Source: Rathayibacter agropyri
GTDB lineage: Bacteria > Actinomycetota > Actinomycetes > Actinomycetales > Microbacteriaceae
DNA: 64,000 nt
Direction of reading: 5' to 3'
NCBI RefSeq assembly: GCF_013249015.1
Contig: NZ_JABRPL010000004.1
Location: 1-64,000, forward strand
Shown: one piece after another, positions 1 through 64,000 of the stretch
Numbering within the stretch: the first letter of the stretch is position 1
How the letters are laid out: each line of letters opens with the position of its first letter
Program-made: the position numbers and the translations under genes
Notes under the pieces: generated by a model
What the model was told of the DNA's origin: nothing
Database searches by the model: none
Seen by the model: the letters and a program-made list of their open reading frames with translations, nothing else

Positions 1-107
1 GCGAGATACTCAAAAAACTACAGCCCGTGGAATAGATTCAAACCGAGGACGTGGTCCGGAATCCCTGGGTCACCCCAGCGGCGGAGAGCGCTCCCACGCG
101 AGAATCG

Positions 108-140
108 CCTGCACATCGCACAGGCTCCTGCACATCGCAC
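108..140. repeat. 14-bp direct repeat in the leading intergenic region
   Basis: CCTGCACATCGCAC occurs at 108-121 and again at 127-140, 19 bases apart. It lies downstream of the kinase gene, in the 166 bases before the first complete gene. No gene is seen in 1-166 and the role of the repeat is unknown. Confidence 0.5.
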
Positions 141-166
141 GGGGCCGAGCACTGCACGGCCTAGGC

Positions 167-1138
167 TCAGCGGCCGGTGAGCACCCCGAGCATCCACGAG
201 AGCGCCGCGATCGCAGCCACTCCGACCACGCTCGACCCGATGATCACCGAGCGCCGCACCCGAGCCGAGCGCGTGTCCTCCATCGTGGCTGGCTCCGCGG
301 CCATCCCCCCGCGCAGTTGATGCGCGACTTGCTCGGCGGTCGGCCGGTTGGAGGGGTCCCTCGCCGTCATCGCGCTCAGCAGTGAGCGCCACGCAGCGGG
401 CACGGTCTCCGGGACCGCGGGGCTGCGATGCAGTCGGGCGATCGCCGCCTCCAGGACGGTGCCGGAGTACTCGCGATGCCCGGTCAGCGCCTCGAGGAGT
501 ACCAGCCCGAGCGAGAAGACATCGCTCGCTCCGTTAACCGGTTCCCCGGCGACTTGCTCCGGGCTGACGAAGCTCGCTGTGCCGATCACGATGCCGTCAC
601 CGGTGAGGCGGGAGCCGTCCATCGAGTGCGCGACACCGAAGTCGGCGAGCTTGGCTGTGTGGTCGTAGCCGCTGGAGGCGACGTCGCTGATCAAGATATT
701 CGCGGGCTTCACGTCACGGTGCACCACGCCACGCTCGTGCAGATAGGCGAGCGCCTCCGCCAGCTGCGTGCCGATCGCGGCGACCTCGTCGGCGGGCAGC
801 GGACCGGACTCGAGCCGCGCCTCCAGCGTCGGGTCGGCGACGAGCTCCATCACGACGTACCGGCGCACCTCGCCGCCGAAGTTGTGCAGTCCAGCATCGA
901 ACAGGTTGACGATGCCGGGGTGAGCGAAGGAGCTCAGCATCCTGACCTCGCGCTCCTGTCGGGCGACGTCCTCGGGGTGTGATGCTTCAGCGCGGAACAC
1001 CTTCACGGCGACGTCGCGCTGCACCGATTCGTCGCGGGCCCGGTACACCGAGCCCATCCCGCCCGAGCCGATCCGCTCAATCAGGTAGTAGCGACCGGCG
1101 ACCTTCTGCTTCGCAGCACTGGCGGCGAGGACACTCAC
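167..1138 (-). CDS. Membrane-anchored Ser/Thr protein kinase, PknB-like catalytic domain
   Basis: This is a 323-residue eukaryotic-type (Hanks) kinase that phosphorylates Ser/Thr on target proteins. Visible motifs are the glycine loop GSGGMG (24-29), the ATP-anchoring Lys in VAVKVF (K46), HRDVKPAN (140-147), DFG (166-168) and SPE (192-194). One hydrophobic segment (about 298-320) ends the protein, so the kinase domain is cytoplasmic and there is no extracellular PASTA or other sensor domain. The GTG start at 1138 is chosen because the upstream GGAAGG is well placed and the fold begins at once; the frame stays open for 59 more codons upstream without kinase-like sequence. The substrate is unknown. 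Confidence 0.9.
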   Translation of the reverse strand: MSVLAASAAKQKVAGRYYLIERIGSGGMGSVYRARDESVQRDVAVKVFRAEASHPEDVARQEREVRMLSSFAHPGIVNLFDAGLHNFGGEVRRYVVMELVADPTLEARLESGPLPADEVAAIGTQLAEALAYLHERGVVHRDVKPANILISDVASSGYDHTAKLADFGVAHSMDGSRLTGDGIVIGTASFVSPEQVAGEPVNGASDVFSLGLVLLEALTGHREYSGTVLEAAIARLHRSPAVPETVPAAWRSLLSAMTARDPSNRPTAEQVAHQLRGGMAAEPATMEDTRSARVRRSVIIGSSVVGVAAIAALSWMLGVLTGR

Positions 1139-1351
1139 GATGATCCCGCCTTCCGCTCGAAGGGTGCGCTCTGGAGCGCACTCGGTGGGCGCCTGTGACG
1201 ACCGTACCGCGGGGCGGTGCCGAGCGGACCGGCGAAACTGGGGATTGACACCCCGTGTCGCAAGCGGGGGACGAACGGTGCTCCGGCCGGTCGCCTGGTC
1301 CGTTCGCCGCACCACGGCCGTTGGGGTCCTTTTTCCCGGAGTCTCGGCGCG

Positions 1352-1975
1352 TCAGTTCAGGCGGCCGAGCATCCCCTCGAAGGAGTCGTCGAGCGCCCAC
1401 GGATCGGCCGCCCCGCCCGAGCGCGACGAGCGCGCCGCCTCGACGGCCAGCGCGCGTCCGGCCCGCTCGATGCGGGAGGGCAGTGCCCGCCCGTCCTCGG
1501 TCGTTCCGCCCCAGTCGTCGGTGGCGGCGAAGACGGAGGTGGAGAGCGGAGCCGCGTGCAGGTAGCTGAACAGCGGGCGCATTGCATAGTCGATGGCGAG
1601 CGAGTGCCGGGGCGACCCTCCGGTCGCCGCGAGCAGCACGGGCAGGCCGCGCAGTGCCTCCGTATCGAGCACGTCGACAAACGACTTGAACAGGCCGCTG
1701 TAGCTGGTGGTGAAGATCGGTGTCACGGCGATCAGCCCGTCGGCTCCGGTGACCGCGTCGAGCGCGGTCTGCAGAGCGGGGCTCGCGAAGCCGGTCAGGA
1801 GGTTGTTCGTCACGTCGTGCGCGAGGTCGCGTAGCTCGACGACGCTCCGCTCGATGGCGAAACCCTGCTCGGAGAGGGCGGCTTGGGTGGCGTCGGCGAG
1901 GCGGTCGGCGAGGAGCCGGGTCGAGGATGGCTGGCTGAGACCTGCCGAGAGGACGGTGATTCTGCGGGTATCCAT
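1352..1975 (-). CDS. NAD(P)H-dependent FMN reductase, CE1759-like flavodoxin-fold protein
   Basis: This 207-residue flavodoxin-like protein of the NADPH-dependent FMN reductase family probably supplies reduced FMN to the monooxygenase encoded just upstream. The N-terminal beta strand followed by a Ser-rich phosphate loop (ITVLSAGLSQPSST) and the central TPIFTTSYSGLFKSFVD segment, which in this family contacts flavin, are both present. The start at 1975 has AGGAG about 8 bases upstream. It begins 15 bases after the stop of the luciferase-like gene, so the two are almost certainly one transcript; the same pairing is known from corynebacteria (CE1758/CE1759). Confidence 0.85.
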   Translation of the reverse strand: MDTRRITVLSAGLSQPSSTRLLADRLADATQAALSEQGFAIERSVVELRDLAHDVTNNLLTGFASPALQTALDAVTGADGLIAVTPIFTTSYSGLFKSFVDVLDTEALRGLPVLLAATGGSPRHSLAIDYAMRPLFSYLHAAPLSTSVFAATDDWGGTTEDGRALPSRIERAGRALAVEAARSSRSGGAADPWALDDSFEGMLGRLN

Positions 1976-1990
1976 GCTGGAGTCTCCTGA

Positions 1991-3136
1991 CTAGGCAGTG
2001 ATCGGCTCAGCGGCGCTGTGCTTAACGGCGCTGTGCTCGGAGGTGCGGAGCGCGTCGGCGGGCTGCGCGTCGCGCGTCGCCACGAGCGAGGCGTGAGTGG
2101 GAGCGTCCGGCACGTGCGCGGGACGGCCCTCCGCGAAGCCGGAACGCAGAGCGGGCAGGATCTCGCCCAGCATGTCCATTTGCTCCAGCACGGTCTTCAG
2201 CGGGAGTCCCGCGTGGTCCATGAGGAACAGTTGGCGCTGGTAGTCGCCGACGTACTCGCGGAAGCCGAGGGTCCGGTCGATGATCTGCTGCGGGGAGCCA
2301 ACGGTGAGCGGAGTTTGCTCGGTGAAGTCCTCGAGGGACGGGCCGTGGCCGTAGACCGGCGCGTTGTCGAAGTAGGGGCGGAACTGCGCGAGGGCGTCCT
2401 GCGAGTTGCGGGCCATGAAGATCTGGCCACCGAGGCCCAGGATCGCCTGGTCGGCGGTGCCGTGGCCGTAGTGCTCGAAGCGCTGGCGGTAGAGCTGCAC
2501 CATCTTCTGCGTGTGCGAGGCGGGCCAGAAGATGTGGTTCGCGAAGAATCCGTCGCCGTAGTAGGCGGCCTGCTCGGCGATCTGTGGGGAGCGGATCGAG
2601 CCGTGCCACACGAAGGGCGCGACACCATCGAGCGGGCGGGGAGTCGACTGGAAGCCCTGGAGAGGCGTGCGGAACTGGCCCTCCCAGTCGACGTACTCCT
2701 CCGTCCAGAGGCGGTGCAGCAGGTCGTAGTTCTCGATCGTTAGCTCGATGCCGCGGCGGATGTCCTTGCCGAACCACGGATAGACGGGGCCGGTGTTGCC
2801 GCGGCCGAACACGAGATCCACGCGACCGTCGGCGAGGTGCTGGAGCATCGCGAAGTCTTCGGCGATCTTCACCGGGTCGTTGGTCGTGATGAGCGTGGTC
2901 GCGGTCGAGAGCAGGAGGCGTTCCGTCTGCGCGGCGATGAACGCCAGCGTGGTCGTCGGCGAGGAGGACCAAAACGGCGGGTTGTGGTGCTCGCCGAGGG
3001 CGAAGACGTCGAGACCGATCTCTTCCGCCTTCTTGGCCAGCGTGACGGACGCTGCGATCTTCTCGGACTCGCTCGGGGTCCGTCCGGTCGTGGGGTCGGT
3101 CGTGATGTCGCTGACCGTGAAGATGCCGAACTGCAT
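1991..3136 (-). CDS. Luciferase-like (LLM class) flavin-dependent oxidoreductase, CE1758-like
   Basis: This 381-residue LLM-family TIM-barrel monooxygenase would use FMNH2 and O2; the substrate cannot be read from sequence. The N terminus MQFGIFTVSDI, the GLDVFALGEHH segment (family active-site His region) and VFGRGNTGPVYPWFG are typical of the family. The last 40 residues are a low-complexity tail beyond the barrel. It is first in a two-gene unit with the FMN reductase, and a CATGC/GCATG inverted repeat at 3183-3196 lies just upstream, so regulation by a dimeric repressor is plausible. Confidence 0.88.
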   Translation of the reverse strand: MQFGIFTVSDITTDPTTGRTPSESEKIAASVTLAKKAEEIGLDVFALGEHHNPPFWSSSPTTTLAFIAAQTERLLLSTATTLITTNDPVKIAEDFAMLQHLADGRVDLVFGRGNTGPVYPWFGKDIRRGIELTIENYDLLHRLWTEEYVDWEGQFRTPLQGFQSTPRPLDGVAPFVWHGSIRSPQIAEQAAYYGDGFFANHIFWPASHTQKMVQLYRQRFEHYGHGTADQAILGLGGQIFMARNSQDALAQFRPYFDNAPVYGHGPSLEDFTEQTPLTVGSPQQIIDRTLGFREYVGDYQRQLFLMDHAGLPLKTVLEQMDMLGEILPALRSGFAEGRPAHVPDAPTHASLVATRDAQPADALRTSEHSAVKHSAAEPITA

Positions 3137-3182
3137 GAGGTGCTCCCTCTTTCTCCGTGACCCCGCCCGGCGGAGCCTAATT

Positions 3183-3196
3183 CATGCGTTTGCATG
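3183..3196. promoter_or_regulatory. Candidate operator of the flavin monooxygenase operon
   Basis: CATGC-GTTT-GCATG is a perfect 5-bp inverted repeat with a 4-base centre, 47 bases upstream of the monooxygenase start. Size and spacing suit a MarR- or TetR-type dimer. The binding protein is unknown. Confidence 0.35.
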
Positions 3197-3283
3197 TACA
3201 TCACCATTCAACCAGACGACCCTGGATCTATTCCCGCGCGGCGTCGTTACCGTCCGCTCTCGCATCGGCTCTGCATTAAATGG

Positions 3284-3348
3284 AAGCTCAAGCTTGCAGA
3301 TCGCGACGGAATGCTAGCTTGAGCTATCACCTGCTAGCACCTGCTAGC
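3284..3348. promoter_or_regulatory. Repeat-rich operator/promoter region of hipBA
   Basis: The region holds AAGCTCAAGCTT (3284-3295), the near inverse TAGCTTGAGCTA (3315-3326), and the palindrome GCTAGC three times (3313, 3333, 3343), the last two within a 10-bp tandem repeat CTGCTAGCAC. HipB-type antitoxins repress their own operon at multiple palindromes, so this is the likely autoregulatory site. Confidence 0.5.
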
Positions 3349-3369
3349 ACTTGTCGTCAGGAGGTCGTC

Positions 3370-3669
3370 ATGGTGGCACGTCGTTCGCCGCAACGAGCGC
3401 ACCTGCTGTCGGAGTTCGGTGCGAATCTCGCGCGCTGGCGCGCCGTCAACGGAATGAGCGCGACAGTGCTGGCCGAACGGGCGGGAGTGACCAGGGAAAC
3501 ACTGCGACGCCTTGAGGCGGGGGACGGCTCCGCGCGGATCGAATCGGTGTTCGCGGTCCTCGCAGCCCTGGGCATCGCGGACACCGTCGTCGCAGCGTCC
3601 GATCCTTACAGGAGCGAGACGGCGCGAGTGCGCATCGACGCGGTTCTCGGCGCCGGCGGATCGCTGTGA
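3370..3669 (+). CDS. hipB: HipB-like XRE-family antitoxin and repressor
   Basis: This 99-residue protein has a helix-turn-helix over about residues 17-70 (LARWRAVNGMSATVLAERAG, then VTRETLRRLEAG). It is expected to bind operator DNA as a dimer and to neutralise the HipA kinase. The ATG at 3370 is preferred over the longer open frame because AGGAGG lies directly upstream and the preceding DNA is the operator region. Its TGA overlaps the GTG of hipA by four bases, giving coupled translation as usual for hipBA. Confidence 0.88.
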   Translation: MVARRSPQRAHLLSEFGANLARWRAVNGMSATVLAERAGVTRETLRRLEAGDGSARIESVFAVLAALGIADTVVAASDPYRSETARVRIDAVLGAGGSL

Positions 3670-4940
3670 GGGCGCTGCCTGTTGACGTTCATCTCGACGA
3701 CGAGAGGCTCGGGCTCGTGCGGGTGGGCGCCCTCCACCCATCGTTCGCGGGGCACCGGAACCTCGCCTCCTCGTCGTTCCAGTACGACGAGGGTTACCTC
3801 GCAACTCGGGGGGCCTACGCCATCTCGCCCGACCTCCCCTTGGTGACCGGGCGGGTCTGGATGCCGGAGAGCCATGCGCTCCCCGGCGCCTTCGACGATG
3901 CCTCTCCCGATGAATGGGGCCAGCGGCTTATCGAGGCGAACCACGCCGACCGTCGCAAGCGCGACCCGTCGACTCCTGCTTTCCGTGGTGCCTGGGATCA
4001 CTTGCTCGGCGTGTCCGACGCCTCCAGGCTCGGCGCCCTCCGCCTCCGCTCGACCGAGACGGGTCAGTGGCTCTCGAGCGAGAGCGGAGTCGCGAACGTC
4101 CACGAGATCGATCGCATCGTGCAGGTCGCCGCGCGATACGAGGCCGACGACGCGTCGGAGGATGACGTCGCCTACCTCTCCGACATCGCGACATCCCCCG
4201 GGGGTGCGCGGCCGAAGGCGAACGTGCGGCGGCCAGACGGACGCCTCGCCCTGGCGAAGCTTCCGCACTCGAAGGACGGAGACCTCGATCTCGAGCGTTG
4301 GGAGGCCCTCGCCCTCATGCTTGCGGCGCGGGTGGGTCTCGCCACGCCTGAGTGGACGCTTCACCGCGCCTCCGAAAAGAAGAGCGTCCTGATCCTGGAC
4401 AGGTTCGATCGTGCACCGAACGGAGGTCGGCGGGCCTATCTCTCGGCGGCGTCGGCCCTCGGCATCGGAGCGAACGACCTCTCGCGGTACACCTACGAGC
4501 AGTTCTCCGACGTCGTGAACGACCTCAGCGCCGATCCTCGAGCGGACCTGCGCGAGATGTTCTGCCGCATCGCCCTGACCGTTCTGATCAATAACGTCGA
4601 TGATCACTGGCGCAACCACGGCTTCCTCCGCGCCCCTGGCGGCTGGCGGCTGGCCCCGGTCTTCGACATCAATCCGAGCACGAGTACCGGGGTCACCGCA
4701 TCGAGACCCATCAGCGACCGCGACGACCCCCGCGCTCGAGAGCTCTCGAACCTTCTGGACATCGCCGACGCCTTCTCACTGCGGCGCGAGGAGGGCGCTT
4801 GGATCATCCGTTCCGTTGCCCGGCAGGTCCAGACCTGGCCTGACATCGCCAACGAACTCGAGATCCCCGAACGTCAGCGCCGCCGTCTAGCTCGGGCCTT
4901 CGACGTGGACAGGATCGACGGCGCGCTCGCCCTCGCGTGA
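3666..4940 (+). CDS. hipA: HipA-like serine/threonine kinase toxin
   Basis: This 424-residue HipA-family protein belongs to the type II toxin-antitoxin class; E. coli HipA phosphorylates glutamyl-tRNA synthetase and induces dormancy. Visible elements are the N-terminal HipA subdomain, the Gly-rich ATP loop SPGGARPK (177-184), LDRFDR (244-249), the catalytic segment NNVDDHWRN (309-317, catalytic Asp D312) and the metal site APVFDINPS (D334). The usual Lys of the NxDxHxKN motif is Arg here (R316), a conservative change. It is translationally coupled to hipB. All core motifs are intact, so the toxin is probably active. Confidence 0.92.
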   Translation: MRALPVDVHLDDERLGLVRVGALHPSFAGHRNLASSSFQYDEGYLATRGAYAISPDLPLVTGRVWMPESHALPGAFDDASPDEWGQRLIEANHADRRKRDPSTPAFRGAWDHLLGVSDASRLGALRLRSTETGQWLSSESGVANVHEIDRIVQVAARYEADDASEDDVAYLSDIATSPGGARPKANVRRPDGRLALAKLPHSKDGDLDLERWEALALMLAARVGLATPEWTLHRASEKKSVLILDRFDRAPNGGRRAYLSAASALGIGANDLSRYTYEQFSDVVNDLSADPRADLREMFCRIALTVLINNVDDHWRNHGFLRAPGGWRLAPVFDINPSTSTGVTASRPISDRDDPRARELSNLLDIADAFSLRREEGAWIIRSVARQVQTWPDIANELEIPERQRRRLARAFDVDRIDGALALA

Positions 4941-4993
4941 GCACCAGAGTGAGACGCTCGGCCCCCGAAACATCCCCGCAATACGGCCCGCAC

Positions 4994-4999
4994 TAGAGT
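4994..4999 (+). promoter_or_regulatory. Leaderless-type -10 element of the ATP-grasp operon
   Basis: TAGAGT ends 6 bases before the ATG at 5006, so transcription would begin at or next to the start codon. Confidence 0.5.
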
Positions 5000-5005
5000 C
5001 GTGCC

Positions 5006-6667
5006 ATGGGTGACCTTTTCGACGGATACGGGTCCCAGAAGGTCGCGCGGCCCGTCTCGGGTGCCACCCCCTGGGATGAGATGTTCGCCGACGTGGCGTC
5101 CGCAAGCGGACCCGATGGGGTCCGTGCCGCCTACCGTGACATCTACTCCTCGCTGGCTCGGATGACCCAGGAGGAGTTGCGGGGCCGCACCGACGCGCTC
5201 GCCTCCTCCTACCTCGCCCAGGGCGTTACCTTCGACTTCGCCGGGGAGGAGCGGCCGTTCCCTCTCGACGCCGTGCCCCGGGTCATCGAGCGCGCCGAGT
5301 GGAACAAGGTACAGAGCGGCATCACACAGCGAGTCCGCGCGCTCGAGGCCTTCCTCGCGGACGTCTACGGCCCGCAGAACGCGGTCGCCGACGGAGTCAT
5401 CCCGGCGGGCCTGATCTCGAGCTCCAGCCACTTCCACCGCCAGGCCGCGGGCATCGTCCCCGCCAATGGGGTGCGCATCCAGGTGTCCGGCATCGACCTG
5501 ATCCGCGACGAGGTCGGTGCCTGGCGGGTCCTCGAGGACAACGTGCGCGTGCCCTCCGGCGTCTCCTACGTCATTTCGAACAGGCGCGTCATGGCGCAGA
5601 CCCTGCCCGAGCTGTTTGTCTCGATGCGCGTGCGCCCGGTGGGCGACTACCCAAACAAGCTGCTCCAGGCTCTGCGCGCCTCCGCCCCCGAGGGGGTCGA
5701 TGACCCGACCGTCGTTGTGCTCACTCCCGGCGTCTACAACTCCGCCTACTTCGAGCACACCCTCCTCGCCCGCCTGATGGGCGTCGAGCTGGTCGAGGGC
5801 CGTGATCTGTTCTGTACGGGCGGCAAGGTGTTCATGCGCACCACCTCCGGCCCCACGCGAGTTGACGTGATCTACCGCCGCGTGGACGACGAGTTCCTTG
5901 ATCCGCTCCAGTTCCGCGCCGATTCGATGCTCGGCTCCCCTGGTCTGATGCTCGCCGCCCGCCTGGGCACCGTCACGATCGCGAACGCGATCGGCAACGG
6001 CGTCGCCGATGACAAGCTCGTCTACACCTACCTGCCCGATCTCATCCGCTACTACCTCTCAGAGGAGCCGGTGATCAAGAACGTCGACACCTGGCGGTTG
6101 GAGGATCCGGGCGCGCTCGAGGAGGTACTCGACCGGCTCGATGAGCTCGTGGTGAAGCCGGTCGACGGCTCCGGCGGCAAAGGCCTCGTCGTCGGTCCCG
6201 CCGCGTCGGCGAAGGAACTGGCCGAGCTACGCTCCCGCCTCCAGGCCGACCCGCGCGGCTGGATCGCGCAGCCGGTCGTGCAGCTCTCGACCATCCCCAC
6301 CCTGGTCGACGACGGAATGCGCCCGCGCCACGCCGACCTTCGGCCGTTCGCCGTGAACGACGGCACCGACGTCTGGGTCCTCCCCGGCGGTCTCACCCGC
6401 GTCGCCCTGCCGGAGGGGCAACTGGTCGTGAACTCCTCGCAGGGCGGCGGATCAAAGGACACGTGGGTGGTCGGCCTCGAGGAGCAGCGCACCGCCGAGC
6501 CCGAGATCCGAGACATCCAGGCGCTTGTCGCCGAGCAGGCCTCGGTCACCAGTTCGATCCCGATCGTCTACCCGTTGAACCACACTCCCGACCACTCGCC
6601 GCAGGACGCCCCCACGCACGACCAAGACCAGCAGCAACAGCAGGCGCTCGCGGCGGAGGAGGACTGA
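5006..6667 (+). CDS. Circularly permuted type-2 ATP-grasp protein
   Basis: This 553-residue protein matches the circularly permuted ATP-grasp family (DUF404/DUF407), predicted to form amide or peptide bonds through an acyl-phosphate. Typical segments are ISGIDLIRD-like ATP-grasp sequence around residue 160, VLTPGVYNSAYFEH, the ATP-binding LVVKPVDGSGGKGLVVG (about 388-405) and VNSSQGGGSKDTWV near the C terminus. The last 40 residues are a Gln- and Asp-rich tail. It is the first gene of a tightly coupled three-gene operon with an alpha-E and a transglutaminase-like gene, the set proposed in comparative studies to make or transfer a peptide tag. The product is unknown. Confidence 0.9.
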   Translation: MGDLFDGYGSQKVARPVSGATPWDEMFADVASASGPDGVRAAYRDIYSSLARMTQEELRGRTDALASSYLAQGVTFDFAGEERPFPLDAVPRVIERAEWNKVQSGITQRVRALEAFLADVYGPQNAVADGVIPAGLISSSSHFHRQAAGIVPANGVRIQVSGIDLIRDEVGAWRVLEDNVRVPSGVSYVISNRRVMAQTLPELFVSMRVRPVGDYPNKLLQALRASAPEGVDDPTVVVLTPGVYNSAYFEHTLLARLMGVELVEGRDLFCTGGKVFMRTTSGPTRVDVIYRRVDDEFLDPLQFRADSMLGSPGLMLAARLGTVTIANAIGNGVADDKLVYTYLPDLIRYYLSEEPVIKNVDTWRLEDPGALEEVLDRLDELVVKPVDGSGGKGLVVGPAASAKELAELRSRLQADPRGWIAQPVVQLSTIPTLVDDGMRPRHADLRPFAVNDGTDVWVLPGGLTRVALPEGQLVVNSSQGGGSKDTWVVGLEEQRTAEPEIRDIQALVAEQASVTSSIPIVYPLNHTPDHSPQDAPTHDQDQQQQQALAAEED

Positions 6668-7599
6668 TGCTCTCGAGGATCGCCGAATCACTGTTCTGGA
6701 TCGGCCGCTACATCGAGCGCTCGGACGGCACGGCGCGCATCCTCGACGTCCACCTCCAGCTCCTCCTCGAAGACCCGTGGATCGACGAGGACACCGCCTG
6801 CCGCTCCTTGCTCTCGGTGATGGGCTCGACCCCTCCCGACGGCATGGGCGAGATCACCCGGGCCGACGTGCTGACGATCCTCGCCATCGACCGCACGAAT
6901 CCCGCCTCCATCGCCTACTCGCTTGGCGCGGCCCGCGAGAACGCCCGGCGGGCCCGCGAAATCGTCTCGACCGAGCTCTGGGAGTGCCTCAACACCACTC
7001 GCACGCGGATGCCGCGGCGAGTCTCGGGAGAGCGCGTCTCGGAGTTCTTCAGCTGGGTGCGTGAGCGCTCCGCTCTCGCCGTCGGGATCATCGAGTCGGC
7101 GACCTCCCGCGACGAAGCCTGGCAGTTCTTCACCCTCGGCCGCTCGCTCGAGCGCGCCGACATGACCGCCCGGCTTCTCGCCACCCGGTCACTGACCGAG
7201 GCGAGCGGACCCTCCTGGACGACGATCCTCCGCTCCTGCGGGGCGTATGAGGCGTACCTGCGCACCTACCGCGGAGTGCCGAGCGCACGCAATGCCGCGG
7301 AGTTCCTCCTCCTCGACCGCCTCTTCCCGCGCTCGATCCTCTTCTCGGTCTCGCGAGCGGAGGCGTGCATGCGCGACATCGAGCCGCGCACCGGCCGCGT
7401 GGGCCATTCGGGCGACGCGCAGCGCGTGCTCGGGCAGATCCGCAGTGAGCTCGAATACCGGCCGATCACGGACATCCTCGAGGACCTCCCCCGGCACATG
7501 GACAGCGTGCAGGAGGCGACCTCAGCCGCATCCGAGGCGATCCGCCAGCGGTACTTCCCCACAAACGTCATGCCGAGCTGGATCGGGGAGGCACTGTGA
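6667..7599 (+). CDS. Alpha-E domain protein (DUF403)
   Basis: This 310-residue all-helical alpha-E protein always co-occurs with circularly permuted ATP-grasp proteins and probably acts as their partner or substrate adaptor. The diagnostic N terminus MLSRIAESLFWIGRYIERSD is present, as is the later repeat-like segment GRSLERADMTARLL. The ATG at 6667 shares one base with the stop of the ATP-grasp gene (TGATG), and its own stop overlaps the next GTG. The biochemical activity of the family is not established. Confidence 0.9.
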   Translation: MLSRIAESLFWIGRYIERSDGTARILDVHLQLLLEDPWIDEDTACRSLLSVMGSTPPDGMGEITRADVLTILAIDRTNPASIAYSLGAARENARRAREIVSTELWECLNTTRTRMPRRVSGERVSEFFSWVRERSALAVGIIESATSRDEAWQFFTLGRSLERADMTARLLATRSLTEASGPSWTTILRSCGAYEAYLRTYRGVPSARNAAEFLLLDRLFPRSILFSVSRAEACMRDIEPRTGRVGHSGDAQRVLGQIRSELEYRPITDILEDLPRHMDSVQEATSAASEAIRQRYFPTNVMPSWIGEAL

Positions 7600-8444
7600 G
7601 CAGGCTGCGCATCAGGCACACCACGGGCTTTACCTACGCGGGAGACGTCGTGGCGTCCTACAACGAGGCGCGGATGCTGCCCGCCTCCTCCGACGGCCAG
7701 CTCGTGCTGTTCTCGAACCTCGACATCCGCCCGGTGACCTCGGTGCACGCGTACACCGACTACTGGGGCACCCGTGTCTCGTCGTTCGACGTGCTCGACG
7801 CGCACCGCGAACTCTCGTTGACCGCGACCTCGCTTGTGGAGATCCGGCCCAAGCAGCACCCCGACCATCCCACCGGCTGGGAGCAGCTCACCCGGCAGGT
7901 CGAGACGCTCACCGAGTATGTGGAGCAGTCCAAGCAGACGATCCGTACGGCGCCTCCCGAAGACCTCACGGCCCTTGCCCGCTCGCTCGCCGACGACTCG
8001 GCCGGCCCGTGCGAGGCGGCGCTCGCAATCGCGGAACGCATCGGCCGGGAGATGACCTATCGCCAGGGTGTGACAGGAGTGCACTCGACGGCGACCGAAT
8101 CGTGGACCGCGCGTGAGGGCGTCTGTCAGGACATCACCCACATCGTGCTCGGGGCGCTGCGTGCAGTTGGTATTCCGGCCCGCTACGTCTCGGGCTACCT
8201 GCATCCCCAGCCGCAGGCCGACATCGGCGAGACCGTGGTGGGGGAGTCGCACGCCTGGGTCGAGTGGTTCTGCGGAGGCGCGTGGCGCGGCTACGACCCG
8301 ACCAACCTGATCGACATCGGTGACCGCCACGTCATCGTCGGCCGCGGCCGGGACTACAACGACATCGCGCCACTGCGCGGAGTGTTCGCCGGGCCGCGCT
8401 CGTCGAAGCTTTTCGTTCGGGTAGAGATCACGCGCGAGGCGTGA
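7596..8444 (+). CDS. Transglutaminase-like cysteine protease-fold protein
   Basis: This 282-residue protein has the N-terminal beta domain found before bacterial transglutaminase-like domains (RIRHTTGFTYAGDVV) and then the papain-like core. The catalytic Cys lies in REGVCQDITH, the His in GESHAWVEWFC and the Asp in YDPTN. The family includes peptidases and acyltransferases; in this context it may cleave or transfer the product of the ATP-grasp enzyme. The GTG start overlaps the alpha-E stop (GTGA), so all three genes are translated as one unit. Confidence 0.88.
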   Translation: MSRLRIRHTTGFTYAGDVVASYNEARMLPASSDGQLVLFSNLDIRPVTSVHAYTDYWGTRVSSFDVLDAHRELSLTATSLVEIRPKQHPDHPTGWEQLTRQVETLTEYVEQSKQTIRTAPPEDLTALARSLADDSAGPCEAALAIAERIGREMTYRQGVTGVHSTATESWTAREGVCQDITHIVLGALRAVGIPARYVSGYLHPQPQADIGETVVGESHAWVEWFCGGAWRGYDPTNLIDIGDRHVIVGRGRDYNDIAPLRGVFAGPRSSKLFVRVEITREA

Positions 8445-8726
8445 GGATCGGGCGGGCTGCGTCACTGCTCCTCGTCTCGTGGCGGCTGCGTCGTTCGCGT
8501 CGGACATGGGTGAAGCTGGTCCGCGGCGTCTCCGACCACAGTGTCCGGTACGGCTACGAGGCGTTCTGGGCGCAGCGGACGCGGTTCGGAACCCATACTC
8601 ATCGGACGGAGAGGCCAACCGTTCGTGTTCTACGGACATGCTGAATGCATCACTTGCCAGGGCGAAGGACGTCGGAGATGCTTGTGCCGCCGATGTCTCG
8701 GGTGCGAGTCCTCTTGCCGCCGTCGC
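8445..8726. other. Intergenic region without a recognised gene
   Basis: 282 bases lie between the convergent transglutaminase-like and EamA genes. Several open frames cross it, but none has a ribosome site, a family resemblance or consistent codon bias. No clear hairpin terminator was seen. Confidence 0.4.
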
Positions 8727-9581
8727 TTACGTCCGCGCGGTCCGGACCGCTCCGACGCTCGCCGCAACGACGAGGGCGATCCCCACTGCCTCCACTGCAC
8801 TGAGCCGCTGACCCAGCACCAAAAACCCTGAGAGCGCGGCGGCGCCCGGCGACAGCGACATGAGGACGGAGAACGTCGAGGAGCGCAGTCTGCGCAGCGC
8901 CAGGAGCTCCAGTGCATACGGCACGGCCGAGGAGAGGACCGCCACTGCGAGCCCGAGGAGCAGGACCGGCGGCATGACGAGCGCCGAGCCGGCGGAGGCG
9001 ATTCCCAGCGGCAGTGAGACGATCGCGCCGAACGCGACTGCCAGGGCGAGACCATCGATCCCCTTGAAGCGGCCGCCGGTGCGCCCAGCGAGGACGATGT
9101 AGGTCGCCCACAGTGCCCCGGCCCCGAGGGCGAAGACCACGCCGACGGGGTCGAGCGACGAGAAGCCGCCCTGCGAGAGCGTGATTACTCCGACGAGGGC
9201 GAGGGTGGCCCAGATGACGCTCAGGACGCTCCGCCCGGCAATCACCGAGAGCGTCAGCGGCCCCAGGACTTCCAGCGTCACTGCGGCGCCCTGCGGTATC
9301 CGGGCGATGGCCTCGTAGTAGCAGGCGTTCATCCCGCTGAGCGCGAGTCCGTAGCCCGCAACGGTGGCCCAATCGCTCCGGCTGTGGCCGCGCAGTCGCG
9401 GTCGGGAGACGAGGAGCAGCACCATCGCGGAGAAGACGAGCCGCAGCGTGACCGTGCCGAGTGGTCCGGCGGCGGGGAACAGCAGCACCGCGAACGAGGC
9501 GCCGAGCTGAACACTGGCGACCGAGCCGAGCACCAGGCCGATCGAGCCGGCCTTCCCCGATCCGGACCGCCTCTCGGCCAC
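8727..9581 (-). CDS. EamA-family (DMT superfamily) exporter, RhtA-like
   Basis: This 284-residue integral membrane protein has about ten hydrophobic helices arranged as two EamA repeats. RhtA-type members export threonine, homoserine or related small metabolites; the substrate here is not known. Segments such as AMVLLLVSRPRLRG, ARIPQGAAVTLEVLGPL and SVLMSLSPGAAALSGFLVLGQ fit the RhtA/YdcZ-like subgroup. The GTG start at 9581 lies 5 bases after the stop of the histidine phosphatase gene, so the two are co-transcribed. Confidence 0.85.
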   Translation of the reverse strand: MAERRSGSGKAGSIGLVLGSVASVQLGASFAVLLFPAAGPLGTVTLRLVFSAMVLLLVSRPRLRGHSRSDWATVAGYGLALSGMNACYYEAIARIPQGAAVTLEVLGPLTLSVIAGRSVLSVIWATLALVGVITLSQGGFSSLDPVGVVFALGAGALWATYIVLAGRTGGRFKGIDGLALAVAFGAIVSLPLGIASAGSALVMPPVLLLGLAVAVLSSAVPYALELLALRRLRSSTFSVLMSLSPGAAALSGFLVLGQRLSAVEAVGIALVVAASVGAVRTART

Positions 9582-9586
9582 GTCTG

Positions 9587-10213
9587 TCAGCTGGAGCGCC
9601 GCTGGGTCTGAACGGGGGGCACGTTATAGCCAAGCAGGCCGATGCCCGACGCGTCCCAGCGCAGTGTCGTCAAAGACACGTTGTCGACCACGGGGAAGGT
9701 GTGGCGGTAGGTCTCGGGGTTGATGCCGAGGTAGGCGCAGAGCAGCAGGCGGATGAGCGTGCCATGCGCGACGACGAGCACGCGGCCGTCGGGGTGCTCG
9801 CGGTGGATGCGGGCGAGCGCCGTGTTGGCGCGCGCGACCGCGTCGAGACCTGACTCGCCTTCCGGCATCGGCTGGATCGCCGGCGCGGCGACCCAGGCGC
9901 GGTAGGCGTCGGGAAAGCGCTTGTCCATCTCGTCGGTGGTCAGGCCCTCGCCCTGTCCGAAGTCGACCTCGACCAGCGCAGGGTCGGGCTGCACCTCGAG
10001 GTGCGCGGCGCGCGCTGCGGGCACAGCGGTGCGCACGGCACGCACCAGCGTCGAGGAGTAGACCGCTTCAAGGTCGGCGTCGACGGCCCAGGCGGCCAGA
10101 GTTGCCGCCTGGTCTTGCCCGCGAGGGGTCAGTGCGATGTCGGAGGAGCCCGCGAAGCGGTTTTCGGAGTGCCAGACAGTTTCTCCGTGCCGGGCGAGGA
10201 TCAGGGTCGTCAC
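9587..10213 (-). CDS. Histidine phosphatase family protein (phosphoglycerate mutase-like)
   Basis: This 208-residue protein begins with LARHGETVW, the RHG motif whose His accepts the phosphate. A second catalytic His is in VVAHGTLIRLLL near residue 165. Members hydrolyse many small phosphoesters, so phosphatase is a safer call than mutase. The GTG start at 10213 is preceded at 6 bases by TAGGCT, suggesting a leaderless transcript. It leads a two-gene unit with the EamA exporter. Confidence 0.88.
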   Translation of the reverse strand: MTTLILARHGETVWHSENRFAGSSDIALTPRGQDQAATLAAWAVDADLEAVYSSTLVRAVRTAVPAARAAHLEVQPDPALVEVDFGQGEGLTTDEMDKRFPDAYRAWVAAPAIQPMPEGESGLDAVARANTALARIHREHPDGRVLVVAHGTLIRLLLCAYLGINPETYRHTFPVVDNVSLTTLRWDASGIGLLGYNVPPVQTQRRSS

Positions 10214-10219
10214 GCTCCG

Positions 10220-10225
10220 AGCCTA
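10220..10225 (-). promoter_or_regulatory. Leaderless-type -10 element of the histidine phosphatase gene
   Basis: TAGGCT on the minus strand lies 6 bases before the GTG at 10213. Confidence 0.5.
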
Positions 10226-10266
10226 GCGAGCGTCGAGCGGTGCGTTTCGTGGGAGGACGCGGCAAG

Positions 10267-10965
10267 TCAGGCGGTACCGACGTCGTAGTGCGCATCGACG
10301 AGCACCGGGAGGTGGTCGGACAGGCCCTGCGGCAGGGTCGAGACACGTTGGATCCGGACGGCGTCGCTGATGGCGAAGTCGAAGTGCCCGCTGAAGTAGC
10401 GGTAGCGCGCATAGGTGGGGGAGTCACTGCGCGACACCACGTAGCCGTTCCGCGTCATCTTTCGGTCCAGCCCGCGGAAGAACCAGGGGTAGTTGTAGTC
10501 GCCGACCATCAATGAGGGGACGTCTGGCGCGTACTCGCGGAGACGGTCCAGTGCCTCATTGATTTGCTTGCGGCGCAGGGCATTCCCGGCCGAGAGCGGT
10601 GCGGCGTGGAAGGACGAGACGACGATCGATCCGCCCTCGCGATCCTCGAGACGCACCGCGAGCAGGCGCTCGTGCGCAGGGGACATGACGCGGTCGTGCA
10701 TCGACTTGCGAAGCTCGAATGCCGCGCTGCCGGCCAGTTCGAAGCGTGCGTGGGAGTAGTAGACCGCGAGCCCGAGACGGTTGCGGGCGGTGACGGAGGC
10801 GAGCCTGAGATCTCCGACTTCCTGGGGCAGCCGGGTGGTGTCGCACTCCTGGAGGCAGAGGACATCGACATCGTGCCGGGCGGCGAGAGGAGCGATCTCG
10901 ACGTGCGCACGGTGTTCTCGGAGGTTGTACGAGATCACCCTGAGGGCACGTTCGTTCGGCTGCAT
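10267..10965 (-). CDS. Endonuclease/exonuclease/phosphatase (EEP) family protein
   Basis: This 232-residue EEP-fold hydrolase has SYNLREH at the N terminus, LCLQECD (metal-binding Glu), SFHAAPLS, VGDYNYP (catalytic Asp/Asn) and SDHLPV (catalytic His) at the C terminus. Members include nucleases, sphingomyelinases and phosphoesterases; with no signal peptide this one is cytoplasmic. The substrate cannot be inferred. The start at 10965 follows a TACACT box by 6 bases. Confidence 0.87.
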   Translation of the reverse strand: MQPNERALRVISYNLREHRAHVEIAPLAARHDVDVLCLQECDTTRLPQEVGDLRLASVTARNRLGLAVYYSHARFELAGSAAFELRKSMHDRVMSPAHERLLAVRLEDREGGSIVVSSFHAAPLSAGNALRRKQINEALDRLREYAPDVPSLMVGDYNYPWFFRGLDRKMTRNGYVVSRSDSPTYARYRYFSGHFDFAISDAVRIQRVSTLPQGLSDHLPVLVDAHYDVGTA

Positions 10966-10971
10966 TTCGCC

Positions 10972-10977
10972 AGTGTA
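10972..10977 (-). promoter_or_regulatory. Leaderless-type -10 element of the EEP gene
   Basis: TACACT on the minus strand lies 6 bases before the ATG at 10965. Confidence 0.5.
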
Positions 10978-11063
10978 AGGCTGTGCGCGCGGGGTTCTTG
11001 GACGCTCCGGCGAATGTAGAGGGACCTCGGCGGAACGCGCGCCTTCACGAAAAGTTCTCCGCG

Positions 11064-11321
11064 TCAGCGCCCAGCAGCGTCCGCGTCGTCGACCTCGGCG
11101 TCGGTGCCGTGGACCCCGTCCGTCGGTCCCCAGTCGGGCAGCGGCGGGTTTTGCTCCTCCCCATCGGCGCCAACTCCGTCGGCGAGTGGGTCGGATGCTC
11201 CGCCCACCTTGTCGAGGCCCGCGGAGGTGCCGGTCTGCGTGGCGGGGTCGGACGTGCGCGAGGTGCCCTCGGCGGCGGTCTTGGACGGGGTGGGCTCGAT
11301 GTCGTTGTTGGAGCTACTCAT
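11064..11321 (-). CDS. Small acidic hypothetical protein
   Basis: This predicted 85-residue protein is rich in Asp, Gly, Ser and Thr, strongly acidic and probably disordered, with no membrane segment. It starts MSSSNNDIEPTPSKTA and contains two Asp/Glu-Gly stretches. Codon use (GC-rich third positions) is that of a real gene, but the ribosome site (GGAG very close to the ATG) is poor. No family is recognised. Confidence 0.5.
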   Translation of the reverse strand: MSSSNNDIEPTPSKTAAEGTSRTSDPATQTGTSAGLDKVGGASDPLADGVGADGEEQNPPLPDWGPTDGVHGTDAEVDDADAAGR

Positions 11322-11652
11322 GGCTCCACGCTAGATCGCGCTCCCACCACGGGACACCCCTTGCGCTGTGCGGTCGGCCTCGCCTCCGTACCAGCGGGGA
11401 GACGGCTCAACGGAGATGAGGCATACCTCGAGCGTGACCCACCTCGCAACTGTCCCGCCTTGCCCCTGTCCCACCTCGAAGTGACCCGCGTACTATCGAA
11501 AGAGACCGTGGCGCCCCTAATGGGGGACAAGCTTTTTCGTGTAGGCGGAGCCGAGCGCACCCGTCACGATTGCCTTCACCCCCCTTTCAGGTGCGGGCAG
11601 CGTTCGTCTCCGGACGCGCATCAGCAGGACTCCTTCGATCGAAAGGCCCACC
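11322..11652. other. Upstream region of the Tat-exported protein gene
   Basis: 331 bases lie between the small acidic gene and the exported-protein gene. A TACTAT -10-like box (11491-11496) and a short GC hairpin of the form CCCC-TAAT-GGGG near 11512-11523 are visible. No gene is supported here. Confidence 0.4.
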
Positions 11653-12168
11653 GTGGCGCATACCTCGACCTTCCGCCCTGACTCCGACCGCGCCGTCACT
11701 CGTCGCTCCGTCACCTCCGCCGCCGTGTGGTCCGTGCCGGTCGTCGCTGCCGTTGCCGCCACTCCGTCCGCTGCCGCCTCCAATGGCGACGTCGGCGCGT
11801 TCACCCTCTCCGGCACCTGCGGCACGCTCGGCGTCCTCGGCCCCGGGTTCCTCCTGAAAGCCAGCGCGAGCGAACCGCTGCCCACCGGTACGTCCGTGAC
11901 TGTCACCGGCTCCGGGATCGCCAACATCGGCGTCTTCTCGTTCTCGGGCGGTGCGGCGACCGGGTCGATCCTCAGCAGCACGAGTCAACTGATCACCCTG
12001 ACCGCGCCCCTGCCCGCCGGGGCCACTCTCGCGATGCGCACGACCCTTTCGATCTCGGTCGCTTTCAAGCTCAACGCCGCCGCTCTGCTCCCCGCGGGCT
12101 ACACGGGCACGGGTGCGAAAACGTCCGGAAGCGTCTCGAGCACGCTGATCTTCTGCCAGTCGACCTGA
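11653..12168 (+). CDS. Tat-exported protein of unknown function
   Basis: This 171-residue protein has a twin-arginine signal: TRRSVTSAAVW followed by a hydrophobic stretch and a likely cleavage after TPSAAA (about residues 16-42). The mature part is rich in Ser, Thr, Gly and Ala, looks all-beta, and has a Cys near each end (SGTCGTLG and FCQST) that could form a disulfide once exported. The GTG start has GAAAGG 7 bases upstream. It is a single-gene unit ending at a strong bidirectional terminator. No catalytic motif is seen. Confidence 0.72.
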   Translation: MAHTSTFRPDSDRAVTRRSVTSAAVWSVPVVAAVAATPSAAASNGDVGAFTLSGTCGTLGVLGPGFLLKASASEPLPTGTSVTVTGSGIANIGVFSFSGGAATGSILSSTSQLITLTAPLPAGATLAMRTTLSISVAFKLNAAALLPAGYTGTGAKTSGSVSSTLIFCQST

Positions 12169-12183
12169 TCCCGTGAACGAGCG

Positions 12184-12218
12184 AAGGCCCGCCCCTCCAC
12201 AGAGGAGGGGCGGGCCTT
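12184..12218. terminator. Bidirectional intrinsic-type terminator
   Basis: A perfect 15-bp stem (arm GGAGGGGCGGGCCTT at 12204-12218) with a 5-base loop sits between the convergent exported-protein and desaturase genes. It should stop transcription from both sides. Confidence 0.8.
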
Positions 12219-12237
12219 CATTCGTCTCGGAGTGGGC

Positions 12238-13410
12238 TCAGCGTCCGTAAGCCGAGGCCGCCGGGCAGTCGAACGGGTCGCCGCCGGCCGACAGGCCCAC
12301 CTTGTTGAGGTAGCGCACCACGATCGCGTACGACTCCATCAGCGTGGTCTCGGTGTAGGGAATCTGATGGGTGGCGCAGTACTCCTTGGCGATGACCTGC
12401 GCGCGGCGCAGAGCCGGGCGGGGCATGTTCGGGAAGAGGTGGTGCTCCACCTGGTAGTTGAGACCGCCCATGTAGAGGTCGGTGAACCAGGTGCTGCGGA
12501 TGCTGCGGGAGGTGAGGACCTGGCGGCGCAGGAAGTCGACGCGAGCCTCCTTGGGCAGCAGCGGCATGCCCTTGTGGTTCGGGGCGAACGAAGCACCCAT
12601 GTAGAGGCCGAAGACGCCCATCTGCACGCCGATGAAGGCGAACGCCATACCGAGCGGCAGGGCCCAGAAGACCACAGCGAGGTAGAGGCCGACGCGGGTG
12701 ACCAGCATCGAGATTTCGACCCAGCGCTTGTCGACCTTGCCCCTGCCGAACACCGTGCGGAAGCCGTGCAGGTGCAGGTTGATGCCCTCGAGCAGCAGCA
12801 GCGGGAAGAACGCGTAGCCCTGACGGCGGGTCAGCCAGGCATAGAAGCCGCGCGAGCGAGCCGCGTCCTCCGGGGTGAAGGAGACGACGTCCCGGGCGAT
12901 GTCCGGGTCTTTCCCGAGCACGTTGGGGTTGGCGTGGTGCCGGCTGTGCTTCGTCATCCACCACGAGTAGCTGATGCCGACGACGAGGTTGGCGAGAGTG
13001 CGGCCAGCAACATCGTTGGCCTTGCCGGACTCGAACACCTGGCGGTGCGAGGCCTCGTGCGCGAGGAACGCGAACTGCGTGAGCACGATGCCCAGTGCCG
13101 CGGCGAGCAAAAGCTGGAACCAGGAGTCGCCCAGCAGGACGAAGCCGGTCACGATGCCGCCCAGCGCCAGCACGAGGGCGCCGAACATCGTGTAGTAGAA
13201 GCCGGTACGGCGGCGGAGCAGGCCCGCGTCGCGGACCGTGCTGAGCAGACCGGAGTACTCGGTTGTGGGATTCGTGCGACCGTCCGCGCGCGGCCGCGTA
13301 CGGATGACGCGCGGAGCGGCGGATGTGCTGCTCGGGGTGGTGGTGCTCGCAGGAGTCGTGCTGACTGGGGTGCTCATCGGCGCCTCGCTCTTCGTGGTGG
13401 CCATCGACAT
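12238..13410 (-). CDS. Membrane fatty-acid (acyl-CoA) desaturase
   Basis: This 390-residue protein has the three histidine boxes of the FADS/acyl-CoA desaturase superfamily: HEASH (118-122), HSRHH (155-159) and QVEHHLFP (about 328-335). They bind the di-iron centre that inserts a double bond using O2 and reduced ferredoxin or cytochrome. The Gln before the third box is typical of delta-6-like front-end enzymes. Hydrophobic helices lie near 75-110 and 240-275. Residues 1-45 are Ser/Thr-rich and vary in the family. The ATG at 13410 has GAGAGG upstream; a start at 13377 is possible. The likely role is cold-adaptive membrane fluidity. Confidence 0.9.
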   Translation of the reverse strand: MSMATTKSEAPMSTPVSTTPASTTTPSSTSAAPRVIRTRPRADGRTNPTTEYSGLLSTVRDAGLLRRRTGFYYTMFGALVLALGGIVTGFVLLGDSWFQLLLAAALGIVLTQFAFLAHEASHRQVFESGKANDVAGRTLANLVVGISYSWWMTKHSRHHANPNVLGKDPDIARDVVSFTPEDAARSRGFYAWLTRRQGYAFFPLLLLEGINLHLHGFRTVFGRGKVDKRWVEISMLVTRVGLYLAVVFWALPLGMAFAFIGVQMGVFGLYMGASFAPNHKGMPLLPKEARVDFLRRQVLTSRSIRSTWFTDLYMGGLNYQVEHHLFPNMPRPALRRAQVIAKEYCATHQIPYTETTLMESYAIVVRYLNKVGLSAGGDPFDCPAASAYGR

Positions 13411-13595
13411 CGACGGCCTCTCGGTGAGCGATCCCGACGGGGACGGTCCGCTCGTGGTTCACCACGTCGGTAAGGGCCGGACGCGGCATCAGGGCTGCCA
13501 GAGTCACGGGCTACCTGGTGTGAACACTACGGTGCCGGGACCGCAGATGCATCAGGGTGATTGCCAGCCTTCGTTCCGAGCGTACTTCGCCGGAG

Positions 13596-13631
13596 GCGTG
13601 CCTCCGACAGCGTGACGCGTCGGAGGCACGC
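13596..13631 (-). terminator. Terminator downstream of pspA
   Basis: Arms GCGTGCCTCCGAC (13596-13608) and GTCGGAGGCACGC (13619-13631) form a 13-bp perfect stem with a 10-base loop, 4 bases beyond the pspA stop. Confidence 0.7.
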
Positions 13632-13635
13632 TCGG

Positions 13636-14373
13636 TCAGGAGCCGATCGAGTCCTGAGGACGCCCAGACTTCAGAGCCGCGAGTCGCGCCTCCACCTCGG
13701 TCATCTCGCCGAGGTCCTCGAGCGACTCGAACTGAGCGTCCAGGCTCGAGGAGGCGAGCTCCTCGGCACCGCGGACCCTCGCCTCCTCGCGGCGGATCTT
13801 CTGCTCGAAGCGACTCACTTCGCTGGTCGGATCCATCAGGTCGATGCTCTTTACGGCGTCCTGGACCTGGCTCTGCGCCTCGACCGTCTTCGCTCGCGCG
13901 TTGAGCTCGTCGCGCTTGCTGGAGAGCTGCTGGAGCTTCTCGCGCATGTGGTGCAGGCCCGACTTGAGCTTGTCGACGATCTCGGTCTGCGAGGCGATGG
14001 TCGGCTCGGCGTCCTTCGCCTCCTGCTCGGACTGGATCTGGCGCTGGAGGGCGACCTTCGCCAGGGCGTCGAATTTGTCCGCGTCTGAGGCATTGCCCAA
14101 GGAGCGCAGTTCGTCGGCCTTGCGGCTCGCGGCGAGAGCCTTACCGCCCCACTCCTGGGCATTAGCGACGTCCTCGCGGTAATCGTCCTCGAGCAGGCGC
14201 AGGTTGCCGATGGTGGTCGCGACCGCGGCCTCGGCGTCGCGGATGCTGTCGGTGTAGTCGCGGACCATCTGGTCGAGCATTTTCTGAGGGTCCTCGGCCT
14301 GATCGAGGAGTGCGTTGATGTTGGCCTTCGCGAGCTGCGCGACGCGGCCGAAGATCGACTGTCTCTGAGCCAT
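13636..14373 (-). CDS. pspA: PspA/IM30 family membrane-associated stress protein
   Basis: This 245-residue protein is almost entirely coiled coil, with the family N terminus IFGRVAQLAKANINALLDQAEDP and the conserved MVRDYTDSI region. PspA/Vipp1 proteins are ESCRT-III-like; they oligomerise on the inner face of the membrane and stabilise it when proton leakage or envelope stress occurs. It is expressed with a TPM-domain membrane protein 71 bases upstream, a pairing frequent in bacteria. No PspF or clgR regulator lies next to it. Confidence 0.92.
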   Translation of the reverse strand: MAQRQSIFGRVAQLAKANINALLDQAEDPQKMLDQMVRDYTDSIRDAEAAVATTIGNLRLLEDDYREDVANAQEWGGKALAASRKADELRSLGNASDADKFDALAKVALQRQIQSEQEAKDAEPTIASQTEIVDKLKSGLHHMREKLQQLSSKRDELNARAKTVEAQSQVQDAVKSIDLMDPTSEVSRFEQKIRREEARVRGAEELASSSLDAQFESLEDLGEMTEVEARLAALKSGRPQDSIGS

Positions 14374-14444
14374 GGTGTGTCTCCTTGTGTCGTGGGTGGT
14401 GCCGGATGTCGAGGTGATGCCGGATCGGGGGAGAGAGGCCGGAA

Positions 14445-16481
14445 TCAGATGCGCCCGCCGCCGCCGCGACGTCCGCCGCCGCTGCTGCGCCCGCCGCCGA
14501 AGCCGCCGCCCCCTGAGCGCCGCGACGAGCCGCCTCCGCCGAAGCCGCCTCCGCCGAAGCCGCCCGAGCGGTACCCGGAGCGGCCGCCTCCGCCGAGCAG
14601 CGACTCGACGAGGATTCCGCCGAGGAACGCGGCGGCCGTGCTGGAGCCGCTGCCGGCCGCACCCGGCGCGGAATAGGCACCCGCATCCGCCCGCGCACTC
14701 GCGAGCGCCTGCTGAGCCAGAGCAGAGGCGCGCTGCGCCGAGGCCAGGGCTTCGCGGGGGTCGGTTGCGGCGAGCTGCGCTGCGTACTCGGCCGAGCGCG
14801 CGGCCTCGGCGACGCGGGTGCGCGCCTGGGAGCCGACGGCGCCACGGCGGGCGGAGATGAAGTCCTCGGCGGCCGAGACGCGGCTGCGGGCGGCGATGAT
14901 CTCGGCTCCGAGAGCCGCTTTCTCGCGCTCGCGCTGCGCCTGCGCATCGCGGAACCCGCCCACGGCTGCGTCGATCGTGGCATCCGCTGCCGTCAGCTTG
15001 TCGAGCAGCCCGAGCGGATCGTGTGGCTGTACGGCGGCGGCGCGCTCGACCTCGTCGAGGGCAGCCTCGGTCGACGCGACTGCGGCGGCGACGTTCTGTG
15101 CCTGTGCCTGTGCCTGCGGATCGTCCGACACGGCGAGCGCGCGGCCCTGCGCGACGTCAGCGCGGATCTCGGCAACCCGGCCCGCGAGCGCCGCCTCCGC
15201 CGTCTGCAACTCGGCAGCCCGGGTGGCGACCGCGCCGACGAGGCCCGACGCCTGTTCGGCGGCCTGCTGACCGGCGCGCAGGAGCACCGCCGCGTGTCCG
15301 GAATCGCCGCCCTGCAGACTCTGCTGGGCGGCAGTGAGCTGATCGCGGGCGAAGCGGAGGCGATCCTCCGCCTGGTCGGCGTCATCGCTCACATCGTCGA
15401 TCGCCGTCGCGGCGTAGCGGGCAGTGAGTTCGGCGAGCAGCGCGCGGGTGGGAGCGAGGCGCTCGCTGAGTTCCGCTGCGCGGGTGGTGAGCGCGGCGAC
15501 GACCTGCGGTGCGTTCTTCTCGAGGGCCCGCAGTTCCTCGAAGGCGCTCGCCCGCTCGTCGAGGGTCTGCTCGGCATCGGCGCAGAGCTGCAGGATCCGC
15601 TGGTAGCCGTCGCGGCGCTCCTGGTCGGTCTCGGGCTCGGCGTCGTCGAGGCGCTGCTGGAGGGTGAAGGCCTCGCCGAGGAGGCGCTTGGCGGTGACGA
15701 GCGCCTCCTGGAACGGGCCGGTCGCGTCGGTACCGAACTGTGCCTGGGCGAAGCCCACCTCCTGCTCGCTGGTGCGGACGGCGTCGTCGGTGTGCACGAG
15801 CGCCGAGCCGGCGCGGGTGGCGAGCTCTTCGATCGAGGCTTCGGCTGCCTCCTCGGCCCGACGGCGCCGCGACCGGCGCACGAGGAGCCAGACCACGACG
15901 CCGATCACGGCGAGGCCAGCGACCACGGCGAGGGCGATCAGGAGGCCGGAGCCGAGCGCCTCGCCCGCTGTCGGTGCGTCGAGGCGCTGCCCGATCCCCT
16001 CCGCCGCGGCGAGAGCCGCCCCGGCCCAGTCGCTGGCGGCCAGCCTCGGTTCGATGTCGTTCGTTTGGAGGGAGGAGACCTGGCTGTCATTCAGAGCGAA
16101 ACCCTGAGCGACCGACACCTGGTACTGCCGGGCGTCGACCGCCACGGCGAGCAGGACGTCGTCAGTCCCGAGTCCATTGCGGGTCGCGGTCTCGTCTGCC
16201 CAGGCGGCACGGTCGGCCGGATTGGTGAAGGAGTCGACGAAGGCGACGAACAGCTGCACGCGGTGCCGGTCGTAGAGAGCGCTCGCGGCCTGCTCGACCT
16301 CGGCGGTCTCGGCGGGGGTCAGCACGCCGGCCGAGTCGAGCACGGGGGAGGAGGAGAAGACGACGGGCGCCTCCGCCACCGCCGCGGTCGCCGGCGCCAG
16401 TGCGAGAGCCGCAGTGATGAGGAGGACCGCAAGCGCCGGCAGGAACCGGGAACTCACGGGGTGGTGGGGTCTCGCCGGCAT
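14445..16481 (-). CDS. TPM-domain membrane protein with Gly-rich tail
   Basis: This 678-residue protein has a signal peptide (1-36), an extracytoplasmic TPM (TLP18.3/Psb32/MOLO-1) domain (about 45-165), one membrane helix (LLIALAVVAGLAVIGVVVWL) followed by a basic stop-transfer, and then a long coiled-coil cytoplasmic part. It ends in about 45 residues of Gly/Ser/Arg repeats (GGFGGGGFGGGG). The ATG at 16481 is chosen for its AAGGAG site and the signal peptide; the frame upstream is open only because it opposes the OYE gene. Its coupling to pspA suggests a membrane-integrity role. TPM domains can be phosphatase-like, but activity here is unproven. Confidence 0.85.
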   Translation of the reverse strand: MPARPHHPVSSRFLPALAVLLITAALALAPATAAVAEAPVVFSSSPVLDSAGVLTPAETAEVEQAASALYDRHRVQLFVAFVDSFTNPADRAAWADETATRNGLGTDDVLLAVAVDARQYQVSVAQGFALNDSQVSSLQTNDIEPRLAASDWAGAALAAAEGIGQRLDAPTAGEALGSGLLIALAVVAGLAVIGVVVWLLVRRSRRRRAEEAAEASIEELATRAGSALVHTDDAVRTSEQEVGFAQAQFGTDATGPFQEALVTAKRLLGEAFTLQQRLDDAEPETDQERRDGYQRILQLCADAEQTLDERASAFEELRALEKNAPQVVAALTTRAAELSERLAPTRALLAELTARYAATAIDDVSDDADQAEDRLRFARDQLTAAQQSLQGGDSGHAAVLLRAGQQAAEQASGLVGAVATRAAELQTAEAALAGRVAEIRADVAQGRALAVSDDPQAQAQAQNVAAAVASTEAALDEVERAAAVQPHDPLGLLDKLTAADATIDAAVGGFRDAQAQREREKAALGAEIIAARSRVSAAEDFISARRGAVGSQARTRVAEAARSAEYAAQLAATDPREALASAQRASALAQQALASARADAGAYSAPGAAGSGSSTAAAFLGGILVESLLGGGGRSGYRSGGFGGGGFGGGGSSRRSGGGGFGGGRSSGGGRRGGGGRI

Positions 16482-16676
16482 CGCGCACACTCCTTCGTCG
16501 GTCGCCTCCCGAGTGTAGACAGCCCTGGCGCCCGGATGCGGGTCGCAACCGTCGAGCTGTTCGGCGACGACGGGATGGGAGAACGCCGGGAGTCGGAATG
16601 TCCCTGTCCCCGATGCGGTTTCCGCCGGGAGTGCGACGCGCGTGCGCACGACACTCCCCCCACGAAAGGCGATCCT

Positions 16677-17750
16677 GTGGATCCGTTCTCCCCTCTCACC
16701 GCCGGCGACCTCGACCTGCCGAACCGCATCGTCCTGGCGCCCATGACGCGCCTGCGCTCCGACGAGCAGGGCGTGCCTGGCCCCCTCGTCGCCGAGTACT
16801 ACGCCCAGCGAGCGAGCATGGGCCTGCTGATCAGCGAGGGAGTGTTCCCGAGCGCCGAGTCGAAGGGTTACCCCGGCCAGCCCGGTATCGCGACGCCGGA
16901 GCAGGCCGACGGGTGGCGCGCCGTTGCCGACGCGGTGCACGCCGCGGGTGGCCGTATCGTCATGCAGCTGATGAACGCCGGCCGCGTCTCGCACACGGAG
17001 ATCACCGGCACCGACCGGATCGTCGCTCCGAGCGCCGTGGCGATCGACGGCGAGGTGCATGTCCCCAGCGGTAAGAAGCCTTTCCCGGTACCGCACGCCC
17101 TCTCCACCGAGGAGCTGGCGGGCGTCCGCGACGAGTTCGTCGCCGCTGCGCGCCGCGCGGTCGACGCCGGCTTCGACGGAGTCGAGGTGCACGGCGCGAA
17201 CGGCTACCTGCTGCACGAGTTCCTCTCGCCCGTCTCGAACGTGCGCACCGATGCGTACGGCGGAACGCCCGCCGAACGAGCCGCGTTCCCGCTCGAGGTC
17301 ACTCGCGCGATTGCCGAGGAGGTCGGCGCCGGACGCGTCGGCATCCGCCTCTCGCCCGCGCACAACATCCAGGACGTCGTTGAGACTGACCCGGACGACG
17401 TGCGCGCGACCTACGAGGCCCTGGTCGATGGGCTCGCTCCGCTCGGGCTCTCGTATCTGAGCGTGCTGCACGCCGAGCCTGCCGGGGAGCTGGTTCAGGA
17501 TCTGCGCGCCCGCTTCGGCGGTGTCTTCGTGGCGAACAGTGGCTTCGGCTCGCCGACCAGCCGCGAAGAAGCAACAGGGCTGATCACCGAGGGCCACGCC
17601 GACGCGGTGGCGGTCGGTCGCCCCGCGATCGCCAACCCCGACCTTCTCGAACGCTGGCAGGGCGGGCACCCCGAGAACGAGGTCGTCCAGGAGACGGTCT
17701 ACAGCGGAGGAGCCGAGGGCTACACCGACTACGAGCGTCTCTCGGCGTAG
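16677..17750 (+). CDS. Old Yellow Enzyme family NADH:flavin oxidoreductase
   Basis: This 357-residue FMN-binding TIM barrel reduces activated C=C bonds with NAD(P)H; natural substrates are seldom known. Motifs: NRIVLAPMTRLRS (N-terminal FMN contact), QLMNAGRVSH, EVHGANGYLLHEFLSPVSN (substrate/FMN His-Asn), GIRLSPAHN, FVANSGFG and VGRPAIANPDL (phosphate binding). The GTG start has GAAAGG 7 bases upstream. It is divergent from the TPM gene and ends at a terminator. This is the classical OYE type (XenA-unlike), with NemA/morphinone-reductase-like sequence. Confidence 0.92.
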   Translation: MDPFSPLTAGDLDLPNRIVLAPMTRLRSDEQGVPGPLVAEYYAQRASMGLLISEGVFPSAESKGYPGQPGIATPEQADGWRAVADAVHAAGGRIVMQLMNAGRVSHTEITGTDRIVAPSAVAIDGEVHVPSGKKPFPVPHALSTEELAGVRDEFVAAARRAVDAGFDGVEVHGANGYLLHEFLSPVSNVRTDAYGGTPAERAAFPLEVTRAIAEEVGAGRVGIRLSPAHNIQDVVETDPDDVRATYEALVDGLAPLGLSYLSVLHAEPAGELVQDLRARFGGVFVANSGFGSPTSREEATGLITEGHADAVAVGRPAIANPDLLERWQGGHPENEVVQETVYSGGAEGYTDYERLSA

Positions 17751-17765
17751 CCGGCCGGCGCGCAC

Positions 17766-17798
17766 GGAAGGCCCGCTCCCTCCTGGGCAGGGGGCCCT
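17766..17798. terminator. Imperfect bidirectional terminator
   Basis: GGAAGGCCCGCTCCCTCC pairs imperfectly with the following GGGGGCCCTTCC between the convergent OYE and small-protein genes. Confidence 0.55.
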
Positions 17799-17809
17799 TC
17801 CGCAGGTGG

Positions 17810-17986
17810 TCAGTTGTCGCTGCCCGTGCTCTTGAGCTCGGCCTCGATGTCTTCGGACTGCGCGGCCGTGAGTGCGACGTCCTCGTCTGCAGGATCGACC
17901 GCGTCGCCGCGACGGCCTTCACCGACGGCGCGGATCGAGGCGAGTTCGTCTGCGAGCGCTGGGTCCTCGCCTCCGCGTTCGCTCAC
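17810..17986 (-). CDS. 58-residue acidic protein, coupled to the gene upstream
   Basis: A short frame of 58 residues (MSERGGEDPALADELAS... ending KSTGSDN) starts with GTG at 17986, overlapping the TGA of the preceding 80-residue gene in the GTGA form. It is acidic, with no membrane segment or Cys. The stop/start overlap and the position before a terminator support it as a real gene. No family is recognised. Confidence 0.6.
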   Translation of the reverse strand: MSERGGEDPALADELASIRAVGEGRRGDAVDPADEDVALTAAQSEDIEAELKSTGSDN

Positions 17987-18225
17987 GAGCTGGTCTCGAT
18001 CTCCCCGGCGGAAACGGCTTCGGCGTACTTGCGGAGGTCGGGGCCGGGCTCGAAGTCGATGAAGCGGTCTTTGAGGCGCGCATTCAGTTCGGCGAAGATG
18101 TCCTCCCAGGGCTCGCCCTTCTTACTCGTCGCGAGGTCGAGCACGGCCTCCCGGAGGACCCTGTCCGAATCCTCAAGGATCTTGTCGCGGGCTTCGTCGT
18201 TCCAGCGGATGTCCTGTGCGTCCAT
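17983..18225 (-). CDS. 80-residue conserved-looking hypothetical protein
   Basis: This 80-residue, mostly helical, charged protein begins MDAQDIRWNDEARDKILED, contains DRVLREAVLDLATSKKGEPW, and ends in Ser-Ser. The ATG at 18225 is the first after a promoter-like region; the frame upstream is open only by chance. It is translationally coupled to the 58-residue gene. No domain is recognised; length and charge would suit a small regulatory or partner protein. Confidence 0.6.
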   Translation of the reverse strand: MDAQDIRWNDEARDKILEDSDRVLREAVLDLATSKKGEPWEDIFAELNARLKDRFIDFEPGPDLRKYAEAVSAGEIETSS

Positions 18226-18419
18226 GCACCGACCGTAGGTGCGGCGTCGTCGCGCCCGCAGGGACTTGCGAAGGTGTAAGGGGAGGCGTAGGCGCGGCGC
18301 GCATCCGGTCTGTCGACACGCCGCGCTGTATGCCGAGGTGCCACGACGGGGGCAGCGTCTCGGCGAGGAGGCGGTGCATCGGCAGACGGGAGCGGAGCGC
18401 GGGACGCGGGAGCCCGTCG

Positions 18420-18425
18420 TAGGCT
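18420..18425 (+). promoter_or_regulatory. Leaderless-type -10 element of the TSUP transporter gene
   Basis: TAGGCT ends 7 bases before the ATG at 18433. Confidence 0.5.
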
Positions 18426-18432
18426 TCCCTCG

Positions 18433-19239
18433 ATGCTGACGTTCATCGAGGACCTCGGCCTCCCCGTGCTCGCGCTGATGATTCTCGCCGCCTTCGCAGC
18501 GGGCTGGATCGACGCGGTGGTCGGCGGCGGCGGCCTGCTCCAACTCCCCGCCCTCCTCCTCGTGCCGGGGATCTCGCCCGTGCAGGCCCTGGCCACGAAC
18601 AAGCTCGCCTCGGTGTTCGGCACGACCACGAGCGCGGTTACCTTTTTCCGCCGTGCCAGGCCCGACCTGCGCACCGCTTTGCCGATGGCGGGAGTCGCGC
18701 TCGCAGGCAGCTACGCGGGCGCGACGCTCGCGGGGCTCCTCCCCGCCGCCGTCTTCAAGCCGATCATCGTCGTGGCACTGATCGTCGTCGCGGTCGTCAC
18801 GATCGCTCGCCCCGCGCTCGGGAGCGTCACCCTGCTCAAGCACGCGGGTCGTCGCCACCTCGTCACGGCGGCCGTGCTCGGGTTGCTGATCGGCTTCTAC
18901 GACGGGCTAATCGGCCCGGGTACCGGCACGTTCCTGATCATCGCGCTCATCACCGCTCTCGGCTACGACTTCGTGCTCGCCAGCGCCAAGGCCAAGATCG
19001 TCAACGTCGCGACCAATGTCGGCGCGCTGCTCTATTTCGTGCCGGGCGGCCACATGATCTGGGTGCTCGGCCTGGTCATGGGTGCCGCGAACGTCGCTGG
19101 CGCCTACCTCGGCTCCCGGATGGCCGTCGCGCGGGGCAGCCGCTTCATCCGCATCGCGTTTCTCGTGGTGGTTGGCGCTCTCATCCTCAAGGTCGGCTCC
19201 GACGTCTGGATCGAGAATCTGGCTCCGCTGCTGAGCTGA
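18433..19239 (+). CDS. TSUP (TauE/SafE) family membrane transporter
   Basis: This 268-residue membrane protein has about eight helices in two repeats. The repeat signature appears as GWIDAVVGGGGLLQLPALL (23-41) and again as GFYDGLIGPGTGTFL (about 155-170). The family carries sulfonates, sulfite, sulfoacetate or other organic anions; the substrate here is unknown. NKLASVFGTTTSAVTFFRR is the usual segment after the first repeat. It is a single-gene unit with a leaderless promoter. Confidence 0.87.
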   Translation: MLTFIEDLGLPVLALMILAAFAAGWIDAVVGGGGLLQLPALLLVPGISPVQALATNKLASVFGTTTSAVTFFRRARPDLRTALPMAGVALAGSYAGATLAGLLPAAVFKPIIVVALIVVAVVTIARPALGSVTLLKHAGRRHLVTAAVLGLLIGFYDGLIGPGTGTFLIIALITALGYDFVLASAKAKIVNVATNVGALLYFVPGGHMIWVLGLVMGAANVAGAYLGSRMAVARGSRFIRIAFLVVVGALILKVGSDVWIENLAPLLS

Positions 19240-19439
19240 CTTCGCCCGCGAGATCGCCCGTCGAGAGCGGGCGCGCTCCTCAGAGCACTCCACCGTTCGG
19301 AGGAGAACGTCGAGACCGATGGGCGCGCGCTGTCCCGGTAACGGGGCCGAAACGCGCAGGTCGCGCAGCCGCAACACCGGTGCAGTTGAGTGGTCCTGCC
19401 ACTTCGGCTCGACCGAACCGCTCACGCAGACGGAGTCCC

Positions 19440-20711
19440 ATGTCGCTCAGATCCCTCCAGCATCCGGCCACGCAGATCGGGATCGCCGCGATCGCCGGCA
19501 TCGTGTTCGGCCTCATCGTCGGCGACTGGGCCGGCAACCTCGCCTTCCTCGGCCAGATCTTCATCCGCCTGATCCAGATGGCGATCGTGCCCCTGGTCAT
19601 GGCGTCGGTCATCGTGGCCACCGGGTCGATGGGAGGCACGAGCACGGGCCGTCTCGCTGCGCGCACCTTCGGCTGGATGATCGGCTTTTCGGTTGTGGCG
19701 GCCGTCGTCGCCGTCGTGCTCAGCCTCGTGCTACAGCCGGGCGCTGGGGCCACCTTCTCGGGTGAACTCGACCCCTCCCTCGAGCAGCCGGCGTCGGAGG
19801 CGGCAGGCTGGCAGGACACGATTCTCGGCTTCTTCTCGACCAACATCGTCGCGTCGATGTCCACCGCCACGATGGTCCCGATCATTGTGTTCTCGCTCCT
19901 GTTCGGCATCGCACTGAATCACCACGTCACCTCGACCGGCAGTGTGCTCGTCCTGCAGGCTCTCGAGCAGCTGCAGCAGGTTCTGCTCGCGCTCATCCGC
20001 CTCGTGATGCGCATCGCGCCGATCGGCGTTTTCGCCCTGCTCGCCGCCCTCGCGGGTGAAGTGGGCGTGGCGGTCGTGACAAGCGCTCTCGCCTACCTGG
20101 GGACAACCCTGCTCGGCGTGGTGCTGCTCACGGTCCTCTTCGTCGCGGTGGTGACCGTGCGGACACGCCTGGACCCTCGCCGTCTCCCGCGCAAGCTCGC
20201 CGAGCAGACCCTCATCGCGATCACTACGACGAGTTCGGCCGTCACCTATCCGACGGTGCTGCGCAACACGGTCGAGAAGGTGGGTGTCAGCCGTCGCGTC
20301 GCGGACTTCACGCTCTCGATCGGCTTGACCATGGGCTCCTATGGCGCCGTGCTCAACTACACGATCGTGGTCTTCTTCCTGGCTCAGGCGGGCGGCGTCG
20401 TGCTCTCGCCCGCGCAGATCTTGCTGGGGATGGGGCTGGCGATCCTGCTCAACATGGGCACGATTACGGTGCCGGGTGGCTTTCCGGTCGTCGCACTCTT
20501 CCTTGCCGCGACTCTCGGCCTGCCGATCCAGGCGGTCGGCCTCTTGATCGCGGTCGACTGGTTCACTGGGATCTTCCGCACCTTCCTCAATGTGAACGGT
20601 GACACCTTCGTGGCAATGCTCGTCGCGGACGCCGACGACGAGATCGATCGCGATGTCTACTCGGGAATCCGGGCGAGCGACGAGGTCGGGGCGGCGGGGA
20701 GTGTCGCCTGA
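19440..20711 (+). CDS. Dicarboxylate/amino acid:cation symporter (DAACS/SLC1 fold)
   Basis: This 423-residue symporter is related to GltP/DctA and to archaeal GltPh. It should import acidic amino acids or C4-dicarboxylates with protons or sodium. Family landmarks are IRLIQMAIVPLVMASVIVATG (early helix), TTTSSAVTYPT (HP1 loop, equivalent to the SSS serine loop), LTMGSYGAVLNYTIVVFFLAQ (helix 7, replacing the usual NMDGT Asn-Met-Asp-Gly-Thr) and NVNGDTFVAMLVA (helix 8). The variant helix 7, with no NMDGT, makes substrate and ion coupling uncertain. The ATG at 19440 is chosen at the start of homology. Confidence 0.88.
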   Translation: MSLRSLQHPATQIGIAAIAGIVFGLIVGDWAGNLAFLGQIFIRLIQMAIVPLVMASVIVATGSMGGTSTGRLAARTFGWMIGFSVVAAVVAVVLSLVLQPGAGATFSGELDPSLEQPASEAAGWQDTILGFFSTNIVASMSTATMVPIIVFSLLFGIALNHHVTSTGSVLVLQALEQLQQVLLALIRLVMRIAPIGVFALLAALAGEVGVAVVTSALAYLGTTLLGVVLLTVLFVAVVTVRTRLDPRRLPRKLAEQTLIAITTTSSAVTYPTVLRNTVEKVGVSRRVADFTLSIGLTMGSYGAVLNYTIVVFFLAQAGGVVLSPAQILLGMGLAILLNMGTITVPGGFPVVALFLAATLGLPIQAVGLLIAVDWFTGIFRTFLNVNGDTFVAMLVADADDEIDRDVYSGIRASDEVGAAGSVA

Positions 20712-20721
20712 CGGGGCGACT

Positions 20722-20761
20722 GGCGACGGGTAGCTCTCCTCGAGGAGGACCACCCGTCGCC
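20722..20761. terminator. Bidirectional terminator
   Basis: GGCGACGGGT (20722-20731) pairs with ACCCGTCGCC (20752-20761); an inner TCCTCGAGGA palindrome extends the fold. It lies between the convergent symporter and CitMHS genes. Confidence 0.75.
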
Positions 20762-20775
20762 GCGCGGAGCGGGGC

Positions 20776-22269
20776 TTATCCGAACGGGATCGAGCCCACC
20801 ACCACGCCGACCGCGAGCATCACCAACGAGACGATCACCGCGCGCCAGAGCACCTTGCGGTGGTGATCGCCGAGGTTGACGGCGGCAAGGGAGACGAGCA
20901 GCAAGATCGCCGGCACCAGAGGGCTCTGCAGGTGCACGGGTTGGCCGGTGATCGAGGCACGAGCCATCTCGACCGGCGAGATGCCGTAGTTCGCCGCACT
21001 CTCGGACAGCACCGGGAGGATGCCGTAGTAGAACGCGTCATTCGACATGAAGAAGGTCATCGGGATGCTGAGCACGCCCGTGATGACGGCGAGGAACGGG
21101 CCCATCGCCGGCGGGATGACCGCGACGACCCACTGGGCCATCGCATCGACCATGCCCGTGCCGTTGAGCACGCCGATCAGCACGCCCGCCGCGAGAACCA
21201 TCGAGACGACACCGACGATGCTCGGTGCGTGCTTGACGATCTCGGAGGCCTGGTCCTTCATCGCCGGAAAGTTGATCAGCAGCGCGACCGCCGAGCCGAC
21301 CATGAACACGTAGGCCAGCGGCAGGATGTCGGCGACCAGCAGCGTCATCACGGCGAGCGTCAGCACGAGGTTCACCCAGATCAGCTTGGGGCGCAGGGTC
21401 TCGCGCTCAGGGTCGAGCATTGTGTCGGCCATCGCGGTATCGGCGTCGTCGGCCTGCACGCGGGCGGCGACGGCAATCTGGGCGCCGCGGAGGGACTGGG
21501 GTCCGCGGAGGAAGGAGAATCGCTCGCGGGCGACCGCGCGGATGCCTCCGGTCAGCGCGGCGAGGCCGCCGGCGCGGGCGCCGTCCGAGCGGGAAGACGA
21601 TCCGTGGCCCGCGTGGACGAGTTCCTGCTCGAGCATCGGCTCGGCCAGCGCGAGCGTGCCGAGGCGACGGCGCTCGCCGAGGCCGAGGAACCAGGCGAAG
21701 ACGAGGGTGACGGCCAGACCGACCGCGAGCGAGGGCAGCATCGGCACGAAGATGTCGCTCGGCGAGACCTGAAGGGCCGCCGCGGCGCGCACCGTCGGTC
21801 CGCCCCACGGGACGATGTTGAGCGTGCCGTTCGCGAGCCCCGCCACGCAGGTCAACACGACCGGGTTCATCCTCAGACGGAGGTAGATCGGCAGCATCGC
21901 GGCGGTGGTGACGATGAAGGTGGTCGAGCCGTCGCCGTCCAGGGAGACCGCTCCGGCGAGCAGCGCCGTCCCGAGTACGACCTTGGCCGGATCGTCACCG
22001 AGCGCGCGCACGATGAAGCGGATGAGCGGATCGAAGAGCCCGACGTCGATCATGATGCCGAAGTACATGATCGCGAACATCAGCAGCGCGGCCGTGGGGG
22101 CGAGACTGCCGATCGCGTCGAGGACCATGTCGCCGATCCCGAGGCCGGCGCCCGCGAAGAGCCCGAAGATCGTCGGGACGACGATCAGGGCGACCATCGG
22201 CGTCAGCCGCTTGGTCATGATCAGGGCCATGAAGGCCAGGATCATTGTGAATCCGAGTACTACCAACAC
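20776..22269 (-). CDS. CitMHS family citrate-metal/proton transporter
   Basis: This 497-residue membrane protein of the CitMHS family resembles Bacillus CitM/CitH, which import citrate complexed with divalent metal. Signatures are AIMYFGIMIDVGLFDPL, SLDGDGSTTFIVTTAAMLPIY, NGTLNIVPWGGPTVR and FFMSNDAFYYGILPVL. A loop of about 70 residues in the middle separates two halves of about six helices. The GTG start has AAGGAG upstream. It diverges from a CitA/CitB-like two-component system, which very probably controls it. Confidence 0.92.
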   Translation of the reverse strand: MLVVLGFTMILAFMALIMTKRLTPMVALIVVPTIFGLFAGAGLGIGDMVLDAIGSLAPTAALLMFAIMYFGIMIDVGLFDPLIRFIVRALGDDPAKVVLGTALLAGAVSLDGDGSTTFIVTTAAMLPIYLRLRMNPVVLTCVAGLANGTLNIVPWGGPTVRAAAALQVSPSDIFVPMLPSLAVGLAVTLVFAWFLGLGERRRLGTLALAEPMLEQELVHAGHGSSSRSDGARAGGLAALTGGIRAVARERFSFLRGPQSLRGAQIAVAARVQADDADTAMADTMLDPERETLRPKLIWVNLVLTLAVMTLLVADILPLAYVFMVGSAVALLINFPAMKDQASEIVKHAPSIVGVVSMVLAAGVLIGVLNGTGMVDAMAQWVVAVIPPAMGPFLAVITGVLSIPMTFFMSNDAFYYGILPVLSESAANYGISPVEMARASITGQPVHLQSPLVPAILLLVSLAAVNLGDHHRKVLWRAVIVSLVMLAVGVVVGSIPFG

Positions 22270-22383
22270 AACTGACTCCTTCGTCGAGTGCCGCCGATCG
22301 ATGACGTCGGAGCGTCGGCCGGGGTGCTCGACACCCTAGGCACCTCCGCGATCCGCTCCGGGGTATCGCTCATTACCGCGACA

Positions 22384-22418
22384 TCTGCGCATAGTGTGGG
22401 TTCTGCGCATTCTGCGCA
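22384..22418. promoter_or_regulatory. Three TCTGCGCA repeats in the citrate transporter/two-component control region
   Basis: TCTGCGCA occurs at 22384, 22402 and 22411 in the 170-bp region between the divergent transporter and kinase genes. The repeats are candidate binding sites for the CitB-like response regulator. Confidence 0.45.
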
Positions 22419-22439
22419 CGACCAGGTCGGGGAGGCCGG

Positions 22440-24119
22440 ATGCGCTTCGCGACCCACGTGCTCCTCCTCCAGCTTGCAACCGTCTCGGCCGCGGTACTCG
22501 TCTGCGCCGGAGTCGTCACCGCGCTGAGCGTGCAGCAGTTGCGCGGTGCGGCGGAGGAGACGGCGCTCGCCATCGCTCGCACCGTCGCCGAGGATCCCGA
22601 CGTGCGCGACGCGGTCACCGCCTCCTCCGCCGAGCCCGGCGTGCCGGCCGCCGCCGAGCTGCGCCGGGGTCCGCTCGAGGACGTCGCCGCCGCGGTCGAG
22701 CAGCGCACGGGAGCGCTCTTCGTCGTCATCACCGACGACCAGGGCATCCGCCTGGCTCATCCCGACGAGGACCGGCTCGGCGAGCGCGTCTCGACCAGCC
22801 CCAACGAGGCTCTGGCGGGACGCGAGAGCGTGTCCTGGGGGAGCGGCACCCTGGGCGAGTCGGCGAGGGCGAAGGTCCCTGTGTTCGCGGAGGGGGAGAG
22901 GCGGGTCGTCGGCGAGATCAGCATCGGCTTCGCGCGTTCCAGCGTCTTCACCGACCTGCCCGCCGCTCTCCTCGGCGTCCTCGCGGCGGCGCTCGCGGGC
23001 CTGGTGCTGGCGGCGATCGCGTCCGTCTTCCTCCGCCGCCGCCTGCTGCGACTGACGCTGGGCCTCGCACCGGAGGAGCTGACCTCGCTGGTGCAGGATC
23101 AGGCGGCCGTGCTCGATGGCGTCGACGAGGGAGTGCTCGCGCTCGACCGCGATGGACGTGTCGGCGTCTGCAACGCGCGGGCGGCGGCGATCCTCGGCTC
23201 TGACGATCCGACCGGTCGAGCGCTGCACGGTCGCGTACTGTCCGAGCTCGCTCTGCCGACTCCGCTGGCCGACGCGATCGACGCAGCCCTGCGCTCCGCT
23301 GAGACGCCGAGAACGGGCGGCGAGGAGGGCTTCGTCGTGCGCTCACGCATCGTCTATGTCGACATCCGGAGGGTCACCCGTGGCGACCGCGATCTGGGCG
23401 TGGTCGTCGTGCTCCGTGACCGCACTGACCTCGCCGCGCTGAGCCGCCGGCTGGACGCGGTCGGCGCGATGACCACTGCGCTCCAGGTGCAGCGGCACGA
23501 GTTCGCGAACCGCCTGCACGTGGTCGCGGGCCTCCTCGATGCAGGGCGGACGGGATCGGCGCGCGACTACCTCGATGAGGTGCTGACCCGCGGTCCGCTG
23601 AAGTACCCCGTGCAGCACGCCGACCGGCTGCAGGAGCCGTACCTCCAGGCGCTCATCGGTGCGAAGGGGATCGAGGCGGCGGAGCGTGGTGTGCTGCTGA
23701 CGCTCGGCGAGGAGACGCTGGTGCGTGGCACGGTCATCGAACCGGAGGATGTCGCCACGGTTGTCGGGAATCTCGTGGACAACGCGGTTCGCGCGGCGGT
23801 GCAGGGGCGGCGCGACGTGCGCTTTGTCGAGGTTGAGCTGTTGGACGACGGCGATGCGCTCTTCGTGACGGTTGCCGACTCGGGTGACGGGGTCGTCGCT
23901 CCGGAGTCGCTGTTCGACCGGGCCGACGCGGACCCGGTGGAGGACGACTCGCGGGTGCACGGCCGCGGCTTTGGCCTCCCGCTCTGCCGAGAGGTGGCCG
24001 CCCGTCGCGGCGGCGAGGTGTGGCTAGCAGACGCCGGTGGAGCGGAGTCGGGGGCCGTGCTCTGCGCGCGACTCCCCGGGTCGGTCCGGCCGCCGGAGCA
24101 GGGCGGGGTCGATTGGTGA
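22440..24119 (+). CDS. CitA/DcuS-type sensor histidine kinase
   Basis: This 559-residue kinase has membrane helix 1 (7-29), an extracytoplasmic sensor of the PASTA-unlike CitA type (about 32-172), helix 2 (174-198) and a cytoplasmic PAS domain (about 215-330). The phosphoacceptor H353 lies in QRHEFANRLHVVAGLL, the SpoOB-like motif of this subfamily. The ATPase domain shows NLVDNAVRAA (N box), ADSGDGV and GRGFGLPLC. CitA-type kinases sense citrate or C4-dicarboxylates outside the cell. It overlaps its response regulator by four bases and faces the CitMHS transporter. Confidence 0.92.
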   Translation: MRFATHVLLLQLATVSAAVLVCAGVVTALSVQQLRGAAEETALAIARTVAEDPDVRDAVTASSAEPGVPAAAELRRGPLEDVAAAVEQRTGALFVVITDDQGIRLAHPDEDRLGERVSTSPNEALAGRESVSWGSGTLGESARAKVPVFAEGERRVVGEISIGFARSSVFTDLPAALLGVLAAALAGLVLAAIASVFLRRRLLRLTLGLAPEELTSLVQDQAAVLDGVDEGVLALDRDGRVGVCNARAAAILGSDDPTGRALHGRVLSELALPTPLADAIDAALRSAETPRTGGEEGFVVRSRIVYVDIRRVTRGDRDLGVVVVLRDRTDLAALSRRLDAVGAMTTALQVQRHEFANRLHVVAGLLDAGRTGSARDYLDEVLTRGPLKYPVQHADRLQEPYLQALIGAKGIEAAERGVLLTLGEETLVRGTVIEPEDVATVVGNLVDNAVRAAVQGRRDVRFVEVELLDDGDALFVTVADSGDGVVAPESLFDRADADPVEDDSRVHGRGFGLPLCREVAARRGGEVWLADAGGAESGAVLCARLPGSVRPPEQGGVDW

Positions 24120-24787
24120 GCGCGGACGCGGTGCAGGAGCGCACGGTGCTCGTGATTGACGACGACTTCCGGGTGGCGCAGCTGCACGCGGATTTGGTGG
24201 GAGCGCGGCAGGGCCTGACCGCGCTCGCTCCGGTGCATACCGCCCGTGCCGCCCGGGCGGCTGTCGCCGAGCATGCGCCCGACCTGCTGCTGCTCGACGT
24301 GCACCTGCCCGACCAGAGCGGCATCGCTCTGCTCCGCGAGCTCGATACCGACGCCTTCGTGGTGAGTGCCGCCTCCGACGGAGCAACGGTGCGGCGGGCC
24401 CTGCATGCGGGGGCGCTCGGCTACCTGATCAAGCCGTTCGAGGCACGGCTACTCGGCGAGCGCCTCGATGCCTACGTGCGGTTCCGGAACGTGCTGCGCG
24501 AGGACCGCGCGGCCGATCAGGAGGCGGTAGAGCGGGCGCTGCGGATCCTGCACTCCGGTGATGCTGCGGCCGCGCAGCCTTCGCGCTCGGCGACCGAGCA
24601 GCTTGTCCTCGCGCGCCTGGCCGAGTCGGGGGCCGAGCTCTCGGCACTCGAGGTTGCCGAGCGCGCCGGCATTTCGCGGGCCACCGCCCAGCGCTATCTC
24701 TCCGGTCTCTCCGGCCGCGGCCTGGTCGAGATGACCCTCAGCTACGGCACCACCGGCCGCCCCGAGCACCGCTATCGGGCGATGTAG
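24116..24787 (+). CDS. CitB/DcuR-type response regulator
   Basis: This 223-residue regulator has a receiver domain (10-125) with acidic pocket DDD (15-17), phosphoacceptor D61 in LLLLDVHLPD, and conserved Lys in YLIKPFEARL. The C-terminal DNA-binding domain is a winged helix (LEVAERAGISRATAQRYLSG), as in CitB/DpiA rather than the LuxR type. The GTG start overlaps the kinase stop. It probably activates the divergent citrate transporter at the TCTGCGCA repeats. Confidence 0.92.
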   Translation: MSADAVQERTVLVIDDDFRVAQLHADLVGARQGLTALAPVHTARAARAAVAEHAPDLLLLDVHLPDQSGIALLRELDTDAFVVSAASDGATVRRALHAGALGYLIKPFEARLLGERLDAYVRFRNVLREDRAADQEAVERALRILHSGDAAAAQPSRSATEQLVLARLAESGAELSALEVAERAGISRATAQRYLSGLSGRGLVEMTLSYGTTGRPEHRYRAM

Positions 24788-24789
24788 CC

Positions 24790-24859
24790 GCATAACGAAG
24801 GCTGGGACGCGGAATTCGAGTTTTTCGGCCTCGAAACGGCGTCCCAGCCTTCGTTATGC
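24790..24859. terminator. Long hairpin at a convergent junction (21-bp stem)
   Basis: A perfect 21-bp inverted repeat (outer bases GCATAACGAAGGCTGGGAC, arms 24790-24810 and 24839-24859) surrounds a 28-base centre with its own TTCGAG/CTCGAA stem and a T-run. It begins 2 bases after the response-regulator stop and ends 27 bases before the terC-like stop. It can act as a bidirectional terminator and resembles the hairpins around the two DUF559 genes. Confidence 0.75.
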
Positions 24860-24860
24860 A

Positions 24861-24900
24861 GACGACTCAGTGCGGAGCGAGACGACTCAGTGCGGAGCGT
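24861..24900. repeat. 20-bp tandem duplication across the terC-like stop codon
   Basis: GACGACTCAGTGCGGAGCG is present at 24861-24879 and again at 24881-24899. The second copy holds the last codons and the stop of the terC-like gene; the first copy is a downstream duplicate. Confidence 0.85.
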
Positions 24901-25900
24901 CGATGTCGGCTGCGCTGCGGCGCTTCGCGGCCTCTGCGGCCATGTGGCGTCCCTTCGGGCTGACGAGGGAGCCGATGACCGTGACCACCAGGACGCCGAT
25001 GATGACCGAGAGCGAGAGGCCGGTGCTGATCTCGAACACCTCCACGTGCTCGCCGTTGTTGATGAACGGCAGGGTGTTCTCGTGCAGCGCGTGCAGGATC
25101 AGCTTCACGCCGATGAAGGCGAGGATCACGGCCAGGCCGATGCTGAGATAGACGAGGCGGTCGAGTAGCCCGTCGATGAGGAAGTACAGCTGGCGCAGTC
25201 CCAGCAGCGAGAACGCGGTCGCCGTGAAGACGAGGAAGACGTCGCTGGTGAGGCCGAAGATCGCCGGCACGCTGTCGAGGGCAAAGAGGACGTCCGTCCC
25301 GCCGATCGCCGCCATGACGAGGATCATCGGCGTGAGGACCTTCTTGCCGTCGACGCGGGTGTAGAACTTATCGCCGTCGTACTGGTCGCTTGTCTTGAAG
25401 ATCCGCTTGGCGAGACGCACCATGATGTTGTCGCCGGCGTGCTCGTCGCCGGGCTTCACGAGGTTGAACGCGGTGAGCAGCAGGATCAGGCCGAAGACGT
25501 AGAAGACCCAGGCAAGCGAATTAATCAGCGCGGCACCGAGGAAGATGAAGCCTGTGCGGGCGAGAAGCGCGAAGACGATGCCGAAGAGCAGCACCTTTTG
25601 CTGATCGGCGCGGGGCACCTTGAAACTCGCCATGATGATCAGGAAGACGAACAGATTGTCGACCGACAGCGCCTTCTCCGTGATGTAGCCGGCGAAGTAC
25701 TCGGAGCCCGGCGTTGGCCCGCCAAACACAAGGACGCCGAGGCCGAAGACTACGGCGATGCCGACGTAGAGCGCGGACCACAGGGCCGACTCCTTCAGCG
25801 TGGGCTCGTGGGCCTTGCGGACGTGGAAGAAGAAGTCGAAGAGCAGGAGCAGGACGATAAAGACGATCGTCAGGGTCCAGATCAGGGGCGACACGGTCAT
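24887..25900 (-). CDS. TerC family integral membrane protein
   Basis: This 337-residue protein has about eight helices and the TerC signatures ALSVDNLFVFLIIM and GGTDVLFALDSVPAIFGLT, whose Asp residues lie within the membrane. Members (TerC, Alx, MeeY/MeeF) are linked to tellurite resistance and Mn2+ export that metallates secreted proteins. The ATG at 25900 (MTVSPLIWTLTIVF) starts the first helix; the longer frame upstream lacks membrane-like sequence. The stop region is tandemly duplicated downstream. Confidence 0.9.
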   Translation of the reverse strand: MTVSPLIWTLTIVFIVLLLLFDFFFHVRKAHEPTLKESALWSALYVGIAVVFGLGVLVFGGPTPGSEYFAGYITEKALSVDNLFVFLIIMASFKVPRADQQKVLLFGIVFALLARTGFIFLGAALINSLAWVFYVFGLILLLTAFNLVKPGDEHAGDNIMVRLAKRIFKTSDQYDGDKFYTRVDGKKVLTPMILVMAAIGGTDVLFALDSVPAIFGLTSDVFLVFTATAFSLLGLRQLYFLIDGLLDRLVYLSIGLAVILAFIGVKLILHALHENTLPFINNGEHVEVFEISTGLSLSVIIGVLVVTVIGSLVSPKGRHMAAEAAKRRSAADIDAPH

Positions 25901-26090
25901 GACAGGGCTGGCCTCGCTCGAGAAGGGGTGGGGGACGGTCGGAGAACTCGCTCGTCTGTAGAACGCTAGCGACGCCGTGGAGAGAGCATGGCGTCTGCCG
26001 TTCGATCGTGAGTATCTTCTCAGAGATGAGCGCGAGAGCCGCGCGGAGCGGCCGGGATCGGCGAGCGGTCGGTCGGCCAGACTGGTCACC

Positions 26091-26960
26091 ATGACCGACG
26101 ATGCTGTCGACAGGATTTTCACGGACGCCCACGGCGTCACGATCCACTACCGCTGGTGGGCGCATCCGTCGCCCCGGGCGATCGTGCAGATTGCGCACGG
26201 GGTCGGCGAACACTCGGGCCGCTACATCGAACTCGCCGAGGTGCTGCTCGCGGCGGGCTACGCGGTGGCCGCCGACGACCATCGAGGCCACGGGCGCACC
26301 GGCCTCGAGCAGCACGGTGGCGACGCCTCCCGGCTGGGCTTGCTCGGCCCGGGCGGCTTGCGCGCGACGGAGGCGGCGATCCGTCGGCTGACGAGCGAGC
26401 TCGGGGAGGAGAGCCCCGGCGTGCCGATCGTGCTGCTCGGCCACTCCTGGGGTTCGCTCATGGCCCAGCGGATCGTCGACCGCTACTCCGCCGACTACGC
26501 CGCCCTGGTGCTCAGCGGCACGGCCTACCGCCTCCCGGGTTATCTGAACGCAGGCGACCTGGCGAAGCGCCATCGGGTGGTCGGCGGCCTCGGCCTCGAA
26601 TGGCTCTCGCGTGACCCCGAGGTGTGGCAGCGGTTCCACGACGACCCGCTGACCTTCAGCACTCCGCTCGTACAGCGCATCGGACTGGCCGAGACGCTGC
26701 GGCTGGTGGGGCGGCCTGCCCGTCGGCCTGCGCACCCGTTGCCCCTGCTGCTCGTGGTGGGAGGCGAGGACACGCTCGGCGGCGAGCGCTCGGTGCGGGC
26801 GCTCGCGGCCGCCTATCGCCGGCGTGCCGGGTATACCGACGTGTCGGTGCGCGTGTACCCGGAGGCGCGGCACGAACTGTTCCAGGAGCTGAACCGGGCC
26901 GAGGTCACGGCCGACCTGGTCGAGTGGCTGCACACGCGCTTCCCTGCTCCGCCCGCCTAG
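26091..26960 (+). CDS. Alpha/beta hydrolase, monoacylglycerol lipase-like
   Basis: This 289-residue serine hydrolase of the hydrolase-4 family has the oxyanion segment IAHGVGEHSGRY, nucleophile elbow GHSWGS, acid residue region VVGGEDTLGG and catalytic His in ARHELFQEL. It probably hydrolyses monoacylglycerol or lysophospholipid esters. The ATG at 26091 is chosen because upstream sequence lacks homology, and a CAGACT box lies 7 bases before it. Its TAG stop forms part of the promoter of the next gene. Confidence 0.87.
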   Translation: MTDDAVDRIFTDAHGVTIHYRWWAHPSPRAIVQIAHGVGEHSGRYIELAEVLLAAGYAVAADDHRGHGRTGLEQHGGDASRLGLLGPGGLRATEAAIRRLTSELGEESPGVPIVLLGHSWGSLMAQRIVDRYSADYAALVLSGTAYRLPGYLNAGDLAKRHRVVGGLGLEWLSRDPEVWQRFHDDPLTFSTPLVQRIGLAETLRLVGRPARRPAHPLPLLLVVGGEDTLGGERSVRALAAAYRRRAGYTDVSVRVYPEARHELFQELNRAEVTADLVEWLHTRFPAPPA

Positions 26961-26963
26961 GCT
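26958..26963 (+). promoter_or_regulatory. Leaderless-type -10 element overlapping the hydrolase stop codon
   Basis: TAGGCT, 6 bases before the ATG at 26970, begins with the TAG stop of the upstream gene. Confidence 0.5.
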
Positions 26964-26969
26964 GACGTC

Positions 26970-28019
26970 ATGCATGGCGAGTACAAAGTTCCCGGTGGAA
27001 AGCTCGTGGTCGTCGACCTCGACGTCGTCGATGGAAGGTTCGCGGGCTTCCGGCTCGCGGGTGACTTCTTCCTCGAACCCGACACGGCGCTCGATGATAT
27101 TGACCGCGCGGTGGTCGGACTTCCGGTCGAGACCGACGCGAAGTCAATTGCCGCCGCCATCCGGCAGGCCCTGCCGAGCGACGCGGTGCTGCTTGGCTTC
27201 ACCCCCGAGGCCGTCGCGGTCGCGATCCGGCGCTCACTCCAGAAGGCGACAAGCTGGCGCGACTACGACTGGCAGATCGTGCACGAGGGGGCCGTTTCTC
27301 CGGCAACCCACCTCGCCCTCGACGAGGTACTGACCGCCGCCGTCGGCGAAGGCCGCCGCGAGCCCACCCTGCGCATCTGGGAGTGGGACCGGCCGGCCGT
27401 CGTGATCGGCAGCTTCCAGTCACTCCGCAACGAGGTCGACCTGGAGAACGCGGCGAAGTACGGGGTCGACGTGGTGCGGCGCATCTCCGGCGGTGGCGCG
27501 ATGTTCATGGAGGCGGGCAGCGTCGTCACGTACTCGCTCTATGTCCCGGGCGACTTAGTGCAGGGGCTGACCTTCGCCGACTCCTACGCCTTCCTCGACG
27601 AGTGGGCCGTCAGCGCCCTCCAGTCCCTCGGGATCGACGCGGCGTATCAGCCGCTCAACGACATCACCTCGCCCGCGGGCAAGATTGGCGGAGCGGCGCA
27701 GAAGCGGCTCGGCTCCGGCGCAGTCCTGCACCACGTGACCATGAGCTATGACATCGACGCCGAGAAGATGGTGCAGGTGCTGAGGATCGGACGCGAGAAG
27801 CTGTCCGACAAGGGCATCGCCTCCGCCGTGAAGCGCGTCGACCCGCTGCGCAGCCAGACCGGACTCAGCCGCGCCGAGATCATCGAGCGGATGAAGGCGA
27901 CGTTCGTGCAACTGCACGGCGGGGAACCGGGCACCCTCAGCGATGAGGAGTACGCGGCGGCCGAGGAGCTGGTGCAGACGAAGTACTCGACCCCGGAGTG
28001 GCTGCGCCGGGTCCCCTGA
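26970..28019 (+). CDS. Lipoate-protein ligase A family protein
   Basis: This 349-residue protein has an N-terminal accessory segment (1-95), similar to the LplA C-terminal domain and placed in front, followed by the biotin/lipoate A/B ligase catalytic domain. Motifs are EWDRPAVVIGSFQS, VRRISGGGAMFMEAGSVVTYSL (lipoyl-AMP site RRxSGGGA) and DITSPAGKIGGAAQKR (catalytic Lys, GKI.G). It attaches lipoate, or transfers octanoate, to 2-oxoacid dehydrogenase E2 or GcvH. Which reaction applies is not decidable here. Confidence 0.88.
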   Translation: MHGEYKVPGGKLVVVDLDVVDGRFAGFRLAGDFFLEPDTALDDIDRAVVGLPVETDAKSIAAAIRQALPSDAVLLGFTPEAVAVAIRRSLQKATSWRDYDWQIVHEGAVSPATHLALDEVLTAAVGEGRREPTLRIWEWDRPAVVIGSFQSLRNEVDLENAAKYGVDVVRRISGGGAMFMEAGSVVTYSLYVPGDLVQGLTFADSYAFLDEWAVSALQSLGIDAAYQPLNDITSPAGKIGGAAQKRLGSGAVLHHVTMSYDIDAEKMVQVLRIGREKLSDKGIASAVKRVDPLRSQTGLSRAEIIERMKATFVQLHGGEPGTLSDEEYAAAEELVQTKYSTPEWLRRVP

Positions 28020-28095
28020 AGGTGGGGTACCGACGGGAGCACCTGCCCCGGCGGCGGACGAGCGGATGCAGGGGCGGGGAAGCGGGCGACGCCGC

Positions 28096-28380
28096 TCAGC
28101 CTGCGAGGAGTTCCTGGTAGTCGGGGTGCTCGGCGATGAACTCGGCAACGAACGGGCAGGCCGGGACGATGCGCGGGCCGAAGCGCCGGTGCGCGTCGTC
28201 GAGCGCGCCTCCGACCAGCATTTCTCCGAGGCCCTCGTGCCGATGTGCCGGCGCAATCTCGGTGTGCAGGAACACGACGTCGCCGCCGCGGACGGCGTAG
28301 TCGGCGAGCCCGACGTTCTCCCCGTCGACCCACAGTGTGTAGCGGGAACCGTCCTGATCGTGTCGCACTTCTGAGACCAT
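28096..28380 (-). CDS. Small GNAT-type N-acetyltransferase (YjdJ/Gtn-like)
   Basis: This 94-residue single-domain GNAT protein of the minimal COG2388 type has a beta-strand FLHTEIAPAHRHEGLGEML, which carries the acetyl-CoA-binding R-x-x-G-x-G/A-like loop, followed by C-terminal FVAEFIAEHPDYQELL. Substrates of this family are mostly unknown. It is convergent with the lipoate ligase-like gene and divergent from the methyltransferase gene. Confidence 0.85.
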   Translation of the reverse strand: MVSEVRHDQDGSRYTLWVDGENVGLADYAVRGGDVVFLHTEIAPAHRHEGLGEMLVGGALDDAHRRFGPRIVPACPFVAEFIAEHPDYQELLAG

Positions 28381-28463
28381 CGCGCCACTCTACGCCGGCG
28401 CCTCCTGGGCACCGGCCAAGCGCCGCCAACCGCGGAGCGTGTCGCCGGCTCCGCGCGCACTGG

Positions 28464-28469
28464 CACAAT
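28464..28469 (+). promoter_or_regulatory. Leaderless-type -10 element of the methyltransferase gene
   Basis: CACAAT ends 6 bases before the GTG at 28476. Confidence 0.45.
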
Positions 28470-28475
28470 TGCCGG

Positions 28476-29348
28476 GTGCCCAGGACGATCCAGATCGCGG
28501 ACGGCGTCCCGGAGACTCGGAGCGCGGTGTTCCACGCCGACAACCTCGAGGTCCTGCCGCAGCTCGCCGACGGGGCCTTTACGGTCGTGTACCTCGATCC
28601 TCCCTTCAACACCGGGCGTGCGCAGGTGCGCACCTCGACCACCTCCGTGCGCTCCGCCACCGGCACGATCGCGGGCTTCAAAGGCCGCAGCTACGAGCGG
28701 ATCCGCGGCGACCTGCTCCGCTACGACGACCGTTTCGATGACTACTGGTCGTTCCTCGAGCCGCGCCTGGCCGAAGCGTGGCGCCTCCTCGCCGACGACG
28801 GAACGCTGTACCTGCACCTGGACTACCGCGAGGCGCACTACGCCAAGGTGCTGCTCGACGCGCTCTTTGGCCGCGAGTCCTTCCTCAACGAGATCATCTG
28901 GGCCTACGACTACGGGGCGAAGGCGACGCGGCGCTGGCCGACGAAGCACGACACGATCCTCGTGTACGTGAAGGATCCGCGCGGCTACCACTTCGACTCC
29001 GCCGCCGTCGACCGTGAGCCGTATATGGCCCCCGGCCTGGTCACGCCCGAAAAGGCCGAGCGCGGGAAGCGGCCGACGGACGTCTGGTGGCACACGATCG
29101 TCTCGCCAACCGGCCGCGAGAAGACGGGCTACCCGACGCAAAAGCCGGAGGGGATCCTCCGCCGCATCGTGCAGGCGTCGAGCCGTGAGGGCGATGCCGT
29201 GCTCGACTTCTTCGCAGGCTCGGGGACGACCGGCGCGGCGGCGTATGCCCTCGGCCGGCGCTTCGTGCTCATCGATGAGCACGTCGACGCGATCGCGGTC
29301 ATGCGCCGGCGTTTCGCGGGCTTTGAGCCAGGACCGCTGTTCGTCTGA
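28476..29348 (+). CDS. Solitary DNA (adenine-N6 or cytosine-N4) methyltransferase
   Basis: This 290-residue methyltransferase has DPPFNTG (motif IV, 41-47) before the AdoMet motif FAGSGTTG (246-253), the beta-class order used by many site-specific enzymes. The insert between them (LDYREAHYAKVLLD, WAYDYGAKATRRWP, KTGYPTQKPEGILRRIV) is typical of the family. The GTG start at 28476 is supported by the upstream -10 box and by the N-terminal HADNLEVLPQL. No restriction endonuclease homologue of known type adjoins it, although a DUF559 PD-(D/E)XK gene follows. The specificity cannot be read. Confidence 0.87.
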   Translation: MPRTIQIADGVPETRSAVFHADNLEVLPQLADGAFTVVYLDPPFNTGRAQVRTSTTSVRSATGTIAGFKGRSYERIRGDLLRYDDRFDDYWSFLEPRLAEAWRLLADDGTLYLHLDYREAHYAKVLLDALFGRESFLNEIIWAYDYGAKATRRWPTKHDTILVYVKDPRGYHFDSAAVDREPYMAPGLVTPEKAERGKRPTDVWWHTIVSPTGREKTGYPTQKPEGILRRIVQASSREGDAVLDFFAGSGTTGAAAYALGRRFVLIDEHVDAIAVMRRRFAGFEPGPLFV

Positions 29349-29388
29349 GATCGCGGGGTTTTTGCGTCTGTTGACCTCTGCGTCTCTG

Positions 29389-29450
29389 CACTGTCCAAGA
29401 GTTGTTCCACTGTCCAAAAGTTGTTCCACTGTCCAAAAGTTGTCGCAGTC
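29389..29450. repeat. Three 19-bp tandem repeats leading into a hairpin
   Basis: CACTGTCCAAAAGTTGTTC or a close variant starts at 29389, 29408 and 29427, with exact 19-base period. The third copy continues as the left arm of the hairpin at 29426-29481. Confidence 0.85.
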
Positions 29451-29481
29451 GACGCCGAGTGCGACAACTTTTGGACAGTGG
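29426..29481. repeat. Upstream hairpin of DUF559 cassette A
   Basis: A 22-bp perfect stem with a 12-base loop. The right arm contains GCCGAGTGCGACAACTTT, which recurs exactly in the hairpin downstream of the same gene. Confidence 0.88.
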
Positions 29482-29579
29482 TGCTCGGATGCTTCCTCCA
29501 CAGGCGGTGAATGCAGCAACTGTCCCCAGAAGTACCGGGACGAGGCCCGCGATGCTCCCGTGCCGTCCAGGCTGGCGGC

Positions 29580-30488
29580 ATGTCCAGCACCGACCTCAGC
29601 GCCTTCAGCCGACGCGCCGCCCTGCGCGCCGGGGCGACGGATGCGCAGCTTCGCTCCCCGGCCTTGGCCCAGCCCTTCCACGGCGTCCGCACCCGCGTCA
29701 CTCCGGTCACGCATCTCGAGCGCGCCGCGGCGTACGTCCCTCGGCTCCGCCCCTGGCAGCTCTTCTCGCACCTGACCGCGGCGCATGCGTGGGGAGTTCC
29801 GCTCCCCTTGCCGCCTCTCGAGGACGATCCGATCCACGTTTCGGCGCAGCCGCCTCATCGACCCCCGCGGACGCGGGGTGTGATCGGTCACACGCTCGGC
29901 GCCACAGATCGTGACGCTGTGGAGCGTCAGGGCCTGCGGATCACGGGTGCAGCGTCCACCTGGATCGCCCTGGCCCCCATGCTCTCGGATCGTGATCTGC
30001 TCGCCGCCACCGACTACTTCCTCTTCGTGCCGCGGCGCCCCCGCCGAGACGATCCCCGCCCGTTCGCCACCTTCAGCGAGCTCGAAGGGCGGCTCGCGAC
30101 GCATCGGGGCCGGGGGCGTCGAGGGCTCGTTGTCGCACTGCGGCTCGCCTCGACGAGGGCCGCCTCGCGCAAGGAGTCGTGGCTGCGGTCACTCGTCCTG
30201 CGGGCAGGGCTCCCCGAGCCCGAAGTGAACGCTGAGATTCGGGTCGACGGTCGACTCCTCGCCATCGGCGACGTGGTGTTCCGGCGGTGGAAAGTGGTGG
30301 CCGAGTACGACGGCGGGCAGCACCGGACGGATGACGCTCAGTTCGCACGTGATCGGGAACGGCTCCTCGCGCTGCAGCTCGCGGGCTGGATCGTCGTGGT
30401 CGTCCGGGCCGAGGGCCTGACCCGAGGCCGCGCGAGGACCGTCGCCGAGATTCGGGCCGCCCTGACGGCCCACGGGTGGAGAGCGTGA
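29580..30488 (+). CDS. DUF559 endonuclease-like protein (cassette A), Vsr-fold C terminus
   Basis: This 302-residue protein has an N-terminal winged-helix-like segment (about 8-45) similar to AbiEi-type antitoxin N domains, a middle region, and a C-terminal PD-(D/E)XK domain of the DUF559/Vsr type. Candidate catalytic residues are E199 (SRKESWLR), D231 (AIGDVVF) and E242 (EYDGGQH). The ATG at 29580 follows CAGGCT by 6 bases. It lies between convergent neighbours, is bracketed by related hairpins, and is homologous to the gene at 45834. The target and role are unknown; self-mobility, defence or repair are all possible. Confidence 0.8.
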   Translation: MSSTDLSAFSRRAALRAGATDAQLRSPALAQPFHGVRTRVTPVTHLERAAAYVPRLRPWQLFSHLTAAHAWGVPLPLPPLEDDPIHVSAQPPHRPPRTRGVIGHTLGATDRDAVERQGLRITGAASTWIALAPMLSDRDLLAATDYFLFVPRRPRRDDPRPFATFSELEGRLATHRGRGRRGLVVALRLASTRAASRKESWLRSLVLRAGLPEPEVNAEIRVDGRLLAIGDVVFRRWKVVAEYDGGQHRTDDAQFARDRERLLALQLAGWIVVVVRAEGLTRGRARTVAEIRAALTAHGWRA

Positions 30489-30511
30489 TGGGTGGATCAC
30501 CATCGCCGCGC

Positions 30512-30567
30512 CGAGTGTCCGAAAGTTGTCGCACTCGGCGCCGAGTGCGACAACTTTCGGACACTCG
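30512..30567. repeat. Downstream hairpin of DUF559 cassette A (56-bp perfect palindrome)
   Basis: 28+28 bp of perfect palindrome centred on GGCGCC, starting 24 bases after the stop. GCCGAGTGCGACAACTTT and the mirrored arm match the upstream hairpin with one or two differences. Confidence 0.9.
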
Positions 30568-30607
30568 CGGCGCGGCAGTGCGTCGAAACGCCGAGCGGAT
30601 GTCCGCG

Positions 30608-31636
30608 TCAGCTGCTGGCGCGCGCGACGAGCGTCGTCGGCATCAGCGTGCGGTGATCGACGGGCGAGCCCTCGATCCGAGCCGTCAGCAGTTCGGCCAT
30701 GCGCGCGCCGAGCTCGACGGGCAGCTGACGGACCGTCGTCAGCGCCGGCACTGCGTTCCGGGCGAACAGGTCGTCGTCGAAGCCGACGACCGAGACGTCC
30801 TCGGGGATGCGGCGCTGGGCCTCGCGCAGCGCAGCGTACGCGCCGACGGCCATCTGGTCGTTCGCCGCGAAGACGCCATCGATCGAGGGGTCACGCGCGA
30901 GGAGGCGGCGCATCGCCGCCGTGCCACTACCTGGCGAGAAGTCGCCCCACTCGACCAGGTCGTCATCGAGGCCGGCGTCCGAGAGCGCTCTGCGCCAGCC
31001 GATCAACCGGTCGACCCCGGGAGGCATGTCGGCCGGCCCGGCGATGGTTGCGATGCGCCGCCGTCCACGCTCGATCAGGTGTGCTGTCGCAACGGCTGCT
31101 CCGTCGGCGTTGTCCACGTCGACGTAATACGAGCCGCGCTCCTCGGGCGAGAGGGGGCGGCCGCCGAACACGATCGGCAGCGAGTCCGAGAGCGCCGCGT
31201 AGGAGTGGTCGCCGGAGTGGTGCGACACGACGATCGCGCCGTCGACGTTGCCGCCGAGGAGGTAGCGACGGGTTTTCTCTCCGCCCGTCTCGGAGGCGAT
31301 CAGCATCGAGAGCGTGTAGTCGGTGTCGGCGAGGCGCATCGCGGCGCCCTGCACGATGGCCGCGAAAAACGGGTCCGCAAAGACGCGGGCCGTCGATTCC
31401 GGCACGATCAGCGCGATCGAGTGCGTGCGCCGCGAGGCGAGCATCCGCGCCGCGTGGTTGGGCACGTAGTCCAGCTCGCTGATCGCCTTTTCGACGGCAG
31501 CGACGATGTCGGCTGCGACCTGCGGTGCTCCGTTGACGACTCGCGAGACCGTCGCCCGCGAGACGCCCGCTCGGGCTGCGACCATCTCGAGGGTGGGAGA
31601 GCGACCCCCTGGGCGAATGCCCGATCCCTCGCGCAC
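30608..31636 (-). CDS. LacI-family transcriptional regulator
   Basis: This 342-residue regulator has the LacI helix-turn-helix (TLEMVAARAGVSRATVSRVV, about residues 15-34), the hinge (YVPNHAARML) and a periplasmic-binding-protein-like effector domain. GVDRLIGWRRAL and GVFAANDQMAVGAYAAL are typical. Its GTG start lies 3 bases after the beta-glucosidase stop, so it is the second gene of that operon, and it very likely represses it in response to a beta-glucoside. A LacI-type palindrome occurs upstream of the operon. Confidence 0.9.
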   Translation of the reverse strand: MREGSGIRPGGRSPTLEMVAARAGVSRATVSRVVNGAPQVAADIVAAVEKAISELDYVPNHAARMLASRRTHSIALIVPESTARVFADPFFAAIVQGAAMRLADTDYTLSMLIASETGGEKTRRYLLGGNVDGAIVVSHHSGDHSYAALSDSLPIVFGGRPLSPEERGSYYVDVDNADGAAVATAHLIERGRRRIATIAGPADMPPGVDRLIGWRRALSDAGLDDDLVEWGDFSPGSGTAAMRRLLARDPSIDGVFAANDQMAVGAYAALREAQRRIPEDVSVVGFDDDLFARNAVPALTTVRQLPVELGARMAELLTARIEGSPVDHRTLMPTTLVARASS

Positions 31637-31639
31637 GGC

Positions 31640-33115
31640 TTAGTCCAGCGCTGCCGCGGCGCTGCCGCCGATCAGGCGCGCGAAAACGAGGCCCGAGTCC
31701 TTCACGAGGCGCTCCTGCGACTCGTAGTCGACGCGGACAATCCCGAACCGCTTCTCATAGCCCCAGGCCCACTCGAAGTTATCCAGCAGCGACCAGACGA
31801 AGTAGCCGCGCACATCGGCGCCCTGGTCGATCGCATCGGCGACCTTCTCCACATGGTCGAGCACGTACTGAGTGCGGTCGGCATCGTGCACGCGGCCCTC
31901 GACGGCAGCGTCGTCATAGGCGGCTCCGTTCTCGGTCACGTACAGCGGAGGGAGGTTCTCGTACTCGAGGCCGAGTCGGGTGAGCAGGTAGCGCAGCCCG
32001 TCCGGGTGCACCTCCCAGTCCATTGCCGTGCGAGGCAGATGGCGCGAGGGAAAGGTAATGAACTCCGAACCGACCCAGGGGGAGCCCACCTCGCGGTCGG
32101 TGGCCTGCGCGAAGTCCTCGGCGCCGGCGGGCAGCGGATGCGCCGAGACGTTGTCGTCGTGGTAATGGTTCACGCCGAGGAAGTCGAGCGGAAGCGAGAT
32201 CAGGTCGAGGTCGCCGTCGATGATCAGTTCGTCGAGACCAAGGCCCGCGACGTCCGTGAGCAGGTCTTCGGGGTACTCGCCGCGCAGCAGCGGGTCGAGG
32301 AAGAGACGGTTCTGCAGTGCGTCGAAGCGGCGCGCGGCCTCAAGGTCGGCCTCATCCTCCGGGTCGTCCGGTACGGCGTTCGACAGATTGAGCGTGATGC
32401 CCACATTCTGCGCGCCGAGCTGCCGCAGCGTCGAGACGGCGAGGCCGTGAGCAAGGTGGGTGTGGTGCACGGCGGCCAGCGCCTTCTGCTGCGAGATCAC
32501 GCCGGGAGCGTGCACGCCCGCACCGTACGAGAGGAGGGTCGAGCAGAAGGGCTCGTTGAAGGTGGTCCAGTGCTGGACGCGATCGCCGAGGCTCTCGTAG
32601 ACGGCCTCGGTGTAGTCCCCGAAGCGTTCCGCCGTGTCGCGGTTCGCCCAACCGCCGGTTTCCTCGACCGCTTGCGGCAGATCCCAGTGGTAGAGCGTCA
32701 GCCACGGCAGGATGCCCGCGCCCAAAAGTTCGTCGACAAGGCGGGAGTAGAAGTCGAGACCCTCCGAGTTCACCGAGCGGTCGCCAGGCTTGACGCGCGA
32801 CCAACTCACGGAGAAGCGGTAAGAGCCGAGTCCCAACTCCTTCATCAGCTGCACATCCGCGGGCATGCGGTGGTAGTGGTCGACCGCGACCTCGGGAGTG
32901 TCGCCGTTCGCGACCGCGCCGGGAACGCGGGAGAACGCATCCCAAATGCTGTCCTGCTTGCCCGCCTCGTGGCCAGCGCCCTCGATCTGCGCGGCGGCGG
33001 TAGCGGAGCCCCAAAGGAACCCGGCGGGCCAGTCGCGCACGGCCAGTCGCTCGGCTCTCGCGGTCTGCTCCGCGAGGATCGGGCTCACGGGGGAGGGGAT
33101 GCTGGCGGCACTCAT
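31640..33115 (-). CDS. GH1 beta-glucosidase (cytoplasmic)
   Basis: This 491-residue glycoside hydrolase family 1 enzyme carries the acid/base Glu in TFNEP (E188) and the nucleophile Glu in YVTENG (E395). N-terminal FLWGSATAAAQIEGA and C-terminal GYFVWSLLDNFEWAWGY complete the family pattern. It has no signal peptide, so it acts on imported cellobiose or other beta-glucosides. The ATG at 33115 has AAGGAG 6 bases upstream. The operon continues with a LacI regulator; no sugar-transport gene adjoins it. Confidence 0.93.
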   Translation of the reverse strand: MSAASIPSPVSPILAEQTARAERLAVRDWPAGFLWGSATAAAQIEGAGHEAGKQDSIWDAFSRVPGAVANGDTPEVAVDHYHRMPADVQLMKELGLGSYRFSVSWSRVKPGDRSVNSEGLDFYSRLVDELLGAGILPWLTLYHWDLPQAVEETGGWANRDTAERFGDYTEAVYESLGDRVQHWTTFNEPFCSTLLSYGAGVHAPGVISQQKALAAVHHTHLAHGLAVSTLRQLGAQNVGITLNLSNAVPDDPEDEADLEAARRFDALQNRLFLDPLLRGEYPEDLLTDVAGLGLDELIIDGDLDLISLPLDFLGVNHYHDDNVSAHPLPAGAEDFAQATDREVGSPWVGSEFITFPSRHLPRTAMDWEVHPDGLRYLLTRLGLEYENLPPLYVTENGAAYDDAAVEGRVHDADRTQYVLDHVEKVADAIDQGADVRGYFVWSLLDNFEWAWGYEKRFGIVRVDYESQERLVKDSGLVFARLIGGSAAAALD

Positions 33116-33143
33116 TGCGGACTCCTTCGGCGGCTGTCCCACC

Positions 33144-33171
33144 AGTCTAGGGCGTCGATGGAGCGCTCTCT
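33144..33171 (-). promoter_or_regulatory. Promoter and LacI-type operator of the beta-glucosidase operon
   Basis: TAGACT (minus strand, 33149-33144) is a -10-like box. GAGCGCTC (33161-33168) within TGGAGCGCTCTC resembles the actinobacterial CelR/BglR operator TGGGAGCGCTCCCA and would overlap the -35 region, fitting repression. Confidence 0.5.
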
Positions 33172-33211
33172 TGCGCGGGATGACGGTGCAGGTGAGTCGA
33201 GGCGGCCTGCT

Positions 33212-33292
33212 GCCGTCGAGGTGCCGCGGGAGGCGCGGCGCCTCGACGGCACAGCCGGTGTCTCGGTGGCGTGGGGCTTGAGACACCGGCTG
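33212..33292 (-). terminator. Two tandem hairpins downstream of the MFS gene
   Basis: GCCGTCGAGG (33212-33221) pairs with CCTCGACGGC (33241-33250), extended by GCCGC/GCGGC; CAGCCGGTGTCTC (33252-33264) pairs with GAGACACCGGCTG (33280-33292). Together they separate the MFS gene from the beta-glucosidase promoter. Confidence 0.7.
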
Positions 33293-33325
33293 CGTGACCA
33301 GCGTGCGGGGCGTGCTCGACCGAGG

Positions 33326-35146
33326 TCAGGCGCCCTCGCGGGGTGGCAGCGTCCGCACCGAGTCGGTCCGGATGTCGGGCTCGATGCTCCCGGCGGCGAG
33401 GTCGGCTCCGGCGCGCGCGGCGAGCTGCGGATCCGTCCGGCGCAGTTGTGCAGCGGTGTCCTCGTTCGCGAGGTCGTGCGCCTCCTGCATCGCCGACTTC
33501 GCTCGCAGAGGCGGCGTGCGGAGGAACCAGGAGAGTACGAAGGCGAGCAGCACGACTCCGAGCGCGACCTGGAACACCGTGACCGTGGCGTCATTGAAGC
33601 CCGTCAGGAACGGGGCCGAGAGCGCCCGGTCGGCGGTGTTCAGGAACGAGGTGTCGCCGTCGAGCGCCGAGCCGATCGCCGCAGTGTCCTGCGACTGCAG
33701 GAGCTTCAGGATCCCCGTATTGGCGGGGTCAGCGATGACGGCCGGGTCGGTGGCGGCGCGCTGCAGATCCGCCGCGATCGTCGGGTTCTTGAAGGCCGAG
33801 CCAATGGTCTCAGGGATGCGGCTGAAGAGCACCGAGAAGATCACCGCGGTGCCCAGCGTCCCACCAATTTGACGGAAGAACGTCGAGGCGCTGGTCGCGA
33901 CTCCCATGTTCGCCACGTCGACCGAGTTCTGCGAGGCGAGCGTCAGCGTCTGCATCATTTGGCCGAGGCCAAGGCCCAGCAGCAGCATGCCGCCCATCAT
34001 GAAGATCACCGGCTTGTCGATCGTCACGAAGGTGAAAGAGAAGAAAGCGGCCGACATCAGGAAGGTGCCCACGATCGGGAAGGCGCGGTAGCGACCCGTG
34101 CGCGAGATGATCTGGCCCGAGACGATCGAGGCGATCATCAGGCCGAGGATCATCGGCAGCATCAGGAAGCCGGACTCGGTCGGAGTCGCACCGTTGACGA
34201 GTTGCAGGTACAGCGGGATCGCCATCATGCCGCCGAACATGCCGAAGCCGACCAGCACACCGAGCACGGTCGCCATCGAGAAGGTGGGCGAGCGGAAGAG
34301 CTTGAGCGGGATCAGCGCGTCGTCGCCCATCATCCGCTCGGCCGCGATGAAACCGATAATGCCCAGCGCGCCGACGATGTAGCAGACCCATGCGATCGGC
34401 GAGCCCCAGCCCCACTCACGCCCTTGCTCGGCGATCAGCAGGAGCGGACCGGCGGCGACGATGACGAGCGACGCTCCCCACCAATCGATCCGCACCGAGC
34501 GCTTCCCGGCGGGCGTAGGCAGGTGCAGGAAGCGCACCACGATGAACAGTGCGACGGCGCCGATCGGAAGATTGATCAGGAACACCCACCGCCAGCCGGT
34601 AATGAAGAGGATCTCAGGAGTGCCGGCGAGCAGGCCGCCGATGAGCGGGCCGACGACACTCGAAATGCCGAAGACGGCCAGGAAGTAGCCCTGGTACTTT
34701 GCACGCTCGCGCGGGGGGAGGATGTCGCCCATCACGGTGAGGGCGAGCGACATCAAGCCGCCGGCACCGAGTCCCTGCACGGCGCGGAAGCCCGCGAGCC
34801 CGAGCATCGAGGTCGAGAAGCCAGCGAGCGTCGATCCGATCAGGAACAGCACGATCGCGATCAGGTACAGCGGTCGACGTCCGAAGATGTCCGAGAGCTT
34901 CCCATAAATGGGAGTCGCGATCGTCGAGACGATCAGGTACGCGGTGGTCACCCATGCCTGCTGCGAAAGTCCGTCGAGGTCGTCCGCGATGGTGCGCATG
35001 GAGGTGCCGACGATCGTCTGGTCGAGCGAGGAGAGGAACATCCCCGCCATCAGGCCGAAGATCACGAAAAGAATTTGCCGGTGCGACATAATGGCGCCGG
35101 ACGGCGTCGGTGTCGCAGCGGGTGGAGTGGAGGCGGAGTCAGCCAC
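33326..35146 (-). CDS. DHA2-family (EmrB/QacA-type) MFS multidrug exporter
   Basis: This 606-residue transporter has 14 predicted helices and the DHA2 signatures LDQTIVGTSMRTIADDL (helix 1, motif D1), GKLSDIFGRRPLY (motif A) and RAVQGLGAGGLMSLALTV (helix 4). An extracytoplasmic insertion before the last helix and a 70-residue hydrophilic C-terminal tail are seen. It should export toxic organic molecules using the proton gradient. It stands alone with no adjacent TetR or MarR regulator. The N-terminal 18 residues are Pro/Thr-rich. Confidence 0.9.
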   Translation of the reverse strand: MADSASTPPAATPTPSGAIMSHRQILFVIFGLMAGMFLSSLDQTIVGTSMRTIADDLDGLSQQAWVTTAYLIVSTIATPIYGKLSDIFGRRPLYLIAIVLFLIGSTLAGFSTSMLGLAGFRAVQGLGAGGLMSLALTVMGDILPPRERAKYQGYFLAVFGISSVVGPLIGGLLAGTPEILFITGWRWVFLINLPIGAVALFIVVRFLHLPTPAGKRSVRIDWWGASLVIVAAGPLLLIAEQGREWGWGSPIAWVCYIVGALGIIGFIAAERMMGDDALIPLKLFRSPTFSMATVLGVLVGFGMFGGMMAIPLYLQLVNGATPTESGFLMLPMILGLMIASIVSGQIISRTGRYRAFPIVGTFLMSAAFFSFTFVTIDKPVIFMMGGMLLLGLGLGQMMQTLTLASQNSVDVANMGVATSASTFFRQIGGTLGTAVIFSVLFSRIPETIGSAFKNPTIAADLQRAATDPAVIADPANTGILKLLQSQDTAAIGSALDGDTSFLNTADRALSAPFLTGFNDATVTVFQVALGVVLLAFVLSWFLRTPPLRAKSAMQEAHDLANEDTAAQLRRTDPQLAARAGADLAAGSIEPDIRTDSVRTLPPREGA

Positions 35147-35285
35147 GGTGGTCCCCTTGTCTGGCGGACGCGTCCAGGCACGGCGATCCGCCGCAAACGT
35201 TGCGTGCTGCGCAAACTTACATCCTGTGCGAGGTTCCAGGCAGAGCTTCCGGCGAGCCTGAGCAGGATCTCAGGTCCCCGATCCG

Positions 35286-36830
35286 TCACACGCGCACCGA
35301 GACAGCCTCGTCGGCCCAGCCGGCCTCGCGCAGCGCGGCGCGCGCCTCCGCTCGAGCGGAGTAAGGCGTGCGCACCCCGAGGACGTCGCGGTAGTTCTGG
35401 TGGCCCGGGCCCGCCCAGAGGATGGCGTCGCCCTCGCGTGCGAGCGAGACCGCGACCCGGATGGCGCGCTTGGGATCGTCGACCTCGTGCACATGCGCGT
35501 CGGGGCGTGCCGCGAGGGCCGCGTCGATGAGGGTGCGCCGGATGGCGACGGGATCCTCGAAGCGGGGATGGTGGTCGGTGACGACCAGAATGTCGCTTCC
35601 TGTCACCGCCGCCTCGGCCATAGCGGGGCGCTTGAGGGCGTCGCGGTCGCCGTCGGCACCGAACACCATAATCACGCGGCCAGGGGTGACCTGTCGGACC
35701 GCCTCGAGCGTGCGCTGGAACGCGTCGGCGCTGTGGCCGAAGTCCACGTACACGGTCGGCCCGCGCTCGCCGGAAACACGCTCGGTGCGGCCGGGAAGGG
35801 AAGCATCGACTCCGCCGTCACGGTGCAGCGCGGCTCGGATCTCGCCGATCGGCCAGCCCGCCTCGATCAGCATCACGATAGCGAGCGCGGCATTGGCAGC
35901 CATGTGCGCGCCGATGATCGGCACCGATGTCGTGATGGCGCGTCCCTCGCGGTTCTCCATCCGAAAGCGCGTGCGGCCAAACTCCTGCGCGAGCACGCTC
36001 ACCCGCCAGTCCGCATCGACGTCAGGCAGGGAGGCGATGGTCGTCACCGGCACTCCGGCCACGGCACAGATCCGCTCGCCGTAAGGGGAGTCGAGCGAGA
36101 CGACAGCACGACGGGCGCGATCGGGCTGGAACAGCTGCGCCTTCTCGCCGAAGTAGGTGTCCATGTCTCCGTAGTCGTCGAGGTGGTCGTGGCTCAGGTT
36201 GGTGAATCCGGCGACATCGAACACGACGCCGTCGACGCGGTGCCGGGTGAGGGCCTGGGCGCTGACCTCGATGGCGGCGGCGCCGACGCCCTCCTCCTCC
36301 ATGCGGGCGACGAGAGCGTGCAGCTCGGTGGCCTCGGGAGTAGTCAGGCCGCTGGTCACGGACGTGTCACCGATGTGCCGTTCGGCCGTGGAGCTCAGGC
36401 CGGGAACCACGCCGAGCTGGCGCAGGATGCCCTCGAGCATGTGCACGGTCGAGGTCTTGCCGTTGGTTCCGGTCACGCCAAAGAGCACGGGGGAGCGTTC
36501 GGCGGTTCCGTACACGGCGGCGGCGATGGCGCCCAGACGGGAGCGCGGCTCCGGCACCACCAGGACGGGCAGGCCGGTCGTGCGCGCGGCGCTCTCGCCG
36601 AGGGGGTCGGTGAGCACCGCAACCGCGCCTCGGGACACCGCCTGCTCCACGAAGTCGGCGCCGTGGCGGTATGCGCCGGGCAGGGCGACGAAGAGGTCTC
36701 CTGGTTCGACGTCGGAGGCGATCAGCGTCACTCCGGTGATCGCGGTGGTAGGCGCGTTGTCGCTCTCGACGTCGAGGGTGCGCGCGAGTGCGAGGAGAGG
36801 AACGGACGGAGCGTGGCGGGGTCGGAGCAT
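35286..36830 (-). CDS. murE: MurE-like UDP-MurNAc-tripeptide synthetase with an altered amino-acid recognition motif
   Basis: This 514-residue Mur ligase has N-terminal UDP-binding, central ATPase and C-terminal domains. The P loop GVTGTNGKTST (118-128), LTTPEATELH, the carbamylated-Lys segment EKAQLF (K230) and HPRFEDP (421-427) are present. In diaminopimelate-adding MurE the recognition motif is DNPR; here it reads HHPR (420-423), so a different third-position amino acid, or a specialised paralogue, is possible. Microbacteriaceae often have B-type peptidoglycan with diaminobutyrate, ornithine or lysine. It does not lie in a division/cell-wall cluster. GAGGA precedes the ATG. Confidence 0.8.
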   Translation of the reverse strand: MLRPRHAPSVPLLALARTLDVESDNAPTTAITGVTLIASDVEPGDLFVALPGAYRHGADFVEQAVSRGAVAVLTDPLGESAARTTGLPVLVVPEPRSRLGAIAAAVYGTAERSPVLFGVTGTNGKTSTVHMLEGILRQLGVVPGLSSTAERHIGDTSVTSGLTTPEATELHALVARMEEEGVGAAAIEVSAQALTRHRVDGVVFDVAGFTNLSHDHLDDYGDMDTYFGEKAQLFQPDRARRAVVSLDSPYGERICAVAGVPVTTIASLPDVDADWRVSVLAQEFGRTRFRMENREGRAITTSVPIIGAHMAANAALAIVMLIEAGWPIGEIRAALHRDGGVDASLPGRTERVSGERGPTVYVDFGHSADAFQRTLEAVRQVTPGRVIMVFGADGDRDALKRPAMAEAAVTGSDILVVTDHHPRFEDPVAIRRTLIDAALAARPDAHVHEVDDPKRAIRVAVSLAREGDAILWAGPGHQNYRDVLGVRTPYSARAEARAALREAGWADEAVSVRV

Positions 36831-37041
36831 GGAGTCCTCTCGTCGACGGTCCCGTGGGGGTCGCGCGGCCGAAAGGGGGCGGGCGCGGGGCCGTGGATGT
36901 CACCCAAGCTAGGGGTTCGCTTATGTGAATCCTAAGAGGATATGCAAGACGCACGTGGAGGGGGACGGGTGGACAGGATCGCGGGTCGGTGCATCCGTCT
37001 TCCGCGTCCGGTGACGTCCACGGGGGACAGACCTCGCTGTC

Positions 37042-37047
37042 TAGGCT
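37042..37047 (+). promoter_or_regulatory. Leaderless-type -10 element of the VanY-like gene
   Basis: TAGGCT ends 6 bases before the ATG at 37054. CGGAGG then precedes a second in-frame ATG at 37060, so the start may be either. Confidence 0.45.
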
Positions 37048-37053
37048 CGGAGG

Positions 37054-37920
37054 ATGACGATGAACGAGAACGAGCCGACCGGCGGGCGCCCCGTCCGCCG
37101 CCGCGCCCTGGTGATCGGGGGAGTCGCGGTCGCCGCGGGCGTCACCGCTATCGGCGTCGGAGCCGCTTTTGGCAGCGGACGACGCTCGCCCACCGTGCCG
37201 GGATCACCCACTGCCGCAGCGGCGAGTGGTCCCGCCTCGAACGCTTCGGAGACACCGGCGCCGACCGCGGAACCGGTCGCGACCCCCACGCCCGGATTCG
37301 ACCTCACAGCCCACTCCATCGACGATCCTGACAGCATCTGGGTCGTCGTCAACAAGCTGCGAACGCTGTCGCCTGTCGACTACGTCCCCGCCGATCTGAC
37401 CGTCCCCGACGTGTCCTTCGTGAACCGTCAGCCGATGCGGAAGGCGACCGCCGATGCTCTCGTTGCGCTGTTCACGGCCGCGAGTGCCGAGGCTGGCCTC
37501 GCCCTGGCTGTGCAGAGCGCTTATCGGTCCTACGACACGCAGGTTTCCGTCTACTCCGGCTGGGTTTCCTCCCGTGGTCAGGCGGGCGCAGATGCCACCA
37601 GCGCGCGCCCGGGGCACAGCGAGCACCAGACGGGTTGGGCCGTGGATGTCGTCGGCGCCTCGGGAGCCTGTGCGCTCGAGATCTGCTGGGGTGACACGGC
37701 GGAGGGGCAGTGGGTCGGCGCGAACGCGCATCGCTTCGGCTTCCTCGTGCGCTACAAGCCCGAGTCCACTCCCATCACCGGCTACGAGTCGGAGCCGTAC
37801 CACGTGCGCTACATCGGCACGGAGCTGTCGCAGTACCTGCACGACTCCGGAATCGAGACGCTGGAGCGCGCGTTCGGCCTTCCGGATGCGCCCGACTATG
37901 CGCCGGGAACCAGCGACTAG
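37054..37920 (+). CDS. D-Ala-D-Ala carboxypeptidase, VanY/M15B family, exported
   Basis: This 288-residue protein has a basic N-terminal region with an RRR-like export signal and hydrophobic helix (about 15-42), a Pro/Ala/Thr-rich linker (45-90), and an M15B zinc peptidase domain. Zinc-binding motifs are SEHQTGWAVD (His and Asp) and EPYHVRYIG (His, with Glu as base). It should trim the terminal D-Ala from peptidoglycan stem peptides. It diverges from the murE-like gene, and both may serve wall synthesis. Confidence 0.87.
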   Translation: MTMNENEPTGGRPVRRRALVIGGVAVAAGVTAIGVGAAFGSGRRSPTVPGSPTAAAASGPASNASETPAPTAEPVATPTPGFDLTAHSIDDPDSIWVVVNKLRTLSPVDYVPADLTVPDVSFVNRQPMRKATADALVALFTAASAEAGLALAVQSAYRSYDTQVSVYSGWVSSRGQAGADATSARPGHSEHQTGWAVDVVGASGACALEICWGDTAEGQWVGANAHRFGFLVRYKPESTPITGYESEPYHVRYIGTELSQYLHDSGIETLERAFGLPDAPDYAPGTSD

Positions 37921-38103
37921 CTGCCCGGACGATCAGAAACGGGCTCGGTCGGACGTGACATGCGCCACTCGTTACCGTACTGTTATTCGGAGCGCTTTCG
38001 GAGGTCCGTCCAACAGGTCTCCCACCTCCGCCTCGTGACATTGCCGCTTCCCCGCTCCCGAGCTCGGTCCCCTGCCGTGCCACCGAACCCCTGAGACTCC
38101 TCT

Positions 38104-39537
38104 GTGCCCCCTCGCTCCATCCGCTCCTCTGCGCCCGCCGGCCTCCACCAGACCCCGACTCGCCCGGATGACACTCCCGCCGCGGCTCCGCCGCTCACTC
38201 GCCGCGAAGCTCGCGAGCGCGAGGGCCGGATCCGCTCCGCCGCCCCCAGGGTGACCACGGCTCCTCCTGTCGCCGCCGCGCGCGCAGTCGCTCCCGAGAG
38301 CGAAGCGCCCACTCCGCAGCGCCCCGCGGGAGAAGCCGCCTTCGACTCCCGCCGCAACCGCCGCGCCGCAGAGCGCCACCGCGCACACACCGAACCCTTC
38401 GACCGGCGCGGGTCGTCCTTCGTCCGTCCGTCGCGGCGGACGGTGGCGCTCGCCGTCTCGGGCGGACTCGTCGTCGTGGCCGTCGCCTCCAATCTCGGCC
38501 TGACCGTGGGAGCCGCGCCCTGGGCGCGGTCCGCGCCCGCAGCGCCGTCCGCGTCCCCGTCGCCGACCAGCGTCGCAGTGCTCCCCGCGATCACCGGCTC
38601 GTCGCGGGTCGTGCTGAGCGCGGTCTCGACTACCTCGGGAACCGTCGCGGGCGGCACGAGCGTCACGCTCGAAGGCTCGAACCTCGACGCTGTCGCCACG
38701 GTCCGCTTCGGCGGGGCCGAGGGCAGCGTCGCAGTCGAGAACCCCGACCAGATCACGGTCACCGCGCCGCCGGCCGCCGAGGAGGCCGAGGGCGTCGTGC
38801 CGGTGGCCTTCTTCGACGCACACGGTGAGCCGGTCAGGTTCGACGCCGTGACCGACTCCGCTGCCGCTGTGACCGTCGATGGCGCTCCCGCCGACAGCGT
38901 GCAGCCGGCGGTCGACAGAAGAGCGGCGGAGGGATCCGCCGCCGTGTCGACCGATCTCGCCGTTCCCACCCAGACACCGAGCGAAGCCGCAACGGGCGTC
39001 CTCGCGAGCACCAAGGTCGTCGCCTCCGCGATCACCTTCGCGTACACGCCCGACCCGGCAATCGAGGCAGCGAAGGCGCAGGCCGCGCTCGACGCCAGCC
39101 GCCTCGCCTCGCAGCTCGACTACCTCGGCACCTACTGGAGCGATTACAACTCCGCCCAGTACGGCGTGATCCCGGGGAACGACTGCGTCAACTTCACGTC
39201 GCAGTCGCTGATCGCGCGCGGCTGGAACATGGACGGCGAGTGGAACTACTCCTCGACCAGTGGCTACAGCTCGGCCTGGGCATCGTCGACGGCGTTCAAT
39301 TCCTACCTCGCCGCGCATCCCGAACGGGCGACGCCGATCGCCAACACGGAGCGGAGCCGGGTGAAGCCCGGCGACATCGTCCAGTTCGACTGGGATGGTT
39401 CGGGGGACTGGGACCACACGGGCGTCGTGACGCGCGTTGTCGGCGGCACGATCCTGTACTCGTCGCACACCATGAACAATCACGACCAGAGCGTCGACGC
39501 GGCCTCGGCCCGGCGGATCATGTTCTGGGGCGTCTGA
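38104..39537 (+). CDS. Membrane-anchored IPT/TIG and amidase-domain protein
   Basis: This 477-residue protein has a long basic cytoplasmic N terminus (1-110), one membrane helix (about 115-135), an IPT/TIG-like beta domain (about 163-240, STTSGTVAGGTSVTLEGSNL), and a C-terminal amidase_6-like domain with catalytic Cys in NDCVNFTSQSL and His in DWDHTGVV. The family is thought to cleave amide or peptide bonds in the wall. The translation start is GTG at 38104, with no good ribosome site. Most of the protein is outside the cell. Confidence 0.78.
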   Translation: MPPRSIRSSAPAGLHQTPTRPDDTPAAAPPLTRREAREREGRIRSAAPRVTTAPPVAAARAVAPESEAPTPQRPAGEAAFDSRRNRRAAERHRAHTEPFDRRGSSFVRPSRRTVALAVSGGLVVVAVASNLGLTVGAAPWARSAPAAPSASPSPTSVAVLPAITGSSRVVLSAVSTTSGTVAGGTSVTLEGSNLDAVATVRFGGAEGSVAVENPDQITVTAPPAAEEAEGVVPVAFFDAHGEPVRFDAVTDSAAAVTVDGAPADSVQPAVDRRAAEGSAAVSTDLAVPTQTPSEAATGVLASTKVVASAITFAYTPDPAIEAAKAQAALDASRLASQLDYLGTYWSDYNSAQYGVIPGNDCVNFTSQSLIARGWNMDGEWNYSSTSGYSSAWASSTAFNSYLAAHPERATPIANTERSRVKPGDIVQFDWDGSGDWDHTGVVTRVVGGTILYSSHTMNNHDQSVDAASARRIMFWGV

Positions 39538-39652
39538 CCGAGGCGGCGCTCTCACCGAGACGGCAGAGGGGGCCGCCTCCGCCGAGCGGTGACGACCCCT
39601 CTCGGGCGATCGAGTCGTCCACCGGCGGATGACGGGAAGACTCACGGCCGGT

Positions 39653-40273
39653 TCAGGCGACCCGGTCCTCCTTGGAGAAGCCGGCGCGTGCGCTCGAGGC
39701 GACCTCGAGCACGACGGGCAGGCGAGCGCCGAGCAGGGTGTCGAGAGCCTCGACCTCTCGGTGCACGGCGTCGATCACGGTACGCGGCGAAACTCCTGCG
39801 CGGGGCAGTGCCCGCACCTTCAGCGCGGTGTCCGAGCCGTGACGGTAGGCGGAGACCGTGACGTCGAGCAGCTCGGAGCGACCGGCAAGCGCGTTCTCGA
39901 GGACGTCCTCGGCGAAGCCGGTGGCGATCTCGATCCCGCCCGCGGGGCCTTCGTCCGACTCGTCGCGGAGCACCGTGTTCACGCGGCCGTGACCGTGCGC
40001 GAACATCAGCACCAGCGCGAGGACGACCCCCAGGAGGCAGATGCCGATGATCGCGTACAGCGGCCACAGGGCCGCGCCGTCGTTCCAGGCCGTGCCCCGC
40101 CCGGGCGAGATCCGCGAGGCGAGCGCGGCGCCCTGGCCCTCGCCGAAGGACGAGACGGCGTCGCGTACCGGCTGCGAGACGGCGATCAGGACGGCGCCTG
40201 CGCTGACCGCGGCGAGCAGGAGGCCCGTCACGAGCAGAACGAGGCGATTGACGAAGCGGTTGCTCGTGGTCAT
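39653..40273 (-). CDS. AmaP-like membrane anchor of the Asp23 cluster
   Basis: This 206-residue protein has two membrane helices (about 8-30 and 70-92) and a cytoplasmic C-terminal domain of Asp23-type fold. AmaP in staphylococci tethers Asp23 to the membrane; this protein has the same layout and location. It is the last gene of a five-gene operon and overlaps the preceding gene by one base. Assignment rests mainly on topology and operon context. Confidence 0.7.
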   Translation of the reverse strand: MTTSNRFVNRLVLLVTGLLLAAVSAGAVLIAVSQPVRDAVSSFGEGQGAALASRISPGRGTAWNDGAALWPLYAIIGICLLGVVLALVLMFAHGHGRVNTVLRDESDEGPAGGIEIATGFAEDVLENALAGRSELLDVTVSAYRHGSDTALKVRALPRAGVSPRTVIDAVHREVEALDTLLGARLPVVLEVASSARAGFSKEDRVA

Positions 40274-40872
40274 CAGATCTTCCCGGAGTCGGAGACGCGG
40301 ACGGTGGCGCGGGTGGCGGGTGCCGCCGCGATGCGGGCGAGTTCCTCGTCGACCGCTTTCTGCACCAGATCGCGGTCGACCGCGATGCCGGAGGCGGGAG
40401 TCACCTCGACCAGCGCGGTGCGCCGTCCGAGAGAGGCGCGGGTGTCCTCGCGTCGTGAGTGGGCGGCGGTGCGCGCTGTCCGCGCGAGTGCGGAGGCGAT
40501 GACGCCGTCATCGACCACGACCGCGAGCCGGTCGTCCTCGACGGTGTGCCTGGCGCGGGCTCCCGGTGCTACAGCAAGCACCAGGAGGATCAGCGCGAGG
40601 ATCCCCGCGGTGACAGCCACACCGATCAGGGCCGGCTGAGCCAGCGCCGCGACCGAGACGAGGGCGCTGAGCAGTGCCGACGGGGCAAGCAGGAGCGGGG
40701 CTACGCCGAGCACGGCGAGCACTGCCTCCGTACCGACATAGGCGGCGACGAGTGTGATGAGCACCAGCACAATGATCTGCGCGGCCGAGCGGGAACTGTG
40801 CGTCTCACGGCGGAGGTAGCGGCGATACCGGGCGCGGGGCTCGGCGTCGCGGGCGGCGCGTGCGGGACTCAT
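40273..40872 (-). CDS. DUF6286-like two-helix membrane protein of the Asp23 cluster
   Basis: This 199-residue protein has an N-terminal basic region, two or three membrane helices (about 30-52, 55-105) and a C-terminal soluble part (TVEDDRLAVVVDDGVIAS, later VQKAVDEELARI) of the kind found in actinobacterial DUF6286 proteins. It is in-frame overlapping on both sides within the operon, so it is probably a partner in the same membrane complex. Function is not established. Confidence 0.75.
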   Translation of the reverse strand: MSPARAARDAEPRARYRRYLRRETHSSRSAAQIIVLVLITLVAAYVGTEAVLAVLGVAPLLLAPSALLSALVSVAALAQPALIGVAVTAGILALILLVLAVAPGARARHTVEDDRLAVVVDDGVIASALARTARTAAHSRREDTRASLGRRTALVEVTPASGIAVDRDLVQKAVDEELARIAAAPATRATVRVSDSGKI

Positions 40873-41210
40873 GCGACTCTCCTCGTGGTTCGAGCGCGGG
40901 TGCCCGTGACCCGGATGTCGACCCGGGTGACGGTTCGGCCGGTAAGTACCTGCATCCGAGAGGCGATGCGGGAGCGGTCGCGGTGAAGGCGATCGAGCAG
41001 AGGGTCGCCGGTCGCCTCCTCAAGGACAACGGGAGCGGTGATGGCGAGCGCGAGGCCGCCGCGATCATCCGACAGCCGGACGCGGATCGCAGAGACCTCG
41101 ACGCCCAGCTCCTCGTGGACGATCGCCACGGCCGCGCGCTCGATCGAGCGGGTGGTGATGGTGACGGTGCCCGCCACCGGCGAGGCGGGACGCGTGTCGA
41201 GAGCGGTCAC
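40869..41210 (-). CDS. Small Asp23/Gls24-like protein
   Basis: This 113-residue soluble protein is predicted alpha/beta, with GTVTITTRSIERAAVAIVHE and a final basic stretch. Its pattern of short strands and an amphipathic helix resembles truncated Asp23/Gls24 domains. It lies in the middle of the envelope operon, overlapping the next gene by four bases, and starts 9 bases after the preceding one. Family assignment is tentative. Confidence 0.65.
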   Translation of the reverse strand: MTALDTRPASPVAGTVTITTRSIERAAVAIVHEELGVEVSAIRVRLSDDRGGLALAITAPVVLEEATGDPLLDRLHRDRSRIASRMQVLTGRTVTRVDIRVTGTRARTTRRVA

Positions 41211-41219
41211 GAAGGACTC

Positions 41220-41453
41220 CTAGCGGGAAGTCGTGCGGCCGCGGAACACGTCCACGAGGCTGCGCACGTCGAGGGAGCCGTCGGCGACCCGGGCGAGCGC
41301 GACGCCCAGGGCCATGAACACGGCCGTCAGCACGAAGCCCCAGAAGCCGAAGAGCAGGGCCGCGAAGGCGAGGATCGCGCCGATCGCGACACCGAGGACG
41401 GTGCTGCGTCCGCCGGGGGCGGTGGGGCGGGAGGAGTCGCCGAAGCCGCTCAT
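41220..41453 (-). CDS. DUF2273-like small membrane protein
   Basis: This 77-residue protein has two hydrophobic segments joined by a short Phe/Gly turn (LGVAIGAILAFAALLFGFWG, then FVLTAVFMALGVALARV). DUF2273-type proteins are regular neighbours of Asp23/Gls24 and AmaP genes. It overlaps the upstream asp23-like gene by four bases (ATGA). It is probably part of the membrane anchor complex. Confidence 0.78.
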   Translation of the reverse strand: MSGFGDSSRPTAPGGRSTVLGVAIGAILAFAALLFGFWGFVLTAVFMALGVALARVADGSLDVRSLVDVFRGRTTSR

Positions 41454-41935
41454 CGGACGCGGCTCTCGGTCGACTCGTCGTCCTTGTCGGACTTGTCGTC
41501 GCCGGGGATGTGCACGTCGACGATCGCGATGTTGATGTCGGCGACGTCCATGCCCACCAGCTCGGTGATCGCGCTGGCCACGGCCGCGCGGACGGCATTG
41601 GCAACCTGCTGCATCGGGACCGGGTACTCGACGACGACGGTGACGTCGGCGGCGACCTGCGTCTCGCCCACCTCGACGCTCACGCCCTGGGAGTGGTCGG
41701 CGCCGCCGACGGCCTGGCGGATCGCGCCGAACGCGCGGGCGGCGTTGTTGCCGAGGGCGTAGACGCCGGGAACCTCGCGGGCCGCGATGCCCGCGACCTT
41801 CGCGACGACACCGTCGTCGATGACCGTGGTGCCCTGCGCCGTGCCGGAGCCGGTGGAGCCGCCGAGGCTGGTCACCGTTTCGACGGGAGCTGTGCCGGCG
41901 CGGGCGGTAGAGGGAGGAGGAGTGCTGTTGCTCAT
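41450..41935 (-). CDS. Asp23/Gls24 family envelope stress response protein
   Basis: This 161-residue protein has a Ser/Thr/Pro-rich N terminus (1-35) and then the Asp23 domain: GVVAKVAGIAAREVPGVYAL, VSVEVGETQVAADVTVVVEY and VNIAIVDVHIPGD-type segments. Asp23 coats the inner membrane in staphylococci and responds to alkaline shock or wall stress. It is first in the operon, reading away from a divergent sigma-factor gene 198 bases off. The C terminus is acidic and charged. Confidence 0.87.
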   Translation of the reverse strand: MSNSTPPPSTARAGTAPVETVTSLGGSTGSGTAQGTTVIDDGVVAKVAGIAAREVPGVYALGNNAARAFGAIRQAVGGADHSQGVSVEVGETQVAADVTVVVEYPVPMQQVANAVRAAVASAITELVGMDVADINIAIVDVHIPGDDKSDKDDESTESRVR

Positions 41936-42133
41936 GATGTCTCCTGAACGTCGTGTCGGCCGCAGTACGAGCAGACCGGAATGGAAAGCCCGGCGGTTCT
42001 CCGCTCGGGCTGTGCTTTCATGAGTGAGACGGATTCCCTCGCGGCTTCGTCACGGTGCGGATCACGATTTTTCCTGACTGTTCCCCGATAGTCTTCCGGC
42101 CACTCCGGCCGGTTCTGCGAATGGAGGCGGCAC

Positions 42134-42682
42134 ATGCCCGGTCTGGAGTCGGCGAGCGATGCGCTCCTCGCCGAGCGCTCCGCCGAGGGCGATGTGCGGG
42201 CCTTCGAGATGCTGGTCAAGCGGCACCAGTCGATCCTGCGGGCCTACGCTTGGCGGCTGACCGGCTCGCAAGCGGACGCTTCGGATGCCGTGCAGAACGC
42301 GCTGATCACGGTGTGGGCGCAGCTGCCTCAGCTGAAGGAGCCCGCCAGCGTGCGCAGCTGGATGATGCGGATCGTCAGCCGCTCGAGTGTCGACTTGCTG
42401 CGCCAGCGCCGCCCGACCGACGACGTCGATGCCGTGGAGCATCCGCCGTCGCGCGAGCCCGGTCCGTTCGAGGCCGTGGAGCAGAGCGACGCCATGAGAG
42501 CGCTCGCGCACGCGCTCTCGGAGCTGCCGGAGTCGCAGCGCCAATGCTGGTTGCTGCGCGAGGTCGGCGGGGAGTCCTACCACGAGATCGCCGACCATCT
42601 CGGGCTGACACCCACCGCCGTTCGGGGCAAGCTCGCCCGCGCGCGCGATGCGCTGGTCGTGGCGATGGAGGACTGGCGATGA
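42134..42682 (+). CDS. Sigma-70 family (ECF-type) RNA polymerase sigma factor
   Basis: This 182-residue sigma factor has region 2 (AFEMLVKRHQSILRAYAWRL... VRSWMMRIVSRSSVDLLR, about 24-90) and region 4 (ALSELPESQRQCWLLREVGG and SYHEIADHLGLTPTAVRGKL, about 125-175). Regions 1 and 3 are absent, as in ECF factors. GGAGG precedes the ATG. The two following genes encode Asp23-like proteins and start 13 bases and then 4 overlapping bases further on, so the cluster is led by its own sigma factor. No anti-sigma gene is recognisable unless one of those two serves. Confidence 0.9.
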   Translation: MPGLESASDALLAERSAEGDVRAFEMLVKRHQSILRAYAWRLTGSQADASDAVQNALITVWAQLPQLKEPASVRSWMMRIVSRSSVDLLRQRRPTDDVDAVEHPPSREPGPFEAVEQSDAMRALAHALSELPESQRQCWLLREVGGESYHEIADHLGLTPTAVRGKLARARDALVVAMEDWR

Positions 42683-42695
42683 GGGAGCAGACGCG

Positions 42696-43328
42696 ATGAA
42701 CGCGGATCAGACCCCCGGCGACGGGCAGGGGCTCGGTGAGGAGCACGACGTCGTGCCGCCTCCCGTGCAGGAGCAGGACGGCATCGGGATCGACGAGTTG
42801 AGCGACTACCTCGACCGCGGCCGTTCTCCCTACGATCCGGTGATCGAGGAGTCCCCCGAGCACCGTCGCACTCTGCGCGCCCTCGAACGAGTCCGTGCGC
42901 TCTCGGGCGCGCTCATCGATGATGACGCCGCGCGACTACCGGCCCCTGAGGCGAGCTGGTTCGGCTCGATCCTCGCCCAGGCGCGGAGGGAGGCCCGCGC
43001 GGGCCGCGATATCCCTTTCGCGAGCATGCAGCCGGACATGTCGCTGACCATCACCGAGGGGGCGGTCCGCGGCCTCGTCCGCGAGGCGGGCGACAGCGTC
43101 CCGGGCGTCCTCGTCGGCCGCTGCCGACTCGTCGGCGACATCGACGTCGGCGCAGAGGTAGTGGTGGAGGTGACGATCTCGGTCTTCTGGGGCATCCCGA
43201 TCGCCGAGGCCGCTCAGCAGGTCCGTGAGCGCGTGCACACGCGGCTGCTCACCCAGACCGAGCTGCGGGTCTCGACCATCGACGTCCGCGTCGAGGACGT
43301 CTATCTTCCCGAGGCGGAGGAATCGTGA
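42696..43328 (+). CDS. Asp23-like protein following the sigma factor
   Basis: This 210-residue protein has an acidic N-terminal half (1-75) containing DELSDYLDRGRSPYDPVIE, a pattern reminiscent of the anti-sigma or receptor-binding part of zinc-free regulators, and a C-terminal Asp23-like domain (about 105-205: SLTITEGAVRGLVREAGDSVPG). The ATG at 42696 is preferred over one further upstream because it has GAGGGAG before it. It overlaps the next gene by four bases. A role in controlling the sigma factor is inference only. Confidence 0.72.
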   Translation: MNADQTPGDGQGLGEEHDVVPPPVQEQDGIGIDELSDYLDRGRSPYDPVIEESPEHRRTLRALERVRALSGALIDDDAARLPAPEASWFGSILAQARREARAGRDIPFASMQPDMSLTITEGAVRGLVREAGDSVPGVLVGRCRLVGDIDVGAEVVVEVTISVFWGIPIAEAAQQVRERVHTRLLTQTELRVSTIDVRVEDVYLPEAEES

Positions 43329-43702
43329 GCCCGCGACCGCCCGCTGCGCCGGGCCCGACGGCGGCGCTCGCCGCCGAGCTGCGCCTGCTCGATGGAGTGG
43401 CGACCCTGGTGCCGGTGCGGCCGGAGGTACGCGACGTCCTCGCCCAGGCGGCCTCCGCGCTGAGTGCGCGGGGTCTCGCGATCGAGGCCCTCGGCAGGGC
43501 GAGCGGCGGCACGCCAGCCGAGCCGGTGCTGGTGCGGATCGTGGGCGAGGAGGTGTCGGTCTCGGTGGATGTGGGCGTGACAGCCGATGCCTCGGCTCCC
43601 GATGTCGCCCGTGCGGTGGGAGCGGCCGTGCGCGAGTGGTGCCGTCGCGAGCATCCGCTGCTGCACCCCCGCGTGGCCGTGCGGATCGCCGCCGTCGACT
43701 AG
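43325..43702 (+). CDS. Small unknown protein of the sigma/Asp23 operon
   Basis: This 125-residue soluble protein begins MSPRPPAAPGPTAALAAELR and holds VRIVGEEVSVSVDVGVTAD then ARAVGAAVREWCRREHPLL. The strand-helix pattern is that of Asp23-type domains, but the similarity is weak. The GTG start overlaps the preceding stop. It is the last gene of the operon, ending 7 bases from the convergent ribokinase-like gene. Confidence 0.65.
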   Translation: MSPRPPAAPGPTAALAAELRLLDGVATLVPVRPEVRDVLAQAASALSARGLAIEALGRASGGTPAEPVLVRIVGEEVSVSVDVGVTADASAPDVARAVGAAVREWCRREHPLLHPRVAVRIAAVD

Positions 43703-43709
43703 GGCGCGC

Positions 43710-44654
43710 TCAGCGGACGCGGTCGTCGGCGCGCTCCGCGAGAAACGCCTCCGTCTCGGCGGCCGTGGGGGCCGAGACAGCCGCTCCGTGCCGCGTGACG
43801 GAGATCGCGGCTGCCGCACTCGCCCACCGCACGAGCGCTCTCAGGGGCTCCGGATCATCATGGCGAACCCCGGTTGCCGCCAGGCGCGCGGCGAAGGCGC
43901 CGCAGAAGGTGTCGCCGGCGCCTGTGGTGTCGACCGCCTCCACCCGGAACGCCGGAGCGCGCGCGGGCTCGCGCCCGCGGATCGCGACGACCACGCCGTC
44001 CGACCCCAGGGTGACGAGCACGAGCGGGACGAGCGCGGTGAGCGCAGCGGCAAGCGCGTCGTCGCTCTGCGCGGCGATCCCGCAATCAGAGGCGAGCTCG
44101 CGTGCCTCGTGCTCGTTCACGATCAGCACATCGAGCGCGTCCAGCAGCTCCGCGGGCAGCGGTCTGATGGGAGCGGCGTTCAGGATCGACACCGTGCCGG
44201 CCGCGCGGGCGGTGCGTGCCGCCTCCGTCACACTCGCCAGCGGGATCTCGAGTTGCAGCAGGAGCGCGTCGGCGGCGGCCACCAGGCTTTTTTCCTCAGC
44301 GGTGAGGCGGAGCAGGGCGGTGTTGGCTCCGGAGTCGACGACAATCGCGTTCTCGCCGCGTTCGTCGACCGTGATGTGGGCAGTGCCGGTGCGTAGGTCG
44401 CCGCGCCGGGCGTGCAGCGTCAGCGGTTCGTTGCCGAGCACGCCCGCGAGTTCGTCACCCGCCGCGTCTCGGCCCAGGCTGGTGACGAACGCGGTGCCTG
44501 GCTCGGTGCGCGCCGCGGCAACCGCCTGGTTGAGGCCCTTGCCGCCGGGGAATGCGCGGGAATCACGCGCGAGAACGGTCTCGCCCGGAGCCGGGATGCG
44601 CACGACGCGGTGCACGTGGTCGAGGTTGGTGCTGCCGAGGACGAGGAGTGGCAT
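43710..44654 (-). CDS. Ribokinase-type PfkB-family sugar kinase
   Basis: This 314-residue kinase has GGKGLNQAVA (PfkB signature 1 region, substrate binding) and DTTGAGDTFCGAFAARL (signature 2, with catalytic Asp and anion hole GAGD). NLDHVHRV near the N terminus is the sugar-contact segment. It phosphorylates ribose or a related sugar; specificity for ribose is likely but not proven. A TACCGT box lies 7 bases before the ATG, diverging from the aldo/keto reductase promoter. Confidence 0.88.
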   Translation of the reverse strand: MPLLVLGSTNLDHVHRVVRIPAPGETVLARDSRAFPGGKGLNQAVAAARTEPGTAFVTSLGRDAAGDELAGVLGNEPLTLHARRGDLRTGTAHITVDERGENAIVVDSGANTALLRLTAEEKSLVAAADALLLQLEIPLASVTEAARTARAAGTVSILNAAPIRPLPAELLDALDVLIVNEHEARELASDCGIAAQSDDALAAALTALVPLVLVTLGSDGVVVAIRGREPARAPAFRVEAVDTTGAGDTFCGAFAARLAATGVRHDDPEPLRALVRWASAAAAISVTRHGAAVSAPTAAETEAFLAERADDRVR

Positions 44655-44661
44655 GCCCTCG

Positions 44662-44713
44662 ACGGTAGGGCATGCGCAAGGGGGTCCGCCGCGTCTGGGG
44701 CCGCGCCTACGGT
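44662..44713. promoter_or_regulatory. Divergent leaderless-type promoters for the sugar kinase and aldo/keto reductase
   Basis: TACCGT on the minus strand (44667-44662) lies 7 bases before the kinase ATG, and TACGGT on the plus strand (44708-44713) lies 6 bases before the reductase ATG at 44720. Confidence 0.5.
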
Positions 44714-44719
44714 AAAGGC

Positions 44720-45706
44720 ATGGACACTCGAATCCTCGGCCGCACTGGCGCGCCCGTCTCCGTCGTCGGCCTCGGAACCTGGCAGCTCGGTGCCGACTGG
44801 GGGGATGTCGCCGAGGGCGACGCCCTCGCCGTGCTCGACGCTGCGGTGGAGTCGGGCGTCACTCTGTTCGACACCGCCGACGTGTACGGCGACGGCCGCA
44901 GTGAGCGCACGATCGGCGCCTACCGCGCCGCGCACCCCGACGCCCACGTCTTCGTGGCCACCAAGATGGGCCGCCGCGCGGAGCAGATTCCCGCGAACTA
45001 CGTCCTCGACAACTTCCGCGCATGGACCGACCGCTCCCGCGCCAACCTCGGCGTCGACACCCTCGACCTCGTTCAGCTGCACTGCCCGCCCACCTCCGTC
45101 TACTCCGACGACGCCGTTTACGACGCGCTCGACACCCTCGTCGCGGACGGCGCGATTGCCCACTACGGAGTCTCGGTCGAGCGCACGGAGGAGGCGCTCG
45201 CCGCGATCGCCCGGCCGAACGTCGCGAGCGTCCAGATCATCCTGAACGCGTTCCGGCTCAAGCCGCTCGATGAGGTGCTGCCGGCGGCTCGGGAGGCGGG
45301 TGTCGGCATCCTGGCGCGTGTCCCGCTCGCCTCCGGTCTGCTCAGCGGGCGCTACACGACCGAGACGGCGTTTGCTCCGGACGATCACCGCAGCTACAAC
45401 CGCGACGGCTCGGCCTTCGACGTCGGCGAGACGTTCTCGGGCGTCGACTTCGCGACCGGAGTCGAGGCCGCGCAGGAGTTCTCGCGCCTCGCGGACGACC
45501 ACGGCCTCGCTCCCGCCGCGGCGGCCCTCGCCTGGATCATTCAGCAAGACGGCGTCACCTCGGTGATCCCCGGCGCCCGCTCGCCCGAGCAGGCCCGTGC
45601 CAACGCAGCCGCCGCCTCCGCTGCGCCCCTCGGCCCCGCCTTCATGGAGGCGGTCACCGCCCTCTACGACACGCACTTCCGCCCCACCATCCACCCCCGC
45701 TGGTAA
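44720..45706 (+). CDS. Aldo/keto reductase
   Basis: This 328-residue (beta/alpha)8 oxidoreductase uses NADPH to reduce aldehydes or ketones. The catalytic tetrad is visible: Asp and Tyr in FDTADVYGDGRSE, Lys in VATKMG and His in VQLHCPP. NADPH-binding sequence VIPGARSPEQARANA is near the C terminus. Substrate unknown. The ATG at 44720 follows a TACGGT box and an AAAGG that might serve as ribosome site. It is single, ending 14 bases before cassette B. Confidence 0.9.
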   Translation: MDTRILGRTGAPVSVVGLGTWQLGADWGDVAEGDALAVLDAAVESGVTLFDTADVYGDGRSERTIGAYRAAHPDAHVFVATKMGRRAEQIPANYVLDNFRAWTDRSRANLGVDTLDLVQLHCPPTSVYSDDAVYDALDTLVADGAIAHYGVSVERTEEALAAIARPNVASVQIILNAFRLKPLDEVLPAAREAGVGILARVPLASGLLSGRYTTETAFAPDDHRSYNRDGSAFDVGETFSGVDFATGVEAAQEFSRLADDHGLAPAAAALAWIIQQDGVTSVIPGARSPEQARANAAAASAAPLGPAFMEAVTALYDTHFRPTIHPRW

Positions 45707-45720
45707 CAGCACCGCTGCTG

Positions 45721-45774
45721 ACTCGCCCGAGAAGGCTCGTTCTCCCGCCCGAGAACGAGCCTTCTCCGGCGAGT
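45721..45774. repeat. Upstream hairpin of DUF559 cassette B
   Basis: Arms GAGAAGGCTCGTTCTC (45729-45744) and its complement (45751-45766) extend by one mismatch and seven more pairs (45721-45727 with 45768-45774), leaving a 6-base loop. It lies between the reductase stop and the DUF559 start. Confidence 0.88.
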
Positions 45775-45833
45775 GAGCGAGAGGCTGTGGAGAGTTCGAG
45801 CGGAGAAAGGGGCGCGGGCGCCAGCATGGGCGC

Positions 45834-46685
45834 GTGCAGAAGGATGTGTTCAGGGTGGCGGAGGGGTCCGCGGCGGGGCTGTCGCGGGCGGCAATGCGCA
45901 GGATCGACGCGCCGGTCTACGGGATGCGATCGATCACTCCCGCCGTGACGCTGGTGGATCGCTGCTCAGCGCTCCTTGCCCGGCTGGGCGGTCACGCGTT
46001 CGTCTGCGGACCGACCGCGGCGCTGCTCTGGGGTGCGCCCCTTGATCGCCACTGGGAGGAGCGCACTGCACTCGACGTCGCCGTTGAGGCGCCGGCTCGC
46101 GCGCCGCACGCTACCGGGATCGCTGGACGCTCCGTTCGCCTCGGGCCCGGGGACGTCCTCGACGGACGGCGCGGGCGCCTCACCGGTCCCGCTCGCACCT
46201 GGTGCGACCTGGGTGCGGTCCTGCCGCTTGCCGATCTCGTGGCCGTTGGCGACTTCCTCCTGCACGCGAGGCTGATCGACGGGGCTGGCCTGAAGGCCGC
46301 GGTCGAGCGCTACCCCGGTCGCCGGGGGCTGCGCCTGCTCCGCACCGCGCTCGCGCTCCTCGACGGGCGGGCCGAGTCTCGCCCGGAGTCGCTGGTGCGG
46401 GTCGCGCTGGTGCTCGCCGGGATTGCGGGCATCGAGGCGAACGTCGTGATCCGCGATGAGAAGGGCGGCTTCCTCGCCCGCGTCGACCTCTGCATCGCCT
46501 GGGCGCGGGTGGTGATCGAGTATCACGGCGACTACCACCGGGTCGAGAAGGGCCGCTGGCGTCGAGACCGCGCCCGCGCCGGGCGCCTCCGGGCCGCGGG
46601 ATGGAACGTCATCGAACTCACCGGCGACGACCTCACCGATCTCCCCGCGGTCGTCGCCGCCGTTCGTGCGGCGCTCCGGCCCTGA
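45834..46685 (+). CDS. DUF559 endonuclease-like protein (cassette B), Vsr-fold C terminus
   Basis: This 283-residue protein is homologous to the one at 29580: winged-helix-like N terminus, a middle segment TGPARTWCDLGAVLPLADLV matching TGAASTWIALAPMLSDRDLL of the first, and a C-terminal PD-(D/E)XK domain with E185 (SRPESLVR), D218 (ARVDLC) and E229 (IEYHGDYH). The GTG start at 45834 follows CAGCAT by 6 bases. The gene lies between convergent neighbours and is bracketed by two hairpins of almost identical sequence. Its function is unknown. Confidence 0.8.
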   Translation: MQKDVFRVAEGSAAGLSRAAMRRIDAPVYGMRSITPAVTLVDRCSALLARLGGHAFVCGPTAALLWGAPLDRHWEERTALDVAVEAPARAPHATGIAGRSVRLGPGDVLDGRRGRLTGPARTWCDLGAVLPLADLVAVGDFLLHARLIDGAGLKAAVERYPGRRGLRLLRTALALLDGRAESRPESLVRVALVLAGIAGIEANVVIRDEKGGFLARVDLCIAWARVVIEYHGDYHRVEKGRWRRDRARAGRLRAAGWNVIELTGDDLTDLPAVVAAVRAALRP

Positions 46686-46686
46686 A

Positions 46687-46736
46687 TCGCCCGAGAAGGC
46701 TCGTTCTCGATGCGGAGAACGAGCCTTCTCGGGCGA
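46687..46736. repeat. Downstream hairpin of DUF559 cassette B
   Basis: A perfect 22-bp stem (inner arm GAGAAGGCTCGTTCTC at 46693-46708) with a 6-base loop, starting 2 bases after the stop codon. 21 bases of its left arm are identical to the upstream hairpin. Confidence 0.9.
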
Positions 46737-46747
46737 CTGAGCGCGGG

Positions 46748-48370
<1,623 letters not shown>

Positions 48371-48377
48371 GCCGTCC

Positions 48378-48423
48378 ATAGTGGCAGTCGGCCCGCTCCA
48401 GGGGTACTGGGGCTGGCTAGGCT
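48378..48423. promoter_or_regulatory. Divergent leaderless-type promoters of pgm and pheA
   Basis: CACTAT on the minus strand (48383-48378) lies 7 bases before the pgm ATG, and TAGGCT on the plus strand (48418-48423) lies 6 bases before the pheA ATG. Confidence 0.5.
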
Positions 48424-48429
48424 TGCGCC

Positions 48430-49389
48430 ATGCTCGACAGTGCCCCCGCGACCCGTGCCTACAGCTATCTCGGGCCGAGCGGCACGTTCACCGAGGCGGC
48501 GCTCGCGCAGGTCCCGGAGGCGCGCGGACAGCTCTGGCGCAGCGTCGCGAACGTGGGCGAGGCGCTCGCCGACCTCGTCTCGGGCCGGAGCATCGGCGCC
48601 GTCATCGCGATCGAGAACTCGGTCGAGGGCGGAGTGACGGCCACGCAGGACGCGCTCGCCCGGATCCCGGGGCTGCGCATCGTCGGCGAGTACCTCGTCC
48701 CGGTGTCGTTCATCCTGGTTGGCCGCCCTGGCACGCGCCTCGAGGACGTGCGCACGGTCGCCGCGCATCCCGTTGCTTACGGTCAGTGCCGGGTGTGGCT
48801 CGATCGCGAGATCCCCAGCCACGAGCACCTGCCCGCCTCGAGCAACGTCCAGGCCACCGTCGACCTCCTCAGCGGATCGCCCGCGCAGGCCGCCATCGCG
48901 CCGCCAGGCATCGCCGCGCACCACGACGTCGCCGTGCTCGCCGAGCGGATCGGCGACAATCCGAACGCGGTCACCCGCTTCGTGCACGTTTCGCGCTCGC
49001 GGGTGCTGCCCGAGCCGACAGGAGCCGACAAGACCAGCGTGATCGCCGAGTTGCCGGCCGACGAGCCGGGCTCCCTGCTCGACATGCTCGAGCAGTTCGC
49101 GACCCGCGGAGTGAACCTGAGCACCATCCAGTCGCGGCCGATCGGCGACGCCATGGGCCGCTATCGCTTCGTCATCGACCTCGACGGCCACGTGCAGGAC
49201 GAGCGGGTGGCGGACGCTCTGATGGGCCTGCGCCGCTTCAGCCCCAAGGTCGTCTTCCTCGGCTCCTACCCGCGCGCCGACCGCCGGCCCGTTACTCCGG
49301 TGCGACGCTACGACGACGAGGTGTTCGTGGAGGCTCGCGATTGGCTGCGCGGCATCCTCTCTCACGAGCCGGAGGTCGACGATGACTGA
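48430..49389 (+). CDS. pheA: Prephenate dehydratase
   Basis: This 319-residue enzyme converts prephenate to phenylpyruvate for phenylalanine synthesis. The N-terminal catalytic domain starts YLGPSGTFTEAAL and contains IENSVEGGVTAT and the ESGAA/GIAA-type helix near 165. The C-terminal ACT domain (about 200-280: DEPGSLLDMLEQFATRGVNLSTIQSRP) binds phenylalanine for feedback control. It overlaps the next gene by eight bases. Confidence 0.93.
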   Translation: MLDSAPATRAYSYLGPSGTFTEAALAQVPEARGQLWRSVANVGEALADLVSGRSIGAVIAIENSVEGGVTATQDALARIPGLRIVGEYLVPVSFILVGRPGTRLEDVRTVAAHPVAYGQCRVWLDREIPSHEHLPASSNVQATVDLLSGSPAQAAIAPPGIAAHHDVAVLAERIGDNPNAVTRFVHVSRSRVLPEPTGADKTSVIAELPADEPGSLLDMLEQFATRGVNLSTIQSRPIGDAMGRYRFVIDLDGHVQDERVADALMGLRRFSPKVVFLGSYPRADRRPVTPVRRYDDEVFVEARDWLRGILSHEPEVDDD

Positions 49390-50068
49390 GGACGCCGAGC
49401 GGATCGATCCGCGCTATGACCCCGCTTTCCAGCGCGGATTCTCGGGGGGTGTGGGGCGGCTGCGCGAGGACGAGCGGGCCTTCGCCCGGCCCGGGACGGG
49501 CGCCGCTCCCGCGGTCCCACCGAGTGCTGCGGGCAGTCCCGAGGGGACGCGCTCCCGGTGGAGGCGACGGTCCGTGGAGCGGGCGCCGCTGGTGCAGGAG
49601 CCGGGCGATCGGACCCCGGCAGGGCAGGCGCCCACCGAAGCGCCTCCTGCCCACACCACCACTCCCGAACTTCCTCGTGAGGCTCCGCTCTTGCGTAACC
49701 CGTGGCTGCTCGTACTGCTGCTGGCCGGCCTCGCGGGGACGATCCTCGGTCTCGCACTGCTCTGGACCGGCTACTCGTCCCCGCCACCGCCGTACTACGG
49801 CGACTCGGACGTCCCGTCGCCCGCGTGGATCCGGCGCCAGCTTCTGTATTACTCCTGCATCCCGCTGCTCGGCTGCTTGCCCGCCGCGCTGCTTCTCGCC
49901 GTCGGCGTGGCCGCGCTGCGCTGGACGGGCGCTTCGGTGCGGCGCCGCGGGGAGGAGGGGCCGCAGCTCCTCGATGCACAGGCCCGGTTGGGGGAGGCTC
50001 AGGCTTCGGAGCCTCAGACTCCGACGCCTCAGACTCCTGACGCGCCGAAGAGGAGACCGAGCAGGTAG
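49382..50068 (+). CDS. Two-helix membrane protein of unknown function
   Basis: This 228-residue protein has a hydrophilic N terminus beginning with DPRYDPAFQRGFSGG, a basic/Pro-rich region (45-100), two membrane helices (about 106-130 and 150-178) separated by a Pro-rich external loop, and a low-complexity Thr/Pro/Gln tail. The start overlaps the pheA stop by eight bases, suggesting coupling, but a link to phenylalanine synthesis is not implied. It overlaps the end of the convergent VIT-family gene by 40 bases. Confidence 0.7.
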   Translation: MTEDAERIDPRYDPAFQRGFSGGVGRLREDERAFARPGTGAAPAVPPSAAGSPEGTRSRWRRRSVERAPLVQEPGDRTPAGQAPTEAPPAHTTTPELPREAPLLRNPWLLVLLLAGLAGTILGLALLWTGYSSPPPPYYGDSDVPSPAWIRRQLLYYSCIPLLGCLPAALLLAVGVAALRWTGASVRRRGEEGPQLLDAQARLGEAQASEPQTPTPQTPDAPKRRPSR

Positions 50069-51126
50069 GTCACCAGGGCGGCGCCGTAGCCGATCCCGAG
50101 TTGGCGGAGTGCGCGTGCCAGGGGCGGCGCCCCCGAGAGCAGGCCGACCACGGCCCCGGTCGCCAGTAGCGCAATACCGACCAGGACGCAGGCGACGACC
50201 ACAGCTGCCAGACCCGAGAGCCCGATCAAGTAGGGCAACACCGGGATGATCGCGCCCGAGGCGAAGAAGCAGAAACTTGAGAGCGCCGCGCCCATGCCGG
50301 TGCCGACCGACTCGTGCTCGTCGATGTCGGGATCCACCGCTGCTCCGCCGAGCGTAATCGGCGACGTGACCGCGCCCCCGCGCAGGCCGGTGAAAACGGA
50401 GGCGGCGCGCGCATTCGCCTGCTCCTGCGTCATTCCCCTGGCCCGGTAGACCAGTGCGAGCTCGTTCGCATCGACGTCGAGGTCGGGCACGATGCGGTTG
50501 GCATCGAGGTCGGGGCTTGACGCCGAGAGCAGCTCGCGCTGCGAGCGCACCGACACGAACTCCCCGGCGCCCATCGAGAGAGCTCCCGCGAGCAGTCCGG
50601 CGATGCCGGTGAGCAGGACGACGCTGGTGCCCACTCCGCTCGCCCCGACCCCGAGCACCAGCGCGAGGTTCGAGACCAGGCCGTCATTCGCGCCGAAGAC
50701 CGCGGCACGGAACGTGCCCGAGAGGCGCGAGCGTCCGCGCTCGGCAAGTCCGCGGACCACCTCGCCGTGGATCCGCTCGTCGGCCGCCATCGCCTCGGTT
50801 GCGTCGTCGTCGTCGGCGTAGGGAGAGCGTGCCTCGGCGCGCTGGATCAGCGCGAGCACGAAGACCGAGCCGAAACGACGGGTGAGAAAGCCCAGGAGGC
50901 GCGTGCGCAGATCGGGATGCGGCACCGGGTCGGCCGCCGGACCGAGCAATTCGCGCCAGTGCTCCTCGTGGCGTCCCTCGGCGACGGCGAGGGCGAGCAG
51001 GATCTCGCGCTCCTCACCCGACCGGCGGCCGGCCAGATCGCGGTAGACCGCCGCCTCGGCGAGTTCGTCGGCGAGGTAGCGGCGCCAGCGACGCACCTGG
51101 GCGGGGCTGGGGTGAGTGGTCGCCAT
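50029..51126 (-). CDS. Ferritin-like and VIT1/CCC1-family Fe/Mn transporter
   Basis: This 365-residue protein joins an N-terminal rubrerythrin-like domain (about 10-115; metal ligands in DELAEAAVYRDLA and AVAEGRHEEHWRELL) to a VIT1/CCC1 membrane domain (about 140-360). VIT signatures are FGANDGLVSNLALVLGV and MGAGEFVSVRSQREL. Members of this fused type sense or bind iron in the cytosol and move Fe2+ or Mn2+ across the membrane. The ATG at 51126 has AGGAG 6 bases upstream. The last codons overlap a gene on the other strand. Confidence 0.9.
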   Translation of the reverse strand: MATTHPSPAQVRRWRRYLADELAEAAVYRDLAGRRSGEEREILLALAVAEGRHEEHWRELLGPAADPVPHPDLRTRLLGFLTRRFGSVFVLALIQRAEARSPYADDDDATEAMAADERIHGEVVRGLAERGRSRLSGTFRAAVFGANDGLVSNLALVLGVGASGVGTSVVLLTGIAGLLAGALSMGAGEFVSVRSQRELLSASSPDLDANRIVPDLDVDANELALVYRARGMTQEQANARAASVFTGLRGGAVTSPITLGGAAVDPDIDEHESVGTGMGAALSSFCFFASGAIIPVLPYLIGLSGLAAVVVACVLVGIALLATGAVVGLLSGAPPLARALRQLGIGYGAALVTYLLGLLFGASGV

Positions 51127-51449
51127 GCGATCTCCTGGGGTAGGCCCGCCGACCCGCGCGAGAGGACCGGTCAGGACGTGCGTCGACTGACCGAAGGTCT
51201 CGTTCGCCTCAGCCGCTCGGGCCGGGGTGGAGCGCCGGGCCCGGATCATCCCGGACCAGCATGTCGACGCGCCTCGTCGTCCGCTTGACGGACGGTGGGA
51301 ACTACTCCCCTTCGCGCGACCCACCGTAGCCGAGATCGCGTGGGGGCGGGGGCGCCCGCGGAGGTCGGCGGCGTCCGTGGATCAGCGGTGTGCCGGAGTC
51401 GCTTCCCCTGCCCGTTCGGCGCTCCAGCCCGTTCGGCGCTCCAGCCCGC
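51127..51449. other. Intergenic region with tandem repeats
   Basis: 323 bases lie between the VIT-type gene and the enoyl-CoA hydratase-like gene. It holds two copies of the 17-base GCCCGTTCGGCGCTCCA (51410-51426 and 51427-51443). Short open frames are present on both strands, but none is convincing. Confidence 0.5.
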
Positions 51450-51460
51450 TCAGCGCGACG
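51410..51460. repeat. 17-bp tandem repeat reaching the stop of the enoyl-CoA hydratase-like gene
   Basis: Two identical units GCCCGTTCGGCGCTCCA are followed at 51444-51460 by a diverged third unit (12 of 17 identical) that contains the stop codon and last residues of the hydratase-like gene. Confidence 0.75.
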
Positions 51461-52265
51461 CCGCGGCTCGGGAGGCTCGGCGGAGTTGGCGCTCGTGCTC
51501 CGCGTCGAGCAGCGTGCGGGTGGCGGGGATGCCGAGGAACTCGACCAGGATCCCGGTCTCCTCCTCAATGCGCTCCGCGCGGTCGAGCGGATCGGAGCGC
51601 AACAGGCGACGGGCGGCTGCGGCGACGTGTGCGGGTTTGGCGGCGAGCGCCCGCACGCGCTCGCCCACGCGGCCGACGAGGTCGGCGCGCGGCACGATCT
51701 CGGTCACGAGCTGCCACTCCAGTGCCTCGACCGCGCGGACCGGACGACCCGAGAGCACGAAGTCGAGCGCACGGCGGCGGCCGATCGCGCGGGGGAGAGC
51801 AGCGGTGACGCCGACGTCCGGGACCAGGCCGACGTCTCCGTAGGCGCTGAGGAACAGCGCGGCCGGAGTGGCGACGACGATGTCCGCGGCGAGCGCGAAG
51901 GCGATCCCGGCTCCGGCTGTCATGCCGTCGATCGCGCAGACCACGACGGCGCTGCCGTCCTCGAGGAGGCGGATGACCTCGGCCGTCGTGGTCGCCAGAT
52001 CGCGGAGGTAGTCGCCGGGCCGGTCGGCGCCCATGATCGCCGAAATGTCGCCGCCGGTGCAGAATGCGCGGCCGGTCGCGGCGATCACGATGACGGAGCA
52101 GCCGGGATCGGCATCAAGGTCGGCGACGGTGCGCAGCAGCAGGCGGGCGGTGCCGAGGTCGATGGCGTTCAGCGCGTCGGGGCGGTCGAGCGTGATCCTG
52201 GCGACGGAGCCGTCGCGCTCGAGTACGACGCCGGGCGACGCGTCGGTGAGAACGGTGGAGTGCAT
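51450..52265 (-). CDS. Enoyl-CoA hydratase/isomerase family protein
   Basis: This 271-residue crotonase-fold protein has the oxyanion-hole segment VIAATGRAFCTGGDISAIMG and the second loop VCAIDGMTAGAGIAFALAADIVVA. In classical hydratases two Glu residues are catalytic; the second position here is in SAYGDVGLVPDVGVT (Asp/Gly variant), so the exact reaction (hydration, isomerisation or other) is uncertain. GAAGG lies 7 bases before the ATG. The end of the gene is part of a tandem repeat. Confidence 0.85.
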   Translation of the reverse strand: MHSTVLTDASPGVVLERDGSVARITLDRPDALNAIDLGTARLLLRTVADLDADPGCSVIVIAATGRAFCTGGDISAIMGADRPGDYLRDLATTTAEVIRLLEDGSAVVVCAIDGMTAGAGIAFALAADIVVATPAALFLSAYGDVGLVPDVGVTAALPRAIGRRRALDFVLSGRPVRAVEALEWQLVTEIVPRADLVGRVGERVRALAAKPAHVAAAARRLLRSDPLDRAERIEEETGILVEFLGIPATRTLLDAEHERQLRRASRAAASR

Positions 52266-52408
52266 GGGGTGCCTTCGGGGGAGCAGGACAGTTGACGGGG
52301 GTCTTGAGAGACATTCGCAGGCCTGCCTGTGATCGGATGGCCACCCACGGCCGATGCTCAGCCGCGATGGCAGGATTGCCTGAGCCGCGTCCGCTCGCGG
52401 GCCTCCCC

Positions 52409-52414
52409 TAAACT
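52409..52414 (+). promoter_or_regulatory. Leaderless-type -10 element of serS
   Basis: TAAACT ends 6 bases before the GTG at 52421. Confidence 0.5.
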
Positions 52415-52420
52415 GCTCGG

Positions 52421-53686
52421 GTGATTGATCCCGTACTTCTGCGCGAGCACCCGGACGTCCTCAAGCGCTCGCAGGAGGCGCGCGGCGACTCCGTCGAACT
52501 CGTCGACGAGGCGCTCGAAGCCGACCGTGTGCGCCGCGCGGCGATCACCGAGGCCGAGCGGTTGCGCGCCGAGCAGAACGCTTTCGGTAAGACAGTGGCG
52601 ACGGCCACAAAGGAGGAGAAGGTCGCGCTCGTGGCCGAGGCCCAGCGCCTCGCCTCCGCCGCACGGCAGGCCCAGCAGGAGGCGACCGACGCCGGCGAGC
52701 GCTTCACCGTGCTCGTGAAAAAGCTCGCCAACCCGATCATCCAGGGCGTTCCCGCGGGCGGCGAGGAGTCGTTCGAGCTCGTCAAGACGGTCGGCGAGCG
52801 CCCGGTGTTCGATTTCACGCCCCGCGACCACCTCGAACTCGGCGAACTGCTCGACGGTATCGACATGCAGCGCGGCGCCAAGGTCAGCGGTGCACGCTTC
52901 TACTTCCTCAAGGGCCTCGTCGCCCGCCTCGAGATCGCCCTGATGAACCTGGGGCTCGAGAAGGCGCTCGCCGTCGGCTTCACGCCGCTGATCACGCCGA
53001 CCCTGGTGCGGCCCGAGATCATGGACGGTACTGGCTTCCTCGGCGAGCACGACGATGAGGTGTACCGCCTCCGCGACGATGACCTTTACCTCACCGGCAC
53101 CAGCGAGGTGGCCCTGGCGGGCTATCACGCTGATGAGATCCTTGACCTCTCGAGCGGGGCCAAGCGCTACGCAGGCTGGAGCACCTGCTACCGCCGCGAG
53201 GCCGGCTCGGGCGGGCGCGACACCCGCGGCATCATCCGCGTGCACCAGTTCAGCAAGCTCGAGATGTTCGTGTACACCCTGCCCGAGGACGCGGAAGCGG
53301 AGCACGCGCGCCTCCTCTCGTACCAGGAGGACATCCTGCAGAGCCTCGGCCTGCACTACCGCGTGATCGACACCGCGGCCGGCGACCTCGGTCAGAGCGC
53401 CGCGCGCAAGTTCGACGTCGAAGCCTGGGTACCGACGCAGGAGACCTACCGCGAGTTGACGTCGACCTCGAACTGCACCACGTTCCAGGCCCGCCGCCTC
53501 GATACCCGCTACCGCACCGAGACCGGCAAGACGGCTCCGGTTGCCACCCTGAACGGCACGCTGGCGACGACGCGCTGGATCGTCGCGCTGCTCGAGACCC
53601 ACCAGCGGGCGGACGGCTCGGTGCTCGTCCCCGAGGCGCTGCGGCCCCACCTCGGTGGCCTGGAGATTCTCGAGCCCGTCTCGTGA
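52421..53686 (+). CDS. serS: Serine--tRNA ligase
   Basis: This 421-residue class II synthetase charges tRNA-Ser with serine. The N-terminal antiparallel coiled coil (about 28-105) that grips the long variable arm of tRNA-Ser is visible, followed by the catalytic core: motif 2 [20 protein letters not shown] and motif 3 [15 protein letters not shown]. It overlaps a HAD phosphatase gene by four bases. A tRNA-Ser gene lies 950 bases downstream. The GTG start is favoured by the promoter box. Confidence 0.95.
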
Positions 53687-54495
53687 GCACCCGCTCCTCC
53701 GGCCGCCGCCTCGTCGCCCTCGACATCGACGGCACCGTCATGCACGAGGACGGCACCATCACCGACGCCGTAACGGAGGCGATCACCCGCGTGGCCGCGC
53801 AGGGTGACGAGGTCATGCTCGCCACCGGCCGCTCGCCCTCGTCAACCCTCCCGGTCGTCGCGCGCCTGGGCATCGCTCCCGAGTACGTCGTCTGCTGCAA
53901 CGGCGCCGTGACGCTGCGCCGCGACTCCGAGGGCGGCTATCGCGTCGAAACCGTCGAGACGTTCGATCCGACCGACGTCCTCGAGACCATCCGCCGCTCC
54001 CTCCCCGACGCGCACTATGCGGTCGAGGACGCTGCTGGCGCCTTCTTCTACACCGAGGCGTTCCCCGGCGGCGCGGTGATGGGCGCCGAGACCACCCACG
54101 TCCCCTTCGAGGAGCTGCTCGGCCGGCTCTGCACCCGAGTCGTCGTGATCTCGCCCGCGACCGGCATCGACGAGTTCATTGCCCTCGTTGAGGAGATGGG
54201 GCTGCACCAGGTGAGCTACGCCATCGGCTGGACCGCGTGGCTCGACATCGCCCCGAACGGCGTCAACAAGTCGACCGCGCTCGAGGTCGTCCGGCAGGAG
54301 CTGGGCATCGAGCGCAGCGACGTGGTCGCGCTGGGCGACGGCCGCAACGACATCGAGATGCTCACCTGGGCCTCTGCGGAGGGCGCGGGCCTCGCCATGG
54401 GCCAGGCGCCGGACGAAGTCCGAGCCGTCGCGTCCGCGGTGGTACCGACGGTGCACGAGGACGGCGTGGCGGTGGCGCTCTCGGGGCTGCGCTGA
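53683..54495 (+). CDS. HAD-superfamily Cof-type phosphatase
   Basis: This 270-residue haloacid dehalogenase-type hydrolase has motif I DIDGTVM (nucleophile Asp near residue 12), motif [11 protein letters not shown], motif III Lys in VNKSTALE and motif [15 protein letters not shown]2-type cap lies between motifs II and III. Members dephosphorylate sugar phosphates, flavin precursors or other small molecules; the substrate is unknown. Translation is coupled to serS through GTGA. Confidence 0.9.
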
Positions 54496-54634
54496 GTTGG
54501 CCCGTTCGTCATCGAGGGTGAGAGCCTCCGAGCGCCCGTCCCAGGGCCGGATCCGGGCTGCGGGCCTCAGTTGCGAACGTGCCTCGCGCTCCGGACCCGG
54601 TTACTATCGGATGTCGCTTCCGCGGGAGCGACGA

Positions 54635-54719
54635 GGAGGGCTGTCCGAGCGGCCGATGGAGCCAGTCTTGAAAACTGGTGGGCAGAGATGTCTCGTGGGT
54701 TCGAATCCCACGCCCTCCG
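54635..54719 (+). tRNA. tRNA-Ser (anticodon TGA)
   Basis: The acceptor arms GGAGGGC and GCCCTCC pair, the anticodon loop is CTTGAAA in a CCAGT/ACTGG stem, a long variable arm is present and the T loop is GGTTCGAATCC. The CCA end is not encoded. A TACTAT box lies at 54602-54607. An accessory island begins just downstream. Confidence 0.95.
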
Positions 54720-54835
54720 CCGCGTAAGTACTGGGATCGGCTTGGGTTGGCTCGCTCGTCGGGCAGGGTCGTCTGGGAGGCAATCCCCTCCGAAACCCCG
54801 CGTCATCAGATCTGAACGCATCGGCTAGCATCACG

Positions 54836-55372
54836 ATGGTGACCACCGCACCGCCCGCGCCGAGCCACGACTTCCTGCCGGACCCGTTGCTCAACTTGAC
54901 GCAGCGGAAGGGCCGGTATGGAGTCGTGTACCTTCGCGCCCTCGCTGGTCAGGTCGGCTGTGGGATCGAGGAGACTCCTCCGGGGGAGGATGTTCAGGCG
55001 ATCGACGCCGACGTCAAGTTCCAAGCGGGAAGCGTCGCTGTTCAGGTCAAGACGACGCATAAGCACGCGATCGATGGCAAGAACGCCGAGATCCACTTCA
55101 CGCCGCATGTGGACTGGCTTCGGAAGTGGGGGAAGCTCAAGGTCCCCGTCTACTTCGTGGTCGTCGTGGTGCCGGATGACAGTGGTCAGTGGTTGGATCA
55201 CCACGCGGTCGGAACGCAGATGAACAGGACCGCCGCCTACTGGTGTCGGATCGATGTCACGACGGTCACCTCTGCGAACAAGATCGTGGTGCCGAGGAGT
55301 CAACGGCTGTCGGCAGAGACCTTGATCGCCTGGGAAAACGATCTCCTCGACTGTTTCAAGGCAGGTGCATGA
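54836..55372 (+). CDS. DUF4365-family nuclease-like protein
   Basis: This 178-residue protein has the DUF4365 layout: LTQRKGRYGVVYLRALAG, then DADVKFQAGSVAVQVKTT, in which Asp and QxK match the PD-(D/E)XK metal site, followed by WLRKWGKLKVPVYFVVVV. Members occur near defence and mobile genes, but their biological role is not settled. TAGCAT lies just upstream. The stop overlaps the next ATG (ATGA). It sits between a tRNA-Ser and an integrase remnant, and base composition appears more AT-rich than the core genes. Confidence 0.75.
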   Translation: MVTTAPPAPSHDFLPDPLLNLTQRKGRYGVVYLRALAGQVGCGIEETPPGEDVQAIDADVKFQAGSVAVQVKTTHKHAIDGKNAEIHFTPHVDWLRKWGKLKVPVYFVVVVVPDDSGQWLDHHAVGTQMNRTAAYWCRIDVTTVTSANKIVVPRSQRLSAETLIAWENDLLDCFKAGA

Positions 55373-56535
55373 TGGCTAGCGCGCGAGACCTCCGGGTCAA
55401 CGTAGCGAGCTATTTGGCGCGCAACGGCTGGCAGGCTGGAAGTGGCGGCGGAGCAGGCGAGCTGTGGACCCAAACGCGCCCGAACGCTGGCGACGTGCTG
55501 CTTGCGGTTCCGTACGAGGTGGACCAGGAATCCTTCGAGTTCAACGCCTTGGTTGAACGTCTTGCCATGCACGAGCGAAGAGACGTCGTGGTGATCCGCG
55601 ATGCGCTCGAGTCGGAGTTTCTCGATACTCAGAGCTACCGAGTCTCTGATCGCTTCGTTCGAGATGACGCGGCTCTTTTGGGCAGCGCCTTCACGATCCT
55701 GAACTCAGCGCGCAAGCTCCTGCGAGCCGCAGCCACCACGGCCCGTAAGCCGCGCCCGCGCATCGGCTCAAATTACAGCAGGCCAGCGGATGAACTGGCC
55801 GCGAAGGCGAGGCTCTCCCACACGCGTCGAGGGTCGTTCGTGGTGCCGATCGTCATGCCAGTGGACCCGCCTGCTTCTTCTGACGGGCAGCTGGACTCCG
55901 CGCTGGCACCTATCGAGCCGAGCGAGCGCAGGGTTACTCGGACCCTTGCAAGCGCGGTCACCGCCATTGACACCATCGCGATCAAGCCGGAGAAGGAGCC
56001 TGGGCCCGACGAGATCATGGGTCTCGTCCAGAGTGGTGTCAGCATGGAGCTGGTTGCCGCGGTTCGGGACATCGCGCTCGATCCTGGAGTCGAGGCCTTC
56101 GACACCTCGTTCCGGTGGGCGGCAGCTCTCGGAGCGCCGGGTCGAATGCCGGACCGAGTGGTCATCCCACGCGAGGCAGCGTCGCTGCTTGGCAAGGTCG
56201 CCTTGACGCTCGGTAGGACCCGACCAGAGCCGGAAGCTTCGGTGTCTGGGCAGATTGTCCAGATCCGTTATGTGCAGGACGATCCGACTGGTGAACTTGC
56301 TATTCGCGTGGAACGGACGAATCGACAAGCCGACATTTTCGTCACTGTGAGTAGCGACGTCATCCATGATGCCTACGTGTGGGCTCGGAATCACCGGGCG
56401 GTGCTTGCTCGGGGGCTGATCGAACGAAGCCCGGGCCGTCCCCTGGCGATACCTAATCCCACGGATGTCGTCCCGATCGACGTCTTGTTCAACATCACGA
56501 TCGATTCTTCGCTTTCCGAAGCTAGCGAGCGCTGA
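55369..56535 (+). CDS. 388-residue unknown protein paired with the DUF4365 gene
   Basis: The frame starts at ATG 55369, overlapping the DUF4365 stop by four bases. The N terminus has RVNVASYLARNGWQAGSGGG, then a segment (VPYEVDQESFEFNALVERLA) of nuclease- or ligand-binding-like alpha/beta pattern; the centre is linker-like (residues 130-175), and the C-terminal part (about 230-388) is alpha/beta with VVIPREAASLLGKVALTLG. No domain, signal peptide or membrane segment is recognised. The pairing suggests a two-component toxin, defence or restriction-like unit, but this is inference. Confidence 0.7.
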   Translation: MMASARDLRVNVASYLARNGWQAGSGGGAGELWTQTRPNAGDVLLAVPYEVDQESFEFNALVERLAMHERRDVVVIRDALESEFLDTQSYRVSDRFVRDDAALLGSAFTILNSARKLLRAAATTARKPRPRIGSNYSRPADELAAKARLSHTRRGSFVVPIVMPVDPPASSDGQLDSALAPIEPSERRVTRTLASAVTAIDTIAIKPEKEPGPDEIMGLVQSGVSMELVAAVRDIALDPGVEAFDTSFRWAAALGAPGRMPDRVVIPREAASLLGKVALTLGRTRPEPEASVSGQIVQIRYVQDDPTGELAIRVERTNRQADIFVTVSSDVIHDAYVWARNHRAVLARGLIERSPGRPLAIPNPTDVVPIDVLFNITIDSSLSEASER

Positions 56536-56920
56536 CGAACGCCTCGAACTGCGCGATCTGCGCGTTGTAGTGGGCCTGGTACAGGTGGCCGTAGATGCCG
56601 TCGGAGCCATGGTGCCCCATCCACCGGCTCACCTCGTAGGGCTTGAACCCCGCGGCGAGCATCAGAGACGCGTACGTGTGGCGGAGGTCGTGGAAGCGCA
56701 TCTTGTCCGCGTTGCCGAGGCGCTGCGCTGCAGGGACCATGTGGTATCGGCGCACCCGGCCCGTGTCGAGCGGCTGCGTCCAGTCCAGGCGGCGCGACGC
56801 GTGAGCGTTGCCCGGGAAGAACAGCGCGTGGAGGTCGCCGGAGGCCGGGTGCGCCACCAGCAGGCGCCGTAGCTCGGCGACGAGCGCACGGCTGCGCGGT
56901 CGGGAGTCGACGTCTCCTCT
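56522..56920 (-). pseudogene. Remnant of a tyrosine-type integrase (C-terminal catalytic part only)
   Basis: About 132 residues match the end of phage/island integrases: FHDLRHTYASLML (HxLR, with catalytic His and Arg), GHHGSDGIYGHLY (GH motif and the catalytic Tyr). The N-terminal DNA-binding half and the first catalytic Arg box are missing, and no start codon with a ribosome site precedes the remnant. It overlaps the end of the unknown gene by 14 bases. It marks an old integration event near the tRNA-Ser. Confidence 0.85.
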
Positions 56921-57052
56921 CGCGGTCAGCCCGCCCCCAACCCCGTCGCCCGCCACTTTCTTCCGGATCGCGCCACCCGTCTGTATAGGATTGCGCGACG
57001 CCCGGGGCCGATCCCGGGTTCGCACCACTGACGCCTCGACACCGGGAGACGG

Positions 57053-58372
57053 ATGCGCCGTACGAGCCCCGCGACACAGACTCGCGACTCCGCACGCACT
57101 CCGCGGCCCTTGATGCGACACGGTCGCCAGAAGCGGCACTCGCTCGCGCGCACTCTGGTGAAGGGTGCCGCAGCCGTTGGAGGAGTCGGCGTCGTCGCCT
57201 CCGTGTCGGTCGTTGCGATCGCAGCGACCCTGGTTGTGCAGTCGGCGCGGCCGCCGGTCGACCTGCACCCGGTCGCCGCGGGCTCGGGTGTCCAGGCGGG
57301 CGCGGCCGCAGAGATCGGCGCTCTCGAAGGCGGCTTCAATGTCCTCGTCGTGGGCAGTGACTCCCGCAAGGGGCAGGGCGACGCTTACGGCGACCCCGAG
57401 CAGGAGACGAGCGTCCTCAATGACGTCAACATGCTGATGCATGTCTCGGCCGACCACAGCAACGCGACGGTGATCAGCTTCCCGCGCGACATGTACGTCG
57501 ACATCCCATCCTGCGTGAACGCGGCGACCGGTGAGACGATCCCGGCACGGTCTGACATGAAGATCAACGAGGCGATGGGGAGCGACGTGAGCCTCGGCTG
57601 CGTCGCGGGAGTCGTCGAGGATCTGATGGGAGTCCGCGTCGACTACGGCGCGGTTGTTCAGTTCAACGGCGTGATCGAGATGTCGAATGCGGTCGGCGGA
57701 GTCGACGTCTGCGTCGCCACCGAGATCGCCGACCCCTACACCAACACCTACCTTGAGCCAGGCATGCACTCCCTGAAGGGTATGGCGGCACTGCAATTCC
57801 TCCGCAGCCGCCACGGCATCGGCGACGGCAGCGACCTCACCCGAATCAGCAACCAGCAGGTGTTCCTCTCCTCGCTCGTGCGTGAGATCAAGAGCACCGA
57901 CACGCTGTTGAACCCGGTCGCCCTCTACGGCCTGGCGAAGGCCGCGCTGCGCAACATGACGCTCTCGACCGAGTTGAGCAACGTCAACACGATGGTGCAG
58001 ATGGGCCTCGCCCTCAAGGACGTCGATCTCGCGAACGTCGTTTTCGCGCAGTATCCGACCGGTGCGACGGGGAGCGGTGTCGAGCCCGACCGCGCCGCTG
58101 GCGACATACTCGCCACCGCGCTCCAGACCGACCAGCCGATCGCCCTGACCGGCGGCACGGGTGCCGGAGCGAAGGTGGAGGGTGAGACTCCGGCTTCCGC
58201 CGATTCCTCGGCTCCCTCCGGCCCGGCGAGTGCCGAGCCGCTCGCGACGGCGGAGGCAACGCCCGGCACTCCCGCATCCGCCCCCGGGGATGAATCCAAG
58301 GTTGCCCTGCCACAATCGGTCACCGGCCAGAGCGCCGACCAGCAGACCTGCTCGGTCGGGTTCTTCGGCTGA
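57053..58372 (+). CDS. LytR-CpsA-Psr (LCP) family wall-polymer transferase, first copy
   Basis: This 439-residue protein has an N-terminal cytoplasmic segment, one membrane helix (about 38-62) and an extracytoplasmic LCP domain (about 90-350). Conserved parts are LVVGSDSRKG, SFPRDMYVDIP (Arg and Asp of the active site), KINEAM, FNGVIEMSNAVGGVDVC and RSRHGIGDGSDLTR. LCP enzymes attach wall polymers such as teichoic-like or arabinogalactan chains to peptidoglycan. The C-terminal 80 residues are Ala/Pro/Thr-rich. It has a close paralogue immediately downstream. Confidence 0.92.
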   Translation: MRRTSPATQTRDSARTPRPLMRHGRQKRHSLARTLVKGAAAVGGVGVVASVSVVAIAATLVVQSARPPVDLHPVAAGSGVQAGAAAEIGALEGGFNVLVVGSDSRKGQGDAYGDPEQETSVLNDVNMLMHVSADHSNATVISFPRDMYVDIPSCVNAATGETIPARSDMKINEAMGSDVSLGCVAGVVEDLMGVRVDYGAVVQFNGVIEMSNAVGGVDVCVATEIADPYTNTYLEPGMHSLKGMAALQFLRSRHGIGDGSDLTRISNQQVFLSSLVREIKSTDTLLNPVALYGLAKAALRNMTLSTELSNVNTMVQMGLALKDVDLANVVFAQYPTGATGSGVEPDRAAGDILATALQTDQPIALTGGTGAGAKVEGETPASADSSAPSGPASAEPLATAEATPGTPASAPGDESKVALPQSVTGQSADQQTCSVGFFG

Positions 58373-58464
58373 GCCGAGGGCGGGCATGCACTGCACGTGC
58401 ACACCTCCTCGGACGTTGACTGCGGGACAACCCGCGCCCCGCAGCCGAGAGAGAGCACGACCCA

Positions 58465-59676
58465 ATGAGCCAACACTCGTCCACCAGGACCACAGCAGCA
58501 CGGCACGGCCGCCTGCACCGTCAGAGCGGGCTGCGTTTCGCCGCGCGGGTCCTCGCGGCCTGTGTCGGAGTCGGAGTAGTGAGCACCGTCTGCATCGTCG
58601 CCATCGCGGTCTCGATGATTGCGGGCGGCGCACGCGCCGCCGTCGACCTCGGCAGTGGGCCGGCTCCCGAGATCGCTGCGATTGAGGGCGGAGTCAACAT
58701 CCTGCTCGCCGGCAGCGACAGCGCAGACGGATCGGCCGCGGGCGCGTTCGGGGAGCGATCCGAAAACCTCAATGACGTGACGATGCTGATGCACATCTCC
58801 GACGACCACTCCACCGTCGAGGTCATCAGCTTCCCGCGCGACCTCTACGTGCCGATCCCCTCGTGCACGAATCCGGCGACCGGCGCTGTCTCCGCGGCGG
58901 TCAACTCCGCCAAGATCAACACCTCGCTTGAGGCCGGAGGACTGGCCTGCACCGTGCGGACGGTCGAGCAGCTGACCGGGCTCACGATTCCCTACGCCGC
59001 ACTGATCCAGTTCGAGGGCGTTATCGAGATGTCGAATGCGGTTGGCGGAGTCGATGTCTGCGTCGCCTCGCCGATCCAGGACGAATACACGGGGCTGAAC
59101 CTCGACGCGGGGACCCACACCCTCGTTGGAGCCGAGGCGCTGGCCTTCCTGCGCACCCGGCACGGAGTCGGTGACGGCAGCGACCTGACCCGCATCTCAA
59201 GCCAGCAGGTTTACCTCTCGTCGCTCGTGCGAAAGGTGAAGAGCGCATCGACGCTCTCGAATCCGGTCAATCTTTACGGACTAGCGAGGGCGGCGGTCTC
59301 GAACATGCAGCTGTCGACCTCGCTCCAGGACATCAACACGCTCGTCTCGATCGGGCTCGCCGTGAAGGACGTCGACCTCGCCAAAGTTGTCTTCGTCCAG
59401 TACCCGACGTTCATCGAGGGCAACGGCGTATATCCCAGCAAAGAGGCGGCGTCGGCACTGAACGCCGCGCTGCTCGCCGACCAGCCGATCACGCTCACCG
59501 GCACGACGGGCGGTGGAGCGCAGGCGCCGGGTGCGACGCCGACGGCCGCGGCTCCTGCGAATCCGACGCCCGCTGCGCCGACGACGGAGGGCCCCGTGAC
59601 CCTTCCGAGCGACGTCTCGGGTCAGACCGCCCAGCAGCAGACCTGCACGATTGGTCGCCCGCTCTCCGACCAGTAG
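58465..59676 (+). CDS. LytR-CpsA-Psr (LCP) family wall-polymer transferase, second copy
   Basis: This 403-residue paralogue of the preceding gene has one N-terminal membrane helix (about 25-50) and the same LCP landmarks: LLAGSDSADG, SFPRDLYVPIP, KINTSL, FEGVIEMSNAVGGVDVC and RTRHGVGDGSDLTR. The variable parts are the N terminus and the Ala/Pro/Thr tail. It starts 92 bases after the first copy, with GAGAGAG upstream, so the two are probably co-transcribed. The tandem pair looks like a local duplication. Confidence 0.92.
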   Translation: MSQHSSTRTTAARHGRLHRQSGLRFAARVLAACVGVGVVSTVCIVAIAVSMIAGGARAAVDLGSGPAPEIAAIEGGVNILLAGSDSADGSAAGAFGERSENLNDVTMLMHISDDHSTVEVISFPRDLYVPIPSCTNPATGAVSAAVNSAKINTSLEAGGLACTVRTVEQLTGLTIPYAALIQFEGVIEMSNAVGGVDVCVASPIQDEYTGLNLDAGTHTLVGAEALAFLRTRHGVGDGSDLTRISSQQVYLSSLVRKVKSASTLSNPVNLYGLARAAVSNMQLSTSLQDINTLVSIGLAVKDVDLAKVVFVQYPTFIEGNGVYPSKEAASALNAALLADQPITLTGTTGGGAQAPGATPTAAAPANPTPAAPTTEGPVTLPSDVSGQTAQQQTCTIGRPLSDQ

Positions 59677-59853
59677 AGCGGCGGCAGGCCGTTGCCGACG
59701 CATCGAGGCTGCCCGCTGGCGCCGAGACACCGTAGCCGCCTGGCCGTCGCGGTCGGCATCGCGGTGGCTTAGCGATAGCGCCGGACGCCGGTGTCGCAGG
59801 CGTCGCGCGCGTGCGGTTATGATGGTCGTCGTGCGTCCGCCAGCGGGCGCTCA

Positions 59854-59944
59854 GGAGTCGTCGCATAGTCCGGTCGAGTGCACCACCCTGCTAAGGTGGA
59901 GAACCCTTTATTGGGTTCCGTGGGTTCAAATCCCACCGACTCCG
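59854..59944 (+). tRNA. tRNA-Ser (anticodon GCT)
   Basis: Acceptor arms GGAGTCG/CGACTCC, anticodon loop CTGCTAA in a CCACC/GGTGG stem, a long variable arm and T loop GGTTCAAATCC are present. CCA is not encoded. A TATGAT box lies about 30 bases upstream (59818-59823). Confidence 0.95.
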
Positions 59945-59950
59945 CACCTC

Positions 59951-59980
59951 CCGAAGGCCCCGCTCCGGCGGGGCTTTCGG
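59951..59980 (+). terminator. Intrinsic-type terminator after tRNA-Ser(GCT)
   Basis: CCGAAGGCCCCGC (59951-59963) pairs with GCGGGGCTTTCGG (59968-59980) with one G-T wobble and a TCCG loop, 7 bases after the tRNA. Confidence 0.85.
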
Positions 59981-60071
59981 CGTTTCTCCGCATGTTGCCC
60001 GAGGGGCCGCACGACCTCGCGGTCACTGCTCGGCCTCGGTCGCACTCGGGCCCGGCGCCGGCTCGACCGGC

Positions 60072-60077
60072 TACCCT
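60072..60077 (+). promoter_or_regulatory. Leaderless-type -10 element of the 169-residue gene
   Basis: TACCCT ends 6 bases before the ATG at 60084. Confidence 0.45.
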
Positions 60078-60083
60078 GATCGG

Positions 60084-60593
60084 ATGCCCAGCCCGATCCT
60101 CGACACCCTGTCCGCCCCTCCAGCGCGGAGGGACGTCGCCTCGATTCGCGGCGCGCTCGCGGAGGTCGCGATCGGCGACTCCGTCCGCGTCCTCGTCCGC
60201 TCGGCACGCTACGGTCTCTACGGCATCGAGGGTGTCGTTCGGCAGGCGGTCGGCGGCGAACTCGTCGTCGCGGACGTGTTCCTCGGCACCGGCACCGAGA
60301 TCCAGAGCATCGCGCTCGCGCCTGTTGCCGATGAGGTGGGCGGTGAGCGGTCCGTCGAGGGGCTGCAGCACGGGGACCTCGTGCGGGTCGCTTTTTCCAC
60401 TCCCGCGCTCGGCTCATTCACGATGACGGGGCCGCTGACGGCCGGCGGGCGCGATCCGCTCCTCCTCGTGGGGAGCTGGATTGTCGCCGACGGCGCCGAT
60501 GTCGGGCGCTATGTCGATCGCATCGAGCGCGTCACCGCGTCGACGATTCACGAGAAGCACGTCCCCGGGCACCGGTCGGCGGTTGAGGAGTAG
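60084..60593 (+). CDS. Hypothetical all-beta protein, 169 residues
   Basis: The protein starts MPSPILDTLSAPPARR and is predicted mostly beta strand, with VRVLVRSARYGLYGIEGVV, LVVADVFLGTGTEI and a C-terminal LLLVGSWIVADGADVGRYVDR. It lacks Cys, membrane helices and catalytic signatures. Codon use and the promoter box support a real gene. It ends just before tandem repeats that lead into the convergent nei-like gene. No family is recognised. Confidence 0.65.
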   Translation: MPSPILDTLSAPPARRDVASIRGALAEVAIGDSVRVLVRSARYGLYGIEGVVRQAVGGELVVADVFLGTGTEIQSIALAPVADEVGGERSVEGLQHGDLVRVAFSTPALGSFTMTGPLTAGGRDPLLLVGSWIVADGADVGRYVDRIERVTASTIHEKHVPGHRSAVEE

Positions 60594-60597
60594 CCGC

Positions 60598-60648
60598 CGT
60601 CAGCTTGAGCAGTGCGTCAGCTTGAGTAGAGCATCAGCTCTGGCAGTG
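60598..60648. repeat. 17-bp tandem repeat across the nei-like stop codon
   Basis: Three 17-base units start at 60598, 60615 and 60632; the first reads CGTCAGCTTGAGCAGTG. The first two differ at two positions. The third contains the stop and last codons of the nei-like gene and matches the first at 13 of 17. Confidence 0.75.
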
Positions 60649-61425
60649 CGGGCACCAGTAGGTGACCCGCAGCTGTAGCTCGTCGTCGCCGAGTTCGCCA
60701 CGCTCGATCGGGGTGCCGCACCGGCGGCACGGCTTGCGGTCGCGACCATAGACCCACAGCTGCTGACCGGGGCGGAGATTGCCGGTGGTGGTGCGCTCGA
60801 TGCGCTCGCGGTTGACCGTGATGAGGCGCTTCGCGAGCGCGATGGTCCGCACGAGGTCGCCGCTCTCGCCGACCGGGCGGGTGGGCAGCACGCCACGGAG
60901 GAAGCAGAGCTCGGCCCGGTAGACGTTGCCGAGCCCGGCCATGATCCGCTGGTCGAGCAGGGCCAGGCCGATCGGACGATCGTGGTCGGCGGAGAGACGG
61001 CGCAGCGCTTCGTCGGCGTCCCAGTCCGGGCCGAGCAGGTCGGGGCCGAGGTAGCCGACGACGTCCTCCTCCGCCGAGCGCGGCACGATCTCGAGCAGGC
61101 CGAGTTCGAAGCCCACGGCTTGCCAGCGCTCGGTTTCTAGGATGATCCGCGCTTGGAACGCCGGCCGATGCCACTTCGGCTGCCGGCCGTCGCCCCGCGC
61201 ATAGAGGTGCCAGCTGCCCTCCATCTTGAGGTGGGAGTGGATCAGCGCGTCGCCCACCCGCATCAGCAGATGCTTGCCGCGCGGTAGGACCTTATGGATC
61301 GTCTCGCCGGCGAGATCGACGGTCGCGTACTTCGGCACGCGGACGTCGCAGCGGGTCAGCACGTCGCCGTCGAGCGCTTCGGCGAGGTTGTGGGCGGAGC
61401 GGTACACGGTGTCACCCTCGGGCAC
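60634..61425 (-). CDS. Fpg/Nei-family DNA glycosylase (Nei2-like)
   Basis: This 263-residue repair enzyme removes oxidised bases and nicks the abasic site. The N terminus MPEGDTVYRSA (catalytic Pro2, Glu3) is that of the family, K54-region GKHLLMRVGD and HSHLKMEGSW follow, and the helix-two-turn-helix DQRIMAGLGNVYRAELCF is present. The zinc finger CRRCGTPI...YWCPHC ends the protein. It is adjacent to the lhr gene (18 bases upstream), a pairing common in actinobacteria. Its end is part of a tandem repeat. Confidence 0.92.
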   Translation of the reverse strand: MPEGDTVYRSAHNLAEALDGDVLTRCDVRVPKYATVDLAGETIHKVLPRGKHLLMRVGDALIHSHLKMEGSWHLYARGDGRQPKWHRPAFQARIILETERWQAVGFELGLLEIVPRSAEEDVVGYLGPDLLGPDWDADEALRRLSADHDRPIGLALLDQRIMAGLGNVYRAELCFLRGVLPTRPVGESGDLVRTIALAKRLITVNRERIERTTTGNLRPGQQLWVYGRDRKPCRRCGTPIERGELGDDELQLRVTYWCPHCQS

Positions 61426-61443
61426 GGCTGCCCCTTCCCGCGC

Positions 61444-64000
61444 TCACGAGCGCATCCTCAGGCCCCGGGGATTGGCCACGAAGCCCGCGGCGGTGAGCGC
61501 GTCGCCGAAGGGCGTTCCCAGTGCGAAGACGCCGTCGATCTTCTCCACAGTGAGCTTGTCGACTCCCCGGGAGCGGACGAGCTGCGAGAGTGCTCCGGCG
61601 GCGTCGGCCAGGACGACTTCGTCGTCGCTGAAGGTGAGGGCGGTCTTCCCGCCACGCTCGAGGTAGACCGCGAGCGCGCCGTCGACCACGGCGACCAGGG
61701 CGCCGGCCTTGCGGCCCGGACGGTGGCCCTCACTCTGCGGCCACGGGAGCGCAGCTCCGAAAGGGTTGGCCGGATCCGTCGCCGCTAGTGCGAGGACCGG
61801 CCGTGACCGCTCCTGCGCTTCGTCCTGCGGGGCGAAGGTGCGGAGGCGGTCGACGCTGCCCGCGGTTCCAAACTGGGCCGCGCCGAGCTTCTCGATGAAG
61901 TAACCGCGGCGGGCCCGACCCTGCTGCTCGAAGCCACTCAGCACCTTGTAGGCGAGCGCGAAGCCACCGAGAACTCCCTCGGCCTGCACGGAGCCGCGCG
62001 TCACGATGCCGTAGCGCTCGAGCAGGGTTTCGCCGAGCGCGTGTCCGCGGACCGTGGCGTCGGATTCGGCCAGGGGCACGATCGACCAGCGGCCGCCCGC
62101 TGTCGGGGGACCAACCCGGGTTGCCATCGTGGGGCGCGCGGTCATCCGTCCCCGGGGGGCGCGGGCCCGGGCAGGTGCGCGCGGTTGCCGGTGCGCGCCG
62201 CCGGTCGACCCGACGAGCGTGCGCAACGGTGCGAGCGTGTCGTTGGTGACCAGACCCGCCCACACCAGCTCCCAGAGGGACCCGACGAGGCCGGCGTCAT
62301 CGGTCGAGCCCACCGCGTCCGAGAGCTGGCGGAAGAAGTAGCCGCCGCCGGAACCGAGTACGCCCACGATCTCCTGCTGCAGATCGCCGAGCGGCACGGT
62401 CTCGGCGGGTACGGGCAGGGTCAGACCGGCGGTCTCGGCGAGGTGCAGGCTCACCCAGCCGTCGTTGCCGGGGAGGGTGCCGGCTCCGGCCCAGAGCACC
62501 TCGCCGGTGGCGGTCAGCTCGTCGAGCAGGGCGGGGGAGTAGTCGCGCACCCGCGCGGGCAGGATCAGCGACTCCCAGGCTGAGGCGGGGATCGGCGCGC
62601 CGGCGAGTTGGTCAATGACGGACGCAACCCCATCGACCCCGCGCAGCGAGCCTCCGACGTGCTGCCAGGCGGGGAGGAAGCGGCCGTACGCGGCGGCATC
62701 GACCGGCTCGACCTCTTTGCGGAGCGCGGCGAGCGATCGGCTGCGCAGGCGCCGCAGCACCTCTGCATCGCACCACTCCGTGCCGGTGCCGTTCGGCCTG
62801 AACTCACCCTCCGAGACGCGGCGCTCGCCGGCGAGCCGGCGCAGGGTGTCGGCGACGACCGCGACGCCGAGGCCCAGCCTCGCGGCGACTGCGGTGGCGG
62901 TGAACGGGCCGTGGGTGCGGGCATAGCGGGCCACGAGGTCGCCGAGCGGATCACGGACCGGGTCGATGAAGGCAACGGGCACGCCGATTGGGAGGGGCAC
63001 GCCGAGCGCATCGCGGAGGCGCGAAGCGTCCTCCATCGCGGCGTAGCGCTGCTCGCCGCCGAGGCCGACCGGCAGTACGCGCTTGGCGCGCACAAGTGCG
63101 GCGACCTGCGCCTCGAGGACATCGCGGTCGATTGGCGCGGCCTTCGCGACGTCGGCGGAGGCGACCGCCTCGTCGACCAGCCGCTCGCCGAGCTCGTCGA
63201 TCGTGAGCGGTCCGAGCAGGCGGAGCAGGTCAGCGGCTCCCTCAAGGCCGCGCAGTCGGCGCTCCGGCTCGACGCGCTGCAATTCCCGCTCGATCTGCGC
63301 GAGGACGAGTGGATCGAGCAGCTCGCGCAGTTCGGCGCGGCCGAGGAGCTCGCCCAGCAGGGCGGCGTCGACCGAGAGCGCGGCGGCGCGTCGCTCGGCC
63401 AGCGGGCTGTCACCCTCGTACATAAAGGCGGCAACGTAGCCGAAGAGCATTGAGCGGGCGAACGGGCTGGCGGTCGGGGTCTCGACCTCGAGGATTCGCA
63501 GTTCGCGTCCGTCGAGGCGCGCTGCGAGGCGCAGCAGCGCGGGCAGGTCGTAGACATCCTGGAGGCACTCGCGCACGGTCTCGAGGATGATCGGGAAGGT
63601 CGGGTACGTGCGCGCCACGTCGAGAAGCTGTGCCGCACGCTGACGCTGCTGCCAGAGCGGGGAGCGCTTGCCGGGGTTGTAGCGAGGGAGCAGCAGCGCC
63701 CGGGCCGCGCACTCGCGGAAGCGGGCGGCGAAGAGGGCCGAGCCACCGACCTCGCTGGTGACCAACTGCTCCAGCTCTTCGCGCTCGAAGAGGAACAGTT
63801 CGGCGCCGGGCGGCTCGGACTCCGTGTCGGGGATCCGCACGACGATGCCGTCGTCGCCCGCCATCGCCGCTCCGTCGACCCCGTGCCGCTCGCGGACGCG
63901 GGCGCCGATGGCGAGCGCCCACGGCGAGTGAACCTGCATGCCGTAGGGGGAGTGCAGGACGAGTCGCCAGTCGCCCAGCTCGTCACGGAAGCGTTCGAGC
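61444..64000 (-). CDS. lhr: Lhr-family large ATP-dependent helicase, C-terminal part (gene continues beyond the window)
   Basis: About 850 residues of the C-terminal part of an Lhr-type helicase (full length about 1,500) are present. The sequence RFRDELGDWRLVLHSPYG at the window edge, followed by the WH and Lhr-specific beta-barrel regions, matches the family; the DEAD/DEAH core is out of view. Lhr unwinds RNA:DNA or DNA and acts in DNA repair. It runs to the edge at 64000 without a start codon. The nei-like gene follows it 18 bases later, supporting a repair operon. Confidence 0.88.
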   Translation of the reverse strand, partial: LERFRDELGDWRLVLHSPYGMQVHSPWALAIGARVRERHGVDGAAMAGDDGIVVRIPDTESEPPGAELFLFEREELEQLVTSEVGGSALFAARFRECAARALLLPRYNPGKRSPLWQQRQRAAQLLDVARTYPTFPIILETVRECLQDVYDLPALLRLAARLDGRELRILEVETPTASPFARSMLFGYVAAFMYEGDSPLAERRAAALSVDAALLGELLGRAELRELLDPLVLAQIERELQRVEPERRLRGLEGAADLLRLLGPLTIDELGERLVDEAVASADVAKAAPIDRDVLEAQVAALVRAKRVLPVGLGGEQRYAAMEDASRLRDALGVPLPIGVPVAFIDPVRDPLGDLVARYARTHGPFTATAVAARLGLGVAVVADTLRRLAGERRVSEGEFRPNGTGTEWCDAEVLRRLRSRSLAALRKEVEPVDAAAYGRFLPAWQHVGGSLRGVDGVASVIDQLAGAPIPASAWESLILPARVRDYSPALLDELTATGEVLWAGAGTLPGNDGWVSLHLAETAGLTLPVPAETVPLGDLQQEIVGVLGSGGGYFFRQLSDAVGSTDDAGLVGSLWELVWAGLVTNDTLAPLRTLVGSTGGAHRQPRAPARARAPRGRMTARPTMATRVGPPTAGGRWSIVPLAESDATVRGHALGETLLERYGIVTRGSVQAEGVLGGFALAYKVLSGFEQQGRARRGYFIEKLGAAQFGTAGSVDRLRTFAPQDEAQERSRPVLALAATDPANPFGAALPWPQSEGHRPGRKAGALVAVVDGALAVYLERGGKTALTFSDDEVVLADAAGALSQLVRSRGVDKLTVEKIDGVFALGTPFGDALTAAGFVANPRGLRMRS

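What the first reader, a model, noticed from the sequence alone, without database searches (positions are those of the whole stretch)
29389..46736. A common architecture: homologous nuclease-fold genes inserted at terminator-like hairpins
Both genes have the same domain order, both lie at convergent junctions, both have a -10-like box 6 bases before the start, and both are bracketed by paired hairpins. The hairpins differ between loci but match within each locus, and a gene-free example occurs at 24790-24859. This suggests a class of non-autonomous or self-targeting mobile genes whose endonuclease homes to hairpin terminators, leaving transcription of neighbours protected. It differs from REP/RAYT elements, which carry a Y1 transposase and conserved repeats.
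Basis: inference. Interest (0 to 1): 0.8.

Follow-up and report, generated by a model that had tools for sequence, protein, structure and literature searches.

The report
Nuclease genes bracketed by spreading hairpins
In a group of soil and plant bacteria, a family of genes for a DNA-cutting-type protein sits between two copies of its own private DNA hairpin, and similar hairpins are scattered between other genes of the same genomes; this looks like an independently evolved version of a known system in which an enzyme looks after a population of tiny repeated DNA elements.

Summary
Both window genes (29580-30488, 45834-46685) encode an AbiEi-like N-terminal part plus a DUF559 nuclease domain, each between ~55-bp palindromes that match within the locus and differ between loci. 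Of 95 loci (15 Rathayibacter genomes, the window, one Microbacterium), 50 have matching flanks, against 1 of 516 swapped pairs and 0 of 188 shifted windows.

The genes stay at conserved sites under purifying selection; the palindromes spread. Solo copies lie mostly near gene 3' ends and vary in presence at orthologous places. Element type follows gene lineage more than species, and the site-2 gene has changed orientation at least three times. Copies and resident gene are linked but not strictly: 54 of 54 units read in four genomes match their group's subtype, yet seven genomes hold both site-1 types.

No Y1 (RAYT) transposase was found in these genomes. The nuclease domain folds like the homing endonuclease I-Bth0305I. 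Most genes have a DnaA-box-like motif upstream.

Best reading: a REP/RAYT-like system with an unrelated nuclease; cleavage is inferred. The hairpin at 24790-24859 is not shown to belong.

The parts
29426..29481 (.). Upstream palindrome of site 1, core TGTCCAAAAGTTGTCGCA
   Evidence: orthologous copies
29389..29427 (+). Two degenerate half-copies in tandem just left of the upstream palindrome
   Evidence: 3 and 2 mismatches
29497..29503 (-). DnaA-box-like CTGTGGA between palindrome and start (next bases GGA, so not a perfect box)
29580..30488 (+). Site-1 gene: AbiEi-like N-terminal part and DUF559/EDxHD-fold nuclease domain (open frame from 29511; conserved start 29580)
30512..30567 (.). Downstream palindrome of site 1, core TGTCCGAAAGTTGTCGCA
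45717..45778 (.). Upstream palindrome of site 2, core GCCCGAGAAGGCTCGTTCTC
45785..45791 (+). DnaA-box-like CTGTGGA (next bases GAG, not a perfect box)
45834..46685 (+). Site-2 gene: the homologous AbiEi-like + DUF559 protein
46687..46736 (.). Downstream palindrome of site 2
24790..24859 (.). Solo palindrome between a response-regulator gene and terC; membership not shown

Best explanation
Each gene encodes a nuclease that recognises one private palindrome and keeps a genome-wide population of it going, as RAYT transposases are thought to do for REP/REPIN elements, but with an unrelated enzyme. The AbiEi-like N-terminal part would bind the palindrome. The EDxHD/Vsr-fold C-terminal domain would cut it, perhaps when it is extruded as a hairpin on single-stranded DNA at replication forks. 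Repair or reinsertion would then copy it into intergenic places and keep the two copies beside the gene alike. Shown here: flanking pairs, within-locus matching, solo copies, presence/absence at orthologous places, link of palindrome type to gene lineage and, loosely, to the resident gene, changes of orientation in place, purifying selection, nearest fold and conserved residues, absence of a Y1 transposase. Inferred: binding, cutting, copying, and the tie to replication suggested by the DnaA-box-like motif.
Against: Gene type and copies are often out of step. Three of 11 genomes predicted to lack the GCGG type have 9, 33 and 26 copies (G010, G012, G013), and the four GCGG-gene genomes also hold GTCG-type arms (G003 32, G006 11, G007 11, G008 19), so seven genomes hold both; G005 and G016 have a solo of the site-2 core although their own gene has another variant. 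In 45 of 95 loci and 15 of 21 of the phylum sample there are no matching flanks; of four loci, the two Cryobacterium ones have no paired hairpins. At site 1, two of ten loci (L118, L126) match less within than between species. Linkage alone could keep gene and flanks together, and ordinary recombination could give the inversions and the homogeneity. No insertion was seen at base resolution and no target duplication. The AU test's group was named after the element tree had been seen. The structure model is modest (pLDDT 64, pTM 0.50) and Foldseek alone gave no match at E 0.001 or better.
Confidence: 0.55

Rival explanations
1. The protein is a site-specific DNA-binding factor (AbiEi-like regulator or nucleoid/termination factor) and the palindromes are its selected binding sites at gene ends; factor and sites coevolve, with no mobilisation.
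For: AbiEi-like N-terminal part; solos cluster at gene ends (24 of 54 between convergent ORFs and 21 more with one facing gene end seen, by a rough ORF caller); concerted change of sites with the gene.
Against: Nuclease residues are nearly invariant; whole ~55-bp units with conserved outer parts are dispersed, not short sites; presence varies between relatives.
Confidence: 0.2
2. The palindromes are elements moved by some other enzyme or by replication slippage and recombination; the nuclease gene is a passenger between two copies or benefits from them as insulators.
For: Seven genomes hold palindrome types other than that of their resident gene in number; inversions need only recombination between inverted repeats.
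Against: Homologous genes at 11 of 26 sites are bracketed, with different families at different sites; no Y1 transposase; subtype match of 54 of 54 solo units. Other transposase families were not searched.
Confidence: 0.17
3. One reading: freely mobile genes whose endonuclease homes into hairpin terminators.
For: Homing-endonuclease fold; apparent replacement of the element at the same site across species.
Against: Genes stay at conserved sites; of three empty site-2 places one has no hairpin and two have hairpins of other sequence; candidate cut sites are intact on both sides of the gene, unlike a classical homing allele; no U-tract terminator features at site 1.
Confidence: 0.06

Closest known systems
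REP/REPIN elements with RAYT transposases (REPtrons)
   Same: Single gene at a stable place, flanked by palindromes; the same palindrome dispersed between genes, often convergent and near 3' ends; several families per genome; orthologous genes with different palindromes ('orthogroups') and copies out of step with the gene ('orthoswitch'), as described in PMC3686654 (passages seen); genomic placement and TIR-flanked variants in PMC3733652 (passages seen); REPINs in PMC3116915 (passages seen).
   Different: The gene is not a Y1 (HUH) transposase but an AbiEi-like + DUF559 protein, and no PF01797 match occurs in the 15 genomes. Copy numbers are tens, not hundreds. No constant GTAG/CGTC tag was evident by eye.
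EDxHD homing endonucleases (I-Bth0305I), Vsr-like fold
   Different: Free-standing chromosomal gene with intact candidate sites on both sides; N-terminal part AbiEi-like rather than the extended DNA-binding modules described for phage enzymes.
Type IV toxin-antitoxin AbiE (AbiEi antitoxin)
   Different: Fused to a nuclease domain; the four window neighbours scanned are not AbiEii.
Pfam DUF559 / REase_MTES_1575
   Same: Sequence family of the C-terminal domain; MTES_1575 only below its cut-off.
   Different: DUF559 is without a stated function in Pfam; none of the 14 papers listed for the word is, by title, about palindromes (listing only).

Membership tests
REP/RAYT (REPtron) | Gene encodes a Y1/HUH tyrosine transposase | tested here: not met
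   Pfam gives DUF559; PF01797 in 0 of 15 genomes
REP/RAYT (REPtron) | Gene flanked on both sides by the palindrome | tested here: met
   50 of 95 loci v controls; not all members
REP/RAYT (REPtron) | Same palindrome dispersed in extragenic places | tested here: met
   50 of 54 units read not inside a called ORF (rough caller)
REP/RAYT (REPtron) | Copy number depends on the cognate gene | tested here: inconclusive
   GCGG type: 4 of 4 present as predicted, 8 of 11 with 0-2 as predicted, 3 of 11 contrary; GTCG arms also number 11-32 in the four GCGG-gene genomes
REP/RAYT (REPtron) | GTAG or CGTC tag at the foot of the palindrome | tested here: inconclusive
   None constant by eye in the units; not tested statistically
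EDxHD homing endonuclease | Fold of the catalytic domain | tested here: met
EDxHD homing endonuclease | Conserved E, D, H, D residues | tested here: met
   E199, D231, H248, D258 invariant in 6; E 97%, D 99%, D 99% in 141, H less constant; that these are the motif's residues is inferred
EDxHD homing endonuclease | Gene sits in and destroys its own target site | tested here: not met
   Intact palindromes on both sides of the gene, if these are the targets
EDxHD homing endonuclease | Site-specific double-strand cleavage | not testable with these tools
   needs biochemistry
AbiE toxin-antitoxin | AbiEi antitoxin domain | tested here: inconclusive
AbiE toxin-antitoxin | Adjacent AbiEii toxin gene | tested here: not met
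   Window only: the four neighbours are DNA methylase, LacI, aldo/keto reductase, phosphoglucomutase; neighbours in other loci not scanned

The most novel reading that the evidence does not exclude
A second, independently evolved kind of REP system: homing-endonuclease-fold nucleases, expressed under a DnaA-box-like signal and so possibly timed to replication, each maintain and spread a private palindrome population in Actinobacteria; one genome can hold several such nuclease-palindrome pairs, and they are exchanged between species at fixed sites.
Probability: 0.43. Interest if true: 0.9.

Novelty: new variant of a known kind. Interest (0 to 1): 0.8.

Why it matters
REP palindromes are common in bacteria, and some families are reported to lack a dedicated transposase (CGTC REPs, PMC3733652, passages seen). 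A palindrome population served by an unrelated nuclease would show that this way of life evolved more than once. It would also give AbiEi-like/DUF559 proteins, of which the 15 Rathayibacter genomes hold 3-11 each, a candidate substrate that can often be read directly from the DNA beside the gene. Because many genes name their own candidate target, specificity can be tested on dozens of natural pairs.

Tried and rejected
Terminator reading: no U-tract terminator at the site-1 or solo hairpins (site 2 not scanned); not excluded, since actinobacterial terminators may lack U tracts (recalled). RAYT as hidden mobiliser: PF01797 matched in 0 of 15 genomes; other transposase families not searched. 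Phage or plasmid cargo: plasmid search with P0002 gave 2 records, both Arthrobacter; a DNA search of plasmids with 28000-32000 gave only 60-90% matches, none covering 80% of the query; phage search with P0001 gave 1 weak hit; PHROGs gave one match at E 0.24 for one protein. Solo hairpin at 24790 as a member: exact core found only at the orthologous terC place, in 6 of 325 loci. Exact target-site duplications: looked for between orthologous loci, but flanks were too diverged. Sigma-70 promoter at site 1: none found. NCBIfam: no family for either protein.

Literature: searches and 112 of an open-access library listed no paper that by title or abstract start joins DUF559 genes with flanking palindromes; subscription papers are not held and the listed papers were not all opened. 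Searches were for background.

Rows dropped: one of 90 Rathayibacter matches (internal stop) was not fetched; L124, L287 were too short; L312 lies at a contig edge. One search used 12 of 13, 10 of 12 and 9 of 9 loci of its sites. Loci are not independent: 96 loci fall in 26 sites. The match lists were cut; per-genome counts are complete, placements are not. The loci are best matches, not a random sample. misread the orientation of minus-strand loci; one search replaces them.
Full report
WHERE IT IS. No genome is held for the window, but the site-1 protein is 93% identical to one in Rathayibacter iranicus, so the window probably comes from a Rathayibacter. The site-1 gene runs to 30488; its conserved start is 29580, since the ATG at 29511 is not found in R. 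iranicus. The site-2 gene is 45834-46685. Both carry DUF559 at the C terminus, just over the cut-off, and are 31% identical.

THE OBSERVATION. A script listed ten hairpins in the 64 kb. Five have arm score 21 or more: the four that bracket the two genes and the one at 24790. Within each locus the two palindromes match; between loci they differ. Of the four loci first found in named genomes, R. iranicus has both hairpins, Microbacterium sp. Root180 has both plus a third copy 2 kb away, and the two Cryobacterium loci have no pair.

IS IT GENERAL? I took PF04480 matches in 15 Rathayibacter genomes (90 matches, 3-11 per genome) and in Root180 (5), fetched 89 and 5 of them, and added the two window genes. 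For each I scored the best ungapped match between upstream and downstream flanks. Score 18 or more: 50 of 95 usable loci, against 1 of 516 pairs swapped between loci of one genome and 0 of 188 windows shifted by 2.3 kb; 20 or more: 46 v 0 v 0. The 50 fall at 11 of 26 sites, with different palindromes at different sites. In a Microbacterium sample 19 of 28 usable loci reached 18, against 4 of 140 cross-genome swaps. In a phylum-wide sample 6 of 21 two-domain genes did, against 0 of 105 swaps; of seven short DUF559 proteins one reached 18 and the rest 14 or less. So the trait is common in these two genera, rarer in the wider sample, and never universal.

THE GENES STAY, THE PALINDROMES CHANGE. 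At site 1, 12 of 14 readable Rathayibacter genomes have the gene after the methylase; G004 has a remnant and no hairpins, G011 has neither; G016 ends at a contig edge. At site 2, 12 of 15 have it; the empty ones have no hairpin (G007) or hairpins of other sequence (G014, G011). dN/dS is 0.09-0.22 in 10 of 10 ortholog pairs. Mean identity of the two palindromes within a locus is 0.89, 0.77 and 0.85 at sites 2, 1 and a third site (12, 10 and 9 loci), against 0.78, 0.64-0.68 and 0.78-0.79 between species; two of the ten site-1 loci (L118, L126) go the other way.

ORIENTATION AND EXCHANGE. At site 2 the gene is turned round relative to its neighbours in four of 13 loci (L064, L069, L094, L098), at least three changes on the gene tree, once between the sister genes L059 and L069 (support 89/90). 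The species clade G003+G006+G015 is strong in a phosphoglucomutase tree and a methylase tree, yet the site-2 protein of G003 groups with that of G016, whose orientation and palindrome type it shares; forcing the species grouping is rejected (AU p 0.0044; the group was named after the tree had been seen). At site 1 two palindrome types (GTCG and GCGG) follow gene lineage, not species: G007 groups with G003 and G006 (97/96). G008 and G015 were not in that tree; their genes are nearest to the same-type genes of G007 and G005. Linkage explains joint transfer of gene and flanks; it does not explain the solos.

SOLO COPIES. The site-2 core occurs away from the gene as ~55-bp palindromes, mostly just past ORF ends. 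Paired copies away from the gene occur in all six searched genomes that have the gene with this core (G001, G004, G008, G010, G012, G013) and in none of the three without the gene (G007, G011, G014); G005 and G016, whose own genes have other variants, also have one each. For the site-1 GTCG type, R. iranicus has 44 listed arms, 42 of its own gene's variant (three are the gene's own flanks); the other GTCG-gene genomes have 10-41 (G010 10, G012 18, G013 23, G009 33, G005 41, G015 41); G004 (gene decayed) 5, G011 (no gene) 2, G014 (other palindrome) 0, G016 (site unread) 1. Against a strict link, the four GCGG-gene genomes have 11-32 (G006 11, G007 11, G008 19, G003 32). A third family has a solo in G012 that G007 lacks. 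Beside a tRNA-Ser gene, G013 and G008 have a site-2-type solo while G009, G005, G016, G015 and G006, with the same next gene, lack it; G010, G012 and some others have different sequence there. Beside a MarR gene G013 has one; G012, G008 and G010 lack it, with different sequence beyond.

A PREDICTION, PARTLY MET. If the resident gene sets the type, complete GCGG palindromes should occur in G003, G006, G007 and G008 and not in the other 11. Found: 11, 16, 24 and 20 in the four; 0 in six, 1 in G011, 2 in G015; but 9, 33 and 26 in G010, G012 and G013 (reversed control 0 in all). So seven genomes hold both types in number. Relics after gene replacement are possible, the 'orthoswitch' described for RAYT/REP (PMC3686654, passages), but I have not shown it. 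Of 54 GCGG solo units read in the four genomes, 54 are nearest to the subtype of their own genome group's gene (G003/G006 or G007/G008). Twenty-four lie between convergent ORFs and 4 were flagged inside an ORF, by a rough caller.

A DnaA-BOX-LIKE MOTIF. Upstream of the start, CTGTGGA on either strand occurs in 68 of 95 loci, against 0-7 of 95-96 in six other windows of the same loci and 2 of 302 windows upstream of other ORFs. Perfect TGTGGA[TC]AA, the complement of the E. coli and the Streptomyces/Mycobacterium high-affinity boxes listed in PMC4285127 (passage), occurs 14 times in 28 kb of these upstream windows and 0 times in 752 kb of the rest. The motif is commoner with flanked (45 of 50) than unflanked genes (23 of 45). 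The two window copies are imperfect. Enrichment is weaker in Microbacterium (11 of 29 v 0-4) and not seen in the phylum sample (3 of 19 v 1-3 of 21). Whether DnaA binds there is unknown.

NO RAYT. PF01797 matched in none of the 15 genomes, while the same search rings in 6 of 14 control genomes.

READING. Apart from the enzyme this behaves much like a REP/RAYT system. By its defining transposase it is not one, and I do not file it there; I say that it works like one. The step from association to catalysis is inference. Selected binding sites for a regulator, or palindromes moved by something else, remain possible, and the out-of-step genomes keep the confidence moderate (lowered from 0.57 to 0.55, and the novel case from 0.45 to 0.43, when the GTCG copies in GCGG-gene genomes were counted in).

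Noticed in passing
window 29497-29503 and 45785-45791; 68 of 95 related loci: DnaA-box-like CTGTGGA upstream of most DUF559 genes, including 23 of 45 without matching flanks.
   Followed up: partly
L201, L233, L248, L249: Another repeat, GGCGTATCGAGACCCACC with TGCTGGTCGAGTAGCC, near gene ends; possibly a further REP-like family with no partner identified.
   Followed up: no
L055 and the cluster L044, L046, L048, L052, L053, L068, L079, L088: At this site several flanks hold repeated short motifs ending in GCAGG rather than one clean hairpin, suggesting that the recognised unit is a short motif in several arrangements.
   Followed up: no
L167 (G011), after the phosphoglucomutase gene: Four tandem copies of a 74-76-bp hairpin plus a different one where most other species carry the DUF559 gene.
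   Followed up: no
window 29389-29427: Two degenerate direct repeats of the palindrome arm beside the upstream palindrome of site 1.
   Followed up: no
L315: A 182-bp stretch of tandem repeats matched in inverted orientation on both sides of a DUF559 gene in the phylum sample.
   Followed up: no
window 24790-24859: Hairpin between a response-regulator gene and terC, found at the same place in 7 of 13 orthologous loci; possibly a lineage-specific terminator.
   Followed up: partly
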